This document shows, piece after piece, positions 1-64,000 of a stretch of DNA of 64,000 nucleotides (its first letter is position 1; each line of letters begins with the position of its first letter). The translations under genes and the position numbers were made by a program. The stretch spans positions 62,001-126,000 of the forward strand of contig NZ_WKJI01000003.1 of NCBI RefSeq assembly GCF_009674685.1. The letters are read 5' to 3'. This DNA is from Pedobacter puniceum. Its GTDB lineage: Bacteria; Bacteroidota; Bacteroidia; Sphingobacteriales; Sphingobacteriaceae. A model generated the notes under the pieces. It had not been told where the DNA came from. It made no database searches and saw only the letters and a list, made by a program, of their open reading frames with translations.

Positions 1-625
1 CGTCTATCGTAAGGTTTAAAGATTGTAATTTGTTGGGATTAATAGCAATTTCAAATTGCTTAAGCTTGCCGCCAAAACTACTTACCTCGGCCACACCTTT
101 AACACCTAAAAGTTGGCGCCTTACTATCCAATCTTGAATAGTTCTAAGCTCTGTTTCGTCGTATTTATCTTCATAGCCTTTTTTAGGTTTTACTACGTAT
201 TGATAAATCTCGCCTAAGCCAGTAGAAACAGGGCCTAATTCTGGTGTACCTATCCCTTTCGGGATTTCTGTTTGTACTTTTTGCAAGCGTTCTGCTACTT
301 GCTGTCTGGCCCAATAAATATCTGTTTCATCAGTAAAAACAATGGTAACTAAGGATAATCCAAATCGTGAAAAACTACGAATTTCTTTCATCCCATCTAT
401 ATTGCTGTTAGCCTGCTCTATAGGGAATGTTACCAGTCTTTCTATATCTGTAGCACCAAATGATGGTGCCACAGTAATCACCTGCACCTGGTTATTGGTA
501 ATATCTGGTACTGCATCTATGGGTAAACGTGTGGTTTGGTAAATACCATAGCCAATAAGGGCAATGGTAAATAAGCCAATGATGAGTTTATTCCTGATGG
601 AAAACTCAATAATCTTATTTAACAT
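1..625 (-). CDS. CzcA/CusA-type heavy-metal efflux RND permease (N-terminal part)
   Basis: About 208 N-terminal residues of an inner-membrane RND pump, which exports divalent or monovalent metal ions with a membrane-fusion protein and an outer-membrane channel. The sequence reads MLNKIIEFSIRNKLIIGLF, a first membrane helix, then DAVPDITNNQVQVITVAP and the GATDIERLVTFPIEQA stretch typical of CzcA/CusA rather than drug pumps. The ATG at 623-625 matches the usual family start. The rest of the gene lies beyond base 1. Metal specificity cannot be told from this part. It follows a small exported protein on the same strand after a 60-nt gap. Confidence 0.9.
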   Translation of the reverse strand, partial: MLNKIIEFSIRNKLIIGLFTIALIGYGIYQTTRLPIDAVPDITNNQVQVITVAPSFGATDIERLVTFPIEQANSNIDGMKEIRSFSRFGLSLVTIVFTDETDIYWARQQVAERLQKVQTEIPKGIGTPELGPVSTGLGEIYQYVVKPKKGYEDKYDETELRTIQDWIVRRQLLGVKGVAEVSSFGGKLKQFEIAINPNKLQSLNLTID

Positions 626-685
626 ATCAGTATTGCTAAATTTTTATGAAAAAAATAGTAATGTATTAGTTTGTAGAGAAAATAA

Positions 686-1072
686 TTAGCAAGCTTTTGG
701 AGGCTGCCAAATAGAAGAAAGATAAACTGAGTTTATAAAGAAACTATTATAAACGGGTGTTTTTTGTTGACGTATAATAGCAGGTAATGTAATGGTGCTT
801 AAGTTATACTGTGGTAAGTTTACATTACAATCTACCAAATTTAAATGGTTGTGGGTTTTAAAAGGTAGTTGCATATCTCGTTCATAATCAGCATCTCTAA
901 TATCTTCTAAAGTATAATGCATACTTAGAAATTCAAAGATGGTGATATTGTTATCTTGCAATTTATGCTCTATCAGGTGCTCAACCAAAATAGGCAATTT
1001 TAATAGCTGGTACAGTTCTGTAGTAGCTATTAAATGGATGCTTAATAACGATATGGCAATTATCTTTTTCAA
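686..1072 (-). CDS. small predicted exported protein upstream of metal pump
   Basis: A 128-residue protein with a short hydrophobic N-terminus (MKKIIAISLLSIHLIATTEL) that could be a signal peptide. The middle holds acidic and His-rich text (FLSMHYTLEDIRDADYERD, KTHNHLNLVD) and the end is IWQPPKAC. I do not recognise a named family. Its place directly before the RND pump, same strand, suggests a metal-related periplasmic role, but that is inference. Codon use resembles the neighbours and nothing looks broken. It follows lnt after 35 nt, so it may be read from the rsmI-lnt transcript or from its own promoter. Confidence 0.7.
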   Translation of the reverse strand: MKKIIAISLLSIHLIATTELYQLLKLPILVEHLIEHKLQDNNITIFEFLSMHYTLEDIRDADYERDMQLPFKTHNHLNLVDCNVNLPQYNLSTITLPAIIRQQKTPVYNSFFINSVYLSSIWQPPKAC

Positions 1073-1107
1073 ATCATTACAAATATAAAAAAATATAGAT
1101 TCAAACT

Positions 1108-2715
1108 TTAAACACTAGGTTTAACTGCTTTGTTTCTAATTTTATAGGTTAAAAGGAATATTAACCCCAAAATACCTATCCCTAAAAATGGGTAAACCAC
1201 AATATCTGGATGTTTAACATAAAAAGTAAGTTCAGAATTTAAGTTAATATCTTGCGCTATAGCAGCAGGTTGCCACCATGATGTTTGTTGTACCAAATCT
1301 CCACGTTGGTTAATAAAACCAGATATCCCGGTATTTGCAGAACGGGCCACCCAACGTCTGGTTTCTACAGCTCTTAATCTGGCGTATTGCAGATGTTGGT
1401 CTTTTCCTGAGGTATTGCCCCACCAACCATCGTTGGTGATGATGGCTATAAACTGTGCTTCTTTTTTAACATAACCTGCAACCCAGTTACCCCAGATAGA
1501 TTCGTAACAAATAACAGGAGCAACACCAATACCACTTTGCGAATACAATACAGAAGGCTCATCCTGATAGCCATAACCACCAGTGGTACCGCCAAATTTG
1601 GCAAACACGGGTTTTAAAAATGATAAAGCATTAATAAAAGGCATTTTCTCTACTCCAGGTACCAGTTTAGATTTATGGTAGAATTGTACTTTGGCAGAGT
1701 TTTCAATCGCAACAGCAGTATTAAAACTATCCCAATATTGGTTACTTTGAGCATTAAATTTTGCTGTCTTAGTTTTTGGGCTTTGATAAGTTAAATAGGT
1801 TTCAGCCCCGGTAATTAAAGTGGCATTGGCATAAGGCTGCATAAATTGTTGTAAGCGGTAAAATATGTTCCCTTGCCTAATATAATCTTCATTTACATAT
1901 TCTGGAATGGCTGTTTCTGGCCAAATGATAAACTCGGTACTAACTTTAGTCGCTTTAGTACTTAAAGCAATTAAATGATCTAGTTGCTGGTTGGTAGTAT
2001 AACTTTCATATTTGGCATAAGGGTCTATATTGGGTTGTACCACTACTACATGGGCGGGGTTATTTTCTTCTTCATAGTTCATGTAGGTTAGGGTAGAAAA
2101 ACCTATCGGGATGAGCACCCAGCAAGCTAAACCTACTAAAAGCTTGAATATATTTTTTTGCTGTTTTTCGCTATTTTTTAACTGTTTCCAGATGTTAAAT
2201 AGTAGGATATTACTTCCTAAAATCCATAAAGAGCCTCCGTATACACCTGTATACTCGTACCATTGGATAAACTGCGGACTGCTAGCAAAACCATTTCCTA
2301 AAGTCATCCAAGGGAAGTTTAAATCCCAGCTTTGGTGTAAATATTCATAAGAAATCCAAAATCCTATAAGGGCTATATCAGCTAGAATGGGTTTGGTGAT
2401 ATTTTTAAGTTTATGATAGCAGAAAAAACTCAAAGTCATGAGTAAAGCGCCTAATAAATAAGCCACAATAGAGCCTTCTGGCGATGCATTCCAAATCCAG
2501 TAGATACTAGCGGTATTCCATGATAAAAAGGTTAAACCGGCTGTAATAAATACTTTTCTTCCTTTTTGTTTAGTGTCACTTTTGTGGATGTTTTCTATAG
2601 CCACTAATAGTGGGAAAAATCCTATCAATAACAATAATGAGGTGTAAGAAATAGGCGGCCAAGCTATAAAAAGTATAATGGCAGATATGAATGCGTATTG
2701 GATATGCTTTTTCAT
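1108..2715 (-). CDS. lnt: apolipoprotein N-acyltransferase
   Basis: Lnt adds the third acyl chain to the N-terminal cysteine of lipoproteins in the inner membrane. The 535-residue protein has six or so hydrophobic helices in residues 1-210, a nitrilase-type domain at about 220-490 and a final helix near 505-525. The Glu-Lys-Cys catalytic triad is visible as E267 (WPETA), K348 (YHKSKLVPG) and C403 (VICYES). Length is normal. It lies 39 nt after rsmI on the same strand, so the two are probably co-transcribed. Confidence 0.95.
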   Translation of the reverse strand: MKKHIQYAFISAIILFIAWPPISYTSLLLLIGFFPLLVAIENIHKSDTKQKGRKVFITAGLTFLSWNTASIYWIWNASPEGSIVAYLLGALLMTLSFFCYHKLKNITKPILADIALIGFWISYEYLHQSWDLNFPWMTLGNGFASSPQFIQWYEYTGVYGGSLWILGSNILLFNIWKQLKNSEKQQKNIFKLLVGLACWVLIPIGFSTLTYMNYEEENNPAHVVVVQPNIDPYAKYESYTTNQQLDHLIALSTKATKVSTEFIIWPETAIPEYVNEDYIRQGNIFYRLQQFMQPYANATLITGAETYLTYQSPKTKTAKFNAQSNQYWDSFNTAVAIENSAKVQFYHKSKLVPGVEKMPFINALSFLKPVFAKFGGTTGGYGYQDEPSVLYSQSGIGVAPVICYESIWGNWVAGYVKKEAQFIAIITNDGWWGNTSGKDQHLQYARLRAVETRRWVARSANTGISGFINQRGDLVQQTSWWQPAAIAQDINLNSELTFYVKHPDIVVYPFLGIGILGLIFLLTYKIRNKAVKPSV

Positions 2716-2754
2716 TGAATGTAATTTCTTGATTTGATGAAGAATTTAACTTTA

Positions 2755-3471
2755 TTAATCTTCTTGGTCTCTAAATTTTTCTTTTACAGCTTTGCCAGAT
2801 ATTTTCCCCGCTAAACAAATTACAAATTCACCTTTTATAGTATGGGTTTCAAAATAGTTTTTAACCTCGGCTAAACTTCCTCTTTTGGTTTCTTCGTACA
2901 TTTTAGTAAGCTCTCTGGAAACAGAAACTTCTCTATCTGCACCAAAAAACGTGATAAACTCTTCTAAAGATTTTAATAAACGGTGTGGCGATTCGTAAAA
3001 AATCATGGTTCTTTCTTCTAAAGCCAATTCTTTTAAGCGTGTTTGCCTGCCTTTTTTTACGGGTAAAAATCCTTCAAATATAAATCTATCATTGGGTAAG
3101 CCCGAGTTTACCAAAGCCGGTACAAAAGCAGTAGCACCAGGTAAACATTCTACTTCTAAATTGTTTTTTATAGCCTCACGAGTTAGTAAATAGCCCGGGT
3201 CTGAGATGGCTGGCGTACCAGCATCAGAAATTAAAGCTATGCTTTGCCCTTCTTTTAAAAACCTGATTATTTCATTAACGGCCTTATGCTCATTATGTTG
3301 GTGGTGCGAGAAAAGTTTTTTATCGATACCAAAATGTTTTAGCATAGGAGAAGAGTTTCTGGTATCTTCTGCCAAAATAATATCTACCTCTTTTAAAACT
3401 TTAACAGCTCTAAAAGTCATATCATCAAGATTCCCTATGGGCGTAGGTACGAGGTATAGTTTTCCGTTCAT
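2755..3471 (-). CDS. rsmI: 16S rRNA (cytidine-2'-O)-methyltransferase RsmI
   Basis: RsmI methylates the ribose of C1402 in 16S rRNA using S-adenosylmethionine. The 238-residue protein begins with the family signature YLVPTPIGNLDDMTFRAV and continues with ILAEDTRNS and ALISDAGTPAISDPG, the SAM-binding tetrapyrrole-methylase-type core. It is slightly shorter than E. coli RsmI and lacks a long C-terminal extension, as usual in Bacteroidota. It is the first gene of the minus-strand group rsmI-lnt and is divergent from serS. Confidence 0.95.
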   Translation of the reverse strand: MNGKLYLVPTPIGNLDDMTFRAVKVLKEVDIILAEDTRNSSPMLKHFGIDKKLFSHHQHNEHKAVNEIIRFLKEGQSIALISDAGTPAISDPGYLLTREAIKNNLEVECLPGATAFVPALVNSGLPNDRFIFEGFLPVKKGRQTRLKELALEERTMIFYESPHRLLKSLEEFITFFGADREVSVSRELTKMYEETKRGSLAEVKNYFETHTIKGEFVICLAGKISGKAVKEKFRDQED

Positions 3472-3637
3472 GGTTTAGCTTTACCCTCAATCCCTCTTAA
3501 AAAAAGGGTGAATTTAGGGCTGTGTTTTATTTTCTGATTTAACATTATCCGTTTTTTATTTAATCCTTCAGCTTGTTTTCTGTTTTCAGTTTATAAAAAT
3601 ATCTATCCTCAAAAATCGTAAATCGTACATCCTTTTA

Positions 3638-3645
3638 TATCTTTG
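3638..3645 (+). promoter_or_regulatory. probable serS promoter (-7 box TATCTTTG)
   Basis: TATCTTTG matches the Bacteroidota -7 consensus TAnnTTTG and ends 17 nt before the serS ATG. No clear TTTG -33 box is seen at the usual distance. Confidence 0.5.
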
Positions 3646-3662
3646 CAGAAAAAATAAAAATC

Positions 3663-4934
3663 ATGCTGCAAGTTAGTTATATCCGCGAAAATAAAGAGCA
3701 GGTTCTAGAACGTTTAAGTGTTAGAAATTTTAGTCAGCCAGAGTTGGTTGATGAAATCATCAGTTTAGATGAGAAAAGACGTTCTACGCAATCCAAAGGA
3801 GACGCTTTGCAAGCAGAAGCAAATGCAGCAGCCAAGCAAATTGGCGAGTTGATGAAGCAAGGTAAGAAAGAAGATGCCGAAGCCATCAAATCAAAAACGG
3901 CATCATCTAAAGAGGAGATAAAAAAATTACATGATGAACTTGCTGTGATAGAGCAAGAATTACATCAAAAGTTAGTTCAACTACCAAATTTGCCTCATTC
4001 ATCTGTACCTAAAGGTAAAACTCCAGAAGAAAATGAAGTGGTATTAACTTTTGGCGAAGCACCAAATTTGGCAGAAAATGCATTACCACACTGGGATTTA
4101 GCTGCAAAATACGATTTAATTGATTTTGAACTGGGTGTTAAAATTACCGGTGCTGGTTTCCCAGTTTACAAAGGTAAGGGTGCTAAATTACAAAGAGCCT
4201 TAATTAATTATTTTTTAGCTGAGGCTGAGAAAGCAGGTTATGAAGAAATGATGTTGCCACATTTAGTTAATGAGGCATCAGGCTTCGGTACCGGGCAATT
4301 GCCAGATAAAGAGGGGCAAATGTATCATGTTGGTATAGACCATTTATACCTGATACCTACTGCTGAAGTGCCTATTACCAATTTATACAGAGATGTTATC
4401 TTAAAAGAAGACCAATTACCTGTTAAAAACTGTGGTTATACACCATGTTTTAGAAGAGAAGCGGGTTCTTATGGCGCACATGTAAGAGGTTTAAATCGTT
4501 TACACCAATTTGATAAGGTAGAGATTGTTCAAGTTGTGCACCCTGATAAATCTTATGATGTGCTAGAGCAAATGAGCTTACATGTACAAAGCTTATTACA
4601 AAATTTAGGCTTACACTATCGCGTTTTAAGATTATGCGGTGGCGATATGGGCTTTACATCAGCCTTAACTTACGATATGGAAGTGTGGAGTGCCGCACAA
4701 CAACGTTGGTTAGAGGTTTCTTCTGTTTCTAATTTTGAGACTTACCAAAGCAATCGTTTAAAATTAAGATTTAAAGGTAGCGAGGGTAAAACACAGTTAG
4801 CACATACTTTAAACGGAAGTGCTTTAGCTTTACCAAGAATTGTAGCTTCTATTTTAGAGAATTACCAAACGCCAGAAGGAATTAAAATTCCTGATGTTTT
4901 GGTTCCTTATACAGGTTTTGATATGATTAAGTAA
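3663..4934 (+). CDS. serS: serine--tRNA ligase
   Basis: Class II aminoacyl-tRNA synthetase charging tRNA-Ser. Residues 1-105 form the long antiparallel coiled-coil arm, rich in Lys/Glu/Ala, that grips the tRNA variable arm. Motif 2 is seen as PCFRREAGSYG, followed by the QFDKVEIVQ segment. Motif 3 is NGSALALPRIVASILEN near the C-terminus. The 423-residue length is standard. It stands alone on the plus strand, with a good -7 box upstream and no clear terminator downstream. Confidence 0.97.
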   Translation: MLQVSYIRENKEQVLERLSVRNFSQPELVDEIISLDEKRRSTQSKGDALQAEANAAAKQIGELMKQGKKEDAEAIKSKTASSKEEIKKLHDELAVIEQELHQKLVQLPNLPHSSVPKGKTPEENEVVLTFGEAPNLAENALPHWDLAAKYDLIDFELGVKITGAGFPVYKGKGAKLQRALINYFLAEAEKAGYEEMMLPHLVNEASGFGTGQLPDKEGQMYHVGIDHLYLIPTAEVPITNLYRDVILKEDQLPVKNCGYTPCFRREAGSYGAHVRGLNRLHQFDKVEIVQVVHPDKSYDVLEQMSLHVQSLLQNLGLHYRVLRLCGGDMGFTSALTYDMEVWSAAQQRWLEVSSVSNFETYQSNRLKLRFKGSEGKTQLAHTLNGSALALPRIVASILENYQTPEGIKIPDVLVPYTGFDMIK

Positions 4935-5232
4935 ACAAAAATTCAAAAGAAGTTTCTTCAGAATATCATGTTTTGTTAATATGGACAGGAGTTGAAATCA
5001 TGTTATTCTTTAGCTTAGCTATTATTGTTGACGTTTTTTAAAAATGTTTTAAAATTAGTCTTTGATACATAAGTTCTAGCCCGGTAGTGGCTTCTTTCTT
5101 TTCTTTGATGAAAAGAAAGAAAAATCCGTCCTTCCTGCTTAAGAAAGTTTTGTTTAAATGTAAAAGAGAGGTCTTAAATATCCGATTTTTCAGGTCTTTC
5201 TACTTTATACTCTGTACTTTTCTACTTCTATG
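4935..5232. other. non-coding gap after serS with a perfect hairpin
   Basis: These 298 bases hold no credible gene. The only structure is a perfect 12-bp inverted repeat, TTCTTTCTTTTC at 5092-5103 and its complement at 5110-5121, around the loop TTTGAT. It is followed by AAAATC rather than a T-run, so it is not a standard terminator for serS. It resembles dispersed purine/pyrimidine hairpins of Sphingobacteriaceae intergenic regions, but no second copy was noticed in this window. Confidence 0.6.
5092..5121. repeat. 12-bp perfect inverted repeat, REP-like
   Basis: TTCTTTCTTTTC-TTTGAT-GAAAAGAAAGAA is a perfect stem of one strand pyrimidine and the other purine. It lies between convergent serS and the DUF4112 gene. 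The role is unknown; transcript-end protection or a dispersed repeat element are the likely options. Confidence 0.6.
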
Positions 5233-5706
5233 CTACAACCAATTTTGAATCAGCGTATACAAATAAGCAAACAAATAGTACAGAGCAATAGCAATTAAGC
5301 CTAACACCACTACAGCAATAAGTAAAAAACCGATGATGATACCTGTTATACTGCCAGTATGTTTACCTTCTGTATAATGTTCTCTTAATAATTTAATATT
5401 CCTGCTGTTGGCTTTAAAGCCGAAATCAAAGAAAAAACCTAAAACCGGGATAGCGCCTAAAATGGTATCTATCAAAACATTACCAAACATTTTAAGAGCC
5501 ACTTTTTTGCTGGCTCCATTTTTCAGCATGGTAGCAATAAGGGCTAATGAAACACTAAAACCTGCTATATCTCCAAGATAGGGGATGAAATTTAGAATAG
5601 GGTCTAAACCAAAACGATAACCTTTTATGCTAAACTGTTCGTCCATTAATTTTGAGATGCGTTCTACCCATCTTAATTTATCGTTCTTGAATGGCTGTTG
5701 GTTCAT
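5233..5706 (-). CDS. DUF4112 membrane protein
   Basis: A 157-residue protein matching the DUF4112 pattern: an N-terminal amphipathic part, the segment YRFGLDPILNFIPYLGD, a first membrane region (about 45-65), GAIPVLGFFFDFGFKAN, and a C-terminal membrane helix (about 120-150). The function of the family is unknown. It lies 39 nt after the DUF389 gene and probably ends that three-gene unit. Start at 5706 gives a normal family N-terminus. Confidence 0.85.
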   Translation of the reverse strand: MNQQPFKNDKLRWVERISKLMDEQFSIKGYRFGLDPILNFIPYLGDIAGFSVSLALIATMLKNGASKKVALKMFGNVLIDTILGAIPVLGFFFDFGFKANSRNIKLLREHYTEGKHTGSITGIIIGFLLIAVVVLGLIAIALYYLFAYLYTLIQNWL

Positions 5707-5745
5707 GCTGTTGTTTTAGTTCAATAAGCAATTTATGTACCTTGT

Positions 5746-7062
5746 TTACCTGTTAAGAATAATTAAAGTGTCTTTATTTAGTCGCAATTTTAAAAAAGCG
5801 TAAAGTTTTTTTGCTCCCTGATTGCTTAAAGAAGTTTTTTTCTTCCAATTGATGATTACATGAGTTAGCGTATCATTTGAATTACCACTTTGTTTTAAAT
5901 TAACCATTTCACCTATACTAATCTGACTAGCTTCTGGGTATAAAACTGCAAGTTCTTTAGAGATATCAGATGTTGCGTAAACATTATCTTTATTGTTAAT
6001 AGGAGTAGCCGCTTTTAAATTGATAGCATTTAGCATACTGGCTGCTACCTCGCGGCTCATATCTGCAATTTCTTCTTTAGAAACATTTACTCTAGAAAGC
6101 TTTATTCTTAAATCATCAAAACCACTGGCTTTTAATAAACTATCATAACTGGCTATTTCTTTTTCAGAAACTGGTTTGCCAGCAATAACAACCTGTACGT
6201 ATTTTAAAGAGTCTCTATTTTCTATATTCCATTTTAATACCTCTGTTTCATCATTACTAATTTTATTGATAATGATGTTTTGAACCTGTCTGTTCATTTT
6301 ATTTTTAAGATATACTTCCCATAAGAAATAGCCACTTGGTATCACTACAAAAAGTAAGGCAAAAGACATAATTCTACTAACTCTTTTACGGGTTTTTACA
6401 TCCATATATTGTCTTAGTGGAAACTGCAAAAACTTAATAACCAAATAAGTTGATAAACTGATGAATATGGCGTTAATGATGAAAAGGTAAAAAGCCCCGG
6501 CAAAAATCATCAACTGTCCGGTTGCAAGTCCGAAACCTGCCGAACAGAGTGGGGGCATTAAGGCTGTAGCAATAGCAACACCAGGGATAGCATTGGTTTT
6601 CTCTTTTCTTGAACCAGATACAATACCTGCAATACCACCAAAAAATGCTACCATTACGTCTAATAAAGTAGGTTGTGTACGAGCTAGAATCTCTGCTGTA
6701 GCATCTCCTAAAGGGGTTATGGTAAAGTATATATAAGCAGTAGTTAAGCTTATGAAGGTAGCCATACCCAAATTACGTAAAGAGCGGGTAAGCATTTCTT
6801 TATCATTAATACCAAAAGATAAACCTACACCTAATATGGGCGACATTAGGGGCGAGATAAGCATGGCACCAATAATTACCGCAGCAGAATTAACATCTAA
6901 ACCAATAGAAGCCAAAACGGCAGAACATATTAAAATCCAAATGTTATAGCCTTTTAAATCTATATTTTCATTGATGTTATTTACTGTACCTTCTTGGTCT
7001 GTGGTGTCTTGTAAATGGAATATTTTTTTTAGGTAGTTTTTAATAAGATCTGCCGAATTCAT
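5746..7062 (-). CDS. DUF389 membrane protein
   Basis: The 438-residue protein has a DUF389 core at about 30-220. It includes GYNIWILICSAVLASIGLDV, AAVIIGAMLISPLMSPILG, GIAGIVSGSRKEKTNAIPG and IATALMPPLCSAGFGLA, the classic set of conserved membrane segments. The last third (about 240-438) is soluble, probably periplasmic, and includes a helix-strand region with unknown role. DUF389 proteins have no settled function. It begins 5 nt after the preceding gene's stop, so the two are co-transcribed. Confidence 0.9.
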   Translation of the reverse strand: MNSADLIKNYLKKIFHLQDTTDQEGTVNNINENIDLKGYNIWILICSAVLASIGLDVNSAAVIIGAMLISPLMSPILGVGLSFGINDKEMLTRSLRNLGMATFISLTTAYIYFTITPLGDATAEILARTQPTLLDVMVAFFGGIAGIVSGSRKEKTNAIPGVAIATALMPPLCSAGFGLATGQLMIFAGAFYLFIINAIFISLSTYLVIKFLQFPLRQYMDVKTRKRVSRIMSFALLFVVIPSGYFLWEVYLKNKMNRQVQNIIINKISNDETEVLKWNIENRDSLKYVQVVIAGKPVSEKEIASYDSLLKASGFDDLRIKLSRVNVSKEEIADMSREVAASMLNAINLKAATPINNKDNVYATSDISKELAVLYPEASQISIGEMVNLKQSGNSNDTLTHVIINWKKKTSLSNQGAKKLYAFLKLRLNKDTLIILNR

Positions 7063-7067
7063 ATAAA

Positions 7068-8147
7068 TTATTTTAAAAACAAGCAGGCGTGTAAATGTTC
7101 TTTCACCAACATGCCCATGGTAGTCATCTTCTTAAATTTTGGCATTTTATGGTATTTTGCCAACTCTTCTCTTAAAGCTATTACTTTTTCTTCTGGAGCG
7201 ATATCATCTTGAACCATTACGCTAAATATTTCTTTTAGCCTGTAATGAGCCAGTTTTACCCGGTGACTAATTAAGCTGCGTTCTTCTTGTTGGTATTGCA
7301 GCATAGATTTCTCGTTCATATGCTCCATCCCCATAAAAACTATGTTATTGTTCTCTTTAAAATAATGTGGTAAGTATAATTTAAGTCGGCCTTCGTAGGA
7401 TTGTTGATCAAAATCTATAGCCCTAATGCGGTATTGGTTTCCCTCGATATCTGGCGTAATATCTACCACGAAATTATAAGAGCGCATATCGCCTAAAAGC
7501 CTTACAAAGCAACGTTCGTTAAATTTTACAAATTCCTTACTGATACGTGTTTGGTTAAAGCTGGTATCATTAAGGTAACTATTTAAAAATACATCTCCGG
7601 GTAAACCGGGTATATGCTCCTCTATTAAGGTATTATCATCTGTTAAATAATTTATTCTGTTTGGAGATAAAATATGCTCTAATTCTAAGCCATAAACCCT
7701 ACTTGCATCGGCAATTTTAACGTAAAAATGGTCATAGTTATCGTTTAACCTATTGATGATTCTTACCCTAAACGGTTTAGAATTACCAAAAGTGCAGTAA
7801 TCTATTCTGGAAACAGAAAGATGGTCCATCACCTCCATACGCCCCGATGTATGTAGCAAAGCATAAATATATTTCAAGCCCGGATAAAGCTCTTTCATCT
7901 CAGATTCATCATAATAAACCGTTTGCCACAAAGTATCTTGGTTGTTTTTATCTAACAACGGCGTAGAAAGATTAAAACGCAGCATATCAGCATATAAAAC
8001 AGGGAGTTTTATTTCCCTATCATATTTAATTAGGTATTGTTTTAAAGTTGGATTAACAGCATAAAGTATCTTCTTTTTAGAAGGTACATCATTCCGCTCT
8101 TCAATAATATTCATATCATGATGCTCTTTCTGTTGGTAATTTATCAA
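7068..8147 (-). CDS. conserved unknown protein with kinase-like motifs
   Basis: A 359-residue soluble protein of no family I can name. Several stretches resemble a protein/small-molecule kinase fold in order. FYVKIADASR (K144) is like the beta-3 lysine, E154/E156 like helix C, LIEEHIPGLPGD (174-185) like a hinge, LLGDMRSYNFVV (D220, N225) like a catalytic loop, and RAIDFDQQS (D245) like the DFG aspartate. This is inference from pattern only. An alternative start is M12 at 8114. It heads the unit with DUF389 and DUF4112, and a terminator-like hairpin for the upstream gene lies just before it. Confidence 0.75.
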   Translation of the reverse strand: MINYQQKEHHDMNIIEERNDVPSKKKILYAVNPTLKQYLIKYDREIKLPVLYADMLRFNLSTPLLDKNNQDTLWQTVYYDESEMKELYPGLKYIYALLHTSGRMEVMDHLSVSRIDYCTFGNSKPFRVRIINRLNDNYDHFYVKIADASRVYGLELEHILSPNRINYLTDDNTLIEEHIPGLPGDVFLNSYLNDTSFNQTRISKEFVKFNERCFVRLLGDMRSYNFVVDITPDIEGNQYRIRAIDFDQQSYEGRLKLYLPHYFKENNNIVFMGMEHMNEKSMLQYQQEERSLISHRVKLAHYRLKEIFSVMVQDDIAPEEKVIALREELAKYHKMPKFKKMTTMGMLVKEHLHACLFLK

Positions 8148-8168
8148 TATTTAGTGGCTCTTGAAAAT

Positions 8169-8200
8169 AAAAAAGCCCATTCTAAATCAAGAATGGGCTT
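8169..8200 (-). terminator. terminator of the SIMPL gene
   Basis: Perfect 11-bp stem AAGCCCATTCT at 8173-8183 with 8190-8200, loop of 6 nt. On the minus strand it is followed by TTTTATTTT. It lies 21 nt after the stop of the gene at 8222. Confidence 0.85.
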
Positions 8201-8221
8201 GGTAAGTTTTAATGATGATGC

Positions 8222-8911
8222 TTATTTAATCTCAAAAGCAGCGTTAATGGTATAATTCAATTTTATTTTCTTAAAATCTATATCAGGCATAGCACCTGCA
8301 TCAGCCATTTCTGCTCTTACTGCCATGGTTTTATAAAGCATAGGTTGCGGTGTAAAATCACTATTATGGTCTTGTATTAAAAGTACACCGCCTAATTTCT
8401 CGCCAATACTTTCTACCAATGCAGTAGCTTTCTCTTTAGCATTTTTTAAGGCTTTAACCTTAAGCTCGTTTTTATAAGCCTCTATTTTAGAGTGCGAGTA
8501 GCTTTCTATGTTGGTGTAGGCAATTCCTTGTGCATCAACAGCGGCAATAATAGCATCTAAATTAGAGAGGTCTTTTACTTTTAAACGATACTGTTTGCTG
8601 GCTAAAAAAGCTGGGTCTTTTTTCTTTTCCCAGTAATTGGTATAGCTGCTCATGTTGTTAATCATGAAATCTTCTGATGGAATACCCGCTTTTAAAACGG
8701 CTGCTTGTAATTGCTTTTCTAAAGTACTGATGCTTACTTTTCTTTTAGCATCTTTCATATACTCTTTTAAAGAAATGCCTACATAAATTTCATCTGGAGT
8801 GATTTCCATTTCGGCGCTTCCATTTACTTCTATTTTTTTTCTTAAATCTGCTTGAGCAAAAGCCTGTGCTACAAAAACTAAGGCTACAAAGGTTAAAACT
8901 AGCTTTTTCAT
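8222..8911 (-). CDS. SIMPL (DUF541) domain protein, exported
   Basis: The mature part carries the SIMPL/DUF541 fold: a start of IEVNGSAEMEITPDEIYVGI, the central YRLKVKDLSNLDAIIAAV and ALKNAKEKATALVESIGEKLG. Family members are periplasmic and linked to oxidative-stress tolerance, but the molecular activity is unknown. The start at 8911 (MKKLVLTFVALVFVAQAFAQ) gives a clean signal peptide cut after AQA-FAQ. The upstream in-frame ATG at 8935 would add eight residues before it and is less likely. It is a single-gene unit with its own terminator. Confidence 0.88.
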   Translation of the reverse strand: MKKLVLTFVALVFVAQAFAQADLRKKIEVNGSAEMEITPDEIYVGISLKEYMKDAKRKVSISTLEKQLQAAVLKAGIPSEDFMINNMSSYTNYWEKKKDPAFLASKQYRLKVKDLSNLDAIIAAVDAQGIAYTNIESYSHSKIEAYKNELKVKALKNAKEKATALVESIGEKLGGVLLIQDHNSDFTPQPMLYKTMAVRAEMADAGAMPDIDFKKIKLNYTINAAFEIK

Positions 8912-9030
8912 ATTCTTTCTTGTTTGGATAATCATGTAATTGATATTGTTTTTCTCTAAGATGTAATAATTATACCAATTCCATAAATGGGGATAAAATT
9001 TTTTTAAGATAGTTGAGGTTGGAGGGCATT

Positions 9031-9063
9031 AAAAAAAAAGCTCTAGATTTTACTAGAGCTTTT
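9031..9063 (-). terminator. terminator of the pterin/ABC1 operon
   Basis: An 11-bp stem, AAAAGCTCTAG at 9036-9046 with 9053-9063 and a 6-nt loop. A run of nine A on the plus strand (T-run on the minus strand) starts at 9031. It lies just after the ABC1 kinase stop. Confidence 0.85.
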
Positions 9064-9067
9064 CTTA

Positions 9068-10378
9068 TTAATAAACCAATTGTATATGTGGCTTATAAGT
9101 ATCTGTTCTGATGTTTGCTTTTAGCTCGTGTAAAATATTGTACAAGCCAAAATTGGTGCGGTTAACATAAATAAAATGCTTCACACCACGGGCTTGCTTA
9201 AACTCTGGCATTTTAGCTATTTTCTCGCCGAAAGTATATAGTGCATCAAAGAAATCGGTTTGCCCAAAATCAAATTCGCCTGTCATATAAGGTTCTGCAA
9301 AAAGAGTAATCATCTCTTTGTAGTTCTGATAATAGAACTCAATTTGTTGTGCATTATCTTTTGGTAAAATCATCTCTAAAAGCCTAAAAGCTTTAATGGT
9401 TTCTTCTTTGTTGTTTAATAATGCTGTTGATGTAGTAGAGAAGAACGGATAATAAAAATCATCTGGTAATTCTTTAATACATCCAAAATCAATAATACCC
9501 AGTTTGCCTTCTGGGGTAATTAAGAAATTACCCGGATGTGGGTCAGCATGTACCGCTCTTAATTCATGCTGTTGGAAATTGTAAAAATCCCAAAGTGCTT
9601 GCCCAATTTGGTTCCTTAATTCTTGACTAGGGTTGGTTTGTAAAAACTCTTTTAGATGCAAGCCTTCTATCCAATCCATCGTAATAATTCTTGGGCCTGA
9701 TAGTTCTGGATAATAGGTAGGGAAAACTAAATTAGGAATATCAGCACAAGCTTTAGAAAATTCTAAAGAGCGTTTTACTTCCAATTCATAATCTGTTTCT
9801 TCTATCAAACGCTCTTCTACCTCTTTCATATAAACATCAAGCTCCTTTTCGCTCATGCCTAACAATCTAAACGCAAAAGGTTTTACCAATTTAAGGTCTG
9901 ATGAAATGGAGCTACCAACACCCGGATATTGGATTTTTACCGCTAATTTTTTCCCGTTTAAAGTTGCTTGATGAACTTGCCCAATAGAAGCTGCATTGGT
10001 TGATTTTAAATTGAAAGTATCATAGATTTTTTCTGGCGTTTTACCAAAATGTTTTCTGAAAGATTGTACAATTAATGGTCCGCTTAGTGGTGGTGCATTG
10101 TATTGCGATAAAGAAAACTTGTCTACATAAGCCTTTGGTAGGATGTTTTTATCCATACTAAGCATTTGTGCCACTTTTAAAGCACTGCCTTTAAGCTGAC
10201 TTAAAGAGTTGTAGATGTCGCTGGCATTATCCTCATTTAATTCATCTCTACTTAAATCCGGATTAAAAAGTTTTTTAGAATAATGCTTGATATAATTACC
10301 ACCTATTTTTATACCTGTACCAACAAACTTTGCAGAACGGGCTACTTTACTGGATGGAATACTGTTTTGCTCTTTCAT
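9068..10378 (-). CDS. ABC1/UbiB (COQ8-like) family kinase
   Basis: A 436-residue atypical kinase. Visible motifs are LKGSALKVAQMLS (62-74, the KxGQ region, here K-V-A-Q), the AAS motif NAASIGQVHQ (128-137), K148 (AVKIQYPG), HADPHPGNF (277-285) and the metal-binding IDFG (296-299). UbiB/COQ8 proteins support quinone synthesis, and plant relatives affect prenyl-lipid metabolism under light stress. The substrate here is unknown. It is the last gene of the pterin operon, 54 nt after the TetR gene, a pairing I know from other Bacteroidota. Confidence 0.9.
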   Translation of the reverse strand: MKEQNSIPSSKVARSAKFVGTGIKIGGNYIKHYSKKLFNPDLSRDELNEDNASDIYNSLSQLKGSALKVAQMLSMDKNILPKAYVDKFSLSQYNAPPLSGPLIVQSFRKHFGKTPEKIYDTFNLKSTNAASIGQVHQATLNGKKLAVKIQYPGVGSSISSDLKLVKPFAFRLLGMSEKELDVYMKEVEERLIEETDYELEVKRSLEFSKACADIPNLVFPTYYPELSGPRIITMDWIEGLHLKEFLQTNPSQELRNQIGQALWDFYNFQQHELRAVHADPHPGNFLITPEGKLGIIDFGCIKELPDDFYYPFFSTTSTALLNNKEETIKAFRLLEMILPKDNAQQIEFYYQNYKEMITLFAEPYMTGEFDFGQTDFFDALYTFGEKIAKMPEFKQARGVKHFIYVNRTNFGLYNILHELKANIRTDTYKPHIQLVY

Positions 10379-10432
10379 CTTTATCTGTTATATCGTATTT
10401 AATACCAGTTGTTTTTTGGTGATTTAACTAAC

Positions 10433-11125
10433 TTAAAAAGCCATTTTAATACCTGCATGTTGTGCTAAAAACTTCCCGTATTCAAATAAATTATCAATAG
10501 GAGAGCGCTGGAATAAATCAAAAGTTACGTTAATGCCTTTTTCTATAGCTTCATCGGTTTTTTCAAATCCGGCAGATTGATCTTTAATCCAAAAATTTAG
10601 TAAGAAGGCTACTTGTAGCCAAAGCGCATCCACATATTTATCGCTAATAAACTTTCTTTCTGAAAGTTCGCCGCTTTCTAAACCATCTTGTATAATTTGG
10701 GTACTAAACTCGGTAAAAGTTTCTTTGGCAGAGCTTAATGCTGTAGGAGTTTTAATTCCTTTTTTAAAGTTTCTAACGCTATGTAGGGCATAACTTCTTT
10801 TGCTTTTTAAAAGCTCAAAAAAGCTATAGAAGAAAGATAACGCTTTTTCTCTGGCCGAGTATTGCTCCCAAACTTCCTGACTTTTAATCTCGGCGATGGT
10901 TTTAGAAAATAAATCGTTCCAGATATCAGCTTCTATAGCACTAAAAGAAGCATAAAACTTATAAAACTCTTCTTCGGCCATTTTATTCTTCTTCGCAAAA
11001 ATAAAAACCGATGCAGGTTGCTTGCCCTCAGTTAATAAATGTTCTATATATGCATTCTGAATTTTTTCTTTAGTACCCATTGCTTTTGGCTTTTTTTCTG
11101 AGACTTTATTTTCCATCATCTTCAA
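10433..11125 (-). CDS. TetR/AcrR-type regulator
   Basis: A 230-residue helical protein. Residues 17-70 (GTKEKIQNAYIEHLLTEG through EEEFYKFYASFSAIEADIW) look like the TetR DNA-binding domain. Its recognition helix is less basic than usual, and the KKNKMAEEEFYKFY stretch replaces the common turn. The rest is an all-helical ligand or dimer domain. It precedes the ABC1 kinase gene and follows the flavin reductase by 13 nt. It may regulate this operon, but no palindrome proves that. Another start, M4, is possible. Confidence 0.8.
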   Translation of the reverse strand: MKMMENKVSEKKPKAMGTKEKIQNAYIEHLLTEGKQPASVFIFAKKNKMAEEEFYKFYASFSAIEADIWNDLFSKTIAEIKSQEVWEQYSAREKALSFFYSFFELLKSKRSYALHSVRNFKKGIKTPTALSSAKETFTEFSTQIIQDGLESGELSERKFISDKYVDALWLQVAFLLNFWIKDQSAGFEKTDEAIEKGINVTFDLFQRSPIDNLFEYGKFLAQHAGIKMAF

Positions 11126-11138
11126 GATTAATTACTTC

Positions 11139-11780
11139 TTAAACGTTTATTTCTTCTGGATGTTTTTCTGGTTGTGCATAGCTTAATCTGGCTAATAGTT
11201 GGGTGCTGTGGTAAGCATCTAAACCAGCTACAGTTACCGTATTTGTTGCTGCTAGGTTTATATAACCATCTGCTGAAATTAAATTTTCATCAACTAAAAT
11301 ATGCTGCACTTCGCCAATAACTATACGCGTACCATTTAATGCAACAGGGATGATTTCTTTTAATTTTAAACCCAATTTAACCGATGATTCCTTAACAAAA
11401 GGAGCATCAAAACCTTCTAAATACTCTTCCTGAAAACCACAAGCAGCAAATTCAGATTCACCAGCTTTATACCTAGCGCTGGTCTGATGTGCGGCTTTAT
11501 AAAACTCTTCCTTAACGTTGTTAAGGGTGTAGTAGCTGCTTTCGCTGATGTTTTTTAAGGTTTCATGCTCTGGTCCATCTGGCCTTACCACCATGCCAAT
11601 GTAAGGTGGGTTAGCACCAATATGAAAAATAGAGTTAAACAAAGCAATATTGGTTGCGCCATTTGTTTTGTTTATTGTTGCAACCATTTGTAAGCTCTTA
11701 AACCCCGATATACTGTTCATAAAAGTAGTGCGGTATCTGCTTGGGAGTTCTGTAATTTGCTCTAGGGTAAGATGTTTCAT
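11139..11780 (-). CDS. flavin reductase-like (flavoredoxin) protein
   Basis: A 213-residue protein with the split-barrel flavin-reductase-like fold: RYRTTFMNSISGFKSLQMVAT, NIALFNSIFHIGANPPYIGMV (FMN-binding strand region) and the middle segment SSYYTLNNVKEEFYKAAHQT. The family transfers electrons from NAD(P)H to flavin or carries bound FMN; the substrate here is unknown. It begins one base after the SDR stop, within the pterin operon. Placement next to photolyase genes suggests supply of reduced flavin, which is inference. Confidence 0.85.
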   Translation of the reverse strand: MKHLTLEQITELPSRYRTTFMNSISGFKSLQMVATINKTNGATNIALFNSIFHIGANPPYIGMVVRPDGPEHETLKNISESSYYTLNNVKEEFYKAAHQTSARYKAGESEFAACGFQEEYLEGFDAPFVKESSVKLGLKLKEIIPVALNGTRIVIGEVQHILVDENLISADGYINLAATNTVTVAGLDAYHSTQLLARLSYAQPEKHPEEINV

Positions 11781-11781
11781 T

Positions 11782-12480
11782 TTAAAATGATTTTAAAGTA
11801 GACATTCCGCCATCAATACCTATAACCTGCCCAGTTATCCAAGAACTTTTTTCTGATAATAAGAAATTGGCAGCTTCTGCCAGTTCTTCTGCTGTTCCGA
11901 TTCTTCCTAAAGGGTGTCTTTTTTCAGATGCTTCTCTTCTTTCTGGTGTAGCTAATAAGCCGGCAGCCAAAGGCGTATCCGTTAAAGAAGGCGCTAAAGC
12001 ATTTACTCTTATTTTGGAAGCCGCAAATTCTGCCGCTAGTGAAACAGTTAAGCCTTCTATTGCACTTTTGGCCGCTGCTATAGATGCATGAAAACCCATC
12101 CCGGCTTTAGCAGCTACAGTGCTAAATAGCAAAATACTAGCTTGTTTGGATGCTTTAAGCTGTGGTAATACTTGCTGTATAACTTTTACAACACCAATAA
12201 CATTTACTTCGTAATCTTTTCTAAAATCATCTGCTGTAAGTCGGGCAAATGGCTTTAGATTTATAGTTCCAGGGCAATAAGCTAAACCATGGATGGTCTC
12301 AGGTAAATGGTTTTTTAAAACAGTAACATCACCTAAAATATCTAGTTCAACAAATGTTGCTTCTAAAGGTAATTCGCCCCTATGTCTAGAAACAGCGGTA
12401 ACATCATGCCCATCAGCAATTAGTTTTTTTACTAATTCCAAACCTATACCTGTACTACCACCAATTACTAAATAATTCAT
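11782..12480 (-). CDS. atypical short-chain dehydrogenase in pterin operon
   Basis: A 232-residue Rossmann protein with the cofactor loop GGSTGIG (7-13), N93 in EVNVIG and the end motif GQVIGIDGG. The usual YxxxK catalytic pair is altered: the sequence is HASIAAAK (131-138), so the lysine K138 is present but the tyrosine position holds Ile134. It sits between folE and the flavin reductase, with one-base gaps on both sides. By position it could act as a pteridine or sepiapterin-type reductase, but the missing tyrosine makes the reaction uncertain. Confidence 0.88.
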   Translation of the reverse strand: MNYLVIGGSTGIGLELVKKLIADGHDVTAVSRHRGELPLEATFVELDILGDVTVLKNHLPETIHGLAYCPGTINLKPFARLTADDFRKDYEVNVIGVVKVIQQVLPQLKASKQASILLFSTVAAKAGMGFHASIAAAKSAIEGLTVSLAAEFAASKIRVNALAPSLTDTPLAAGLLATPERREASEKRHPLGRIGTAEELAEAANFLLSEKSSWITGQVIGIDGGMSTLKSF

Positions 12481-12481
12481 A

Positions 12482-13165
12482 TTATCCTATATGTTTTAAA
12501 AATTCATTACGGGTGTCAATATCTAAGAATTTGCCACCATACTCTGCAGTTACAGTAGAACTTTGCACATCTTTAATCCCTCTTGATGATACGCATAAGT
12601 GGGTAGCGTCAATTACAACAGCTACATCCTCTGTACCTAAAGCTTGCTTTAACTCATTAGCAATTTGCATAGTTAAGCGCTCTTGTACTTGTGGTCTTTG
12701 TGCATAATATTGTACAATACGGTTTAGTTTTGATAAACCAATTACTTTACCATTACTTATGTAAGCTACATGTGCTTTTCCGATAATTGGAACAAAATGG
12801 TGCTCGCAATTACTGTATAAAGTAATATTCTTTTCAACCAGCATTTGATTGTATTGATATTTGTTATCAAACAGCTTCATATCTGGTTTATTAGCCGGGT
12901 TTAAACCTTTGAAAATTTCTTTTACATACATTTTGGCGACTCTTTGCGGAGTACCTCTTAGGCTATCATCTGTTAAATCAAGACCTAAAATATCCATGAT
13001 ATGTTTGAAGTGGTGTGCTATCTGTTCTATTTTGATATCATCATCTAAATCAAAAGCGTCTTCTCTTAATGGTGTATCATAAGAGGTTCCAATATGTTCA
13101 TCGCCTAAGGCGTCAAATTGGCTTAGTACATCTTCTTTTAGGGGTTTAAGCTGGGTACTCAACAT
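12482..13165 (-). CDS. folE: GTP cyclohydrolase I
   Basis: FolE converts GTP to 7,8-dihydroneopterin triphosphate, the first step of folate and biopterin synthesis. In the 227-residue form the zinc ligands are C120, H123 ([10 protein letters not shown]) and C191 (THLCVSSRG). [12 protein letters not shown] and [11 protein letters not shown] are also present. I chose the ATG at 13165, which overlaps the previous gene by 20 nt. An in-frame ATG at 13195 would overlap by 50 nt. The partner genes suggest a biopterin-like branch rather than only folate. Confidence 0.95.
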
Positions 13166-13559
13166 AGTTTCTTTCAGTTTCAAAAAGTGTAACATAAAGA
13201 TCTAGCGCAGTATCTAACTGTGCTCTTAATATATTCCATATAACCATGGCAATATTTTCTGCAGTAGGATTCAAATCTTTAAATTCTTCTACATCTAAAT
13301 TGAGGTTCTTATGGTCAAATTTTTCTACAACATGGTCTTGGATGATGTCGGATAAAATTTTCATATCTACCAAATAACCTGTTTGTTCATCTGGGTAACC
13401 AATTACCTTTACAATAAGTTCATAGTTATGTCCGTGGAAACTGGGATTATTACACTTTCCAAAAACTTTTTTATTTTCTTCATCGCTCCAAAGCGGATTA
13501 TGAAGTCTGTGTGCGGCATTAAAATGTTCTTTTCTGTAAACGGCTATTTTCTGTTTCAT
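13146..13559 (-). CDS. 6-pyruvoyl-tetrahydropterin synthase (PTPS-type, COG0720)
   Basis: The 137-residue protein turns dihydroneopterin triphosphate into a pyruvoyl- or carboxy-tetrahydropterin. Zinc ligands are H17 (NAAHRLH), H42 and H44 (FHGHNYEL). The catalytic cysteine C36 is spaced C-x5-HGH, the PTPS type; QueD enzymes have C-x3-HGH. The segments [22 protein letters not shown] and [10 protein letters not shown] resemble animal PTPS closely. No queC or queE lies nearby. It leads the operon with folE and the SDR, and a shared promoter/operator motif lies directly upstream. Confidence 0.92.
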
Positions 13560-13584
13560 TGTTAGTCTAACATCAAGGATGTTG

Positions 13585-13623
13585 TTTTGTTTAACTTTTA
13601 TAGATATTTCTTAAACAAATGTA
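13585..13623 (-). promoter_or_regulatory. promoter/operator of the pterin operon (shared motif)
   Basis: Read on the minus strand, a -7 box TACATTTG (13616-13623) runs straight into TTTGTTTA (13586-13619 holds the whole inverted pair). Then come ten bases and ATAAAAGTTAAACAAAA (13585-13601). The two arms TTTGTTTA and TAAACAAA are inverted with 18 bases between. The same layout lies before the ECF sigma gene at 58456-58494. No TTTG -33 box is seen. The site overlaps the likely transcription start, as a repressor site would. Confidence 0.6.
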
Positions 13624-13630
13624 CGATAGA

Positions 13631-13918
13631 TTATCGCTTAGAGATTTTATTTAATGTAATTTGACGTTGTAATGAACATTTAAAGCGGTTTACACCCTGC
13701 TCTCTTTTCTTTTGATGTTTGATAGAAACTTGATGGGCTCTTTCTCTCCAAAGCCTCCAGCTTGATGGTTTAAGTTCTCTTCTCATCAAACGGATAACAT
13801 CTTGCTCTTTTAATTTAAATTGATATTCTATGGCTTCAAAAGGAGTACGGTCTTCCCAAGCCATTTCTATAATTCTATCTATATCGGCTTGACTTAAATT
13901 TTTAAAATTTTGTTTCAT
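13631..13918 (-). CDS. TIGR03643 family small protein
   Basis: A 95-residue basic protein matching TIGR03643: [51 protein letters not shown] and a basic end. The pattern suggests a small helix-turn-helix-like fold, but the function is unknown. The family is often found beside cryptochromes and DUF2256, as here. It is divergent from the DUF2256 gene with only 41 nt between start codons, and it precedes the pterin operon on the same strand. Confidence 0.85.
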
Positions 13919-13959
13919 CAGTGATTAAACATCTTAAGCAGTCTATTGTTTATTTCCTC

Positions 13960-14112
13960 ATGAAGAACAAAAGCGGTAAAATTGTTAGCAAAGCCCATTT
14001 ACCTGCTAAGCTTTGTGTAGTTTGTAATAGGCCTTTCTCTTGGCGTAAAAAGTGGGAAAAATGTTGGGAAGAAGTAAAATATTGTTCAGAACGTTGCCGA
14101 AATATGAAATAA
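13960..14112 (+). CDS. DUF2256 zinc-ribbon small protein
   Basis: A 50-residue protein with a CxxC (C19, C22: CVVCNRPF), then C35 and the pair C42 and C46 (YCSERCR). This is the DUF2256 zinc-ribbon pattern with W28RKKWEKCW between. The ATG at 13960 fits the family length. An in-frame GTG at 13921 would add 13 residues and is rejected. It lies 37 nt before cryptochrome DASH on the same strand. DUF2256 genes commonly accompany cryptochromes; the function is unknown. Confidence 0.85.
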
Positions 14113-14149
14113 TAACCAAATTGCAGGCATTTTAAATATAAACCTTGAC

Positions 14150-15490
14150 ATGAGTGGTAAAACGATATTAGTATGGTTCAGGAACGATCTACGTATTCAT
14201 GATAATGAAATACTACTTGAAGCTACATTAAAAGGTACTAAAATTGTTCCTGTTTACATTTTTGATACTCGTTATTATACACAAACGGTTTATCAAACTC
14301 AAAAAACTGGGGTATTTAGAGCACAATTCACTATAGAAAGTGTTACTGATTTAAGACTCTCTTTACAAAAACTAGGCGGAGAATTATTGGTTTATACGGG
14401 TATTCCAGAGCAAATAATCCCAGAAATAGTTAAAAAATATCAAGTTGATGAGGTTTATCATCATAGAGAGGTAGCATCAGAAGAAACCAAAATTTCTTCT
14501 TTGGTTGAAGATGCGCTTTGGAAAAGCCAAATTAACTTAAAGCATTTTATTGGGCATACCTTATATCATAAAGAAGATTTACCTTTCCCTATAAAAGATA
14601 TTCCTGATGTATTCACCAAGTTTAGGAAAAAAGCAGAGAAGGAAGGCCAAATACGCTCGGTATTTGCTACGCCAGAAAAAATTATAGTTCCAAACAATTT
14701 AGAACAAACAGAAATCCCATCACTTCAAGATTTAGGTTTTGAAGAGTTTCAGCCAGACCAACGTAGGGCTATAAATTTTATAGGTGGTGAAACTGAAGGC
14801 TTAAAAAGATTGAACTATTATTTGTGGGAAACAGATTTTCTAAAGCAATATAAAATCACCAGAAATGGTTTAATTGGTGCCGATTATAGTTCTAAACTAT
14901 CTCCATGGCTTTCTGCAGGATGTGTATCACCAAGAGAAGTTTATTGGGAAGTAAAGAAATATGAGAAAGAGCGTGGAGCAAACGACTCTACTTATTGGTT
15001 GATTTTCGAATTGATTTGGAGAGATTACTTCCGTTTTATGTTCAAAAAACATGGAACCCAATACTTTATACAAGAAGGTGTAAAGGGTAAATCTCAGGAC
15101 TTAGCGTCTAATCAAGAAGAATTGTTTGAGAAATGGAAGGCTGGTAAAACTGGAGTACCTTTTGTGGATGCTAATATGAGAGAACTTAACCTAACAGGGT
15201 TCATGAGTAACAGAGGCCGTCAAAATGTTGCTTCTTATTTGGTTAAAGATTTAAAAGTAAACTGGACCTTAGGGGCAGCTTATTTTGAGGAAAAACTCAT
15301 TGATTACTCTCCTTCAAGCAATTGGGGTAATTGGGCTTACGTTGCTGGTGTAGGAAACGACCCCCGAGAAGACAGATATTTTAATATCCCTAAACAAGCC
15401 AAAGAATATGACCCTAAAGGGGAGTATGTTAAATTATGGCTTCCAGAACTATCTGAGCGTGGTGTAGAAACTGTACACGAAAATTACTAA
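14150..15490 (+). CDS. cryptochrome DASH
   Basis: A 446-residue FAD-binding blue-light protein. DASH members repair cyclobutane dimers in single-stranded DNA or act as photoreceptors, with methenyltetrahydrofolate as common antenna. Residues 1-130 are the antenna domain (ILVWFRNDLRIHDNE). The FAD domain contains YSSKLSPWLSAGC (246-258), ELIWRDYFRF (287-296), DANMRELNLTGFMSNRGRQN (340-359) and NWGNWAYVAGVGNDPRED, the DASH-specific end. It is co-directional with DUF2256 and the Fe-S photolyase. The antenna pterin could come from the neighbouring pterin genes, as inference. Confidence 0.95.
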   Translation: MSGKTILVWFRNDLRIHDNEILLEATLKGTKIVPVYIFDTRYYTQTVYQTQKTGVFRAQFTIESVTDLRLSLQKLGGELLVYTGIPEQIIPEIVKKYQVDEVYHHREVASEETKISSLVEDALWKSQINLKHFIGHTLYHKEDLPFPIKDIPDVFTKFRKKAEKEGQIRSVFATPEKIIVPNNLEQTEIPSLQDLGFEEFQPDQRRAINFIGGETEGLKRLNYYLWETDFLKQYKITRNGLIGADYSSKLSPWLSAGCVSPREVYWEVKKYEKERGANDSTYWLIFELIWRDYFRFMFKKHGTQYFIQEGVKGKSQDLASNQEELFEKWKAGKTGVPFVDANMRELNLTGFMSNRGRQNVASYLVKDLKVNWTLGAAYFEEKLIDYSPSSNWGNWAYVAGVGNDPREDRYFNIPKQAKEYDPKGEYVKLWLPELSERGVETVHENY

Positions 15491-15501
15491 AGAATTTAAC
15501 A

Positions 15502-15530
15502 AACTAATACAATTGTAAATTGTATTAGTT
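15502..15530 (+). repeat. 13-bp perfect inverted repeat between the two photolyase genes
   Basis: AACTAATACAATT (15502-15514), loop GTA, then the exact complement (15518-15530). The stem ends two bases before the ATG at 15533, so it would sit over the ribosome entry site of the second gene. No T-run follows, so a simple terminator is unlikely. A role in translation control or transcript stability, or a protein-binding site, is possible. Confidence 0.7.
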
Positions 15531-15532
15531 AC

Positions 15533-17068
15533 ATGTCTAAAACCTTAAGGTTAATTTTAGGAGATCAACTTAATACACAACATCCATGGTTTGCTGATAA
15601 GCAAAAAGATGTTACGTATGTGATGATGGAAATCATACCAGAGCAATTGTATGTGAAGCATCACATCCAAAAGATTATTGGTTTCTTTCTCAATATGAGG
15701 CATTTTGCCTTAAGCCTTAAACAGCAAGGGCATCATGTAATTTACTTTTACCTTGACAGCGCAGAAAACCAACAAGATTTTAAAGAAAACCTACTTTGGC
15801 TGAAGCAAAAACTTAGCATTAAAAAGTTCGAGTATCAGTTACCTGATGAAGTAAGACTTGATGAAGTTTTAAAAGAAATCCAAAAAGAATTTAAAGAAAG
15901 TAAAGTTTACGATACCTATCATTTCTTAACTTCAAGAAATGAGGTAAAAGACTTCTTTAGAGGTAAGAAACAGTATTTGATGGAGAATTTTTATCGCTAT
16001 ATGCGAAAAAAACATCAAATATTAGTAGATGATAAACAAAACCCAATTGGTGGTCAATGGAACTTTGATGCCGAGAATCGGAAAAAATATGATGGTAAAG
16101 CTCCTTTAAAAGATGCTCTTCTATTTAAAAGAGATGTAACCGAATTGGTTGCTTTGCTAGATAAATTGCAAATACCTTATTTCGGAGGAATCAATAAAAA
16201 GGAATATAATTACCCCGTTGGAAGGCAAGAAGCTTTTGCCTTACTAGACTACTTTTGCCAAGAGCTTTTGCCTGCTTTTGGTACTTACGAAGATGCTATG
16301 TTAAAAGAGCATGTAACACTTTTTCATTCCAGATTATCTTTTATACTGAATTTAAAAGTTATTAGCCCTTATGAGGTTGTACAGCAAGTTGTTAAATATT
16401 GGGAGTTACATCAAAATAGCATTACCATAGCTCAGGTAGAAGGTTTTACAAGGCAGGTTATAGGCTGGCGAGAGTATATGCGTGGAATCTATTGGGCAGA
16501 AATGCCCGACTTTAAAGAGAAAAATTTCTTTAATTACAGTACTTCTTTACCAACATGGTTTTGGGATGGAAAAGTAAAAATGAACTGCTTAAAGCATTGC
16601 ATATCAAACTCTTTAGAGCATGCTTACGCACACCATATACAACGCTTAATGGTTATTGGCAATTTTACATTGTTAGCAGGTATACATCCTAGTGAGGTAG
16701 ATAATTGGTTTTTAGGTGTTTACACGGATGCTGTAGAATGGGTGCAAATTACCAATACCAGAGGGATGAGCCAATTTGCAGATGGAGGAATTGTTGGAAG
16801 TAAGCCCTATGTATCATCAGCCAATTATATTGATAAAATGAGCAATTATTGCAAGGGCTGTTTTTACGATAAAGCTAAAAGACATGGGAACAAAGCTTGT
16901 CCGTTTAATAGTTTGTATTGGAACTTTTATATAGCGCATGAAGATAAGCTTAGAAGCAATCAGCGAGTTTCTATGATGTATAAGCTTTTAGAAAAAATTG
17001 AGCCTGATGAAAAAGAAAAAATTACAGAACAAGCAAAAAAATATTTGGAAAATCTAAACAGCTTGTAA
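15533..17068 (+). CDS. iron-sulfur bacterial cryptochrome/photolyase (FeS-BCP, (6-4) type)
   Basis: A 511-residue protein of the PhrB/CryB group, which repairs (6-4) photoproducts and binds FAD, a 4Fe-4S cluster and a lumazine antenna. It starts TLRLILGDQLN, the group's hallmark. The cluster cysteines are C352, C440, C443 and C456 (NCLKHC, YCKGC, KACPFNSLYW), with the same spacing as in Agrobacterium PhrB. RQVIGWREYMRGIYW, NFTLLAGIHPSEVDNWF and AVEWVQITNTRGMSQFADGG form the FAD site. It lies 42 nt after cryptochrome DASH. Confidence 0.95.
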   Translation: MSKTLRLILGDQLNTQHPWFADKQKDVTYVMMEIIPEQLYVKHHIQKIIGFFLNMRHFALSLKQQGHHVIYFYLDSAENQQDFKENLLWLKQKLSIKKFEYQLPDEVRLDEVLKEIQKEFKESKVYDTYHFLTSRNEVKDFFRGKKQYLMENFYRYMRKKHQILVDDKQNPIGGQWNFDAENRKKYDGKAPLKDALLFKRDVTELVALLDKLQIPYFGGINKKEYNYPVGRQEAFALLDYFCQELLPAFGTYEDAMLKEHVTLFHSRLSFILNLKVISPYEVVQQVVKYWELHQNSITIAQVEGFTRQVIGWREYMRGIYWAEMPDFKEKNFFNYSTSLPTWFWDGKVKMNCLKHCISNSLEHAYAHHIQRLMVIGNFTLLAGIHPSEVDNWFLGVYTDAVEWVQITNTRGMSQFADGGIVGSKPYVSSANYIDKMSNYCKGCFYDKAKRHGNKACPFNSLYWNFYIAHEDKLRSNQRVSMMYKLLEKIEPDEKEKITEQAKKYLENLNSL

Positions 17069-17089
17069 ATTTGTATTTGTTTAAACAAA
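17066..17089 (+). promoter_or_regulatory. possible promoter/operator of the MerR gene
   Basis: TAAATTTG (17066-17073) fits a -7 box. Two bases later comes the perfect palindrome TTTGTTTAAACAAA (17076-17089), which joins the same TTTGTTTA and TAAACAAA arms seen apart at 13.6 and 58.5 kb. It lies about 60 nt before the MerR start and could be a self-regulation site. The -7 box overlaps the stop codon of the photolyase gene. Confidence 0.45.
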
Positions 17090-17149
17090 TTTAACATAAG
17101 CTTGTTACTGCATTAACTCTAAAGCAGAAGTAGCTATAAAACAGGTAAG

Positions 17150-18049
17150 GTGAAAAGATTTTCTATTAGTGATATTGAGAACTTAACTGGTATAAAAGCC
17201 CATACAATAAGAGTATGGGAACAGCGTTATAATTTCTTTACTCCAAAACGTACCGAAACGAATATCCGTTATTACGATGATCAGGATTTGTGCATGTTCT
17301 TAAACATTGCCACATTAAATGAGAACGGGTATAAAATCAGTAAGATTTCTAAAATGAATAGTGAAGAAATTAATCAACTGGTTGCTTCTCTTAAAGAAAA
17401 TCATTACAACACCAACATTCAGGTTCAAATGCTTTCTAATGCCATGTTAAAAATGGATGATGATGAGTTTGATGAGATTTTAGGCGCCTGTATTAGAGAA
17501 ATGGGGATGGAAGCAGCAGTTTCCGAAATCGTTTTCCCTTTTTTAAGAAAAGTTGGTTTTATGTGGCAGGTAGGAACTATTAATCCTGCACATGAACATT
17601 TTGCTACCCACAAAATAGAGCAAAAAATTATCTATTGCACTACTCAGTTTAACAAAAAAATAAACAAGCAAGGTAAAAGGTATTTGCTTTTTTTGCCTCC
17701 AAATGAGCACCATCAAGTAGGGCTATTATTTGCACAATACATGTTAAGAAGTAATGGTCACCACGTTTTATATTTAGGACAAAACCTTCCTTATGATAGT
17801 CTAACAGAGGTTGTTAACTATTATGAGCCCGATTTTGTGCTGTCAGTATTAACCGTTCTAAATACCGATACGGATGTTGATGATGCTATCACTAAAATAA
17901 AAGCTGCTATAGGTGAAATACCTCTTATCCTCACAGGCAGTTTAATCACCAACCAAGAAACAAACAAATCTCAGAAAATCATTATCGTAAAAAATATTGC
18001 AGAGTTTGCAAGTATCATAGAAAAGTTAAATATGAGTATAGCTTCTTAA
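17150..18049 (+). CDS. B12-binding MerR-type regulator (LitR/CarH-like)
   Basis: The 299-residue protein has a MerR helix-turn-helix (residues 3-70: FSISDIENLTGIKAHTIRVWEQRY), a helical B12-capping domain and a cobalamin domain. The cap carries W139-x9-E149-H150 (MWQVGTINPAHEH), and the Rossmann part has E186-x-H188-xx-G191, the base-off B12 motif. CarH/LitR proteins use adenosylcobalamin to repress light genes in the dark. Residue 140 after the Trp is Gln, where CarH of Thermus has the histidine that binds cobalt after light. The start is GTG with a strong AGGTAAGG before it. Confidence 0.92.
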   Translation: MKRFSISDIENLTGIKAHTIRVWEQRYNFFTPKRTETNIRYYDDQDLCMFLNIATLNENGYKISKISKMNSEEINQLVASLKENHYNTNIQVQMLSNAMLKMDDDEFDEILGACIREMGMEAAVSEIVFPFLRKVGFMWQVGTINPAHEHFATHKIEQKIIYCTTQFNKKINKQGKRYLLFLPPNEHHQVGLLFAQYMLRSNGHHVLYLGQNLPYDSLTEVVNYYEPDFVLSVLTVLNTDTDVDDAITKIKAAIGEIPLILTGSLITNQETNKSQKIIIVKNIAEFASIIEKLNMSIAS

Positions 18050-18108
18050 TTTCAAATAATTATTTGAATATTTAAGCCTTTAAATTAGTGGTTTACAAAC
18101 CTATTTTT

Positions 18109-18116
18109 TACTTTTG
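18109..18116 (+). promoter_or_regulatory. probable sucA promoter (-7 box TACTTTTG)
   Basis: TACTTTTG matches TAnnTTTG and lies 24 nt before the sucA ATG. The -33 region is weak. Confidence 0.5.
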
Positions 18117-18140
18117 CCCCTTATAAAGAATTAGTTTTTA

Positions 18141-20945
18141 ATGGATAGTTTTTCATACCTAAGTAACGCAGATTCAGCCTACATAGATTCCCTTTATCAA
18201 TCATATAAAGAAGATCCTCAATCAGTAGATTTTGGCTGGCAAAAATTTTTCGAAGGATTTGATTTTGGTCAGCAGGCTGCAGACGGTAGCAGCACCGAAA
18301 ACGTATCTGTAAATTCAACTCCAGATCATGTATTAAAAGAAATTAATGTTTTAAACATGATTAATGGCTATCGTACAAGAGGCCATTTATTTACCAAAAC
18401 AAATCCAGTAAGAGAAAGAAGAAAATATTATCCTGGAAAGGGTATAGAAACTTTTGGTTTTACCGATGCTGATTTAGATACCGTATTTAATGCGGGTGTA
18501 GAAGTTGGTTTAGGTCCTGCAAAACTAAGAGACATTTATCAATTATTAGAAGATACTTATTGCCAATCTATAGGTGTAGAGTACAGATACATGCGTAATC
18601 CTATCAAATTTAAATGGTTTGAGGAGCGTATGGAGTCTTGTCGTAACTTACCTAACTTTGATACAGAGAAGAAAAAGAGAATTCTACAAAAACTTAATCA
18701 AGCTGTGGTTTTTGAGAGTTTCTTAGGGACTAAGTTTTTAGGTCAGAAACGTTTTTCTTTAGAAGGTGCAGAATCTTTAATACCAGCTTTAGACTCTGTT
18801 ATAGAAAAAGGTGCCGATTTAGGTATCCAAGAATTTGTTATTGGTATGGCTCACCGTGGTCGTTTAAATGTTTTAGCCAATATTATGGGTAAAACTTACA
18901 AAGACATTTTCTCTGAGTTTGATGGCAAATACAATAAAGATTTACCTTTTGGTGGTGATGTTAAATACCACATGGGTTTTTCTACCGATGTAGAAACCTC
19001 TAACAATAATAAAGTTCATTTAAGTCTTTGTCCTAACCCTTCTCACTTAGAAACCGTAGGTGCAATTGTAGAAGGTTTATCAAGATCTAAAATGGATATG
19101 AAATATGGTAGCGATTATAAAAAAATTGCTCCAATTTTGATTCATGGTGATGCCTCAATAGCCGGTCAAGGTTTGGTTTATGAGGTATTACAAATGGCAA
19201 AGTTAGATGCTTACAAAACAGGCGGTACTATCCACTTAGTTATCAACAATCAAGTAGGTTTTACTACTAACTTTAAAGATGCCCGTTCATCAACTTATTG
19301 TACAGATATTGCAAAAGTTACTTTATCTCCAGTATTCCATGTAAATGGAGATGATCCTGAAGCGGTAGTTTATGCTATCAATATGGCGATGGAATATCGT
19401 CAGCGTTTCCATAATGATGTATTCATAGATATCCTATGCTACAGAAGATATGGACATAACGAGTCTGATGAGCCAAGATTCACTCAGCCGCTTCTTTATA
19501 AAACGATAGAAAAGCATCCAAACCCAAGAGAAATTTATGTTGAAAAACTTAAAGCTGCTGGGGCTGTTGATGCCAATTTGGCTAAACAAATGGATAAAGA
19601 GTTCAGAGATCTTTTACAAGAAAGGTTAAATGAGTCAAAAGAAGATGAAGGTGCACCAATTAACCCTGTTTTTTCTGGCGCATGGACAGAAGTAAGGTTC
19701 TCTAAAGAAGAAGATTTTGTGTCATCTCCTGACACTAGCGTAGATAAAGATACTTTCTTGAAAATAGCTTCTAAAATTACCGATTTACCAACCGATAAGA
19801 AATTTTTATCTAAGGTAGACCGTTTATTTAAAGAGCGTAAGAAAATGGTTGAAGAAACCCATGTTTTTGATTGGGCAATGGGAGAGTTAATGGCTTACGG
19901 TACTTTAGTTAACGAAGGTAATAGGGTAAGAATTAGCGGTCAAGATGTTGAAAGAGGTACATTCTCTCACCGTCATGCCGTGGTTAAAGTAGAAGATTCT
20001 GAAGAAGAATATACTCCATTAACGCATGTTTCAGAAAAACAAGCTCCTTTTGAAATTTACAACTCACACCTATCAGAATATGGTGTATTAGGTTTTGAGT
20101 ATGGTTATGCTATGGCAAACCCTTACGCTTTAACCATTTGGGAAGCTCAGTTTGGAGATTTCTTTAACGGAGCTCAGATTGTTGTAGACCAGTACATATC
20201 ATCAGCAGAAACCAAATGGCAAAGAGCTAATGGTTTGGTAATGTTATTGCCACATGGTTATGAGGGGCAAGGTCCAGAGCACTCTTCTGCAAGGGTAGAG
20301 CGTTTCTTAGAGCTTTGTGCAGAGTATAACATGAGCGTTGTAAACTGTACAACACCAGCTCAATTTTTCCATGTATTACGTCGTCAATTAAAAAGAGAAA
20401 TTCGCAAGCCTTTGGTGGTATTTTCACCTAAGAGTTTGTTAAGATATCCAAAATGCGTTTCTCCTTTAGAAGATTTTACCAATAATAAATTCCAAGAAGT
20501 AATTGATGATGCATCAGCGAAAGCTAAAGATGTAAAACGTGTTTTAATTTGCACTGGTAAAATTTATTACGATTTACAAGAGGAGAAAGAAAAATTAAAT
20601 AGAAAGGATATTGCTATCGTAAGATTAGAGCAAATGTATCCTACTCCTTTTGCGCAGTTAGATAAAATCAGAGAGAAATATAGCAATGCTGAGTTTATCT
20701 GGGTACAAGAAGAGCCAGAAAATATGGGTGCTTGGCCATTCATCAGCAGAGTGTTTAGAAAATCTAAATTTGATTTTGATGTAATTTCTAGAAAACCTAG
20801 CAGTAGCCCTGCAACAGGTTTCGCTAAATTACATTTAGCAGAGCAAGCGGCTATTGTAGCCAAGGCTTTCGAGATAAAAAACACAGAGCAAGTTAAAGAA
20901 GTAGTAAAAAAAGCGTCGACCGCTAAAACTGCTAAAGTAGATTAA
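18141..20945 (+). CDS. sucA: 2-oxoglutarate dehydrogenase E1 component
   Basis: SucA is the thiamine-diphosphate decarboxylase of the oxoglutarate dehydrogenase complex in the TCA cycle. The 934-residue protein has the N-terminal E2-binding helix ([22 protein letters not shown]). The ThDP core includes [28 protein letters not shown] and [13 protein letters not shown], with [12 protein letters not shown] after it. The C-terminal half has [21 protein letters not shown]. Length is normal. It is followed 29 nt later by sucB, and the E3 subunit is probably encoded by lpdA at 55.3 kb. Confidence 0.97.
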
Positions 20946-20974
20946 TCATATATCAAATATATAATAGCGTATTT

Positions 20975-22507
20975 ATGAGCTTAGAAATTAAAGTGCCTGC
21001 AGTAGGCGAGTCTATAACTGAAGTGATCCTTTCCAGATGGATCAAATCTGATGGAGATCATGTAGAAATGGATGAAGTTATTGCAGAACTAGAATCAGAT
21101 AAAGCTACATTTGAGCTTACTGCAGAGGGTGCAGGAGTGTTAAAAACTATTGCAAAGGAAGGCGATACCTTAGAAATTGGCGCTTTAGTATGTAAAATAG
21201 AAGGTTCAGATTCTGCTCCGGCTAAAGAAGAGGCTTCTGTTGAAGTTGCTAAAGAAGAAGCGGCTCCTGCAGCAGCACCAGCTTCCACAGGTGGTGGTGT
21301 TGTAGAAGTAAAAGTTCCAGCAGTTGGAGAGTCAATTGCAGAAGTTACTTTAACCAAATGGTTAAAAGCAGATGGTGATGAAGTGGCTATGGATGAGGTA
21401 ATTGCAGAATTAGAATCTGATAAAGCAACATTTGAGTTACCAGCAGAAAGTGCAGGTGTTTTAAAAACTATAGCTAAAGAAGGCGATGTATTAGAGATTG
21501 GGGCTTTAGTAGCTTCAATTAGCGGTTCAGCGGGTGTTTCTGCAAAAACTGTTTCTTCTACACCTGCAGCAGCACCGGCAGCAAGTTCAGCAAAAGCTGA
21601 AGGCGCTTCTTATGCAGATAAAACACCTTCTCCGGCAGCAGCCAAAATTTTAGCAGAAAAAGGTATCAGCCCTAGCGCAGTAAGCGGAACTGGTGTTGGT
21701 GGCAGAATCACGAAAGAGGATGCTAATAACGCTCAAGCTGCTAAGCCAGCAAGCGCTCCGGCAAAAGCAGCAGCTACTAGTCAGCCAAGTACAACAACAT
21801 CTGGCGATAGAGTAGAACGTCGTGAAAAAATGAGTTCGCTAAGAAAAACTATTGCTAAGCGTTTAGTTTCTGTTAAAAATGAAACGGCTATGTTAACTAC
21901 TTTTAATGAAGTTAATATGGCGCCAGTAATGGAGCTTAGAAAAAAATATAAAGATCAGTTTAAAGAAAAACATGGCGTAGGTTTAGGCTTTATGTCATTC
22001 TTTACTAAAGCTGTTACAGAAGCATTAAAAGATTTCCCTGCGGTAGGTGCTAAGATAGATGGCGATGAAATTGTTTATAGTGATTTTGCTGATATCTCTA
22101 TAGCGGTTTCTGCACCTAAAGGTTTAGTTGTACCTATTATTAGAAATGCAGATAAAATGTCTTTAGCTCAGATAGAGAAAGAAGTTATCAGCTTGGCTAC
22201 AAAAGCAAGAGAAAACAAACTGACTATTGAGGAAATGACAGGTGGTAATTTCACTATTACTAATGGTGGTATTTTTGGTTCTATGTTATCTACCCCTATT
22301 ATTAATGCGCCACAATCAGCTATATTAGGTATGCATAATATTGTTGAGAGACCAGTTGCAGAAAACGGACAAGTAGTTATCAGACCAATTATGTACGTAG
22401 CTTTGTCTTATGACCATCGTATTATTGATGGACGTGAGTCTGTAGGTTTCTTAGTAAGAGTTAAGCAACTTTTAGAAGACCCAGCAAGATTATTATTAGG
22501 TGTTTAA
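20975..22507 (+). CDS. sucB: 2-oxoglutarate dehydrogenase E2 (succinyltransferase) with two lipoyl domains
   Basis: The 510-residue E2 moves the succinyl group from lipoyl arms to CoA. It has two lipoyl domains (about 2-77 with K43; about 110-184 with K150), Ala/Pro-rich linkers, a peripheral-subunit-binding domain (about 217-252: [12 protein letters not shown]), and the catalytic domain (about 280-510) with H481 and D485 in [11 protein letters not shown]. Most SucB proteins have a single lipoyl domain. The repeats differ mainly at silent sites, so the duplication is old and kept by selection. A terminator follows. Confidence 0.96.
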
Positions 22508-22526
22508 GCCTTTTCAATAAACTAAA

Positions 22527-22563
22527 GAAACCTCTGGAGAAAATTCCAGAGGTTTTCTTTTTT
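22527..22563 (+). terminator. terminator of sucAB
   Basis: Stem AAACCTCTGGA (22528-22538) with 22545-22555, 6-nt loop, followed by TCTTTTTT. It lies 20 nt after the sucB stop. Confidence 0.9.
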
Positions 22564-22576
22564 AGTGAGCAAATTT

Positions 22577-23584
22577 ATGAGCATCAAAAAGTATTTAATC
22601 GTTTCTGTTCTAATCTTAAGTTCTTTAAGTGGCTTTGCACAGCAATTAGAAACCAATTTTAATTTCCACGGTTTTGCAGATAATAGAGAATATGCAAAAT
22701 CAGGGCGATTATCTCAAACCATATTTGGTGCTCGTTTCTCTCCAGAAATTGGTGCTCTACTAGATAGTACACATCGTTTAAGAATTGGGGTAAATCTATT
22801 ACACGAATTTGGTTCTTCTCAATTTATAGAAAAAGTAAATCCTGTTATCTACTATCAATACCAAAAAAAAGCTTGGGATTTTTATTTAGGGGCTTTCCCA
22901 AGGGTGAATTTATTAGATGATTATCCGCGTATTCTTTTGAACGATACCTTAAATTATTTCAGACCCAATATAGAAGGGATGTTGGTGAAATATGAAACTG
23001 CGAAGTTTAAACAAAATATCTGGATAGATTGGACAAGTAAGCAAACTAACCAAAACAGAGAGGCTTTTCTTTTTGGTTTTTCTGGAAAATACCAGCCGGG
23101 TAAATTTTTTATTTCTCATTATGCTTATATGTTCCATAATGCTTTTTCTAAAATGCCACCTGCAAATCAATATTTACAAGACAATGGGGCTGTTTTGGTA
23201 CAATTGGGTTTAGATCTAGGCAAACCTCTATTTCTTGATTCTTTAACAATTTCAGCAGGAGCCATGGCTTCTATAGAAAGAACCAGAGGTTTAACAGGTA
23301 TAGAAATACCAAAAGGTTTTATCAGTAATGTATATTTAGCTTACAAAAAGTTTGATATACAAAATACTTTTTACGCAGGTCAAGGTCATTGCTTAATTAA
23401 TGGGGATAAGTTTTATACCTCTGATGTTTATGACCGTTTAGATATTGGTTTTACACCTATTATGTTTAAGAATATCCAAGGTAAATTTATTTGTTCTTTA
23501 CATTTTGTAGATGGTGTAATTGATAGTCAACAAGCTTTTTCTTTAAGATATAACCTGTTTAATTCTAAAGCTCTAAAAAAGTAA
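22577..23584 (+). CDS. exported protein of unknown function, likely beta-barrel
   Basis: A 335-residue protein with a signal peptide (MSIKKYLIVSVLILSSLSGFAQ). The mature part alternates aromatic and polar residues in short strands (NFNFHGFADNREYAKSG, INLLHEFGSSQFIEK-like text, VYLAYKKFDIQNTFYAGQG, FSLRYNLF) and ends like an outer-membrane barrel. I recognise no family and no enzyme motif. I chose the ATG at 22577; a GTG at 22565 would put four extra residues before the signal peptide. It stands alone between two terminators. Confidence 0.75.
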   Translation: MSIKKYLIVSVLILSSLSGFAQQLETNFNFHGFADNREYAKSGRLSQTIFGARFSPEIGALLDSTHRLRIGVNLLHEFGSSQFIEKVNPVIYYQYQKKAWDFYLGAFPRVNLLDDYPRILLNDTLNYFRPNIEGMLVKYETAKFKQNIWIDWTSKQTNQNREAFLFGFSGKYQPGKFFISHYAYMFHNAFSKMPPANQYLQDNGAVLVQLGLDLGKPLFLDSLTISAGAMASIERTRGLTGIEIPKGFISNVYLAYKKFDIQNTFYAGQGHCLINGDKFYTSDVYDRLDIGFTPIMFKNIQGKFICSLHFVDGVIDSQQAFSLRYNLFNSKALKK

Positions 23585-23589
23585 GTTCA

Positions 23590-23626
23590 TAAAAAAAGAG
23601 CTTTAGGATGATACCCAAAGCTCTTT
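23590..23626. terminator. bidirectional terminator between convergent genes
   Basis: Stem AAAGAGCTTT (23595-23604) with 23617-23626 and a 12-nt loop. The A-run at 23591-23597 gives a T-run on the minus strand for ndk. The plus side is moderately T-rich. Confidence 0.8.
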
Positions 23627-23642
23627 AAATTGTTTTGTTAGA

Positions 23643-24062
23643 TTAAAATCTCTCTGAAGCATTAAAGAAGAAATTACCTTCGATTAAAGCGTTATCATCA
23701 GAATCAGATCCGTGTACTGCGTTTGCATCTATAGATTTTGCGTATTTGTTACGGATAGTTCCTGGCTCTGCTTTAGTTGGGTCTGTAGCGCCAATTAATT
23801 TTCTGAAATCTTCTACAGCATTATCTTTTTCAAGAATAGCAGCTACAATAGGTCCAGAAGACATAAAATCAACTAAATCTTTGTAAAAAGGACGCTCTTT
23901 ATGGATTTCATAAAATTTACCAGCAAGCTCTTCACTTAAACGGGTATATTTCATGGCAATAATTTTAAATCCGGCAGATGTAATATCATTCAAAATAGCA
24001 CCAATATGTCCGTTTGCAACGGCATCGGGCTTAATCATTGTAAAAGTTCTGTTAGTAGCCAT
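23643..24062 (-). CDS. ndk: nucleoside-diphosphate kinase
   Basis: Ndk moves the gamma-phosphate from ATP to other nucleoside diphosphates through a phosphohistidine. The 139-residue protein starts [19 protein letters not shown] and contains the active-site segment [12 protein letters not shown] with the catalytic His. I chose the ATG at 24062, the normal family start. A longer in-frame reading to 24155 adds 31 residues without homology. A -7 box lies at 24084-24091 on the minus strand, which also argues for the short form. Confidence 0.97.
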
Positions 24063-24083
24063 ATTTGTTTTTGAATTTGACCG

Positions 24084-24091
24084 CAAAAATA
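24084..24091 (-). promoter_or_regulatory. probable ndk promoter (-7 box TATTTTTG)
   Basis: On the minus strand the bases read TATTTTTG, a match to TAnnTTTG, 21 nt before the ndk ATG. Confidence 0.5.
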
Positions 24092-24170
24092 CGTTTAAAA
24101 TCTTAATGTAAAAGCTATAGCTCTTTAATTTGTTGGTAATTATGTAACTTCGCAATTATTAGATTTTTGG

Positions 24171-25181
24171 ATGATTGATATAACCGCTATTAAAGCGCTG
24201 CTTGCTGAGCCCCGACGAATTGTAATTACTACTCACCATAAACCAGACGGAGATGCCATGGGTTCTTCATTAGGTTTGTATAACTATCTAATCCAAAAAG
24301 GACACTTTGTTAAAGTTGTTTCCCCTACGGATTATCCTTACTTTTTACAATGGCTGCCTAATAATCCAGAAGTTATCATTTTTACAGAAAAGCAAGAGGA
24401 AAGTAAGAAATTAGTTGCCGATGCCGAGCTTATTTTTTGTCTTGATTTTAATGCTTTATCGCGTATTAATGAATTAGGAGATGAAGTAAGAAAATCATCA
24501 GCAATTAAAATCATGATAGATCATCATTTAGAGCCAGAAGGTTTTGATGATTATCGTTATTGGAATATTGGTGCTTGCGCTACCGCTCAGTTAGTTTATG
24601 ACTTTATTGTAAATGAGTTAGAGGAGAAACAATACATCAATAAGGATGTAGCTACATGTTTATATACTGGTATCATGACAGATTCTGGCTCATTTAGATT
24701 TCCTACCGTAACATCCGGCTTACACCGCATAGTTGCAGATTTAATTGATGCAGGAGCAGAAAACTGGAGAATTCACCAGCAAGTATATGATAATGCTACA
24801 GAAGGGCGTTTAAAATTCTTAGGATATTGCCTAAGTAATAAATTAGAAGTTTTTAGAGAATACAATACAGCTTTAATTAGTGTTTCTAAAAGTGATATTG
24901 CTAAGTTTGATATTCAAACAGGCGAAACTGAAGGGATAGTTAATTATGCTTTATCAATAAACGGAATAAAATTAGCGGCATTTATTGTAGAAAGATCAGA
25001 TAGGGTAAAGCTATCTTTACGTTCTACCGGAGATTTTCCAGCAAATGAAATTTGTAAAAAATATTTTGATGGCGGAGGTCATAGAAATGCTGCAGGTGGC
25101 CATTCTGAAGAAAGCCTAGAGCATGTAGTGCAAAAATTTAAAAGTATATTGCCAGAATACAAAAAGCTATTGCTACTATAA
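24171..25181 (+). CDS. DHH/DHHA1 phosphoesterase, NrnA-type oligoribonuclease/pAp phosphatase
   Basis: A 336-residue cytoplasmic enzyme that degrades very short RNAs (nanoRNA), and often 3'-phosphoadenosine-5'-phosphate. It shows THHKPDGDAMGSSLGLYNYL (DHH motif I region), LIFCLDFN, MIDHHLEP (motif with DHH) and TDSGSFRFP, then the DHHA1 glycine-rich GGGHRNAAGG near the end. Length is typical of NrnA. It is divergent from ndk and has no operon partner: the FKBP gene lies 115 nt downstream. Confidence 0.92.
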   Translation: MIDITAIKALLAEPRRIVITTHHKPDGDAMGSSLGLYNYLIQKGHFVKVVSPTDYPYFLQWLPNNPEVIIFTEKQEESKKLVADAELIFCLDFNALSRINELGDEVRKSSAIKIMIDHHLEPEGFDDYRYWNIGACATAQLVYDFIVNELEEKQYINKDVATCLYTGIMTDSGSFRFPTVTSGLHRIVADLIDAGAENWRIHQQVYDNATEGRLKFLGYCLSNKLEVFREYNTALISVSKSDIAKFDIQTGETEGIVNYALSINGIKLAAFIVERSDRVKLSLRSTGDFPANEICKKYFDGGGHRNAAGGHSEESLEHVVQKFKSILPEYKKLLLL

Positions 25182-25296
25182 GAAACATAAGTTTATATTT
25201 GGCAGCAATTTTTTATATATTCAAGCATTAAAAACAGATAAACGATTATAAAATAATAAAGGGCAAGCATTTTGCCTTATTAAACAAATTAAATTA

Positions 25297-26256
25297 ATGA
25301 AAAAAGGATTATTGATTTTAAGTATAGCAGCGTTAGGATTCGCAGCTTGTAACGGTGGATTTAAGAAAGGTGCATCAGGCTTACTTTATAAAGTTCATGA
25401 AGATGTTGAAGGAGATTCAATTAAAGAAGGAGATTTTATAAGCTTAAATATAATTGCAAAAACCGATGGTGACTCTGTTTTATACAATTCTTATGAAATG
25501 GATAGAGCATCTCAAACTTTTGTGCCAAAACCTATGTATGATGGCGATTTATTTACTGCTATCATGAAACTAAATAAAGGTGATAGTGCTACTATTAAAG
25601 TAGATATCGATTCTGCTGAGAAAAAAGGTCAGCCAAGACCGCAAGGTATCAAAGGAAAATATATCATTTACACCGTTAAAATTGAAGATGTAATTAAAAA
25701 GGATACTACTAAAGAGCAAGAGTTTCAATCTAAAATTGAGGCTTTCTTTAAAGCAGAAGGTGATAGAGCTAAAAAAGCAGAAGCTCCTAAATTAGAGAAG
25801 TACATCAAAGATAACAGCTTAAAAGCGCAAAAATATCCTTCAGGTTTACAAGTAGCTACTTTAACAGAAGGTACAGGTGTGCAACCAAAACCGGGTGATA
25901 GCGTAATGGTAAACTATACAGGTAAATTGGTTTCAGGTAAAGTATTTGATACTAGTTTGCCAGAAGTTGCTAAAAAGAATAATATTTACAACCCAGGGAG
26001 AGAGCCTTACACTACATTAAACCTTGTAATTGGACAAGGTAATGTGATACCAGGTTTTGATGAAGGTGTTTTAAAAATGAAAAAAGGTGGTAAATCAGTT
26101 TTATTGATTCCTTCTGCATTAGCTTACGGAGAGCAAGGTATGCAAGGTGGCATGATTGGTCCATTCACTCCTTTAGTGTTTGAAATAGAATTGGTTAATG
26201 TTGTACCGGGTAAAGGTGTGGCAACGCCAGTTTCGCCGGAAGCTCCAAAAAAATAA
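25297..26256 (+). CDS. FKBP-type peptidyl-prolyl isomerase lipoprotein
   Basis: The 319-residue protein starts with a lipoprotein signal (LGFAACNGG, lipid on C18). Residues 25-135 look like a degenerate FKBP domain. Residues about 195-312 form a clear FKBP domain (GDSVMVNYTGKLVSGKVFDTS, VIPGFDEGVLKMKKGGK, IPSALAYGEQG). It likely helps fold envelope proteins. A Lys/Ala-rich helix links the domains. It has its own terminator and no operon partner. Confidence 0.92.
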   Translation: MKKGLLILSIAALGFAACNGGFKKGASGLLYKVHEDVEGDSIKEGDFISLNIIAKTDGDSVLYNSYEMDRASQTFVPKPMYDGDLFTAIMKLNKGDSATIKVDIDSAEKKGQPRPQGIKGKYIIYTVKIEDVIKKDTTKEQEFQSKIEAFFKAEGDRAKKAEAPKLEKYIKDNSLKAQKYPSGLQVATLTEGTGVQPKPGDSVMVNYTGKLVSGKVFDTSLPEVAKKNNIYNPGREPYTTLNLVIGQGNVIPGFDEGVLKMKKGGKSVLLIPSALAYGEQGMQGGMIGPFTPLVFEIELVNVVPGKGVATPVSPEAPKK

Positions 26257-26258
26257 AG

Positions 26259-26291
26259 AAAAACCCTTTCTAATTTTAGAAAGGGTTTTTT
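26259..26291 (+). terminator. terminator of the FKBP gene
   Basis: A long stem with core CCCTTTCTA (26264-26272) paired to 26277-26285, extended by A:T pairs, and ending in TTTTTT. It lies just after the stop. Confidence 0.9.
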
Positions 26292-26335
26292 GTTAAGGCT
26301 CATTTTTTAGAAGATATAGAAAGCGATTTTTAGAA

Positions 26336-27103
26336 ATGATATTGACAGATACCCATACTCATATTTATTATGAGCAGGATATAGAAAAGAGAAAGCAGTT
26401 AATGGATAACTGTTTCAATAACCATGTGCGGAGATTGTTTTTACCTAATGTAGATCATGAATCTATTCCTATGGTTTTTGATTTATGTAAACAGTATCCA
26501 GCCCACTGTTTCCCTATGTTGGGCTTGCATCCTTGCGATGTTAAAATTGGCTTTGAGGATGAATTAAGTAAAATAAAATCTTATCTACATGATGCAAAAA
26601 TTTATGCTATTGGTGAAATAGGGATAGATTTATATTGGGATAAAACCACAATAAACTTACAACAAGAAGCATTTAAACAGCAAATTCAATGGGCTAAAGA
26701 TTTAGATTTACCTATTGTTATTCACTGCCGTGATGCCTTTGATGAAGTGTTAGCCATTCTTCACGAAATGAGAGATGATAGGCTAAGAGGAATATTTCAT
26801 TGTTTTAGCGGAAATTTAGAACAGGCTAAAGAAGTAATCTCTTTAGGGTTTTTCTTAGGAATAGGCGGTGTTGTAACCTATAAAAAGTCTGGTTTAGATG
26901 AAGTAGTAAGACAAATAAATCTAAAGCATATTGTTTTAGAAACCGATGCGCCTTATCTGGCTCCGGTACCCTTTAGGGGAAAGCCTAATGAGAGTGCTTA
27001 CCTTATTTATGTTGCACAAAAAGTAGCAGATTTACATCAAATTTCTGTAGAAGAGCTTGCAGAAATTACAACAGCCAATTCAATAGAAATCTTTGGTGTA
27101 TAA
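26336..27103 (+). CDS. TatD-family metal-dependent hydrolase
   Basis: A 255-residue TIM-barrel nuclease-like protein of the TatD family. It begins ILTDTHTHIYY (metal-binding HxH), with MLGLHPCDV, AIGEIGIDLYWD (Glu ligand), IVIHCRDAFDEV, GIFHCFSGN and VLETDAPYLAP, all hallmarks of the family. TatD proteins act as 3'-5' exonucleases in DNA repair or have unclear roles. The start at 26336 fits family length. It precedes ansA by 53 nt on the same strand. Confidence 0.93.
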   Translation: MILTDTHTHIYYEQDIEKRKQLMDNCFNNHVRRLFLPNVDHESIPMVFDLCKQYPAHCFPMLGLHPCDVKIGFEDELSKIKSYLHDAKIYAIGEIGIDLYWDKTTINLQQEAFKQQIQWAKDLDLPIVIHCRDAFDEVLAILHEMRDDRLRGIFHCFSGNLEQAKEVISLGFFLGIGGVVTYKKSGLDEVVRQINLKHIVLETDAPYLAPVPFRGKPNESAYLIYVAQKVADLHQISVEELAEITTANSIEIFGV

Positions 27104-27156
27104 AAACTATTTCTTTTTCTTTGTAACAATTAACGTTCAAAATTAAAATCAACCTG

Positions 27157-28179
27157 ATGACCAAAATTTTTGTCATATATACCGGAGGTACTATTGGTAT
27201 GATAACCGATCCGGCAACAGGCGCTCTCAAGCCATTTACTTTTGAACAAATTATAGAGAATGTTCCGGAGTTAAAGAGGATGGATTATCAATTAACCGTT
27301 CATTCTTTTAACCCAATCATAGACTCTTCTGATATGACGCCCGAAATTTGGGCATTTTTAGCAAAGTTGATTGAAGATAACTATGATGATCATGATGGCT
27401 TTCTGATTCTTCACGGTTCTGATACGATGGCTTTTTCTGCATCAGCTTTAAGCTTTATGCTAGAAGGCTTAACCAAGCCAGTTATTTTTACAGGCTCGCA
27501 ACTTCCTATATCTGAGGTAAGAACAGATGCTAAGGAAAACTTCATTACCGCCTTAGAAATTGCATCAGCAAAACTACCAGATGGTAAAGCTCGGGTTCCA
27601 GAAGTGTGTATCTATTTCGAGAATAAACTTTTTAGAGGTAATAGAACCTTCAAATATAACTCTGCCAAATTCGAAGCTTTCAGATCACCTAATTATCCTG
27701 TTTTAGTAGAAGCAGGTGTACATATTAAGTATAATGATGCTGCCATTGGAAAATGCGAAAACTGCATTTTAAAAGTACATTCTAATGTAAATAATAATAT
27801 AGGGGTATTAAAGTTATATCCAGGTATAAGCCCACAAATTGTAGATGCCGTTTTAAATTCCGATGCAGAAGCAATCATCATGGAGAGTTTTGGTGCTGGT
27901 AATACTACAACCGCAAAATGGTTTTTAGATAGGTTAGACAATGCCATCAAAAACGGAAAAATTATACTAGATATTTCGCAATGTAAAGTAGGCTCAGTAG
28001 AAATGGGGCGCTATGAAACAAGTAGCGAATTATTAAAAATGGGCGTTGTTAATGGTTACGATATGACCTTTGAGGCAGCTGTTACAAAGCTCATGTATTT
28101 ATTAGGAAGAAATTATCCTAAAGATCGTTTATTGCGTAGACTACGCACTTCTATCAGAGGAGAGCTTACTCAATATTAA
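27157..28179 (+). CDS. ansA: type I L-asparaginase
   Basis: A 340-residue cytoplasmic asparaginase that hydrolyses Asn to Asp and ammonia. The first catalytic loop is VIYTGGTIGM at residues 6-15 and the second is LHGSDTMAFSASALSFML. No signal peptide is seen, which fits the type I form. GAGNTTT forms part of the substrate site. It likely shares a transcript with tatD. A strong hairpin follows 70 nt after the stop. Confidence 0.94.
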   Translation: MTKIFVIYTGGTIGMITDPATGALKPFTFEQIIENVPELKRMDYQLTVHSFNPIIDSSDMTPEIWAFLAKLIEDNYDDHDGFLILHGSDTMAFSASALSFMLEGLTKPVIFTGSQLPISEVRTDAKENFITALEIASAKLPDGKARVPEVCIYFENKLFRGNRTFKYNSAKFEAFRSPNYPVLVEAGVHIKYNDAAIGKCENCILKVHSNVNNNIGVLKLYPGISPQIVDAVLNSDAEAIIMESFGAGNTTTAKWFLDRLDNAIKNGKIILDISQCKVGSVEMGRYETSSELLKMGVVNGYDMTFEAAVTKLMYLLGRNYPKDRLLRRLRTSIRGELTQY

Positions 28180-28246
28180 AGTTTCTTGTGCTTTAATCAC
28201 CCTCTTTACGACCACAATTTTTGTGGGTTCTTACACTATCTTGTTT

Positions 28247-28299
28247 AAAAAGTATCTCAAATTAACATAGCATTATATGTTAATTTGAGATATTCTTTT
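28247..28299 (+). terminator. long terminator hairpin after ansA
   Basis: A perfect 17-bp stem (28253-28269 with 28276-28292), loop of 6 nt, core TCTCAAATTAACATA, flanked by an A-run and a T-rich end. The stem is unusually long and AT-rich for this genome's terminators. Confidence 0.75.
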
Positions 28300-28328
28300 G
28301 CCAATCTGCCATATATATCTGCACTTTA

Positions 28329-28349
28329 TTTATTCGATATTTGAATAAA
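28329..28349. promoter_or_regulatory. near-perfect palindrome upstream of SusC, possible LacI-type operator
   Basis: TTTATTCGA-TAT-TTGAATAAA: nine-base arms with one mismatch. It lies about 190 nt before the SusC start. A LacI-family gene follows the Sus cluster, so this may be its operator; that is inference. Confidence 0.35.
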
Positions 28350-28536
28350 GGGCTTATAAATAGATGTTAATCTAAATAACTTGTTAACACTATCCTTGAT
28401 AATAAACCAAAGACCATTACAATTTTATTACCATGCAAGTTAAATCACAAGAGATTAAACGTGTTTGTTTTATCCCTTCATCGATTAAAGAATCATCAAA
28501 AATTAAAACCAATTAATCAATCTATAAATCAATAAA

Positions 28537-31500
28537 ATGAAAAAAAGAGTACTACTAGACTTTTTCCAAAAGTTAATTTTTCAAAAAAAGTTAGTGCTAT
28601 GTTTGTTGGTGATACCTTTAATGGTAGCTAGCGCTTATGCACAAACTATTAGTGTATCTGGGGTCATTAAGGATGAAGGCGGCTTGCCTTTGCCTGGAGT
28701 GGCGGTAACTTTAAAAGGTACAACAGCAGGTACGCTAACCAATGAGAATGGTCAGTTTAAGATTAACGCACCAGCAAATGGTGTTTTACAATTAAAGTAT
28801 CTGGGCTTCATTTCTCAAGAGGTAGCAGTGAATAAAAGAACAACGATAAATGTAACACTGAAAGAAGATATCAGTAGGTTAGATGAAGTTGTTGTTGTTG
28901 GTTTTGGTACACAGACCAAAAGAGATATTTCGGGTGCAATCAGTTCTGTTGATGCCAAAACAATTGAAGAGCGTGTTCCTGTAAATATTTTTGATGTATT
29001 GCAGGGGGCTGCTGCTGGTATACGTGTAGCTACTGATTCTGGAGCTCCAGGTGATGAGTCATCCATTAACATACGTGGTGTATCTTCTATTTCTCCAGAA
29101 GGAGGTCTTCCTATATATGTGGTTGATGGTATTTTAGTAGACAATATAAACGGTATTAGCCCTAATGACATTAAATCTGTTGAAATCTTAAAAGATGCAG
29201 CATCTGCAGCAGTATATGGTGCTAGATCTGCAAATGGTGTTATCCTAATAACAACTAAGCAAGGAGAGTCTGGTAAGCCACAAGTTAGGTTTTCATACAC
29301 AAACAGCTATAGTACTTTGGCTCACAAATTACCTCAGGCCAATCGTTTAGAAAGAGAAATTTTTGAACAAAGTAATTTGCCAACTCGTTTTGGCTTGTAT
29401 CCAGTTCGTAATGACTCTACTGCTTATGGACGTAACAATGATTTTGATTATCAGGATTTAATTACCCAAACCGGTGTAAGAGGTCAGTATGATATTAATA
29501 TAAGTGGCGGTAACGAAAACTTAAGATATTTTACTGGTATACAATATCTTGATAACCAAGGTATCATATTGGCTTCAGAAGAGCAGAGAGCTACTTTTAG
29601 AACAAATATTGATTATAAGCCAAGTAAAAAGATATTATTTGCTACAAGATTAACATTTGGTTATACTGATGCTAACTTAATTAATGATGGTCAAGTATTG
29701 TCGCAAACAGCACAAAGACCGGCATCTCAAGCTTTATACTTACCAGACGGTAGACCTATTTTTGATAATGGAGGTCGTAAACATCCAATAGAAGAGGCTA
29801 GATTAAGAGGAAATCAAAGGGCAAGATATAATGGTATATTAGGTCAGATATTTGAATATAACATTAGCAATGCTCTTAAATTGCATGTAGATGGTTCTGC
29901 AACACTAAATTTTAATCAAAATAGAACATTTATTTCTGGTTTCTTAAATACTTCAGGTGTAGGTAGTGCTAGTGAAAGTATAGCTAGAACTACTCGTCTT
30001 CAAGCGAATGCCATTTTATCTTATTCTAAGACTTTTAATAAAGATCATTCTGTAAGTGCACAAATAGCCACTTCATTAGATAATTCTTTAACAAGAACTG
30101 TTTCTGTTGCAGGAACAAACTTCGTTACAGAGAGCGTTAATACATTAAATGCAGTTAGTTTGTTTAATCCTGGTAATACTAACTCATTAGCCACTACCAA
30201 TGGTTTATTAGGTTTCTGGACAAGGGTTAACTATGATTATAAGAAGAGATACTTATTTAATGCAGTTTTAAGAAGAGACGCTTCATCTCGTTTTGGTAGA
30301 GAAAACGTCTGGGGTAATTTTCCAGCTTTCTCAGCAGCATGGAGATTTAGTGATGAGAAATTTATGGGTTGGTCTAAGAAATTCTTAACCGATGCTAAGT
30401 TAAGAGCTACTTGGGGTAAGCAAGGTACAGAAAACCTTGGTGATTTCGCCTCAAGAAACCTACTTGTTTTTGGTAACTTCTTTTACAACGGGGTTAGTGG
30501 TGTAGTAACTAGTCCTCAAATGGGTAATCCAAATATCAGATGGGAAGAACAAACGCAGTCCGATGTAGGTTTAGATTTAACTTTCTTTGGAGGGAGACTT
30601 TCTATGGAAGCTTCATATTACCAAAGAATCACCAAAGATCTAATTTCTAATACTGCCCTAGTATTACCTGGAGAAATTGGAAGACCAGAAAACGTATTCT
30701 TAAATGCGGGTACTATTAGAAACCGTGGTTTAGAGGTGCAGGTTTCTGGTTTCCCTATACGAAACACAGCTAAAAAAATTACTTTAAACACTACGCTTAA
30801 CTTAGGATATAACAAGAACGTAATTACCGACTTACCTGGAAGAGAAGTAGTATTAAACAACCTTTACATAGTAAGAGAAGGGGAGGAAGCAGGAAGATTC
30901 TTTGGTTATAAAGCTTTAGGGATATATGCTTATGATGAGTCTAATGCTTATTCAGAAGATTTTGCTACTAGGTTGATACCTCAATTCCAGAGAGATGCGC
31001 AAGGTAACATATTCTTTGGTAAAGATCAGAGACCGATTTTAACGGGTTATAATTTACCTAATGGTACTCCTTACACAGGCGTTGTTAGACAATTAAGAAC
31101 AGATGGTGCTATAGCAAGAGCTGGAGATGTAATTTGGGAGAATTTACCAGATGCTAATGGAGTAAGAAACGACAATGTAAGTATAGAAGATAGACAAATT
31201 CTAGGTTCAGGTATTCCTAAACTAACTTTAGGTTTAAACAATACCTTCAACTATAAAAGATTTGGTGTTTCTGTTTTCGTATTCGGAAGTTTTGGAAACA
31301 AAATATATAATAGCTTAGCTAGAAGTAATGCTCAGTTTAGTTCAACTAACGTAACTCCATTCCCTTACGTTATTTCTAATATCTGGAAATATCCGGGACA
31401 AGTTACTGATGTTTACAGCAGAAATTTAGCGTTAAACAACTCAAGACCGGGTAATAGTTATTTCTTAGAAGATGGTTCATTTATACGCTTACAAACAGTA

Positions 31501-31713
31501 AGATTTACTTATCAACTTCCTCAGAAATACTCTAAAATCGTGTTCTCAAACAACCTAAATATTTTTGCTTTCAGCAACAATCTGGCTACTTGGACTAGTT
31601 ACTCAGGTTTCGATCCAGAAGTTGGCCAAAGAAACGTTTTAGAGCCGGGTAATGATAATGGTAGATTTCCAAAGAGAAGAGAAATCGGATTTGGTCTTAA
31701 CGCAACATTTTAA
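28537..31713 (+). CDS. SusC/RagA-type TonB-dependent outer-membrane transporter
   Basis: A 1058-residue TonB-dependent transporter of the SusC group, which imports oligomers with a SusD lid. A long N-terminus with a signal peptide (to about residue 36, ASAYAQ) is followed by a carboxypeptidase-regulatory-like domain (VSGVIKDEGGLPLPGV), the hinge DEVVVVGFGTQTKRDISGAI, a plug with NIRGVSSISPEGG and IYVVDGI, and a 22-strand barrel ending in GFGLNATF. SusD follows 8 nt later. The substrate is unknown because no glycoside hydrolase lies nearby. Confidence 0.96.
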   Translation: MKKRVLLDFFQKLIFQKKLVLCLLVIPLMVASAYAQTISVSGVIKDEGGLPLPGVAVTLKGTTAGTLTNENGQFKINAPANGVLQLKYLGFISQEVAVNKRTTINVTLKEDISRLDEVVVVGFGTQTKRDISGAISSVDAKTIEERVPVNIFDVLQGAAAGIRVATDSGAPGDESSINIRGVSSISPEGGLPIYVVDGILVDNINGISPNDIKSVEILKDAASAAVYGARSANGVILITTKQGESGKPQVRFSYTNSYSTLAHKLPQANRLEREIFEQSNLPTRFGLYPVRNDSTAYGRNNDFDYQDLITQTGVRGQYDINISGGNENLRYFTGIQYLDNQGIILASEEQRATFRTNIDYKPSKKILFATRLTFGYTDANLINDGQVLSQTAQRPASQALYLPDGRPIFDNGGRKHPIEEARLRGNQRARYNGILGQIFEYNISNALKLHVDGSATLNFNQNRTFISGFLNTSGVGSASESIARTTRLQANAILSYSKTFNKDHSVSAQIATSLDNSLTRTVSVAGTNFVTESVNTLNAVSLFNPGNTNSLATTNGLLGFWTRVNYDYKKRYLFNAVLRRDASSRFGRENVWGNFPAFSAAWRFSDEKFMGWSKKFLTDAKLRATWGKQGTENLGDFASRNLLVFGNFFYNGVSGVVTSPQMGNPNIRWEEQTQSDVGLDLTFFGGRLSMEASYYQRITKDLISNTALVLPGEIGRPENVFLNAGTIRNRGLEVQVSGFPIRNTAKKITLNTTLNLGYNKNVITDLPGREVVLNNLYIVREGEEAGRFFGYKALGIYAYDESNAYSEDFATRLIPQFQRDAQGNIFFGKDQRPILTGYNLPNGTPYTGVVRQLRTDGAIARAGDVIWENLPDANGVRNDNVSIEDRQILGSGIPKLTLGLNNTFNYKRFGVSVFVFGSFGNKIYNSLARSNAQFSSTNVTPFPYVISNIWKYPGQVTDVYSRNLALNNSRPGNSYFLEDGSFIRLQTVRFTYQLPQKYSKIVFSNNLNIFAFSNNLATWTSYSGFDPEVGQRNVLEPGNDNGRFPKRREIGFGLNATF

Positions 31714-31721
31714 TTGAAATT

Positions 31722-33266
31722 ATGAAAAAGATAAATTATTTAATCCTTTTTATCGCTGCTACTTTATTCAGTGGTGCTATTGGATGTAACGTCATAGAAA
31801 AGGACCCTATATCTTCCATAGAGCCAGGTCAGTTCTTTAAAAATAGAAATGATGCTAATGCTTTTATGGCGGGTATCTATAATTCTTTACAAACAACCCT
31901 TAGAAATAATTATTTTGATTGGGGAGAAGTAAGGTCTGACAATGTCGAACCAGAAGGTACCGGTACGGCACAAACAAAACTTGTTAATAATGCATTAGCC
32001 GCAAACGATAATGATTTGAATGCCGTAACAAATTGGTCAGATTTATATAGAACCATTTCTTTATGTAACATGGCTATAGAGGTGTTTCCTGATTTGATAG
32101 CAAGAAATGTTGATGCTGCGTCAGATCAATATAGGGATCAATTAGGTCAAGCTTATGCTTTAAGAGGTTTGATGTACTTTTATGCATTAAGAGTTTGGGG
32201 TCGTGTTCCAATTGTTAATGAAGTAGTAACAAGACCAGATCAACAGCTATATTATCCAAGGGCTCCGATTGATTCTGTTAAAGCTCAAATCTTATCTGAT
32301 ATTGATAAGTCGTTACAAACTATTGGGAATACAACAAATAAATTTTATATCCAAAGACAAGCAGTGTTTGCTTTTAAAACGGATGTACATATGTGGTTCC
32401 AAGAGTATCAAGCAGCTGTTGATGCTTCTTCAAATATCACAGGTTATTCTTTTATAACAAACCCTGCTCAATGGAAAACTATTTTTGTTGAACCAGAGTC
32501 TTCTAGTGAAACTATATTTAACTTATTCTGGAATTCTGCTGAGCGTAACAATCAAGGTGTTGGAGTATGTGCCCGATTAGGTTCTAGAAGTAATACAAGC
32601 AATTATAAAATAAGACCAGCTGTAGTAGCTAATTACTACAATAGACAAGTTAATGGCCGTAAAGTTGACGCTAGACTATGGTTATCTGTAGATACCATAG
32701 AGTCTCCAAATGTTGTGCAATACGATTTATTGAACGATCAATATGGTAAATTTATGACTATAAACTCAGTAACTGGTCAATTCAATTACATCAATAATAA
32801 TGATTGTAGTGTTAGAATACCAATTTATAGATATGCCGATGTAATGTTGTTAAGAGCAGAAGCATTAGCTAGGTTAAATAGATTTACTGAGGCATTAGCA
32901 ATTTTGAATCAAGTAAGATCTCGTGTTGGATTTACTGTGCAAGCACAAAGATCTGATTATACAGGTACAGATGAACAAGTAGGTATTGCAATACAAAGAA
33001 CTATACTTTTAGAAAGACAACTTGAACTTATTGGTGAAGGTAAGAGATGGTTCGACTTATGCAGAATTGGTAGAACATATGATTTTACTAGTACTGGCTA
33101 TGATTATTTAAGATCTGTGATGAATCCTATTCTTCAAGGTAGAACTGGTGGAGTAGCCTTTGATACTGACCTTAACATGGGGCGTATTTTATATCCGATT
33201 AATTCTGATATTATCAATGCCAACCCATTGTTAAGAGGTCAGCAAAACCCACCATATTCCGAATAA
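31722..33266 (+). CDS. SusD/RagB-type nutrient-binding lipoprotein
   Basis: The 514-residue surface lipoprotein pairs with SusC. The lipobox is SGAIGC (C22), and the N-terminal region has EPGQFFKNRNDANAFMAGIYN. Helical TPR-like repeats follow (QAYALRGLMYFYALRVWGRV). The C-terminal part shows IPIYRYADVMLLRAEALARL, LNQVRSRVGF and ERQLELIGEGKRWFDLCRIG, the SusD core. Ligand-binding residues cannot be told from sequence. It lies between the SusC and fasciclin genes in one operon. Confidence 0.96.
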   Translation: MKKINYLILFIAATLFSGAIGCNVIEKDPISSIEPGQFFKNRNDANAFMAGIYNSLQTTLRNNYFDWGEVRSDNVEPEGTGTAQTKLVNNALAANDNDLNAVTNWSDLYRTISLCNMAIEVFPDLIARNVDAASDQYRDQLGQAYALRGLMYFYALRVWGRVPIVNEVVTRPDQQLYYPRAPIDSVKAQILSDIDKSLQTIGNTTNKFYIQRQAVFAFKTDVHMWFQEYQAAVDASSNITGYSFITNPAQWKTIFVEPESSSETIFNLFWNSAERNNQGVGVCARLGSRSNTSNYKIRPAVVANYYNRQVNGRKVDARLWLSVDTIESPNVVQYDLLNDQYGKFMTINSVTGQFNYINNNDCSVRIPIYRYADVMLLRAEALARLNRFTEALAILNQVRSRVGFTVQAQRSDYTGTDEQVGIAIQRTILLERQLELIGEGKRWFDLCRIGRTYDFTSTGYDYLRSVMNPILQGRTGGVAFDTDLNMGRILYPINSDIINANPLLRGQQNPPYSE

Positions 33267-33290
33267 TATTTATTTACTATAATTATATAG

Positions 33291-33953
33291 ATGATGAAAG
33301 TAAAAAGAATTTTAGTTATCGCACTTACAATGTCAGTAGTACTGCTGGGTAGTTGCGAGAAGTTTCCTCTACAGAAATCTAGAAAGTATGAAACTTCATT
33401 TTTCCAAAATAATACTAATAAAACTGTATTGGAGTTTATAGAATCCCGCCCAGATTTATTCTCAGGATTAATAGATGCTATAGCTTATTTAGATGCAGAC
33501 CCTGCTTATGCAGATATTAAGCAAATGTTTCAATCTCAAAATAATACTTTTTTATTACTACATAATGACGCATTAATAACTGTTCCCTCAACAACAAGTT
33601 ATTGGGGTAGAACAAGTAACCGTGTTACAGATACAGATCCAACAAGTCCAACTTTTGGTTTATTAGTAGCTGGAAGCTCTTGGGCGCAATATCCAAAAGA
33701 GGATATTGCTAGATTACTAAGACGTCATGTGATTAAGGGTAAAGCGGATTTTGCTAATTTATCTTCAACTCCTAAGTTTTTTGAAACTTATGATGCGAAC
33801 TTTAGAATGAGGATAGTAATGACTGATAATAGAGACGGTAATATACAATTAGGCGATGGACCAACATTTATTACACCAAGAACTCCTAACCTATTTGCAA
33901 ATGGAGGTAATGTAATACATGTGTTGAATGCTTATATAGTTCCGGCACCGTAA
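33291..33953 (+). CDS. fasciclin-like (FAS1) lipoprotein in Sus operon
   Basis: A 220-residue lipoprotein (LLGSC, lipid on about C22). The body resembles a FAS1 domain: TVLEFIESRPDLFSGLIDAI, NTFLLLHNDALI (as in the FTPxNxAF motif), LLRRHVIKGKA and GNVIHVLNAYIV (as in the second conserved box). FAS1 domains bind surfaces or partners. It follows SusD by 24 nt, so it is probably a surface-exposed accessory of this uptake system. Another start, three bases downstream, is equally possible. Sequence match to FAS1 is moderate. Confidence 0.75.
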   Translation: MMKVKRILVIALTMSVVLLGSCEKFPLQKSRKYETSFFQNNTNKTVLEFIESRPDLFSGLIDAIAYLDADPAYADIKQMFQSQNNTFLLLHNDALITVPSTTSYWGRTSNRVTDTDPTSPTFGLLVAGSSWAQYPKEDIARLLRRHVIKGKADFANLSSTPKFFETYDANFRMRIVMTDNRDGNIQLGDGPTFITPRTPNLFANGGNVIHVLNAYIVPAP

Positions 33954-33996
33954 CTGTAAAATTCATAGTGTTAACGCATATAAAAAGACTATAAGT

Positions 33997-35124
33997 ATGA
34001 AAATAAAAGATAAAATATTATGTTCACTTGCGGCTGTGATTTTACTTTCTAGCTGTAAGAAAGATACAATGGTCGAAATGACCTCATTAAATAAACTAGG
34101 AGATGAGTACTATTTTGGTGAAAGGGTACTTATGTGGGCTTCAACTGAAGGCGAGCTTGATGGTATGACTTATGAATGGAAAACGACAGGCGGTTCTTTT
34201 GATGGTTTTAGAACACAAAACCGTTTTGAAAACGTATGGATAGCACCTACTACGCCAGGTGAATATGTAGTAACAGCTACTGCCAAAAATGGTAGTTCAA
34301 CTTCAACAAGATCTACTAACATGAGAGTTACTAGATACTTTTTTGATGAATTCCAGAATGCAACCTTTATGTTTAGAGGACAAGGTTGGTTACAATCTAA
34401 TTTATTAAACTCTAATTCAGGTTCTGACTTTATACCTATTGTTTCTAACTCAAGTACTCCAGAGCTAAGTACTGTTGATATTTCAAATGCAAGTACTTCG
34501 GCACCTAACATGAGAAGACTTCTAAACTTAGCTGAGTTAAAAGCTCCTTTTTCTGTGAAAACAAAATTAGGATGGAAAAATTTCTTTAGAACTGGTCAGC
34601 CAATTACGATTTCTATGTTTTTTGTGCAGCCAACTAGAAATACTAATCGTCCTCATATCAGAGAGATAAGATGGACTTTTAACCCTAATGCTGCAACTGG
34701 TAATAACTTTCAAATTAGATATGAAATATTTACTCCGGCAACTGGCGTAGCTACTTTTAGTGGTAATACTGGTGTATTTCCATCTCCAGAACCTTTAATT
34801 AATCCTTCTGCTGGTTTTACAGCAAATAGTGGTAGAAATGCTATTTTTACGCTAGCAAACGGACAACAAAAAGCATTTACTTTCTCTTTGACAAGCGATT
34901 TTACATTTATAGCTCATGTTGATGGTGTGGAATGGTTTAGAAGTAATGGAATTAAGGATTGGATTACAAAAGCAAAAGCACAATGGCCAGATTTTGAGGA
35001 TCCAATTGGAAGAGAGTTCCGAATTGGAATTCCAGCTAGAGCTACAGCTAATGAGACTGCTACCACAGTAGCTGTTAATAGTGTTTATATCAACAATGAT
35101 GGAACTATTTTAAATACTCCATAA
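33997..35124 (+). CDS. PKD-like lipoprotein of unknown function in Sus operon
   Basis: A 375-residue lipoprotein (LLSSC, lipid on C20). Residues about 30-110 read like a PKD/Ig-like sandwich (DGMTYEWKTTGGSFDG, TPGEYVVTATAKNGSS). The rest, rich in Phe, Asn and Thr with strands such as NFQIRYEIFTP and FTFSLTSDFTFIAHVDGVEWFRSNG, resembles a concanavalin-like sandwich and may bind or cleave a glycan. No catalytic residues are recognisable. It ends the Sus operon, with a strong terminator just after. Confidence 0.7.
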   Translation: MKIKDKILCSLAAVILLSSCKKDTMVEMTSLNKLGDEYYFGERVLMWASTEGELDGMTYEWKTTGGSFDGFRTQNRFENVWIAPTTPGEYVVTATAKNGSSTSTRSTNMRVTRYFFDEFQNATFMFRGQGWLQSNLLNSNSGSDFIPIVSNSSTPELSTVDISNASTSAPNMRRLLNLAELKAPFSVKTKLGWKNFFRTGQPITISMFFVQPTRNTNRPHIREIRWTFNPNAATGNNFQIRYEIFTPATGVATFSGNTGVFPSPEPLINPSAGFTANSGRNAIFTLANGQQKAFTFSLTSDFTFIAHVDGVEWFRSNGIKDWITKAKAQWPDFEDPIGREFRIGIPARATANETATTVAVNSVYINNDGTILNTP

Positions 35125-35144
35125 AAAACTGTTAAACCAATTTT

Positions 35145-35179
35145 AAACGGGCGAGCTTATAAACTCGCCCGTTTTTTTT
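35145..35179 (+). terminator. terminator of the Sus operon
   Basis: GC-rich stem AAACGGGCGAG (35145-35155) with 35164-35174, 8-nt loop, and a run of T to 35179. Confidence 0.95.
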
Positions 35180-35238
35180 GAACATTCATCAATTCTACAT
35201 TTCTTAACTTATTCTTATATTGGTGTTATAGAATTTAT

Positions 35239-36243
35239 ATGAGTAAAGTTAACCTCAAAGAACTAGCCAAAGCATTAAATTTATCAGTTTCAACGGTTTC
35301 TAGAGCTTTAAGTAATAGCCATGAAATAAGCCAAGAAACAAAAGAAAAAGTAAAGCATCTAGCCGAAAAATTAAATTATCAGCCCAACCCTCATGCCATG
35401 AGTCTTCGTAGTCAAAAAACTAAGACCATTGCAGTTATCATTCCAGAGTTATCAAATAATTTCTTTGCTTTAGCTATTGATGGCATAGAGTCTATCATGC
35501 AAACGGCAGGTTATCAATTGCTTATATATTTAAGTCATGAGGATCAGCAAAAAGAGGTAAGCATAGTAAACAAGTTAGAAGGTAGAGTAGATGGGGTATT
35601 GATTTGTATGGCTACAGAAACCCATGATATTTCTCATTTAAGAGGATTAAAAGAAAAGAAAATCCCGATAGTATTTTTTGATAGGGTTTCTAATAAGCTC
35701 AACACGGTTAAAGTAATTACCAATGATATAGAAAGTGCATATAAAGCTACAGAACATCTTATTGAAAGAGGTGCGCAACGCATTGCGTACATATCATTAT
35801 CTCTTAATATATCAGTAGATCAGAAAAGGATGCAAGGTTGCTTAAGAGCTTTAGAAGACTATAAATACACAGGAGAACAAAAGAGAGTATTAAGTTGTAC
35901 AATAAACGATGAAGAAAATTATGAACTTATAAAAAAGCTATTATCCTCTCCTAATAGACCTGATGCTGTTTTTACTTGTGTTGAAAGATTGGCAATTACC
36001 ACTTATACTGTTTGTAAAGATTTAGGATTGTCTATTCCTAAAGATGTTAAGGTTGTAACTTTCTCCAATATGCCTGCAGCAGCATTACTAAGTCCGCCTT
36101 TAACAACGGTATCACAGCCAGCTTATGAAATAGGTAAAGCTGCTGCTCAAGCTATATTAGATGCTTTAAATAAAAATATAGTTGAGCTAAAAGATGAGAA
36201 AATTATCTTACCATCGGTACTAATAGAAAGAGCATCAACTTAA
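35239..36243 (+). CDS. LacI-family transcriptional regulator
   Basis: A 334-residue regulator with a LacI helix-turn-helix (residues 4-56: LKELAKALNLSVSTVSRAL, hinge NYQPNPHAMSLRSQKT) and a periplasmic-binding-protein-like effector domain (IAVIIPELSNNFFALAIDGIE, DGVLICMATE, PIVFFDRVSN, DAVFTCVERLAI, LTTVSQPAYEIGKAAAQ). It lies after the Sus operon terminator on the same strand, so it may control that operon in response to a sugar. The stop is directly adjacent to the stop of the convergent photolyase, with no terminator between. Confidence 0.93.
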   Translation: MSKVNLKELAKALNLSVSTVSRALSNSHEISQETKEKVKHLAEKLNYQPNPHAMSLRSQKTKTIAVIIPELSNNFFALAIDGIESIMQTAGYQLLIYLSHEDQQKEVSIVNKLEGRVDGVLICMATETHDISHLRGLKEKKIPIVFFDRVSNKLNTVKVITNDIESAYKATEHLIERGAQRIAYISLSLNISVDQKRMQGCLRALEDYKYTGEQKRVLSCTINDEENYELIKKLLSSPNRPDAVFTCVERLAITTYTVCKDLGLSIPKDVKVVTFSNMPAAALLSPPLTTVSQPAYEIGKAAAQAILDALNKNIVELKDEKIILPSVLIERAST

Positions 36244-37557
36244 TTATTTCTTAGATAAGCCTTCCTGATAAACTTTTAAACATCTTTCTCTTGCAAATTT
36301 GTGTTCTACGATTGCTTTCGGATATTTAAAAGGATCTGAAAATTCTGGCACCCATTTTTTTACATAAGCTAATTCTTTATCAAACTTTTTTTGTTGCTCA
36401 TAGGGGTTGAAAATTCTAAAATAAGGAGCCGCATCAACACCAGAACCTGCGGCCCATTGCCAGCCACCTACATTACTAGAAAGTTCAAAATCAAGTAGTT
36501 TTCTGGCAAAATAGCGTTCTCCTAAGCGCCAATCTAATAATAAATGTTTGGTTAGAAAGCTTGCAACCACCATCCTAATACGGTTATGCATGAAGCCGGT
36601 TTCGTTAAGCTCTCGCATACCTGCATCTACAATAGGGTAGCCCGTTTTCCCTTCGCACCAAGCTTTAAAAGCTTCTTCGTCTTTACGCCACTCTATTTGG
36701 TCATACTCGGGTCTAAAGGCTTGAGTTGCAGAATGAGGGAAATGCCAAATGATAGCGAAATAAAAATCTCTCCAAATCAGTTCGTTTAACCAAGATTCAC
36801 TCTTATAATTTAAAGCATTCTTTACCAATTCGCGTATACTGATGGTCCCGAATCTAAGATGTAAACTGATACGGGAAGTAGCGTTTTTGGCAGGATAATC
36901 CCTGTTTTCTCCGTAACTATTTAAAACATTTTTATAGGCTATTTCTGGGAAATTTAATTTGCTTGGTGTAAAGCCCATATCAGACAAGGTAATAGGGGCT
37001 AAAGCTTGTGTTTGATAAAAATTCTTAAAGTATTTTTCTGCTGGATAAGGCTTGTAATAATAGGAATTTAGTTTATCAAGCCATTTTCTTTTATAAGGGG
37101 TGAAAACTACATAAGGAGAACCATCATCTTTAACAATTTCATCCTTCTCAAATATAGCTTGGTCTTTAAAGGTTTTAAATAAAACCTGATGTTGTTGAAA
37201 TAGCTGATTTAATTTTTTATCTCTTTCTTTAGCATAAGGCTCATAATCATGATTGGTGTAAACCTCAGCAACATCATATTCTTTTAATATGGACGACCAA
37301 ATTTCTAAAGGTTTTCCGTATTTGATAATTATTGAACTGCCTAAACCATGAAGTTGTTCTCTTATTTTCATGATTTCTTGGTGGATAAAAGTTACCCTGC
37401 CATCATCTTTATCTTCTAATTTAGAAAGTATATCTTCATCAAAAATAAATAGCGGTAAAACAGGATGATTAGCTTTTAAAGCATAGTATAAAGCGGCGTT
37501 ATCATTTAACCTAAGGTCTCTTCTAAACCAAAAGATACTGATTTTAGAATTATTCAT
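36244..37557 (-). CDS. phrB: class I CPD photolyase
   Basis: The 437-residue enzyme repairs cyclobutane pyrimidine dimers using FAD and light. It shows FWFRRDLRLNDNAAL, the FAD/DNA-binding segments ISLHLRFGTISIREL, ELIWRDFYFAI, TGYPIVDAGMRELNETGFMH, NRIRMVVASFLTKHLLLDW and SSNVGGWQWAAGSGVDAAPY, and the end region FRIFNPYEQQ. These are the class I signatures. It is the third photolyase-type gene of the window. It overlaps the epimerase gene upstream by 8 nt, so the two are translationally linked. Confidence 0.96.
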   Translation of the reverse strand: MNNSKISIFWFRRDLRLNDNAALYYALKANHPVLPLFIFDEDILSKLEDKDDGRVTFIHQEIMKIREQLHGLGSSIIIKYGKPLEIWSSILKEYDVAEVYTNHDYEPYAKERDKKLNQLFQQHQVLFKTFKDQAIFEKDEIVKDDGSPYVVFTPYKRKWLDKLNSYYYKPYPAEKYFKNFYQTQALAPITLSDMGFTPSKLNFPEIAYKNVLNSYGENRDYPAKNATSRISLHLRFGTISIRELVKNALNYKSESWLNELIWRDFYFAIIWHFPHSATQAFRPEYDQIEWRKDEEAFKAWCEGKTGYPIVDAGMRELNETGFMHNRIRMVVASFLTKHLLLDWRLGERYFARKLLDFELSSNVGGWQWAAGSGVDAAPYFRIFNPYEQQKKFDKELAYVKKWVPEFSDPFKYPKAIVEHKFARERCLKVYQEGLSKK

Positions 37558-38455
37558 ATATATTCTTTAATGCAGATTTGATATCAGGGAATTTAAATTT
37601 GAAGCCGGCATCTTGTATTTTTTTTACATCCATGCGGGTACTTCCAAGTACTACTAAGCTCATCTCTCCAAACAAAAGCTTTAAAATAAAAGCAGGAACG
37701 TTAGGGAGCCAGATAGGTTTTTTAAATTGATGAGCTACAGCGTATGTTAATTCTTTGTTGGTGACAGGTAATGGCGAACTCATGTTAAAAACACCTTCTA
37801 ATTGCTCATTTTCTATGGCGAAATCATACATATTTACAACATCTTCTATGTGCGACCATGAAATCCATTGTTTACCATTGCCAAGCGGAGAGCCAATACC
37901 ATATTTGATAGGTTGTGCTAATTTCTCTAAAGCTCCAGAATCTTTATCTAATACAACACCAGTTCTAAATTTTACGATACGTAGATTGTAATTTTTACCT
38001 AAGTCTACAGCTTGCTCCCATAAAATGCAGCAAGTACTTAAGAAATCATCTAAAGGTTTTGATGTTTCTGTTAAAATTTCATCGCCACGGTTGCTATAAT
38101 AGCCAGAAGCAGAGGCCGAAATAACTTCTTTAACCTGATGTTGTTTTTGGGCTAAAAGACTATAAATCAATTTTATAGAGTCTGTACGGCTTTTAATCAA
38201 AAGGTCTTTTCTTTTTTCTGTCCAACGGCTATCTGCAATGCCAGCGCCAGCCAAGTGTATAATGGTATCTACACCATCAATGCAAGTTTCATCGATAGTC
38301 TGATTTTCTACATCCCAGATAAAAGTTTTAACACGAGGGTTTTTGCCTTTACTTCTAGAAAGGTGGCAAACTTCATGTCCTTTGTTAAGTAATAATTGTG
38401 TTAGTGCTTTACCAACCGAGCCTGTGCCGCCAGTAATAAGAATTTTTTTTGCCAT
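37550..38455 (-). CDS. TIGR01777 family NAD-dependent epimerase-like protein
   Basis: A 301-residue extended SDR of the TIGR01777 family (YfcH-like). It has AKKILITGGTGSVGKALTQLL (Rossmann), IIHLAGAGIADSRWT, SASASGYYSNRGDE with the Tyr, and a C-terminal substrate domain. The substrate is unknown. I chose the ATG at 38455 (MAKKIL); an ATG at 38473 would add six residues. TIGR01777 genes often travel with phrB in Bacteroidota and Proteobacteria. Overlap with phrB indicates one transcript. Confidence 0.9.
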   Translation of the reverse strand: MAKKILITGGTGSVGKALTQLLLNKGHEVCHLSRSKGKNPRVKTFIWDVENQTIDETCIDGVDTIIHLAGAGIADSRWTEKRKDLLIKSRTDSIKLIYSLLAQKQHQVKEVISASASGYYSNRGDEILTETSKPLDDFLSTCCILWEQAVDLGKNYNLRIVKFRTGVVLDKDSGALEKLAQPIKYGIGSPLGNGKQWISWSHIEDVVNMYDFAIENEQLEGVFNMSSPLPVTNKELTYAVAHQFKKPIWLPNVPAFILKLLFGEMSLVVLGSTRMDVKKIQDAGFKFKFPDIKSALKNIYE

Positions 38456-38521
38456 AGCTGTTGTTATAACCAAAATACCAGATTTTAGTTTTTAACAGCT
38501 CTTTATTTTTAGCATGTTAAT

Positions 38522-38947
38522 TTAGCTCTTGATATAGCTTTCTAAATCTTGGATAGTTTGTTTTTGATCTTCGATAACAAACTTTACAACATCGCCAATA
38601 GAAATCATTCCTACCAGATTTCCAAATTCTAAAACGGGTAAATGGCGTATATGCCTGTCTGTCATAACTTGCATACAATACTCAACACTGTCTTGCGGAG
38701 AAATGGTTACCAGGTTTGCAGTCATAACTTCTTTAAGTTTAACTTCTTTAGATGATTTACCTTGCAACACCACTTTACGGGCATAATCTCTTTCAGTAAA
38801 AATTCCTTCTAGATTTTCATCAGCTATTAAAACCGCACTAATGTTATGGTCCATCATGAGTTGAAGCGCTTCAAAAACAGTCGCATTTGGACTAAGTTTT
38901 ATAAGATGATTGTTTTTTTGATTTAGGATTTTTCTTACTGATTTCAT
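38522..38947 (-). CDS. CBS-domain pair protein
   Basis: A 141-residue soluble protein made of two CBS domains (about 15-70 and 80-135): ALQLMMDHNISAVLIADENL, FTERDYARKV, CMQVMTDRHIRHLPVLEFG and LVGMISIGDVVKFVIE. CBS pairs bind adenosyl ligands such as AMP, ATP or SAM. The target is unknown. It lies between the epimerase (66-nt gap) and the SDR-DUF2867 gene, so it may belong to the phrB group. Confidence 0.92.
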   Translation of the reverse strand: MKSVRKILNQKNNHLIKLSPNATVFEALQLMMDHNISAVLIADENLEGIFTERDYARKVVLQGKSSKEVKLKEVMTANLVTISPQDSVEYCMQVMTDRHIRHLPVLEFGNLVGMISIGDVVKFVIEDQKQTIQDLESYIKS

Positions 38948-39021
38948 GGCAATAAAATTTTGTGGCTTAATTAAATTTAGTAAAATTTTATTTACAAATG
39001 AAATAGGATTATCAAAAATTA

Positions 39022-40464
39022 TTACACTTTTTCTTTGTAATTCACCAAGTTAAGTGCCATTCCATTAAAAATAAAAAAATGAAAAGGCCATAGTATCCAC
39101 CAATAAATTCTGCCCCATAAGCCTCTTGGTCTAAATGTGGCAATCTGACTTAAAATACTGCCTGTTGGCCTATCAATAATTTTAAATTCTAGCCATGCCT
39201 CGCCAGGTAAGCGCATTTCTGCATATAATAAAAGCCTCGCATTCTTTTTATCAGCCAAAATTACACGCCAAAAATCTACAGCATCACCAGCTTTAAGGCT
39301 TACATCACTTCTTCTTCCTCTTCTAGTTCCAACGCCACCAGCTAGCTTATCAATGATACCTCTTAAATTCCATAGCCAGTCTAGGTAATACCATCCTCTT
39401 TTACCGCCAATAGCCCAGATATTTTGAAGAACCTCGTTTTTATCACGCTTAAAATTGAGTTTAACTTTATATTCCAGCGTTCCGTTTTGAGGGACTTTCA
39501 CCTGATCCATGAAACTGGTTTCAAGGAAACCGCGGTTCAAAGCATCTCGCCAGCTAGACACTATAGAGTTTTGCTCTATTTTCTCGAAAGCTAATTGTAA
39601 AGCAGTTCTATAACTTACACATTCATGCGGAACAATTTTTTTGATTTCTTCATCTTTACAAACCACCTCGTTACGCATACTTTCTACCAAGCTGCTGGCT
39701 ATGCTGTAGTTTACAGATGTTACTAGGTTTAGCCAATAAGAAGATAGTCTGGGTGTAAGAACTGGAACCGTAAAAATCCAACGTTTGATATGCCTTTCTT
39801 TTGCATAAAGTAAGAGCATTTGCTTGTACGTAAGTATATCTGGCCCACCAATATCTAAGGTTTTGTTAAACGCTTTGCTGTTACCTAAAACACCGTGTAG
39901 ATAAGCCAAAACATCTCTTATAGCTATGGGTTGGCAGCGGGTTTTTAGCCATTTAGGCGCTATCATAATAGGCAGCTTTTCTGTTAAGTCTCTAATAATC
40001 TCAAAAGAAGCACTACCAGAGCCAATAATAATAGCTGCTCTTAGATAAGTATGTGCTATGTGCGATGTTTTGAGAATATCTTCTACACCTAATCTTGATT
40101 TAAGATGGATTGATAAATTTTCATCGTTAACAATACCAGTGAGGTAGATGATTTGCTTACAATTAGTTTTTTCTAAAGCTTTGATGAAATGGTGTGCTGA
40201 TAACTTCTCTAAATCGCTAAAATCTGTATTACTCATAGAATGAACCAGATAGTAAGCAGCATCTATATCTTTAGGAATTTCTTGTAAAGAATCTTCTCTA
40301 AGTAAATCGCCGGTAATGATTTCTACTTGATTTTCCCAATTGTTATCTTGTTGGAAACGCCTTTTATCTCTTACCAGACAAACTATTTCATGTTTGTTTT
40401 CTAGTAAGACAGGTAATAATCTGGTTCCAATATAGCCATTAGCACCTGTTAGTAGAATCTTCAT
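39022..40464 (-). CDS. SDR family oxidoreductase with DUF2867 domain
   Basis: A 480-residue protein. Residues 1-290 are an atypical SDR (KILLTGANGYIGTRLLP, YLVHSMSN, LTGIVNDEN, TYLRAAIIIGSGSASFEII). Residues 330-480 are DUF2867 (GWYYLDWLWNLRGIIDKLAGG, WRVILADKKNARLLLYAEMR, FRPRGLWGRIYWWIL). The reaction is unknown. This fusion is regularly found near photolyase and TIGR01777 genes. It probably heads the minus-strand group ending in phrB. Confidence 0.9.
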   Translation of the reverse strand: MKILLTGANGYIGTRLLPVLLENKHEIVCLVRDKRRFQQDNNWENQVEIITGDLLREDSLQEIPKDIDAAYYLVHSMSNTDFSDLEKLSAHHFIKALEKTNCKQIIYLTGIVNDENLSIHLKSRLGVEDILKTSHIAHTYLRAAIIIGSGSASFEIIRDLTEKLPIMIAPKWLKTRCQPIAIRDVLAYLHGVLGNSKAFNKTLDIGGPDILTYKQMLLLYAKERHIKRWIFTVPVLTPRLSSYWLNLVTSVNYSIASSLVESMRNEVVCKDEEIKKIVPHECVSYRTALQLAFEKIEQNSIVSSWRDALNRGFLETSFMDQVKVPQNGTLEYKVKLNFKRDKNEVLQNIWAIGGKRGWYYLDWLWNLRGIIDKLAGGVGTRRGRRSDVSLKAGDAVDFWRVILADKKNARLLLYAEMRLPGEAWLEFKIIDRPTGSILSQIATFRPRGLWGRIYWWILWPFHFFIFNGMALNLVNYKEKV

Positions 40465-40529
40465 ATCCTATCAACATCTAAAACTAAAAGCAGTTTTAAG
40501 TATTGATGAAGTTTTTAGCATTATGGATA

Positions 40530-40562
40530 AAATAAAAGCCTTCACAGATAAGTAAAGGCTTT
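40530..40562 (-). terminator. terminator of the ileS-lspA-DUF2490 group
   Basis: Stem AAAGCCTT (40535-40542) with 40555-40562, loop of 12 nt, followed on the minus strand by TTTATTTTA. It lies shortly after the DUF2490 stop. Confidence 0.8.
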
Positions 40563-40584
40563 CACAATTGATATTCATAAATTG

Positions 40585-41277
40585 TTAAAATCTGGTATAC
40601 AAGGCTACTTGAAAGATGTTATTATTTGTATTTACAGCAGCACCTTTAATAGATTGATTAAGATAGCCTGCTTCCAAATCCATTTTAGGATTAAGTCTGT
40701 AACCTGCAGCTAGGTATAACCTGTTTTGGTCGAATAAGAAGCCGTTAGGTTGGTTTTGGATATTTAAGAAAACCTCATTCTGTAAAGCCATAAAAACACC
40801 TTTACTAAACGTTGGTGTAGTTTGCTTTTGTAATGGGATAACACTTCTGAAGAAATAGCGTAATCTTTGCGAAAAAGCATCGTTACCATTAGCCTGGTTT
40901 ACAAATCTTTGCTCCAATCTGAAACGGTGTGTTAAAGGAATTTTACCAAGCTTATAAGTAACAATAAATTGCTCCCAAATACGACTTTCAGTAAGAGCAT
41001 CCATACCAGGCTGATCGCTTATAATTAAAGCATAGCCAAGGGTGGCATTTAGTTTATCGTTAATAAAATATGTAAAACCGGGTCTTATTAGGATATTTCT
41101 TACATATTCTAAATCATCAGCAGAGCGTACCTGAAAATCAAAATGTAAACCTGTTTTTTTAGAAAATTTTTGACTATGAAACCAAGCAGCCCAGCCAGAT
41201 TGTTGGTTAATAGTTTGTGCTTGTGCTACTAATGATAAAGTAAGCCCTGTTAATAAGAGTAGAATTTGTTTTTTCAT
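40585..41277 (-). CDS. DUF2490 outer-membrane-like protein
   Basis: A 230-residue exported protein with a signal peptide (LLTGLTLSLVAQAQ). The mature part matches DUF2490: SGWAAWFHSQKF, GLHFDFQVRSADDLE, RNILIRPGFTYFINDKL, THRFRLEQRF, LRYFFRSVIPL and RLYLAAGYRLNPKMDLEAGY, ending in ALYTRF like a small beta-barrel. The family function is unknown. It starts 20 nt after the lspA stop, so it is likely in the same transcript. Confidence 0.88.
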   Translation of the reverse strand: MKKQILLLLTGLTLSLVAQAQTINQQSGWAAWFHSQKFSKKTGLHFDFQVRSADDLEYVRNILIRPGFTYFINDKLNATLGYALIISDQPGMDALTESRIWEQFIVTYKLGKIPLTHRFRLEQRFVNQANGNDAFSQRLRYFFRSVIPLQKQTTPTFSKGVFMALQNEVFLNIQNQPNGFLFDQNRLYLAAGYRLNPKMDLEAGYLNQSIKGAAVNTNNNIFQVALYTRF

Positions 41278-41297
41278 GTTGTAATTTTGATTACCGG

Positions 41298-41900
41298 TTA
41301 ATCTTCAATTACTTCGCTATTGGTGCTTGGCTCTTCTTTAATTTCTTCTTTGAAGTAAACCTTCTGATAAATTAATATCAAAATAACGCCTATAGATATG
41401 GCTGCATCAGCGATATTAAATACCGGTCTGAAGAATATAAAGTCTTCGCCGCCCCAAACAGGCAGCCATTCCGGGAAAACACCTGTGAAAATAGGGAAGT
41501 AAAACATATCAACCACACGGCCATGAAAAAGTTTTTCATAACCGTAAATTACACCATAAAAAACAGAGTCTATAATGTTTCCTAATGCACCGGCAAAAAT
41601 AAGAGATACATTAAGAATTAAGCCTCTATGATATTTATGCTTAATAAGATGATGTAAGCCGTAGCCAATACCTATTACAGCTATTATCCTAAATAAAGAG
41701 AGCGCTAGTTTACCCAGTTCTCCGCCAAATTCCATTCCAAATGCCATTCCGTTATTTTCTGTGAAATGGATGATGAAAAAGTCTTGTATAATCTGGAATT
41801 CTTGACCAATATACATATTGGTTTTAATCCAGGTTTTCAAAATCTGATCGGCAAGAAGAACCAGTATGATTAAAAATACAGGCTTTGTATAACCTTTCAT
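41298..41900 (-). CDS. lspA: lipoprotein signal peptidase
   Basis: LspA cuts the signal peptide from diacylated prolipoproteins. The 200-residue protein has four membrane helices, the conserved NNGMAFG, GNIIDSVFYG (first catalytic Asp) and VFNIADAAISIG (second catalytic Asp). A charged tail rich in Glu (from residue 185) and a cytoplasmic insert are slightly longer than in E. coli, as common in Bacteroidota. Start codon and dksA-like stop overlap by one base. It is in the ileS group. Confidence 0.96.
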   Translation of the reverse strand: MKGYTKPVFLIILVLLADQILKTWIKTNMYIGQEFQIIQDFFIIHFTENNGMAFGMEFGGELGKLALSLFRIIAVIGIGYGLHHLIKHKYHRGLILNVSLIFAGALGNIIDSVFYGVIYGYEKLFHGRVVDMFYFPIFTGVFPEWLPVWGGEDFIFFRPVFNIADAAISIGVILILIYQKVYFKEEIKEEPSTNSEVIED

Positions 41901-42283
41901 TAATTCTGTTTTAATTTAGCTTCCATACTTAAAGTAGCATGTGGCACAGCCTTCAAGCGTTCTTTTTGTATTAATTTTCCTGTTTCTCTGCAAATGCCGT
42001 AAGTTTTATTTTCTATTCTTACTAAAGCAGCTTCTAGGTTTTCAATAAATTTTTTCTGGCGAGCTGCAAGCTGGTTAATTTGCTCTTTTTCTAAAGTTGC
42101 AGAACCATCTTCTAACGTTTTATAAGTTCCGGCAGTATCATCAGTACCATTAACATTTGGATTGCTTAATGAGCCCGCAAGCATGGCTAATTCTTCTTTA
42201 GCGCTATTTAATTTTCCTGTAATTAGTTCTTTAAACTCTTGTAACTCGGCGTCAGAGTAGCGGGTTTTATTATTAGTCTCCAT
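41900..42283 (-). CDS. DksA/TraR-like protein lacking most zinc cysteines
   Basis: A 127-residue protein with a long N-terminal coiled coil (about 10-90) and a C-terminal DksA/TraR-like fold (RIENKTYGICRETGKLIQKERLKAVPHATL). Canonical DksA has a four-cysteine zinc finger; here only one Cys (YGIC) remains, with Thr-Gly and Val-Pro-His in the other places. This variant is common in Bacteroidota. It probably binds RNA polymerase through its secondary channel, but that is inference. It lies two bases after ileS and one base over lspA. Confidence 0.88.
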   Translation of the reverse strand: METNNKTRYSDAELQEFKELITGKLNSAKEELAMLAGSLSNPNVNGTDDTAGTYKTLEDGSATLEKEQINQLAARQKKFIENLEAALVRIENKTYGICRETGKLIQKERLKAVPHATLSMEAKLKQN

Positions 42284-42285
42284 GT

Positions 42286-45200
42286 TTAGTTCTTTTTTAG
42301 TGAGATTAAAATATTAGTTTCTTCTATTTCTATGGTGTCTCCACCTGTTAATTCATCGCTTAAGGTTAAAGACTCAGCCAGCGTCTCTTCACAAATATAT
42401 AATAAATTGCTACTTACAGCATCCGTAATAATAGGGAGCTTTTGTAATACCACGCTTATCTTATCTGTAACCTCAAAACCTTTATCTTTTCTTAAGTTTT
42501 GTATTCTATTGATAACCTCTCTGGCTATACCTTCTTCTTTTAAGCTTTGGGTAATGGTAACATCTAAGGCTACTGTTAAACGCCCTAAATTGGTAACCTG
42601 CCAGCCTGGTACATCTTCTGCAATAATCTCTACATCTTCAACAGCAATTGTAAATGTTTGTTCTTCTACCTCAAACGTAATATTTCTGTTTGTTTCTAAA
42701 GTTTGGATTTGCTCATCATTTAAAGCAGTTAAGAAATTCCCTACAGCTTTCATGCTCTTACCAACTTTTGGTCCAAGTGCTTTAAAGTTTGGTTTTATTT
42801 TCTTTTTAATGATGCCTGCTGTATCTGTAATGAATTCGATTTCTTTGATATTGGTCTCAGACAGAATGAGTTCTCTTACTTTTTCTACTTTTTGCTGGAA
42901 ACCTTGATCTAGTACTGGTAACAATATTTTACTCAGTGGCTGTCTTACATTAATGCCTACTTTTTTACGCAATGATAATATCATGGATGAAATATCTTGC
43001 GCTAATTGCATTCTTTCTTCTAAATCTTTATCCACCAAATTAGCTTGGTAAATAGGGAAATCTGTTAAATGTACAGATGCTACTTGCTCTTTTTGTGTGA
43101 TGCTGTTTAAATCGTTAAATAACCTGTCTGAAAAGAAAGGAGCTATGGGCGACATCAACTTTGCTACACCTACTAAACAAGTATATAAAGTTTGGTATGC
43201 CGATATTTTATCTTCAGTATATTCACCTTTCCAGAAACGACGACGACTTAAACGTACAAACCAGTTGCTTAAATGCTCATCAACAAAATTTTGGATGGCT
43301 CTTGCTGCTTTTGTAGGTTCAAAATCCTCATAAAACTCGTCTACTTCTTTAGTTAAGGTGTTTAATAAAGAGATAATCCAACGGTCTATTTCTGGGCGGT
43401 TAACAATTTCTTCTTCTGCGTATTTAAAACCATCTATATTGGCATAAAGGGCAAAAAACGCATAAGTATTATACAGGGTGCCAAAGAACTTACGACGAAC
43501 CTCATCTAAGCCATCTAAATTAAATTTTAAGTTATCCCAAGGAGATGCGTTGCTAATCATGTACCAACGTGTAGCATCAGCGCCATAGGTTTCTATGGTG
43601 CTAAAAGGATCTACCCCATTACCTAGCCTTTTAGACATCTTATTGCCGTTTTTATCTAATACCAAACCATTAGAAATTACATTTTTGAATGCAATGCCTT
43701 GGTTAGCATTTTTAATATTTACGGCTTTTATATCATCGCTGGTTTCGCTTAATAAAGTTGCAATCGTGTGTAAAGTGAAAAACCATCCACGGGTTTGGTC
43801 TACACCTTCAGCAATAAAATCTGCTGGGTAGGCTTTCTCAAATTCTTCTTTATTTTCAAACGGATAATGCCATTGTGCATAAGGCATAGCTCCAGAATCA
43901 AACCAAACATCTATTAAATCTGGCTCACGGAACATTTTTTTACCCGTTGAAGAAACTAAAATTACATCATCAACATAAGGACGATGCATATCTTGTAAAG
44001 AAAAGCCTTCTGGCATAAAACCAGCTTTTATAGCTTTTTCTATTTCTTGATTTAATTCTGCAACAGCACCAATACAAATTTCTTCAGTTCCGTCTTCCGT
44101 TCTCCAAATGGGTAAAGGCGTTCCCCAATATCTAGAACGAGATAAATTCCAGTCAACTAAATTCTCAAGCCAATTACCAAATCTTCCAGTTCCGGTACTT
44201 TCTGGTTTCCAATTAATGGTTTTATTAAGCGCTACCAGTTTTTCTTTAACAGCAGTGGTTTTAATAAACCAGCTATCCAAAGGGTAATAAAGTACAGGTT
44301 TATCTGTTCTCCAGCAATGTGGGTAACTGTGTTCGTACTTTTTAACATCAAAAGCTTTGTTTTCTTCTTTAAGTTTTATGGCAATTAAAACATCTGTAGG
44401 CTTAAAATCAGCTGCTTTACGCTCTTCATCGCTATAATATTCTTCTTTTACATATTTGCCTGCAAAGTCTGTTACCTCATCAACAAACTTACCTTGTTTG
44501 TTTACCAGTGGGAATTCGTTTCCTTTTTCATCAGTCACCATAACAGATGGTACGCCATTCTCTTTGGCAACCCTAAAGTCATCAGCACCATAAACAGAAG
44601 CTGTGTGTACAATACCAGTACCGTCTTCGGTAGTAACAAAGTCTCCACCTATTACACGGAAAGCATTAGCCTCTAAGTTTTCATTGCTTACATAAGGCAT
44701 TAATTGGAAGTAGCGTAAGCCTAAAAGTTCTTTACCTATAAACTCGGCAGCAATTTCCCATGGTATTAATTTATCGCCAGCTTTATAATCCTGAAAAGAT
44801 AAATTTTGCGCTTCGGCTTTAAAGTGTTTAGCTACTAAATCTTTAGCTAAAATTACGCTTACCGGAAGGTGAGTGTATTGGTTAAAGGTTTTGATTTTTA
44901 CATAGGTGATTTTCTCGCCAACCGCCAAAGCACAGTTAGACGGTAAAGTCCATGGTGTGGTTGTCCAAGCGATAATAGTGGTATCTTCTTCCTCAGTTTC
45001 AAAAAGTTTTGAAATTAGCGGATGAACCTGATCTTTCTTTAATCTAAACTGCGCAACAATAGAAGTATCTTTAACATCACGATAAGTGCCAGGTTGGTTT
45101 AACTCATGCGAGCTTAGACCGGTACCTGCAGCAGGTGAGTATGGTTGTACTGTATAACCTTTGTATAAGAAACCTTTGCTGTGTAATTGTTTTAAAATCC

Positions 45201-45678
45201 ACCAAAGACTTTCTATATATTCATTTTCATAAGTGATGTATGGGTTTTCTAAATCAACCCAATAGCCCATTTTTTCGGTAAGGTCATTCCATACATCGGT
45301 ATATTTCATTACCTCTTTACGGCAGGCATCATTATACTCTTGAACAGTAATTTTTTTACCAATATCTTCTTTAGTGATGCCTAAAGATTTTTCAACAGCT
45401 AGCTCAATAGGTAAACCATGTGTATCCCAGCCACCTTTTCTTTTAACCTGAAAACCTTTTAAAGTCTTGTAACGGCAAAAAATATCCTTTATAGAACGAG
45501 CCATAACGTGGTGAATACCAGGCATTCCGTTGGCGGAAGGCGGTCCTTCATAAAATGTGTATGGTTTAGAAGCCGGACGATTGCTTATACTTTTTTCAAA
45601 AATATGATTGCTTTTCCAGCTCTCTAATACTTCTTTGCCTATTTGTGATAAGTTAAGTTGCTTATATTCTTTGTACAT
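42286..45678 (-). CDS. ileS: isoleucine--tRNA ligase
   Basis: A 1130-residue class I synthetase charging tRNA-Ile. The HIGH-like motif is PPSANGMPGIHHVMAR and the KMSKS loop is NGNKMSKRLGNG. TTPWTLPSNCALAVG belongs to the editing domain. SRSRYWGTPLPIWR and DVWFDSGAMPYAQWHYPF lie before the KMSKS part. The long C-terminal anticodon-binding region matches the ileS2-like, eukaryote-type length. A -7 box lies at 45707-45714. The downstream genes dksA-like, lspA and DUF2490 appear co-transcribed. Confidence 0.97.
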   Translation of the reverse strand: MYKEYKQLNLSQIGKEVLESWKSNHIFEKSISNRPASKPYTFYEGPPSANGMPGIHHVMARSIKDIFCRYKTLKGFQVKRKGGWDTHGLPIELAVEKSLGITKEDIGKKITVQEYNDACRKEVMKYTDVWNDLTEKMGYWVDLENPYITYENEYIESLWWILKQLHSKGFLYKGYTVQPYSPAAGTGLSSHELNQPGTYRDVKDTSIVAQFRLKKDQVHPLISKLFETEEEDTTIIAWTTTPWTLPSNCALAVGEKITYVKIKTFNQYTHLPVSVILAKDLVAKHFKAEAQNLSFQDYKAGDKLIPWEIAAEFIGKELLGLRYFQLMPYVSNENLEANAFRVIGGDFVTTEDGTGIVHTASVYGADDFRVAKENGVPSVMVTDEKGNEFPLVNKQGKFVDEVTDFAGKYVKEEYYSDEERKAADFKPTDVLIAIKLKEENKAFDVKKYEHSYPHCWRTDKPVLYYPLDSWFIKTTAVKEKLVALNKTINWKPESTGTGRFGNWLENLVDWNLSRSRYWGTPLPIWRTEDGTEEICIGAVAELNQEIEKAIKAGFMPEGFSLQDMHRPYVDDVILVSSTGKKMFREPDLIDVWFDSGAMPYAQWHYPFENKEEFEKAYPADFIAEGVDQTRGWFFTLHTIATLLSETSDDIKAVNIKNANQGIAFKNVISNGLVLDKNGNKMSKRLGNGVDPFSTIETYGADATRWYMISNASPWDNLKFNLDGLDEVRRKFFGTLYNTYAFFALYANIDGFKYAEEEIVNRPEIDRWIISLLNTLTKEVDEFYEDFEPTKAARAIQNFVDEHLSNWFVRLSRRRFWKGEYTEDKISAYQTLYTCLVGVAKLMSPIAPFFSDRLFNDLNSITQKEQVASVHLTDFPIYQANLVDKDLEERMQLAQDISSMILSLRKKVGINVRQPLSKILLPVLDQGFQQKVEKVRELILSETNIKEIEFITDTAGIIKKKIKPNFKALGPKVGKSMKAVGNFLTALNDEQIQTLETNRNITFEVEEQTFTIAVEDVEIIAEDVPGWQVTNLGRLTVALDVTITQSLKEEGIAREVINRIQNLRKDKGFEVTDKISVVLQKLPIITDAVSSNLLYICEETLAESLTLSDELTGGDTIEIEETNILISLKKN

Positions 45679-45706
45679 CAGCGCTTTGTCTCCAAAATTA
45701 AGGATG

Positions 45707-45714
45707 CAAATTTA
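45707..45714 (-). promoter_or_regulatory. possible ileS promoter (-7 box TAAATTTG)
   Basis: On the minus strand TAAATTTG matches TAnnTTTG, 28 nt before the ileS start. No clear -33 box. Confidence 0.4.
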
Positions 45715-45796
45715 GGCATTTAGATGCTTAAATAGTAATAGAAAGAGAAAAACAAAAGCTGGTTTGAAAATTGTATTACAATTGTTAAAAAAGCTT

Positions 45797-45988
45797 ATGT
45801 TAAAAAGGTCAATTTATGCATTAAGATATTCGGCAATTATAGTAGCTGCCAGTATCTTGTTATACTTATTTAATCCAGATTTTGGTAAGTATATTTTAGG
45901 TTTTGGTTTAATAAGTTTAGCCATAGCAACCGTTTTATACATTGTTTTTATGTTTAAAAGATATGGCGAGAAAAAGCCTATTCACTAA
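45797..45988 (+). CDS. small two-helix membrane protein
   Basis: A 63-residue protein with two hydrophobic helices (about 9-26 and 32-52; YSAIIVAASILLYLF and YILGFGLISLAIATVLYIVFMF) and a basic tail RYGEKKPIH. I know no family name. An in-frame TTG at 45764 would add 11 residues; the ATG at 45797 is more credible. It lies between divergent ileS and porZ. It may be a real small gene, as its composition fits a membrane protein and not a random frame. Confidence 0.6.
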   Translation: MLKRSIYALRYSAIIVAASILLYLFNPDFGKYILGFGLISLAIATVLYIVFMFKRYGEKKPIH

Positions 45989-46012
45989 ATTTAGATCACA
46001 ATAAAGACGCTA

Positions 46013-46020
46013 TATTTTTG
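46013..46020 (+). promoter_or_regulatory. probable porZ promoter (-7 box TATTTTTG)
   Basis: TATTTTTG fits TAnnTTTG. TTTA at 45990-45993 is a near -33 box at 19 nt spacing. The porZ ATG lies 35 nt downstream. Confidence 0.5.
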
Positions 46021-46055
46021 TGCTTTAAGCGATAAGCCTTAATTTGGGGCTATAA

Positions 46056-48290
46056 ATGAAAATTAAGCTTGTTTTTATATTTCTTCTGGTTAGCAACTGG
46101 GTATTTGGACAGCAAGTTGGTATTGGCCAATGGCAAGTTTATCTGCCGTTTTTTAATGCTTCTAGTGTAGATATAAATGAGGAAGAAGCTTTTTGTGCTA
46201 CCAGTGGGGGATTATTTACAGTAGATAAAAACACTAAAGAAGTACAAAAATTCTCTGTTTTAGATGGCTTTGCTAGTAGTGATATTAAACTTGTAAAATG
46301 GAATACAAGTACTAAACAACTTTTTATAGTTTACCAAAACTCAAATATCGATGTTTTAGATGAGGGTAAACTACATAACCTCCCTGAGATTTTTAATCGT
46401 AATAATTTAGGACGAAAGAATATAAATGCGGTTTTTTTTAAGCAAGAGATAGCTTATTTAAGTACTGCATTTGGTATTGTGGTTTATAATCTTGCTAGAA
46501 AGGAGGTTAGAGATACTTACTTTTTTACCGAAAATGGTGCGCCTCTTGAAGTTTTTGAAAGCGTTATTTTGGGCGATAAAATATTTGCGGCAACTTCTTC
46601 TGGTATTTACGAAGCTAATGCGAACGATTTATTAATAGATTTTAGTAGATGGCGTAAACATGCCTCAAATCAGCTCTATCCGGGGGGTATTTGTAGGTCT
46701 GTTGTAGATTTTAATGGTAAACTTTACGGTTTATTTAATAGCCAGATTTATGTTTTTGAGAATAATCAATGGATGATGACTTCAATTTTTGGAGTTGATG
46801 TCGCCAAATTAAAAGTGGTAAACAATAAATTTATCACCATAGCGCCTTTTAGAGTAATTGTTTATGATAGTCAGTTTAATCAGCTCAGGAACATCCAAAA
46901 CACCAATGTTTTTAATAACGTTAAGGATGTTGCTTTGCTTGGCGAGGAAGTTTTAATAGCAGATAATAAAATTGGATTAGTAGGTTTTAAACCCGATGCA
47001 AGCTTTGTAAATTATACGCCAGCAGGTCCTCAAATAAAAATTGTTAAAGATTTATCATCATTAAACCAACAGTTGGTTATTGCGCCAGGTGGTTTTAGCG
47101 ATACCTACTCGCCTTTATTTCAAAATTTAGGTTTTACCGAGTTTAAAAGAGGCGAGTGGAAGAATTATAACGAACAAACAAGCCCATTTTTATCGCCCAT
47201 AAGAGATATTACGGTTATACATCCATCAGCAACAAAAACCTATTTGGGGTCTTTTGTTAATGGTTTGTTGGTTAAAGAAGGAGAAGATTTTAAGCTTTTC
47301 AATCAACAAAATAGCAGTTTACAAACTACTTTAGGAGATGCTGCTACGATAAGAGTTTCTGGTATTGCAGAAGACCAGAGGGGTAATATTTGGGTAAGTC
47401 AGTTTGGAGTTAGCAGTCCTTTATCTGTTTTAAAAAAGGATGGTACATGGCAAGCTTTTTCTTTTCAGGATGTTTTGCCGGGTTCTTTTATTGAGGCGAA
47501 AGGTTTATTGGTAGATGATGCATCCCAGAAATGGTTGATGATTAGAAATAGAGGTCTGTTAATTTTTAATGACTCGCAAGCCAAGATACTAGGGTTTGGG
47601 GCTAATTTATTGCCGGGGGGCGATGTTTTAAGTATTAAAAAAGACCTAAAAGGCGCTTTGTGGGTAGGTACAGATAGAGGAATAGCCTTTATCGAAAGCC
47701 CTGAAGATGCTTTTAGTAATGTAGAGGTAGAAATTCCAACACTTACAGAAAATGGATTTATAAGACCAGTTTTAAGTCAGGAGCAGATAAATTGTATAGC
47801 AATAGATGGAGCAAACCGCAAATGGATAGGAACAAATAATGGGGTTTGGCTTTTTGATGAAGCTTTGCGTAAACAAGTCTTAAATTTTAATACCAGTAAT
47901 AGCCCCTTAATTAGCAACCGTATTTTAGATATTGAGGTAGAAGCCCAAAGCGGAGAAGTGTTTATTGCAACCGAAGGCGGTTTAATGTCTTATCGTGGCG
48001 ATGCTACAGCAGCATCATCAAAACTTTCTGAAATTACGGTTTTCCCTAATCCGGTAAGACCAGGGTATACAGGTTTAATAGCAGTAAAAGGATTAACAGA
48101 GCAAGCAAGAGTTAAAATAACAGACATTAGTGGTAACTTGGTTTATCAAACCGTAGCAGAAGGAGGTTTAGCAACCTGGGATGGACGTACTTTTAATGGC
48201 GATGCAGTTTCTTCTGGTGTCTATCTGATTTTAATAGTAGCAGAAGATGGAGGAGATACCGCTATTTCTAAATTGATGATAGTGAGATAA
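46056..48290 (+). CDS. porZ: type IX secretion system protein PorZ
   Basis: A 744-residue exported protein. The signal peptide is residues 1-18 (SNWVFGQ). Two beta-propeller units follow (for example GGLFTVDKNTKEVQKFSVLDG, GNIWVSQFG, ALWVGTDRGIAFI, KWIGTNNGVWLFD). Residues about 660-744 are a type A sorting domain (ITVFPNPVRPGYTGLIAVKG, VKITDISGNLVYQ, WDGRTFNGDAVSSGVYLI). PorZ sits on the cell surface in the T9SS attachment complex and handles A-LPS linkage. It is read together with recO, whose ATG follows one base later. Confidence 0.92.
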   Translation: MKIKLVFIFLLVSNWVFGQQVGIGQWQVYLPFFNASSVDINEEEAFCATSGGLFTVDKNTKEVQKFSVLDGFASSDIKLVKWNTSTKQLFIVYQNSNIDVLDEGKLHNLPEIFNRNNLGRKNINAVFFKQEIAYLSTAFGIVVYNLARKEVRDTYFFTENGAPLEVFESVILGDKIFAATSSGIYEANANDLLIDFSRWRKHASNQLYPGGICRSVVDFNGKLYGLFNSQIYVFENNQWMMTSIFGVDVAKLKVVNNKFITIAPFRVIVYDSQFNQLRNIQNTNVFNNVKDVALLGEEVLIADNKIGLVGFKPDASFVNYTPAGPQIKIVKDLSSLNQQLVIAPGGFSDTYSPLFQNLGFTEFKRGEWKNYNEQTSPFLSPIRDITVIHPSATKTYLGSFVNGLLVKEGEDFKLFNQQNSSLQTTLGDAATIRVSGIAEDQRGNIWVSQFGVSSPLSVLKKDGTWQAFSFQDVLPGSFIEAKGLLVDDASQKWLMIRNRGLLIFNDSQAKILGFGANLLPGGDVLSIKKDLKGALWVGTDRGIAFIESPEDAFSNVEVEIPTLTENGFIRPVLSQEQINCIAIDGANRKWIGTNNGVWLFDEALRKQVLNFNTSNSPLISNRILDIEVEAQSGEVFIATEGGLMSYRGDATAASSKLSEITVFPNPVRPGYTGLIAVKGLTEQARVKITDISGNLVYQTVAEGGLATWDGRTFNGDAVSSGVYLILIVAEDGGDTAISKLMIVR

Positions 48291-48291
48291 T

Positions 48292-49017
48292 ATGATTCAT
48301 AAGACAAGAGGCATTGTTTTAAAAGTTACAGATTATTCTGAAAGTAGTGTAGTAGCAAGAATTTTTACAGAAAAATTTGGCTTGCAATCTTATATGATAA
48401 ATGGGGTAAAAAAAGCTAAGTCTAAAGTGAAGATGAATATGCTACAACCATTGCACCTATTGGATATGGTGGTTTACCATAAACCAAATGGTGGTATTCA
48501 GAAAATTTCAGACATCAGGAGTATGCCTATGCTACAGCATATTCCTTATGATATTGTGAAGAGTTCTATCGTCATTTTTATCAATGAGATTTTGTATAAA
48601 TCTTTAAGACAGCAAACAGATGATGAGGTACTTTTCGAGTTTATTTTTAAATCTATTGAGCTTTTAGATGCTGCAGAAGAACCTATAGCCAATTTTCACC
48701 TCGTATTTTTAGTAAAACTAACTAGGTTTTTAGGATTTTATCCTGATACCAGTTATGCCGATACCAGTAATTATTTCGATTTAAAGAATGGTATTTTTAG
48801 TAAGCAGCAGCCCAAACATTTATTATATATCACCAATGAAGATTTACAAAACTTCATTTTATTGTTAAGATGCTCTTTAGAAAATTTTCAGGAACTTAAA
48901 ATAACCCATAAAAGCCGTAAGTTTTTGATAGATAAGCTTATTGATTATTATAGTTTGCATATAGATGATTTTGGACAAGTAAAATCCCATGCTATTTTGG
49001 AAGAAGTTTTAGGATAA
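48292..49017 (+). CDS. recO: DNA repair protein RecO
   Basis: RecO anneals single strands and loads RecA with RecR in the RecFOR pathway. The 241-residue protein has the N-terminal OB fold (MIHKTRGIVLKVTDYSESSV, FTEKFGLQSYMINGV) and an all-helical C-terminal domain. The usual zinc cysteines are absent, as in many Bacteroidota RecO. It directly follows porZ with one base between, so it is in the same transcript. Confidence 0.93.
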   Translation: MIHKTRGIVLKVTDYSESSVVARIFTEKFGLQSYMINGVKKAKSKVKMNMLQPLHLLDMVVYHKPNGGIQKISDIRSMPMLQHIPYDIVKSSIVIFINEILYKSLRQQTDDEVLFEFIFKSIELLDAAEEPIANFHLVFLVKLTRFLGFYPDTSYADTSNYFDLKNGIFSKQQPKHLLYITNEDLQNFILLLRCSLENFQELKITHKSRKFLIDKLIDYYSLHIDDFGQVKSHAILEEVLG

Positions 49018-49029
49018 TTTCAAATTTAT

Positions 49030-49060
49030 TTTGCTTTTCTCGAATAAGAGTTTACTTTTG
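49030..49060 (+). promoter_or_regulatory. tRNA-Val promoter with both Bacteroidota boxes
   Basis: TTTG at 49030-49033 and TACTTTTG at 49053-49060 with exactly 19 nt between, the ideal sigma-A-type spacing of this phylum. It ends 16 nt before the first tRNA. Confidence 0.75.
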
Positions 49061-49076
49061 CAGTCCCAAAAGATTT

Positions 49077-49151
49077 GGAGGATTAGCTCAGCTGGTTCAG
49101 AGCACCTGCCTTACAAGCAGGGGGTCACTGGTTCGAACCCAGTATCCTCCA
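49077..49151 (+). tRNA. tRNA-Val (anticodon TAC)
   Basis: A 75-nt tRNA with acceptor GGAGGAT/ATCCTCC, discriminator A, D arm GCTC/GAGC, anticodon loop CTTACAA with anticodon TAC at 49112-49114, and T arm ACTGG/CCAGT with TTCGAAC. CCA is encoded right after (49152-49154). Confidence 0.97.
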
Positions 49152-49167
49152 CCAATAAATCCAAGAT

Positions 49168-49242
49168 GGGAGATTAGCTCAGCTGGTTCAGAGCACCTGC
49201 CTTACAAGCAGGGGGTCACTGGTTCGAACCCAGTATCTCCCA
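49168..49242 (+). tRNA. tRNA-Val (anticodon TAC), second copy
   Basis: Identical to the first copy except in the acceptor stem, which is GGGAGAT/ATCTCCC: compensated changes keep pairing. Anticodon TAC is at 49203-49205. CCA is not encoded (the next bases are CAC), so it must be added after transcription. It lies 13 nt after the first tRNA's CCA. Confidence 0.97.
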
Positions 49243-49245
49243 CAC

Positions 49246-49274
49246 AAAAAGCCCGATGAAAATTGGGCTTTTTT
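49246..49274 (+). terminator. terminator after the second tRNA-Val
   Basis: Stem AAAAAGCCCGA with TTGGGCTTTTT (one G:T pair), 6-nt loop, followed by T. It lies 3 nt after the second tRNA. Confidence 0.85.
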
Positions 49275-49315
49275 GGTTATAATACTTAGGTAATAAGTGG
49301 TATTTATGGTGGATT

Positions 49316-49373
49316 TTCAGAGCATCCCGATATATAATCGGGAGGGTCACTGGTTCGAACCCAGTATCTCCCA
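49316..49373 (+). pseudogene. tRNA-Val remnant with a replaced anticodon arm
   Basis: TTCAGAGCA and GGGTCACTGG to ATCTCCCA match the tRNA-Val genes. The anticodon arm between them is a different hairpin, TCCCGAT-ATATA-ATCGGGA, and the 5' acceptor and D-stem half are missing or degenerate. The base at position 33 would be A instead of U. It is not a working tRNA. A terminator copy follows. Confidence 0.75.
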
Positions 49374-49376
49374 CAC

Positions 49377-49405
49377 AAAAAGCCCGATGAAAATTGGGCT
49401 TTTTT
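49377..49405 (+). terminator. second terminator copy after the tRNA remnant
   Basis: Exact copy of the hairpin at 49246-49274, part of the 66-bp repeat. Confidence 0.8.
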
Positions 49406-49449
49406 GGTTTTAATATTTCTTACTTATATAAAGATTGAACGGATTTTTC

Positions 49450-51375
49450 TCAATCAACCGTTAAACTATTTCCAATCATATTTTTATTGTATTGCTGTAT
49501 AAAAGCTTTTAAATAAGTTTCTAATTCTTGTTTTTCCTTAGGCTGATTTTGGCTGATATCTTTTTTTAATAAAGCATCATTTTTATAGTTATAAAGTTTA
49601 CTGCTTTCTTCGTTATATTTTAAAACATACTGGCCTTTCATAATTTGGTAGTTACCATCGATGGTATTGATAACAAAATGATTTTTTTGAGGCTTCAGCA
49701 TATCATGCCCGAAAGCAAAGTAAGGCTTGTCAAAATTTAAGTAATTTAAAATAGTAGGAGTAATATCTATTTGTTGCACCGGATAATCTCGTTTACCTTT
49801 TAAATTGCCACTGGGGTCATAAATGATAATAGGAACAGCAAAGGCACCTAAAGATGTTTGATATTCTGGATGACTGGCAAGTGTAGAGTGGTCTGCTGTA
49901 ATGATAAACAATGTATTTTTGTACCATTTGCTTTTAGATACAGTTTTAAAAAACTTACTTAAAGCCATATCTGTATAGCCAACATTTTGATGAACCGGTA
50001 AAGTACCTTTAGGAAATTTGCCTTCATAAGCTACAGGTAATTTAAATGGATGATGCGATGAAAGCGTAAATACACTTGTGAAAAAAGGTTGTTTAAATGT
50101 ACTGATGTTTTTTGCCCAATATTGTAAAAAAGGCTCATCCCAAATGCCCCAAATACCATCAAAATCATCATCATTTTGGTATTCTGACTTCCCAAAATAA
50201 TGCTTTATACCAGCCATTTTTATGAAAGAACTAAAGCCCATAGAACCGTTAGGTGCTCCATGAAAAAAAGAGGTGTGGTAACCTTTATTGGCAAGTAAGC
50301 CACCTAAGCTATTAATTTTATTACCAGAATAGTAAGATAAAACAAAAGGCTCGTTTATACCAGGTATACTAGATAATACAGATGGTAAACCTTCAATAGA
50401 TTTTCTACCGTTTGCATAAGCATTGGTAAAACATAAAGAATGTTTAGCCAAAGAATCTAAAAATGGCGTATAACCTTTGTATTTTCCTTTTTCTAATTGG
50501 GGATTAAAAGAGCCTAAAAACTCTCTGCTAAAGCTTTCTAAAATAATAACAACAATATTTTTAGGCTTAAATTTTTGGCCTGAAATGGGTTTTTTGATAG
50601 GATTATACAAACTATCTACTACTGTTTTAGTAAAATAGTTTTGTTCTTTTAAAGGCTTCGTTTTTATAGTTCTGATGATAGAAAAAGGTGTATTAACAAC
50701 AATATTAATTTCTGATGGGTCTTGTACATATTCTCCCGCATTACTTATTGTAATAGGACGGGTACTATGTCTAAAGCCTCCACGCATACCTGCTATAGCA
50801 AACCAAATAATCAGCATCATCATTACTGCAGCGCTGCTACCATAAATGACAGTATTGTTAATTTTAGGCTTTTTTACAGGGATATGTTTATAAGCCCAAT
50901 ACATCCCAAAAAGGCAAAACACAAATAATAATGTGGTATGCCAGTAATCTATAAAAATAAATTTTAAGGCAAGTTCTGCTAAGTTTTGTTCATTAGAAAA
51001 CTGCGCAAACATGCTAAAGGTGCTACGTTTTAGTGTAAATGGGAAATAAGCAATATCAGCTATATTAAAAGCTAATCCTAAACCATTGGTAAAGAAGAAA
51101 ATGCCTGCAAATATCTTTTGGTATCTTTTACTGTATCGTATTTTTAAAGGGATAATCTGGCTGGCTATGAAAAGGATATTCAAGTAAATAATAGCACTAA
51201 TATCAAACTTTAAGCCGCCATAAAGTAAGGTTAAAAAGTGTAAAAAATTAAATTCTGGAAATGCAGAAGCATTAAAAATATAGAATGCTATTCTACAAAC
51301 AGAATACAGGGCTACAATAATAAATAGCCTTAAACCTAAAGAGAAATAAATATTTCCTCTTAAAAACTTGTACAT
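49450..51375 (-). CDS. LTA-synthase-like membrane sulfatase/phosphoglycerol transferase
   Basis: About 641 residues. Five membrane helices lie in residues 1-210. An alkaline-phosphatase-superfamily domain follows: NIVVIILESFSREFLGSFN (metal ligand Glu), GYTPFLDSLAKHSL, NGRKSIEGLPSVLSSIPG (nucleophile region, Ser rather than Thr), TSFFHGAPNG and IITADHSTLASHPEY (metal Asp/His). Bacteroidota lack lipoteichoic acid, so it probably transfers head groups to another envelope glycan or lipid. I chose the ATG at 51375; another at 51402 adds nine residues. Confidence 0.9.
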   Translation of the reverse strand: MYKFLRGNIYFSLGLRLFIIVALYSVCRIAFYIFNASAFPEFNFLHFLTLLYGGLKFDISAIIYLNILFIASQIIPLKIRYSKRYQKIFAGIFFFTNGLGLAFNIADIAYFPFTLKRSTFSMFAQFSNEQNLAELALKFIFIDYWHTTLLFVFCLFGMYWAYKHIPVKKPKINNTVIYGSSAAVMMMLIIWFAIAGMRGGFRHSTRPITISNAGEYVQDPSEINIVVNTPFSIIRTIKTKPLKEQNYFTKTVVDSLYNPIKKPISGQKFKPKNIVVIILESFSREFLGSFNPQLEKGKYKGYTPFLDSLAKHSLCFTNAYANGRKSIEGLPSVLSSIPGINEPFVLSYYSGNKINSLGGLLANKGYHTSFFHGAPNGSMGFSSFIKMAGIKHYFGKSEYQNDDDFDGIWGIWDEPFLQYWAKNISTFKQPFFTSVFTLSSHHPFKLPVAYEGKFPKGTLPVHQNVGYTDMALSKFFKTVSKSKWYKNTLFIITADHSTLASHPEYQTSLGAFAVPIIIYDPSGNLKGKRDYPVQQIDITPTILNYLNFDKPYFAFGHDMLKPQKNHFVINTIDGNYQIMKGQYVLKYNEESSKLYNYKNDALLKKDISQNQPKEKQELETYLKAFIQQYNKNMIGNSLTVD

Positions 51376-51466
51376 ACAAAAAGGTCCCCAAATAAGCCGC
51401 AAATATAGTATTAACCATATTTTAAGAAGCCTTTTTTAATTATTTAAATTGAGGTTATAAGATTTG

Positions 51467-53098
51467 TCATATTTTTTTGAGGTTTATATAAAAGTTAGGG
51501 TCTAAATTAAAACTACTTGCTTTTACATATTGCCAATTTGAACTTGGCTTAAGGTTTATTAGTTTCTGATTGATGTAAACTTGTAAAGGCATATTGAAAT
51601 TGGTGACATCACAATTCCAACGATAAATAAATCCTTTTTTATCTTTTTTAATTTCTAAAGTTGGTGGGTTTTTATGTTCGAGATATTGCTCAAATACTTT
51701 ACTTAAATCAATTTTTGTTTTTTGGTTGATGTATTTTATGATATCCTTGCCAGTTACGGTTTTTAAAGCAAAATCTTTATTTAAACCTATCAATAACTCA
51801 CGCCATAAGTTGTCATTATTAATAATACATCTTATAGTGTGCAGCATATTAGCACCTTTATAATACATATCTCCAGACCCCTCTTGATTAACACCATAAG
51901 GCCCTATAATAGGTTTGTCGTTTTGGATATTATTTCTTAGTCCAATAATATAATCAGCCCCAGCTTTTTTACCATAATGATATTCAATAAATAAGCTTTC
52001 AGAATAATTAGTGAAGCTTTCATGTACCCACATATCAGCAATATCTTTGGTAGTGATATTGTTGCCAAACCACTCATGTCCGGCTTCATGTACAATAATA
52101 AAATCCCATTTTAATCCCCAGCCTGTGCCTGATAAATCTCTACCTAAATATCCTTTTTTAAATTTATTGCCGTAAGCAATTGCACTTTGGTGTTCCATCC
52201 CTAAATAAGGAGTTTCGATAAGTTTAAAGCCATCTTTATAAAAAGGATAAGGTCCAAACCAATATTCAAAAGCTTGTAACATTCTTTTAACATCCGCATC
52301 AAAATGTGTTTTGGCAATTTCTAAATGTTCTGGTAAAACATAATAATCAAGACTCAGATTGCCTTTTAAACCTTTATAAACATCATTAAATAGAATATAA
52401 TTGGTAGCGTTTATCGCAACATTATAGTTGTTGATAGGAGAACTCACAAACCAATTATAAGTTTTGTAAGCATCCGGATGAGTGTCTACAGAACGTAACC
52501 TCCCGTTAGAAACATTCATCATATCTTTGGGTACACTTATGCTGATAAGCATACTATCTGCCTCATCTGCTTGTTGGTCTTTATTAGGCCACCAACTACT
52601 AGCGCCTAAACCTTGGCAAGAAGTAGTTATCCAATCTTGATCCTGATGTTTGGAAAATGTGAAACCACCATCCCAAGGAGCATTTTTAGCTATTTTAGGT
52701 TTCCCCTGATAAAAAACTTCAAATTTTTGTTGGCTATTTTTTCTGATACTATCAGGAAAGCTTACAAAAACTGCATGATGGGTTCTTATAAATGGTAGAG
52801 CTTTGTTTTCATAAATAATTTTGTCTATCTGTAAATTCTCAAATAAATCAAATTGTAGAGTTTTGAAATCTTTGGTAGCTGTGAACTGAAAAATATTACT
52901 GCCTTTAATTGTTTGATTTGCTACATCTATCTTCACTTTTAGGTTATAAAAGTTTACATCATAACAAGTTCTGTAAGGACTGTGGATATTACCTCTTAAC
53001 GAGTCGGCTAAGGTAGCTTTATGCGAATTTAAAAGCTGACTATAGGCGCTTGTTGATAAAAAGAGGAACACCAAAAAAGTAATATTTTTACGTGTCAT
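51467..53098 (-). CDS. M1-family aminopeptidase-like metallopeptidase
   Basis: A 543-residue exported zinc peptidase. Signal peptide: residues 1-20 (FLSTSAYSQ). The N-terminal beta domain ends near 250. The catalytic domain holds GMEHQ (300-304, exopeptidase loop; canonical GAMEN), HEAGH with H337, E338 and H341, and the third zinc ligand E360 (VHESF), 19 residues after H341. It likely trims peptides in the periplasm or on the surface. It lacks the long C-terminal helical domain of PepN. It is a single gene, with no clear operon partner. Confidence 0.93.
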   Translation of the reverse strand: MTRKNITFLVFLFLSTSAYSQLLNSHKATLADSLRGNIHSPYRTCYDVNFYNLKVKIDVANQTIKGSNIFQFTATKDFKTLQFDLFENLQIDKIIYENKALPFIRTHHAVFVSFPDSIRKNSQQKFEVFYQGKPKIAKNAPWDGGFTFSKHQDQDWITTSCQGLGASSWWPNKDQQADEADSMLISISVPKDMMNVSNGRLRSVDTHPDAYKTYNWFVSSPINNYNVAINATNYILFNDVYKGLKGNLSLDYYVLPEHLEIAKTHFDADVKRMLQAFEYWFGPYPFYKDGFKLIETPYLGMEHQSAIAYGNKFKKGYLGRDLSGTGWGLKWDFIIVHEAGHEWFGNNITTKDIADMWVHESFTNYSESLFIEYHYGKKAGADYIIGLRNNIQNDKPIIGPYGVNQEGSGDMYYKGANMLHTIRCIINNDNLWRELLIGLNKDFALKTVTGKDIIKYINQKTKIDLSKVFEQYLEHKNPPTLEIKKDKKGFIYRWNCDVTNFNMPLQVYINQKLINLKPSSNWQYVKASSFNLDPNFYINLKKI

Positions 53099-53191
53099 GT
53101 GAAATTTTAGGCAATTTTAATGGTTGATTTAAACATGCAAAAACGTATTTTTAAAAAATCTGTTATTCTAATAAGCATTTACAAATTTTAA

Positions 53192-54361
53192 ATGAAGATA
53201 CTTAAAGTAGAGGATAAAGCCACGCAAAAAGCATTTTTAGAGTTGCCGATATACTTATATAAAGATGATAAAAACTTTATCAGACCTTTAGATAAGGATA
53301 TTGAAATGGTTTTTGATGAGAAACGTAATAAGTATTTCAGACATGGTAGTTGTACCCGGTTTATTTTGCAAGATGATACTGGTAAAACCATTGGTAGAAT
53401 AGCTACTTTCATTAATAGAAAAACTTTAAACAGTTTTGACCAGCCCACCGGCGGCTTAGGTTTTTTTGAGTGTATTGATGATAAAAAAGCTGCTTTTTTA
53501 CTTTTTGATACCGCTAAAGCTTGGCTTGCAGCGCAAGGAATAGAAGCTATGGACGGACCTATAAATTTTGGAGATAGAGATAAATGGTGGGGTTTATTGG
53601 TTGATGGTTTTTATGAACCTTGTTATTGTTGTAATTATAACCCACCTTATTATCAGCAGCTTTTTGAGGATTATGGCTTTGAGGTTTACTTTAAACAATA
53701 CACTTATTACAGAAAAATATCGCAAAAGCTAGCTTCAAATTATGCTGATAAAGCAGAACACATTTTAAGTAACCCTGATTATACTTTTGAGCATATGAAG
53801 CTTTCTAATTTAGCTAAGTATATAGAGGATTTTAGGGTGGTTTATAACAGAGCTTGGGTAAAACATAAAGGTGTAAGAGAAATGAGTACGCAACAAGCCA
53901 AGGCTATCATGTTGCAACTAAAGCCAGTTTTAGATGAAAAAATTGTTTGGTATACCTATTATAAAGGAGAATGTATTGGCTTTTTTGTGAATATTCCAGA
54001 GCTTAACCAACTTTTTGTGAAGCATGTTAAGGGTAAGTTAGATTGGATAGGCAAAATCAAATTTCTATACCATAAATGGAGAAAAACTTCTAAAACAATG
54101 TACGGGATTGTTTTCGGAATTGTGCCTGAGCATCAGAAAAAGGGAGTTGAGGTAGCTATGATTGTAAGAGCTGCAGAAACTATTCAAGACAAGAATAAAG
54201 TTACTTATGAAGATTTTCAGATGAATTGGATAGGTGATTTTAACCCGAAAATGATGAACGTTGCCGAGCAAATTGGTGGTAAAATTTACAAAACTCATCA
54301 CACCTACAGGTATTTATTTGATAGAGATAAAGAGTTTAAGAGGCATCCGGTAATTGTGTAA
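53192..54361 (+). CDS. GNAT acetyltransferase-like protein of unknown substrate
   Basis: A 389-residue cytoplasmic protein common in Bacteroidota. Segments such as RFILQDDTGKTIGRIATFINRK and GGLGFFECIDDKKAAFLLFDTAKAWLAAQG look like an N-acetyltransferase fold. AMDGPINFGDRDKWWGLLVDGF follows, and a second part ends with GIVFGIVPEHQKKGVEVAMI, again GNAT-like (acetyl-CoA loop). The substrate is unknown. Its last 26 nt overlap the end of the convergent channel gene, which limits space for a terminator. Confidence 0.8.
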   Translation: MKILKVEDKATQKAFLELPIYLYKDDKNFIRPLDKDIEMVFDEKRNKYFRHGSCTRFILQDDTGKTIGRIATFINRKTLNSFDQPTGGLGFFECIDDKKAAFLLFDTAKAWLAAQGIEAMDGPINFGDRDKWWGLLVDGFYEPCYCCNYNPPYYQQLFEDYGFEVYFKQYTYYRKISQKLASNYADKAEHILSNPDYTFEHMKLSNLAKYIEDFRVVYNRAWVKHKGVREMSTQQAKAIMLQLKPVLDEKIVWYTYYKGECIGFFVNIPELNQLFVKHVKGKLDWIGKIKFLYHKWRKTSKTMYGIVFGIVPEHQKKGVEVAMIVRAAETIQDKNKVTYEDFQMNWIGDFNPKMMNVAEQIGGKIYKTHHTYRYLFDRDKEFKRHPVIV

Positions 54362-55130
54362 TTTCTTTGCCACACTGGGTGCAAAAATTAGCATTAACTG
54401 GGTTTTCTGTGCTGCAATTACCACAAACTTTACTTTTATTTTTTGATAACTCAACTGTAATTATACCCGTTGGAACGGCAATGATGGCATAACCCATAAT
54501 CATCGCTACCGATGAAAGAAATTTACCTAATACGGTTTGTGGTACTATATCTCCAAAACCTACTGTTGTAACTGTTACTATAGCCCAATAAATACTTTGT
54601 GGGATACTGGTAAAATTGTTTTCGCTACCTTCTATCACATACATTAGTGTACCTAAAATGGTAACCATCGTAAGAACTGTCATTAAAAAGACGCTAATTT
54701 TATAGGAACTCGCTTTTAAAGCATTAAAAAGCATTTGTGCTTCTCGGTTAAAGCGTACCAATTTTAAGATTCTAAAAACTCTAAGTAATCTAAATATTCT
54801 TACTGTGAGGAGGTAATGGTATCCAGCAAAAAATAAATCAAAATAGGTTGGGATAATAGAAAGCAAATCTACTAAGCCCCAAAAACTAAATATATAACGA
54901 AATGGCTTTGGAGATGTCCATATCCTCAAAATGTATTCTATAGAAAATAAAATGGTTAAAATCCACTCTATGGTATAAAATTCCTTGAAAAAAGCCTCAT
55001 GTACTTCGGGAATACTTTCTATAATAACAATCACTACACTAAACAGAATCACCCAAAGTAAAGCTATATCAAATGCCCTTCCGGCTTTAGTATCGTGTTC
55101 AAAAATGATGTTATACAGACGTTTTTTCAT
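54336..55130 (-). CDS. voltage-gated-type potassium channel with zinc ribbon
   Basis: A 264-residue six-helix ion channel. S1-S4 includes VRIFRLLRVFRILKLVRFNRE, a voltage-sensor with repeated Arg. The pore has TVTTVGFGDIVP, the K+ selectivity filter. S6 follows. A C-terminal zinc ribbon (CGNCSTENPVNANFCTQCGK, CxxC pairs) ends the chain. I chose the ATG at 55130; the ATG at 55166 would add 12 hydrophobic residues. Its 3' end overlaps the neighbouring gene. Confidence 0.9.
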   Translation of the reverse strand: MKKRLYNIIFEHDTKAGRAFDIALLWVILFSVVIVIIESIPEVHEAFFKEFYTIEWILTILFSIEYILRIWTSPKPFRYIFSFWGLVDLLSIIPTYFDLFFAGYHYLLTVRIFRLLRVFRILKLVRFNREAQMLFNALKASSYKISVFLMTVLTMVTILGTLMYVIEGSENNFTSIPQSIYWAIVTVTTVGFGDIVPQTVLGKFLSSVAMIMGYAIIAVPTGIITVELSKNKSKVCGNCSTENPVNANFCTQCGKEITQLPDAS

Positions 55131-55254
55131 AATTAATAATATAAATTCTAATATAACAATAAACAAGCCTTAATGGTTAATCAAAATAATTGAAAAGAAG
55201 CTTGCCAGAAGGCAAATAGAATCGTTAATTTAGCCAAAACAAAAAATTAGAAAG

Positions 55255-56658
55255 ATGCAATACGACGTTATCGTAATAGGTTCTGGTCCGGGCGGTTATG
55301 TAGCCGCTATCCGTTGTGCCCAATTGGGAATGAAGACCGCTATTGTAGAGAAATATTCAACCTTTGGAGGTACTTGCTTAAACGTAGGTTGTATCCCATC
55401 AAAGGCTTTACTAGACTCATCAGAACATTACCATAATGCAACCCATACCTTTGCAGAACATGGTATTGATGTTAAAGATGTAAAAGTAAATATCAAGCAA
55501 ATGATTAAAAGGAAAAATGAGGTAGTAGCACAAACTACTGCTGGTATTACTTTCCTGATGAAGAAAAATAAGATAGATACTTATGAAGGTCTAGGCTCAT
55601 TTAAAGATAAAAACACCATTAAAATTGCTTTAGCAAAAGGTGGAGAACAAGAAATTACAGGTAAGAATGTTATTATAGCAACAGGGTCTAAACCAACAGA
55701 ACTACCTTTCTTAAAAACTGATGGTAAGCGTATTATTACATCTACCGAAGCTTTAAACTTAACAGAAGTTCCGAAACATTTAATCTTAATAGGAGGTGGT
55801 GTTATTGGTTTAGAGTTAGGTTCGGTTTACGCCCGTTTAGGTGCTGAAGTTACTGTGGTAGAGTTTGCTTCATCTATTATTCCAACTATGGATAGTACCA
55901 TGGGTAAAGAGCTACAAAAATCTTTAGCCAAATTAGGGGTTAAGTTTTTACTTAGTCATAAAGTTACAGGTGCCGAGGTAAAAGGTAAAAAAGTAACCGT
56001 TACCGCTGATTCTCCAAAAGGTGAAAAAGTAGTTCTAGAGGGTGATTATTGCTTGGTTGCAGTTGGAAGAACTGCCTATACCGAAGGATTAGGTTTAGAT
56101 AAAATTGGAATTACTGTAGAAGAAAGAGGCAAGAAAATCCCGGTAAACGAACATCTTGAAACTTCTGTTAAAGGTATCTATGCTATTGGCGACGTTATTA
56201 AAGGTGCAATGTTGGCTCATAAAGCAGAAGAAGAAGGTACTTTTGTTGCCGAAGTTATTGCCGGACAAAAACCACACATCAATTATAATTTAATACCGGG
56301 TGTAGTTTACACTTGGCCAGAGGTTGCTTCTGTTGGCTATACAGAAGAGCAGTTGAAAGAACAAGGTAAAAAATATAAAGTAGGTTCTTTCCCTTTCAAA
56401 GCAAGTGGAAGAGCAAGAGCTAGTATGGATACCGATGGTTTAGTAAAGGTATTAGCAGACGCTACTACTGATGAGATTTTAGGTGTACATATGATTGGGC
56501 CACGTACAGCCGATATGATTGCTGAAGCTGTAGTAGCGATGGAGTTTAGAGCAAGTGCAGAAGATATTGGTAGAATAAGCCATGCTCATCCAACTTTTAC
56601 AGAATCTTTCAAAGAAGCTGCTTTAGCTGCTACTGATAATAGAGCGATACATATTTAG
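55255..56658 (+). CDS. lpdA: dihydrolipoyl dehydrogenase
   Basis: The 467-residue flavoprotein is the E3 that reoxidises lipoyl arms of pyruvate and oxoglutarate dehydrogenases with NAD+. It has VIVIGSGPGGYVAAIR (FAD), the redox disulfide C41/C46 (GGTCLNVGCIPSK), ILIGGGVIGLELGSV (NAD), YAIGDVIKGAMLAHKA and the C-terminal HAHPTFTESF (catalytic His/Glu). It may serve the sucAB complex at 18-22.5 kb. A terminator follows 24 nt after the stop. Confidence 0.97.
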   Translation: MQYDVIVIGSGPGGYVAAIRCAQLGMKTAIVEKYSTFGGTCLNVGCIPSKALLDSSEHYHNATHTFAEHGIDVKDVKVNIKQMIKRKNEVVAQTTAGITFLMKKNKIDTYEGLGSFKDKNTIKIALAKGGEQEITGKNVIIATGSKPTELPFLKTDGKRIITSTEALNLTEVPKHLILIGGGVIGLELGSVYARLGAEVTVVEFASSIIPTMDSTMGKELQKSLAKLGVKFLLSHKVTGAEVKGKKVTVTADSPKGEKVVLEGDYCLVAVGRTAYTEGLGLDKIGITVEERGKKIPVNEHLETSVKGIYAIGDVIKGAMLAHKAEEEGTFVAEVIAGQKPHINYNLIPGVVYTWPEVASVGYTEEQLKEQGKKYKVGSFPFKASGRARASMDTDGLVKVLADATTDEILGVHMIGPRTADMIAEAVVAMEFRASAEDIGRISHAHPTFTESFKEAALAATDNRAIHI

Positions 56659-56682
56659 AATGTAAATAACATAAAAGTCTAG

Positions 56683-56711
56683 GCCGCAACTTTAAATGTT
56701 GCGGCTTTTTT
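56683..56711 (+). terminator. terminator of lpdA
   Basis: GC-rich stem GCCGCAAC (56683-56690) with 56698-56705, loop TTTAAAT, then TTTTTT. Confidence 0.93.
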
Positions 56712-56807
56712 GTTTTGGAGAATAATAGTATCCTACAAGTATATCAATAGTTCACAATCGTTTTTAAGAGCTAAATTTTAAATGCATCTTTGCTATATAT
56801 TTAATTT

Positions 56808-57248
56808 ATGATTTGGTATTACGCATCTGGTATAATTATACTTACCATCATAATGATGGAGTTAGTTTCGTGGACTTTGCATAAATACTTATTTCATGGC
56901 CCGCTTTGGTTTATTCATAAAACACACCACCAACAAAGACATGGTTTTTTTGAGTTAAATGATATTTTTAGTTTAGGTTTTGGGATATTAGCCTGCTGGC
57001 TGATGTTTGATAACCAAACAACATTAAACCATAAATTTTGGGTGGGTGTAGGTATATCAATATATGGTATCATCTATTTTATTTTTCACGATTGGTTTAT
57101 TCATAATCGCTTTAAAGCATTTAAAACCGAAAATAAATATTTAAAAGGCATCAGAAGAGCGCATAAAATACATCATAAATCAACAGAAAAGATGCCTTCA
57201 GAAGAGTTTGGTTTACTTTGGGCATCCAGAAAATATTTTAAAAGCTAG
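56808..57248 (+). CDS. crtZ: beta-carotene hydroxylase, sterol-desaturase superfamily
   Basis: CrtZ adds 3-hydroxyl groups to beta-ionone rings, giving zeaxanthin. The 146-residue di-iron membrane protein has the His boxes HKYLFHG, HKTHHQ, HDWFIHN and HKIHH, and three to four helices. The length is that of bacterial CrtZ. It lies 24 nt before murB, though it belongs functionally to the crt genes at 59-63 kb. Electron supply could come from the mini cytochrome b5 at 62.8 kb (inference). Confidence 0.93.
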   Translation: MIWYYASGIIILTIIMMELVSWTLHKYLFHGPLWFIHKTHHQQRHGFFELNDIFSLGFGILACWLMFDNQTTLNHKFWVGVGISIYGIIYFIFHDWFIHNRFKAFKTENKYLKGIRRAHKIHHKSTEKMPSEEFGLLWASRKYFKS

Positions 57249-57272
57249 TCATCATTTCAATATAACGTCATC

Positions 57273-58289
57273 ATGTTACAAATCCATCAAAATGTTTCTT
57301 TAAAGAATTTCAATACCTTTCAAATTGAGGTTTTTGCTAAATATTTTGTTGAAATATGTCGAGAAGATGAGCTTGTAGAACTATTTCTAGACCCACAATG
57401 GCACCAAACCCCACGTTTGGTTTTGGGTGGTGGTAGCAATATGTTACTTACACAAGATTTTGATGGTTTAGTTATTAAAATGAATATTAGGGGAATAGAG
57501 CATCGCATCAATCATCAAGAAGTTGTGGTAGAGGCTGGTGCTGGTGAGGTTTGGAATGATTTTGTAAATTATTGTGTTGATTGGGGTTTTGCAGGAGTAG
57601 AAAATTTAAGCCTTATACCGGGTTCTGTAGGTGCTTCGCCAATACAAAATATTGGTGCTTACGGAGTAGAGCTAAAAGATGTATTTGAAAGCTGTAAAGC
57701 CTTTGAAATTGCTACTGGTACTTTTAAGTACTTTACAAATGATGCTTGCAAATTTGCATATCGCGAAAGCATATTTAAAAGGGCCTTAAAAGGTCAATAT
57801 ATTATTTGTAGTGTAAAGTTTAAATTGTCTTTAATTCCTCAAATAAATATCAGTTATGGGGCTATCCAAGCCGAATTAACAAATAGAAATATTACACAAC
57901 CTACTTTAAGTGATGTATCTAAGGTGGTGTCAGAAATTAGGGTATCTAAATTGCCAGACCCATTTACCATTGGTAATGCAGGGTCTTTCTTTAAAAATCC
58001 TATTATAACAAAAGAACAATTTGACCTATTACATGAACAGTTTCCGGAGATAGTGTACTTTTTATTGCCCAATAATGAAGTTAAATTAGCTGCTGGTTGG
58101 TTAATAGAGCAATGTGGCTGGAAAGGAAAGGTTGTTGGCCATACAGGTACTTGGCATCAGCAGGCCTTGGTTATTGTTAATCATGGTGGTGCAACCGGAA
58201 AAGAAATTTATGATTTTTCTACATCTATTATAAATTCTGTTCAACAGAAGTTTGGCGTTGTCTTAGAACGCGAAGTAAACGTCTTTTAG
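57273..58289 (+). CDS. murB: UDP-N-acetylenolpyruvoylglucosamine reductase
   Basis: MurB reduces the enolpyruvyl group to make UDP-MurNAc for peptidoglycan. The 338-residue flavoprotein begins QIHQNVSLKNFNTFQIEV, with the FAD loop RLVLGGGSNMLLTQDFDG, LSLIPGSVGASPIQNIGAYG, FAYRESIFK and GNAGSFFKNPII (substrate site with Ser), and ends AAGWLIEQCGWKG. Type I MurB length is normal. It sits between crtZ and the ECF sigma gene, with no functional link known. Confidence 0.96.
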   Translation: MLQIHQNVSLKNFNTFQIEVFAKYFVEICREDELVELFLDPQWHQTPRLVLGGGSNMLLTQDFDGLVIKMNIRGIEHRINHQEVVVEAGAGEVWNDFVNYCVDWGFAGVENLSLIPGSVGASPIQNIGAYGVELKDVFESCKAFEIATGTFKYFTNDACKFAYRESIFKRALKGQYIICSVKFKLSLIPQINISYGAIQAELTNRNITQPTLSDVSKVVSEIRVSKLPDPFTIGNAGSFFKNPIITKEQFDLLHEQFPEIVYFLLPNNEVKLAAGWLIEQCGWKGKVVGHTGTWHQQALVIVNHGGATGKEIYDFSTSIINSVQQKFGVVLEREVNVF

Positions 58290-58394
58290 CTAAGGTATGT
58301 AATTTTTTTACTACCCATTATTAGATTAAAATCCTGAAAACCTTATTTATACGCCTTTGGTCTAACTTTTGTTAGCGAAAAAGTGTTGCAACAT

Positions 58395-58494
58395 ATTGTT
58401 TAATTTTTTTGACAAAAAACTTAAACAAAATTTGCAGATTACAAATTATAATCATTAAGTTTGTTTAGGTATTAATCATAAAAGTTAAACAAAA
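58395..58494 (+). promoter_or_regulatory. ECF sigma promoter with two copies of the shared inverted motif
   Basis: Site 1: ATTGTTTA at 58395-58402 and TAAACAAA at 58422-58429 (19 bases between). A -33-like TTTG (58431-58434) and -7 TAAGTTTG (58456-58463) are 21 nt apart. Site 2: TTTGTTTA at 58460-58467 and TAAACAAA at 58486-58493 (18 between), with ATAAAAGTTAAACAAAA at 58478-58494 reaching the ATG. Site 2 covers the likely start of transcription and matches the pterin-operon site at 13.6 kb. Confidence 0.6.
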
Positions 58495-59024
58495 TGACTA
58501 AGATAGAATTTAACACCCTAGTAATGCGCCAAGCATCATCACTTAAAATGTATGCCTTACATTTTACACATGATGCTGATGATGCCAATGATTTGGTACA
58601 GGATACTATGTTAAAGGCAATTACCTACTATAATAAATTTAAAGAAGGAACAAACTTAAAAGGATGGTTATACACCATTATGAAGAATACCTTCATTAAT
58701 AATTACCGTAGGTTTGTGAAGATTAATACTTTCGTAACTAAAACAGACGAGATTTCATCTTCTCAATTATCTTACTCTGCAACAGTAAACGGAGGAGAGC
58801 CAAAGTTTGTGATGGATGATATCAAAAAAGCACTATCAAGGTTACAAGAAGAATATTATGTGCCTTTTACCATGTACTTTGAAGGTTATAAATACCACGA
58901 AATAGCAGACCATTTAGCTATACCTATTGGTACAGTTAAAACTAGAATACACGTAGCAAGAAAATTGCTTAAGAAAAGTTTGAAAGCTTATGACCGTAAA
59001 ACTTCTGAGGCTGTTGCAGCCTAA
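58494..59024 (+). CDS. ECF-type sigma factor beside the carotenoid genes
   Basis: A 176-residue RNA polymerase sigma factor with region 2 (residues 15-70: YALHFTHDADDANDLVQDTM, LKGWLYTIMKNTFINNYRR) and region 4 (about 115-165: YHEIADHLAIPIGTVKTRIHVARKLL). No anti-sigma gene follows: crtI converges on it. It sits next to crtI and crtB and is likely a light- or stress-driven activator of carotenoid genes. Control at its own promoter is suggested by two operator-like sites. Confidence 0.92.
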   Translation: MTKIEFNTLVMRQASSLKMYALHFTHDADDANDLVQDTMLKAITYYNKFKEGTNLKGWLYTIMKNTFINNYRRFVKINTFVTKTDEISSSQLSYSATVNGGEPKFVMDDIKKALSRLQEEYYVPFTMYFEGYKYHEIADHLAIPIGTVKTRIHVARKLLKKSLKAYDRKTSEAVAA

Positions 59025-59039
59025 GAAGTTTTACTTCTT
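59023..59039. terminator. weak hairpin between convergent sigma gene and crtI
   Basis: AAGAAGT-TTT-ACTTCTT, a 7-bp stem overlapping the sigma stop codon. No clear T-run, so the terminator role is weak. Confidence 0.3.
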
Positions 59040-59049
59040 GATTATCTAT

Positions 59050-60534
59050 CTAATTTCCTTTAAAATATTTATCTGCCTCTGCTGCTGCAACTTGTCCAGA
59101 AATTAATGAAGGTGGTACACCTGGTCCTGGTACGGTAAGTTGGCCTGTAAATAGTAAGTTATTAACTTTTTTAGCTCTCATAGCAGGTTTGAAAAACGCT
59201 GTTTGAGCTAAGGTGTTAGCTAAACCATAGGCATTGCCTTTATAAGAATGATAATCTTTCTTAAAATCCTCCATGGCATAGCTTCTCTTGATGATTTCAT
59301 GTCCCCTAACTTTTTGTTTAGTGATATTCTCAAACCTATCCATGATGATGTTGTAGTATTTTTCTCTTAATTCATCAGAATCTTCTAAACCTGGGGCTAG
59401 CGGTATCAAGAAAAATAAGTTTTCTTTTCCTTCTGGAGCTACTGTATCATCAGTTTGAGATGGACAGCAAGCATAAAATAGAGGTTTTGTGGGCCATTGT
59501 GGTGTAGTATAAATTTCTTTAGCGTGTTGGTCTAAATCTTCATCAAAAAATAAATTATGATGTTTAATACCTTCTATTTTTTTATCTAAACCAATGTAAA
59601 ACAATAAAGATGAAGGAGACATAGTTCTTTTATCCCAATACTCGGCAGTATAATTTCTGTTCTTTGGTTCTAAAAGTTGTTGGTCGGTATGTTCATAATC
59701 TGCGCCAGAAATAACAAAATCTGCTTCAATATTTCCTTTATTGGTAATTAAAGTTTTAGCCTTATTTTTATCCACCAAAATTTTTTCAACTTCTGTATTT
59801 AGCAAAATTTCTACACCTTGCTCTTCAGCAAGCTTAGTCATAGCTTTTACAATTTGGTGCATACCACCCATTGGGTACCAAGTTCCCATGGCTAAATCGG
59901 CATAATTCATTAAGCTGTACATGGCCGGTATTTTTTGTGCTGTAGCGCCTAAAAACAAAACGGGAAACTCTAATAATTGTATCAGTTTTGGATTTTTGAA
60001 GTACTTTCTTACATGAGAGCTCATAGGTTTAAGCATATGAATCCGTAAGCTTTCTAGCATCATTCTTAAATCTATAAACTCGGTAATAGAGTGTGAAGGT
60101 CTAAAAACATAATCGCTCATAGCGGTTTTATACTTATAAGCCGCTTGCTCCATAAATTTTCTTAAACCAATGCTACTCCCTGGCTCATACTGTTCAAATA
60201 AAGCTTCTAGTTCTTGCATATTGGCCGGAATGTTCATGATTTCGTCCTCGCCAAAATAAATTCTATACCCGGGGTCTAATTGTATAAGCTGATAATAATC
60301 TTTAACACTTTTGCCAAACAGGTTGAAATAATTCTCAAAAATATCTGGCATCCAATACCAACTTGGTCCCATATCAAAAGTAAAACCTTCGGTTTGCCAA
60401 ATCCTCGCTCGACCACCAGTTTGGTCGTTTTTTTCTAATAAAGTTACCTGATAGCCTTTTTTAGCCAATACCGTGGCTGCAGCCAAGCCAGAAAAACCTG
60501 CGCCTATAACTGCAATTTTAGATTGATTACCCAT
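59050..60534 (-). CDS. crtI: phytoene desaturase
   Basis: CrtI desaturates phytoene to lycopene using FAD. The 494-residue protein has IAVIGAGFSGLAAATVLAKK with E-K (FAD motif) at the start, RARIWQTEGFTFDMGPSWYW, and the C-terminal carotenoid-oxidoreductase box LLFTGQLTVPGPGVPPSLIS. I chose the ATG at 60534 (MGNQSKIAV); an ATG six codons upstream is possible. It is divergent from crtB over a 139-nt gap and convergent with the sigma gene. Confidence 0.95.
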   Translation of the reverse strand: MGNQSKIAVIGAGFSGLAAATVLAKKGYQVTLLEKNDQTGGRARIWQTEGFTFDMGPSWYWMPDIFENYFNLFGKSVKDYYQLIQLDPGYRIYFGEDEIMNIPANMQELEALFEQYEPGSSIGLRKFMEQAAYKYKTAMSDYVFRPSHSITEFIDLRMMLESLRIHMLKPMSSHVRKYFKNPKLIQLLEFPVLFLGATAQKIPAMYSLMNYADLAMGTWYPMGGMHQIVKAMTKLAEEQGVEILLNTEVEKILVDKNKAKTLITNKGNIEADFVISGADYEHTDQQLLEPKNRNYTAEYWDKRTMSPSSLLFYIGLDKKIEGIKHHNLFFDEDLDQHAKEIYTTPQWPTKPLFYACCPSQTDDTVAPEGKENLFFLIPLAPGLEDSDELREKYYNIIMDRFENITKQKVRGHEIIKRSYAMEDFKKDYHSYKGNAYGLANTLAQTAFFKPAMRAKKVNNLLFTGQLTVPGPGVPPSLISGQVAAAEADKYFKGN

Positions 60535-60673
60535 GTTAAATGTTAAATTCAAAATAAGCTAATTTGTTTTACAATTTCTTGATTTCTGCTGTTTATTAGC
60601 TAAACGATAAATCATTTCAAACAAAATCTAACTGATTTTGTAATCTGAATATATTTTACAATTTTAGCTATTG

Positions 60674-61507
60674 ATGGATTTATATACCCAAACCTGCCTA
60701 GATTGCAGTAAAATTATTACCAATAACTACAGTACTTCTTTTAGTTTGGGCATTAAGGCTTTTGATAAAAAGTTTAGAGAACCCATTTATGCCATCTATG
60801 GTTTTGTGCGTTTTGCTGATGAAATTGTTGATACTTTTCATGATCAAGACAAAGAAAGCTTAATTGCTCAGTTTAGAAAAGATACTGTTGAAGCTATAAA
60901 GCGTAAAATAAGTTTAAATCCTGTACTACATGCTTTCCAATTAGTAGTAAATCAATACCATATTGAGTTTCATTTGATTGATGCTTTTCTAAAATCAATG
61001 GAAATGGATTTAGATAAAACCCGTTATACCGATGACAGCTACAAGGAGTACATTTACGGCTCGGCAGAAGTAGTGGGTTTAATGTGTTTAAGAGTTTTTT
61101 GTGAAGGCAATCATCAACTTTATGATACTTTATTACCCAAAGCAAGAAGTTTGGGTTCTGCTTTTCAGAAAATTAACTTTTTAAGAGATATTAAATCTGA
61201 TTTTGAAGAAAGAGGAAGAACATATTTCCCTGGTGTTGATTTTACAAAATTTACCGAGGCGGATAAACAAGAAATCGAAAAAGACATTAAAGTAGATTTT
61301 GATGATGCTCTAGAAGGTATAAAACTACTTCCACAAGGTTCTAAGCTTGGTGTTTATATAGCTTATATTTATTATCTAAAATTATTCGAGAAAATAAGAG
61401 CTACATCGGCTCAAACCATAGCGAATAAAAGAATACGTATTCCAGATACACAAAAGATATTCTTAATGGCACAAGCATTGATTAAGGACAAGCTAAACTT
61501 TGTTTAA
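60674..61507 (+). CDS. crtB: phytoene synthase
   Basis: CrtB joins two geranylgeranyl diphosphates to phytoene. The 277-residue protein shows the two Asp-rich motifs: RFADEIVDTFHDQ (first) and INFLRDIKSDFEERGRTYFP (second), plus GSAEVVGLMCLRVF. Start: the ATG at 60674; a TTG three bases earlier is less likely. It leads the plus-strand crt operon with an unknown gene, the lycopene cyclase and cytochrome b5. No crtE is visible here, so the precursor enzyme lies elsewhere. Confidence 0.95.
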   Translation: MDLYTQTCLDCSKIITNNYSTSFSLGIKAFDKKFREPIYAIYGFVRFADEIVDTFHDQDKESLIAQFRKDTVEAIKRKISLNPVLHAFQLVVNQYHIEFHLIDAFLKSMEMDLDKTRYTDDSYKEYIYGSAEVVGLMCLRVFCEGNHQLYDTLLPKARSLGSAFQKINFLRDIKSDFEERGRTYFPGVDFTKFTEADKQEIEKDIKVDFDDALEGIKLLPQGSKLGVYIAYIYYLKLFEKIRATSAQTIANKRIRIPDTQKIFLMAQALIKDKLNFV

Positions 61508-61542
61508 GGTTTTTACGTTCGTTATATAAGAATATAAAAATT

Positions 61543-62070
61543 ATGAAAAATATTATCTTTTGCTTTCTATTTCTGGCTTGTTTTACGGTTCAAAGTTTGG
61601 CTTATGATATCCAAAAAATAAGAAAAGATTATATAGAAGCTATTAAAGATGCCAATGCTGCCGATAAACTTTATAAAGAATTAAAAGCCATTAAAAACCC
61701 AAGTCCGTTAATATTGGCTTATTTAGGTTCTGCTGATGCGGTAAGAGCAAAACATTCTTGGAACCCGGTTAATAAAATGGCTTTTTTAAAGCAAGGTTGT
61801 AAAACCATTGATAAAGCTGTTGAATTAAGTCCTAACCAGCTTGAAATACGTTTTCTTAGATTTAGTTTAGAGCATTTTCTACCTCCATTTTTAGGTTACA
61901 GCAAACATCTTGAAATAGATAAAAAGAAGATATTAGAATTGGTACAAAAATCAAACGTACAAGCTTTGCATGTAGATGAAAATATCCTGAAAAATATGGT
62001 CAATTTTATGATTGATAGTAAAAGATGTACCGATAATGAAGTAAGTGTTTTAAGAAAAGTAATAGCATAA
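61543..62070 (+). CDS. unknown exported protein in the carotenoid operon
   Basis: A 175-residue protein with a signal peptide (FLFLACFTVQSLA, cut near residue 20). The mature part is almost all helix and resembles tetratricopeptide-type text (AADKLYKELKAIKNPSPLILAYLGSADA, AVELSPNQLEIRFLRFS). It lies 35 nt after crtB and its stop codon abuts the lycopene cyclase ATG, so it is tightly co-transcribed. I know no function. A periplasmic location for a carotenoid-linked protein is odd. Confidence 0.8.
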   Translation: MKNIIFCFLFLACFTVQSLAYDIQKIRKDYIEAIKDANAADKLYKELKAIKNPSPLILAYLGSADAVRAKHSWNPVNKMAFLKQGCKTIDKAVELSPNQLEIRFLRFSLEHFLPPFLGYSKHLEIDKKKILELVQKSNVQALHVDENILKNMVNFMIDSKRCTDNEVSVLRKVIA

Positions 62071-62757
62071 ATGGATAATAAACTGAGTTATCTGCTCATT
62101 AATATTTTAACAGTTTTCTTTCCTATTCTCTTATCATTCGATAAAAAAGTACATTATTATAAAAAGTGGAAATTTATCATGCCTGGCTTATTTATTACAG
62201 GGCTTCTTTATCTTCTTTGGGATTATATTTTTACCATTAACCAAGTTTGGTCTTTTAATGATGATTATATTCTAGGCATCAGGTTTTTCGATTTACCACT
62301 AGAGGAAATCATGTTTTTTATCACCATTCCTTTTGCTTGTATTTTTATATACGAGTGTTTAATAGCTTATTTTAAGATTGAAATCTCGGCTAAAATCGTA
62401 AATACTATCAGTTGGTTATTCATCATCTTATGCGTAATTATGCTGGGGCTGTTTTATGATAGAATTTACAGTTTAGTAAATTTTAGCACTCTTATGGTGG
62501 TTTTACTCTACACCATTTTTGCTAAAACGCATTTAAATATGGGTAAGTTTTACATCGCCTACTTGGTTTCTTTATTACCTTTCTATATTGTAAATGGGAT
62601 ATTAACATCTATACCTATTGTGATGTATAATAATTCAGAAAATATGGGTTTTAGAGTTGGAACTATCCCTTTCGAGGATCATTTTTATTCGATGTCTTTA
62701 TTTTTGATGAATTTGCTTTTCTTTGAGTTCTTTAGAAATAAGAGAAAAGCTGCATGA
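62071..62757 (+). CDS. CrtYcd-type lycopene beta-cyclase
   Basis: A 228-residue membrane protein with two lycopene-cyclase domains fused: LRFFDLPLEEIMFFITIPF-type first motif (FFDLPLEEIMFF) and the second, RVGTIPFEDHFYS. About seven hydrophobic helices. Cyclises lycopene to beta-carotene, as in heterodimeric CrtYc/CrtYd but in one chain. It starts one base after the preceding stop and shares an ATGA overlap with the cytochrome b5 gene. Confidence 0.9.
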   Translation: MDNKLSYLLINILTVFFPILLSFDKKVHYYKKWKFIMPGLFITGLLYLLWDYIFTINQVWSFNDDYILGIRFFDLPLEEIMFFITIPFACIFIYECLIAYFKIEISAKIVNTISWLFIILCVIMLGLFYDRIYSLVNFSTLMVVLLYTIFAKTHLNMGKFYIAYLVSLLPFYIVNGILTSIPIVMYNNSENMGFRVGTIPFEDHFYSMSLFLMNLLFFEFFRNKRKAA

Positions 62758-62996
62758 TAGAAGAAGAATTGCCTGTTTATACCAAATCTCAGTTAGCTTT
62801 AAGAAACGGACAAGATAAGCCAGAAATATGGGTTGCTTATTTGGGTTTAATTTATGATGTAAGCCAAAGCAGATTATGGCTAAAAGGAAAACATTATGAG
62901 CATTGGGCGGGGCAAGATTTAACAGCCGAGTTAAAAGATGCGCCACATACAGAACAGGTTTTTGAGCGCTTTAAAGTTATCGGCAAACTGGCCTAA
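62754..62996 (+). CDS. mini cytochrome b5-like heme protein in the crt operon
   Basis: An 80-residue protein of the cytochrome b5 heme/steroid-binding fold: YTKSQLALRNGQDKPEIWVAY, IYDVSQSRLWLKGKHYEHWAGQDLT (with H50 in place of the HPGG His) and APHTEQVFERF with H65 as second candidate axial ligand. No membrane anchor or reductase domain is present. It overlaps the lycopene cyclase by four bases. It might pass electrons to CrtZ or similar hydroxylases. Its last four bases overlap aroK. Confidence 0.88.
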   Translation: MIEEELPVYTKSQLALRNGQDKPEIWVAYLGLIYDVSQSRLWLKGKHYEHWAGQDLTAELKDAPHTEQVFERFKVIGKLA

Positions 62997-63511
62997 ACCA
63001 GTTTGATGTCTTTATTTTCTAACTCTTCTAATAAAATTTCTGGCGTTAGGTTTACACCATGTAAAGAAATTTGGGCTTTTTCATAAAATGGTCTGCGTTC
63101 TTTTAGTTTGTTTTCTATAAATAAAACCAGTTCATCAAAGCTTTTGCCTTTTATTAGCGGTCGCTCGGTTTTAGCGTTTATCAATCTATCTGCTAAAACT
63201 TTAACAGGTGGGTCAATAAAAATAGTTAAGCCATTGGCATTCATCCAATCCATATTATCAAAAAAACAAGGTGCCCCACCACCGGTAGAGATAATAGCAT
63301 CATCAGCTATGGCGCTATTTTGTAATAAATCACGCTCAATTTCTCTGAAACCATTTTCGCCTAGCTCAGCAAAAATTTCAGGAACAGTTTTATGCTGGGT
63401 ACTTTCTATTAAGGTATCTAAATCTATAAAAGGACGGTTTATTTTGGCAGAAAGGTTTTTACCCATTCTTGTTTTTCCGCAACCCATAAAACCTATTAAG
63501 AATATCTTCAT
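62993..63511 (-). CDS. aroK: shikimate kinase
   Basis: AroK phosphorylates shikimate in the pathway to aromatic amino acids and chorismate. The 172-residue protein has the Walker A loop GFMGCGKTRMGKN, PFIDLDTLIE (substrate Asp) and STGGGAP (Walker B-like and shikimate site), plus AKTERPLIKGK in the lid. It is normal in length. It lies one base after the BT_3928-type gene on the minus strand, so the two are co-transcribed. Confidence 0.96.
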   Translation of the reverse strand: MKIFLIGFMGCGKTRMGKNLSAKINRPFIDLDTLIESTQHKTVPEIFAELGENGFREIERDLLQNSAIADDAIISTGGGAPCFFDNMDWMNANGLTIFIDPPVKVLADRLINAKTERPLIKGKSFDELVLFIENKLKERRPFYEKAQISLHGVNLTPEILLEELENKDIKLV

Positions 63512-63512
63512 T

Positions 63513-64000
63513 TTAGTTTTTACTCAAGTATTGTGCTACCAAATCATCATAACTTGGTAAAGCACTTGCTGGCCATTTATTAATAATTGTTCCGTTTTTT
63601 AAAAGAATTAAACCGGGATTAGCTCTTACCATACTTTTAAGCGGTACTGCATCGGCATAAAAAAACTCCATCACCAGTTTATTTTCTTTGATAAATTTTT
63701 CAGCATCAGTAGCAGAATTTGCTGTTAGCCAAACCGTACGGATATTAAAATTTTCTGCAGCATTTATCGCTAAAGCGTTAATGTCTCCGGCAGCTTTTTT
63801 ATTAGCTTTATCAAGCTTCCAACCAACAGCAACCAAATTATAGTAAGGGTTTTCTATCAATTCTTTGGTATAGCTTACCCCTTGTGAATCGTAAATATTT
63901 AAATCACTTATTTTAGGCTGATAGCCTTCTTTAACAAGTTTTGGTTCTGATGAGTTGATTAATTCCCAATCCGGATTTTCATAAATTTTGGTCTCCAGAT
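63513..64000 (-). CDS. BT_3928-like protein, C-terminal part
   Basis: The open frame runs to the window edge, so only the last 162 codons or so are seen. The text DLNIYDSQGVSYTKELIEN followed by ALAINAAENFNIRTVWLTANS and NPGLILLKNGTIINKWPASALPSYDDL matches the thioredoxin-like tail of the BT_3928 family (DoxX-type membrane protein plus tail) found beside aroK and other metabolic genes in Bacteroidota. The function is unknown. The true start is beyond base 64000. Confidence 0.7.
   Translation of the reverse strand, partial: LETKIYENPDWELINSSEPKLVKEGYQPKISDLNIYDSQGVSYTKELIENPYYNLVAVGWKLDKANKKAAGDINALAINAAENFNIRTVWLTANSATDAEKFIKENKLVMEFFYADAVPLKSMVRANPGLILLKNGTIINKWPASALPSYDDLVAQYLSKN

Follow-up and report, generated by a model that had tools for sequence, protein, structure and literature searches.

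A candidate operator of a CarH/LitR-type B12-MerR regulator at pterin, ECF sigma factor and proteorhodopsin promoters of Pedobacter puniceum

The promoters of a pterin synthesis operon and of an ECF sigma factor gene next to carotenoid genes carry the same palindromic operator in the 64,000-nucleotide stretch of Pedobacter puniceum DNA analysed here (the window), and a further copy precedes a proteorhodopsin gene elsewhere in the genome. This site is likely to be the operator of a B12-dependent MerR repressor of the CarH/LitR type that would be bound in the dark, released by light and in control of these three gene sets. Judging by comparative sequence evidence, the regulator is very probably the CarH/LitR-type B12-MerR protein encoded in the window itself (Table 1). 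If true, genes for sunscreen and genes for the use of solar energy would both be under the control of a vitamin that many bacteria have to take up from outside, and pterin supply would be linked through it with carotenoids and rhodopsin. A common B12 light-sensor signal would explain how light protection and light harvesting could be switched on together. The analysis yields a candidate sensor, together with a 34-bp site and three target loci.

Table 1. Operators, putative promoter elements and genes of the proposed regulon, with positions in the window
Feature	Position	Strand	Basis
TetR-type regulator gene, probably in the pterin operon	10433..11125	-	Pfam TetR_C_23
SDR and flavin reductase genes, probably in the pterin operon by adjacency	11139..12480	-	Pfam
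GTP cyclohydrolase I (folE)	12482..13195	-	Pfam
6-pyruvoyl tetrahydropterin synthase (PTPS), first gene downstream of the pterin operator	13146..13559	-	Pfam
Pterin (PTPS-folE) promoter operator	13586..13619	-	Arms TTTGTTTA and TAAACAAA, spacer 18; 33.4 bits; 16/16
Putative -7 box TACATTTG, overlaps left arm of the pterin operator	13616..13623	-	Consensus TAnnTTTG
DNA photolyase, linked gene, lacking its own full operator	14150..15490	+	Pfam; model scan
Photolyase-related protein (DPRP)	15533..17068	+	Pfam
B12-MerR protein, CarH/LitR type, proposed binder	17150..18049	+	Pfam MerR_1, B12-binding_2, B12-binding; 5c8d; fold match
Upstream operator U of the ECF sigma gene	58395..58429	+	Spacer 19; 29.2 bits; 15/16
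Putative -33 TTG, two bases past U and 21 bases before the -7 box	58432..58434	+	Promoter geometry
Putative -7 box TAAGTTTG, overlaps left arm of D	58456..58463	+	Sequence layout
Start-proximal operator D of the ECF sigma gene, ends at the start codon	58460..58493	+	Spacer 18; 32.4 bits; 16/16
ECF sigma factor gene, target	58494..59024	+	Pfam
Phytoene desaturase-like gene, presumed sigma-factor target (adjacency only)	59050..60552	-	Pfam amine oxidoreductase; crtI name from context
Phytoene synthase (crtB), presumed sigma-factor target	60671..61507	+	Pfam SQS_PSY
Lycopene cyclase, presumed sigma-factor target	62071..62757	+	Pfam

Layout of the operator

The first-pass annotation had described two sites in which a -7 box, a ten-base gap and an identical 17-mer follow one another, and both copies proved exact: TACATTTGTTTA-AGAAATATCT-ATAAAAGTTAAACAAAA at 13585-13623 on the minus strand and TAAGTTTGTTTA-GGTATTAATC-ATAAAAGTTAAACAAAA at 58456-58494 on the plus strand. 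The two exact copies of this 39-base layout in the window compare with 0.00 expected from 100 shuffles, and with up to three mismatches they are the only two places in the whole genome (3.9 Mb, 10 contigs), where the reversed-pattern control at the same tolerance gave none. The 17-mer ATAAAAGTTAAACAAAA is exact at two genome places only, with two further places at one mismatch; at up to three mismatches it is seen six times in the window with 3.6 expected, i.e., not below chance frequency, and the same annotation had rightly warned that the 17-mer alone can recur.

Across congeners the operator is a 34-35 bp palindrome with the ideal form TTTGTTTAACTT-N10/11-AAGTTAAACAAA, in which 18 or 19 bases separate the eight-base arms and the TAAACA positions are the best conserved of each arm; some genomes, e.g., G121 and G118, carry perfect 32-base palindromes. 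A sequence-only model (R1), built from 30 sites of the genus, places exactly three sites of the window above noise; on their better strand they score 29-33 bits, against 8.9 bits for the candidate that comes next, and the same three places are those with at least 14 of the 16 arm letters. As the training set consisted of sigma-gene and PTPS sites, the independent finds of the model are the rhodopsin, class II MerR and G043 folE sites only. In the genome searches, the best 150 first-look candidates per genome were scored.

Two operators at the ECF sigma promoter

The Bacteroidota promoter consensus consists of TAnnTTTG at -7 and TTG at -33. A TAnnTTTG box lies near the ECF start codon in 22 of the 27 MerR-bearing genomes, and all 22 have a TTG 19-21 bases ahead of it. 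Operator D is present in 17 of the 27, is accompanied by U in 16 of those 17, and overlaps the -7 box in 16 of the 17, the promoter elements being putative. The centres of U and D are 63.0-65.5 bp apart in the 16 genomes with both, and the two operators sandwich the sigma promoter. As they stand in a fixed arrangement, the upstream copy, which had earlier been noted as a looser third one, is real, and it is no loose addition but one of the two halves of the design. Likewise, the -7 box said to be joined to the site belongs to D and to the pterin site of the window but not to U. Four weaker positive ECF sites lie without the usual promoter arrangement (G100, G050, G120 and G097 (unusual place)). 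The sigma and crt genes are adjacent; six aligned crtI/crtB intergenic regions have no obvious common promoter block, and no full operator was found in the crtI/crtB and DUF2805/DUF2256 intergenic regions.

The probability that there is no operator here, and that the pattern is matched by coincidence in an AT-rich promoter with its leader or in an RNA hairpin, appears negligible. The DNA does have 34% G+C, and in D the left arm holds the -7 box and the right arm runs into the ATG. However, in the 16 genomes with both D and U, the same arms and spacing recur in U ahead of the promoter, the pterin and rhodopsin operators stop short of the start codon, and little of the left arm should be transcribed because it overlaps the -7 box. 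Markov shuffles of ECF promoters reached 14/16 in 46 of 3180 cases and 16/16 in 0 of 3180, and among control promoters the operator was found in 0/12 second PTPS copies and 1/30 TetR genes. Coincidence is disfavoured already by U, and also by the promoters of the second MerR class described below.

The pterin and rhodopsin loci

The pterin operator is a single one and reaches at least 14/16 in 15 of 18 congeners. It is missing in G113, G097 and G103, and the presence of a MerR gene in the first two of these counts against the MerR protein as its reader. In another genus, the operator also precedes folE (G043).

A fourth site of the P. puniceum genome was found with the model at C1:744141-744178 (E 3.5e-4, with the next match at 0.065), where it overlaps the -7 box and is directly followed, in order, by genes for rhodopsin, lycopene cyclase (crtY) and beta-carotene dioxygenase (blh), i.e., rhodopsin and its retinal supply. 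Rhodopsin is encoded in 7 of the 18 congeners, and all seven have an operator of 15 or 16 of 16 letters just upstream. By this genomic evidence proteorhodopsin is a third predicted target of the regulon, located outside the window. Of the 14 rhodopsin matches in other genera, 12 were examined, first over 160 bases upstream and then over the whole locus, and 0/12 have the operator upstream; three of these 12 belong to MerR-bearing genomes (G043, G070 and G010), which again counts against the MerR reading. Within the coding region, four of the 12 loci each contain a single 14/16 match.

The B12-MerR protein of the window

The proposed binder is a protein of the CarH/LitR type by its domains, predicted fold and cobalamin residues, and on these features it would bind cobalamin and respond to light. 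Pfam assigns MerR_1 (6.6e-16), B12-binding_2 (2.7e-9) and B12-binding (1.7e-5, below the curated cut-off), and the CarH entry 5c8d is matched with an E value of 8.6e-19, just behind the identically aligning chain 3whp. The alignment-based fold prediction has a pLDDT of 84.5, whereas the single-sequence model is poor (pLDDT 43). Foldseek gives its first 12 places to full-length chains of Thermus CarH (best E 4.0e-15, TM 0.47-0.57), and the cobalamin domain alone gives a TMt of about 0.8. The Wx9EH motif and the ExH cobalamin ligand are present in the window protein and in 25 of 25 readable relatives (5 of the 30 loci are without a readable frame), the following G being S or A in three of them; they are kept in 20 of the 21 members of alignment A2 and lost in L313. 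The protein is 94% identical to the MerR protein of Pedobacter glucosidilyticus DSM 23534.

The MerR gene adjoins sucA (OGDH) in 27 of 30 loci, and class I is defined here by this adjacency (the 27 loci and G010), with G065, at a contig end, and G118 included by protein identity. At class I MerR promoters a full operator is absent, with 0/29 reaching 14/16 (G066 belongs to class II). The promoter of the window's own MerR gene has no full operator either and carries single boxes; this lack counts against the MerR protein as the regulator.

Co-occurrence of operator and class I MerR gene

The operator is closely tied to the class I MerR gene. At the ECF promoter, at least 14/16 letters are matched in 27/27 genomes with a class I MerR gene versus 5/79 others, the 14/16 threshold and the 17-20 spacer range having been set after the first 50 promoters were seen, and 16/16 letters are matched in 14/27 versus 0/79. 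The Fisher p of 1.7e-20 for this census overstates independence, as the genomes are related. The census comprises 106 of 121 genomes, the other 15 having no ECF match, a distant match only or one cut by a contig end, and best ECF matches below about 75% identity may be paralogues. By genus, the operator is found in all eight census genera with a class I MerR gene, and members without that gene have it in 0/1 (g1), 0/1 (g11), 0/10 (g14) and 1/4 (g21) cases.

The exceptions, with a 14-15/16 site yet without a class I MerR gene, are G077, G062, G074, G076 and G085. In G077, 317 bp with no MerR gene lie between photolyase and sucA, and the one 15/16 site left looks like a relic of a MerR gene lost from its slot. 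In model searches, the congener without a MerR gene (G103) has no match better than E 0.065 and the other 17 congeners each have one at 7.3e-7 or better, and in other genera the ECF promoter is matched at E <=0.02 in 9 of 14 class I genomes, with one match (G101, E 0.01) in the eight genomes that have neither MerR class.

The TetR-type protein encoded in the pterin operon could also be imagined to bind the palindrome and control both its own operon and the sigma gene. Its gene is present in 12 of the 13 congeners compared and absent from G103, which is also without the operator. The operator is found, however, in 6/6 genomes with the MerR gene and no TetR gene, and in 2/33 with the TetR gene but no class I MerR gene, and therefore does not follow TetR; the upstream regions of TetR genes themselves rarely carry it (the 1/30 given above). 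The TetR protein was rejected as the regulator on these counts, and we give it hardly any credence.

A second class of B12-MerR genes

A second class of B12-MerR loci (class II), found in other genera, has crtB within the fetched stretch in 19/19 cases and sucA in 0/19. The operator is present at the gene's own promoter in 16 of the 19; three of these loci came from the model search (G095, G066 and G061, all with sites of 16/16), and the other 16, tested without selection, account for 13. Shuffles of class II promoters gave 44/3200. The three misses score 13, 12 and 13, and in G120 and G021 both arms have changed symmetrically. G110 and G105 have a further 16/16 copy immediately 5' of crtI. 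The crt-linked class looks like the classical arrangement, with the regulator beside the carotenoid genes and an operator at its own promoter. Judged by gene neighbourhood, the window's class is one that has moved to the vicinity of sucA, with its predicted operators at distant targets including the ECF sigma gene.

Some other regulator, co-inherited with the MerR gene, is very unlikely to be the one that reads the site. The binder is not nameable from co-occurrence alone, and MerR and TetR are the candidates compared; but a co-inherited regulator would need to track both MerR classes, each at another place in the genome, sit at the class II MerR promoters (16/19) and share the CarH half-site. 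The first-pass annotation had proposed one regulator for both window loci, plausibly the B12-MerR protein. A single shared regulator with this identity is well supported by comparative evidence, namely the co-occurrence at ECF promoters, the class II promoters and the fit of the CarH half-site. The scope given to it was too small, as rhodopsin is a predicted third target outside the window.

Proposed mechanism

In the proposed mechanism, MerR protein loaded with adenosylcobalamin would occupy two inverted TnnACA boxes in the dark. In P. puniceum, a single operator overlaps the -7 box of the pterin promoter, and another that of the rhodopsin promoter. The ECF sigma promoter has one operator abutting the -33 box and a second spanning the region from the -7 box to the start codon, so that two bound complexes, separated by about six turns of the helix, would enclose it. 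On illumination the cobalt-carbon bond would be broken, MerR would leave the DNA and three gene sets would switch on together. These are the genes of pterin synthesis, which plausibly serves a cofactor of a photolyase or cryptochrome, the gene of the ECF sigma factor, through which the neighbouring carotenoid genes would be driven, and those of proteorhodopsin and its retinal supply. Dark repression and release by light are proposed because of the operator position and the behaviour of the CarH family.

The same regulator and operator might instead serve for activation in the light, as LitR does for litS in Streptomyces, or for both functions. In the available part of one report, light-activated LitR promotes litS transcription (PMC12705666), and U is located upstream of -33, where activators can sit. 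In contrast, D, the pterin site and the rhodopsin site of P. puniceum overlap the -7 box, where a bound protein should block, and CarH and class II LitR are described as repressors in the portions available of the relevant papers (PMC9304148, PMC8156234, PMC9758184). Activation, alone or in combination, is on balance unlikely, and repression in the dark by the B12-MerR protein is the preferred reading.

A more far-reaching claim is that in Bacteroidota proteorhodopsin phototrophy is under the direct on-off control of a B12 photoreceptor and shares a regulon with photoprotection, by way of inverted boxes about 2.5 turns apart that are doubled around the sigma promoter as a clamp; the arguments for and against this seem to us evenly balanced. 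If true, it would mean that CarH-type proteins accept an inverted, long-spaced operator. The inverted and doubled geometry is absent from the accessible portions of the CarH papers found, and the literature found, mostly open-access and in part, links a B12-MerR protein neither to rhodopsin nor to an ECF sigma gene in Bacteroidota.

Relation to known light-responsive regulators

The comparisons that follow refer to the available portions of the cited papers. The CarH systems of Thermus, Bacillus megaterium and myxobacteria resemble the present one in having a MerR-B12 protein with Wx9EH and ExH, TnnACA boxes, promoter overlap and carotenoid targets (PMC9304148, PMC8156234). Their operators are tandem 11-bp direct repeats (PMC9304148), whereas the boxes here are inverted, with 18-19 bp between the arms and doubling at the sigma promoter, and the predicted targets, unlike those of CarH, include proteorhodopsin, pterin genes and an ECF sigma gene, all at a distance from the gene of the regulator. 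In LitR-LitS of Streptomyces coelicolor, a B12-MerR protein controls, as is proposed here, an ECF sigma gene whose product drives crt genes, which makes this system the nearest counterpart of the sigma-factor step; LitR, however, is described as activating in the light (PMC12705666). Here the regulator gene lies tens of kb from the sigma gene and the sigma-to-crt step is presumed. The class II LitR proteins PplR1 and PmlR2 of Pseudomonas also govern a MerR-type light regulon with photolyase, cryptochrome and folE through two-box operators, T(G/A)TACA-N12-TGTA(C/T)A, two of which flank one promoter, but they differ in their LOV photoreceptor partner, the spacing of 12 and the absence of rhodopsin from the genes named (PMC9758184). 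CarA of Myxococcus xanthus is a CarH relative with an operator first described as two inverted repeats near -35; it is B12-independent and released by CarS, whereas the window protein retains the cobalamin residues (PMC9304148). Light-induced carotenoids have also been described in a Chryseobacterium without car or lit genes (PMC7064467).

The CarH box is given as nnnnTnnACAn, in tandem 11-bp direct repeats (PMC9304148), or as nAnnTnnACAn (PMC8156234), and the operator arm AAGTTAAACAA fits both forms. The T, A, C and A of TnnACA carry 1.8-2.0 bits and are among the best conserved arm positions. Direct repeats of the arm were scored at every offset within 30 bp; at 11 bp, one was found inward in 0/37 cases on either side and outward in 0/23 and 1/23. 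The operator boxes face each other, which is unlike the described CarH operators and counts against a CarH reading. On comparison of the motifs, the box is CarH-like and the arrangement is not. As a separate observation, 12 of 23 scorable cases show a complete extra TGTTTA at a distance of 13 bp beyond the left arm.

MerR gene loss and divergence

In genome G077, the slot between photolyase and sucA is devoid of the MerR gene, which represents a natural loss, and a sigma-gene operator is retained. In a Sphingobacteriales MAG (locus L313), the MerR protein encoded beside sucA has lost residues of Wx9EH and ExH, with R, Q and N replacing W, H and H, and in this resembles CarA, a B12-independent CarH relative. 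No operator matching at least 14 of the 16 arm letters is present in the 10.9 kb of L313 searched, and the ECF gene of that genome lies outside this locus.

Other elements

Upstream of the window's MerR gene, the perfect palindrome ATTTGTTTAAACAAAT consists of two boxes with a spacer of 0, is identical in G091 and G018 and altered in G108, and could possibly mediate weak autoregulation. In other genera, the Rfam DUF805 RNA occupies rhodopsin-gene leaders where the operator would stand, reaching the gathering score in three of the six loci searched. The DUF2805/DUF2256 intergenic region contains AAACATCT and a TATTGTTTA-like element, kept in all six congeners examined; these differ from the operator and were rejected as such.

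Coordinates of the loci and elements
Feature	Location	Context	Score
Slot without MerR gene	L183 6593-6910	G077
MerR gene	L313 5001-5897	sucA-linked
Palindrome	window 17075-17090	MerR gene
Intergenic elements	window 13919-13959	DUF2805/DUF2256
DUF805 RNA (RF03081)	L286 396-463	rhodopsin leader	at least gathering
DUF805 RNA (RF03081)	L296 248-314	rhodopsin leader	at least gathering
DUF805 RNA (RF03081)	L298 1346-1414	rhodopsin leader	at least gathering
DUF805 RNA (RF03081)	L300 1364-1431	rhodopsin leader	weaker, below gathering
Tandem model sites	L345 1501-1536 and G007:C1:4283591-4283623	upstream of class I ribonucleotide reductase small-chain gene

In one genome with a B12-MerR, the operator model also places two tandem sites before the gene for the small chain of a class I ribonucleotide reductase; reductase choice may be linked to B12.
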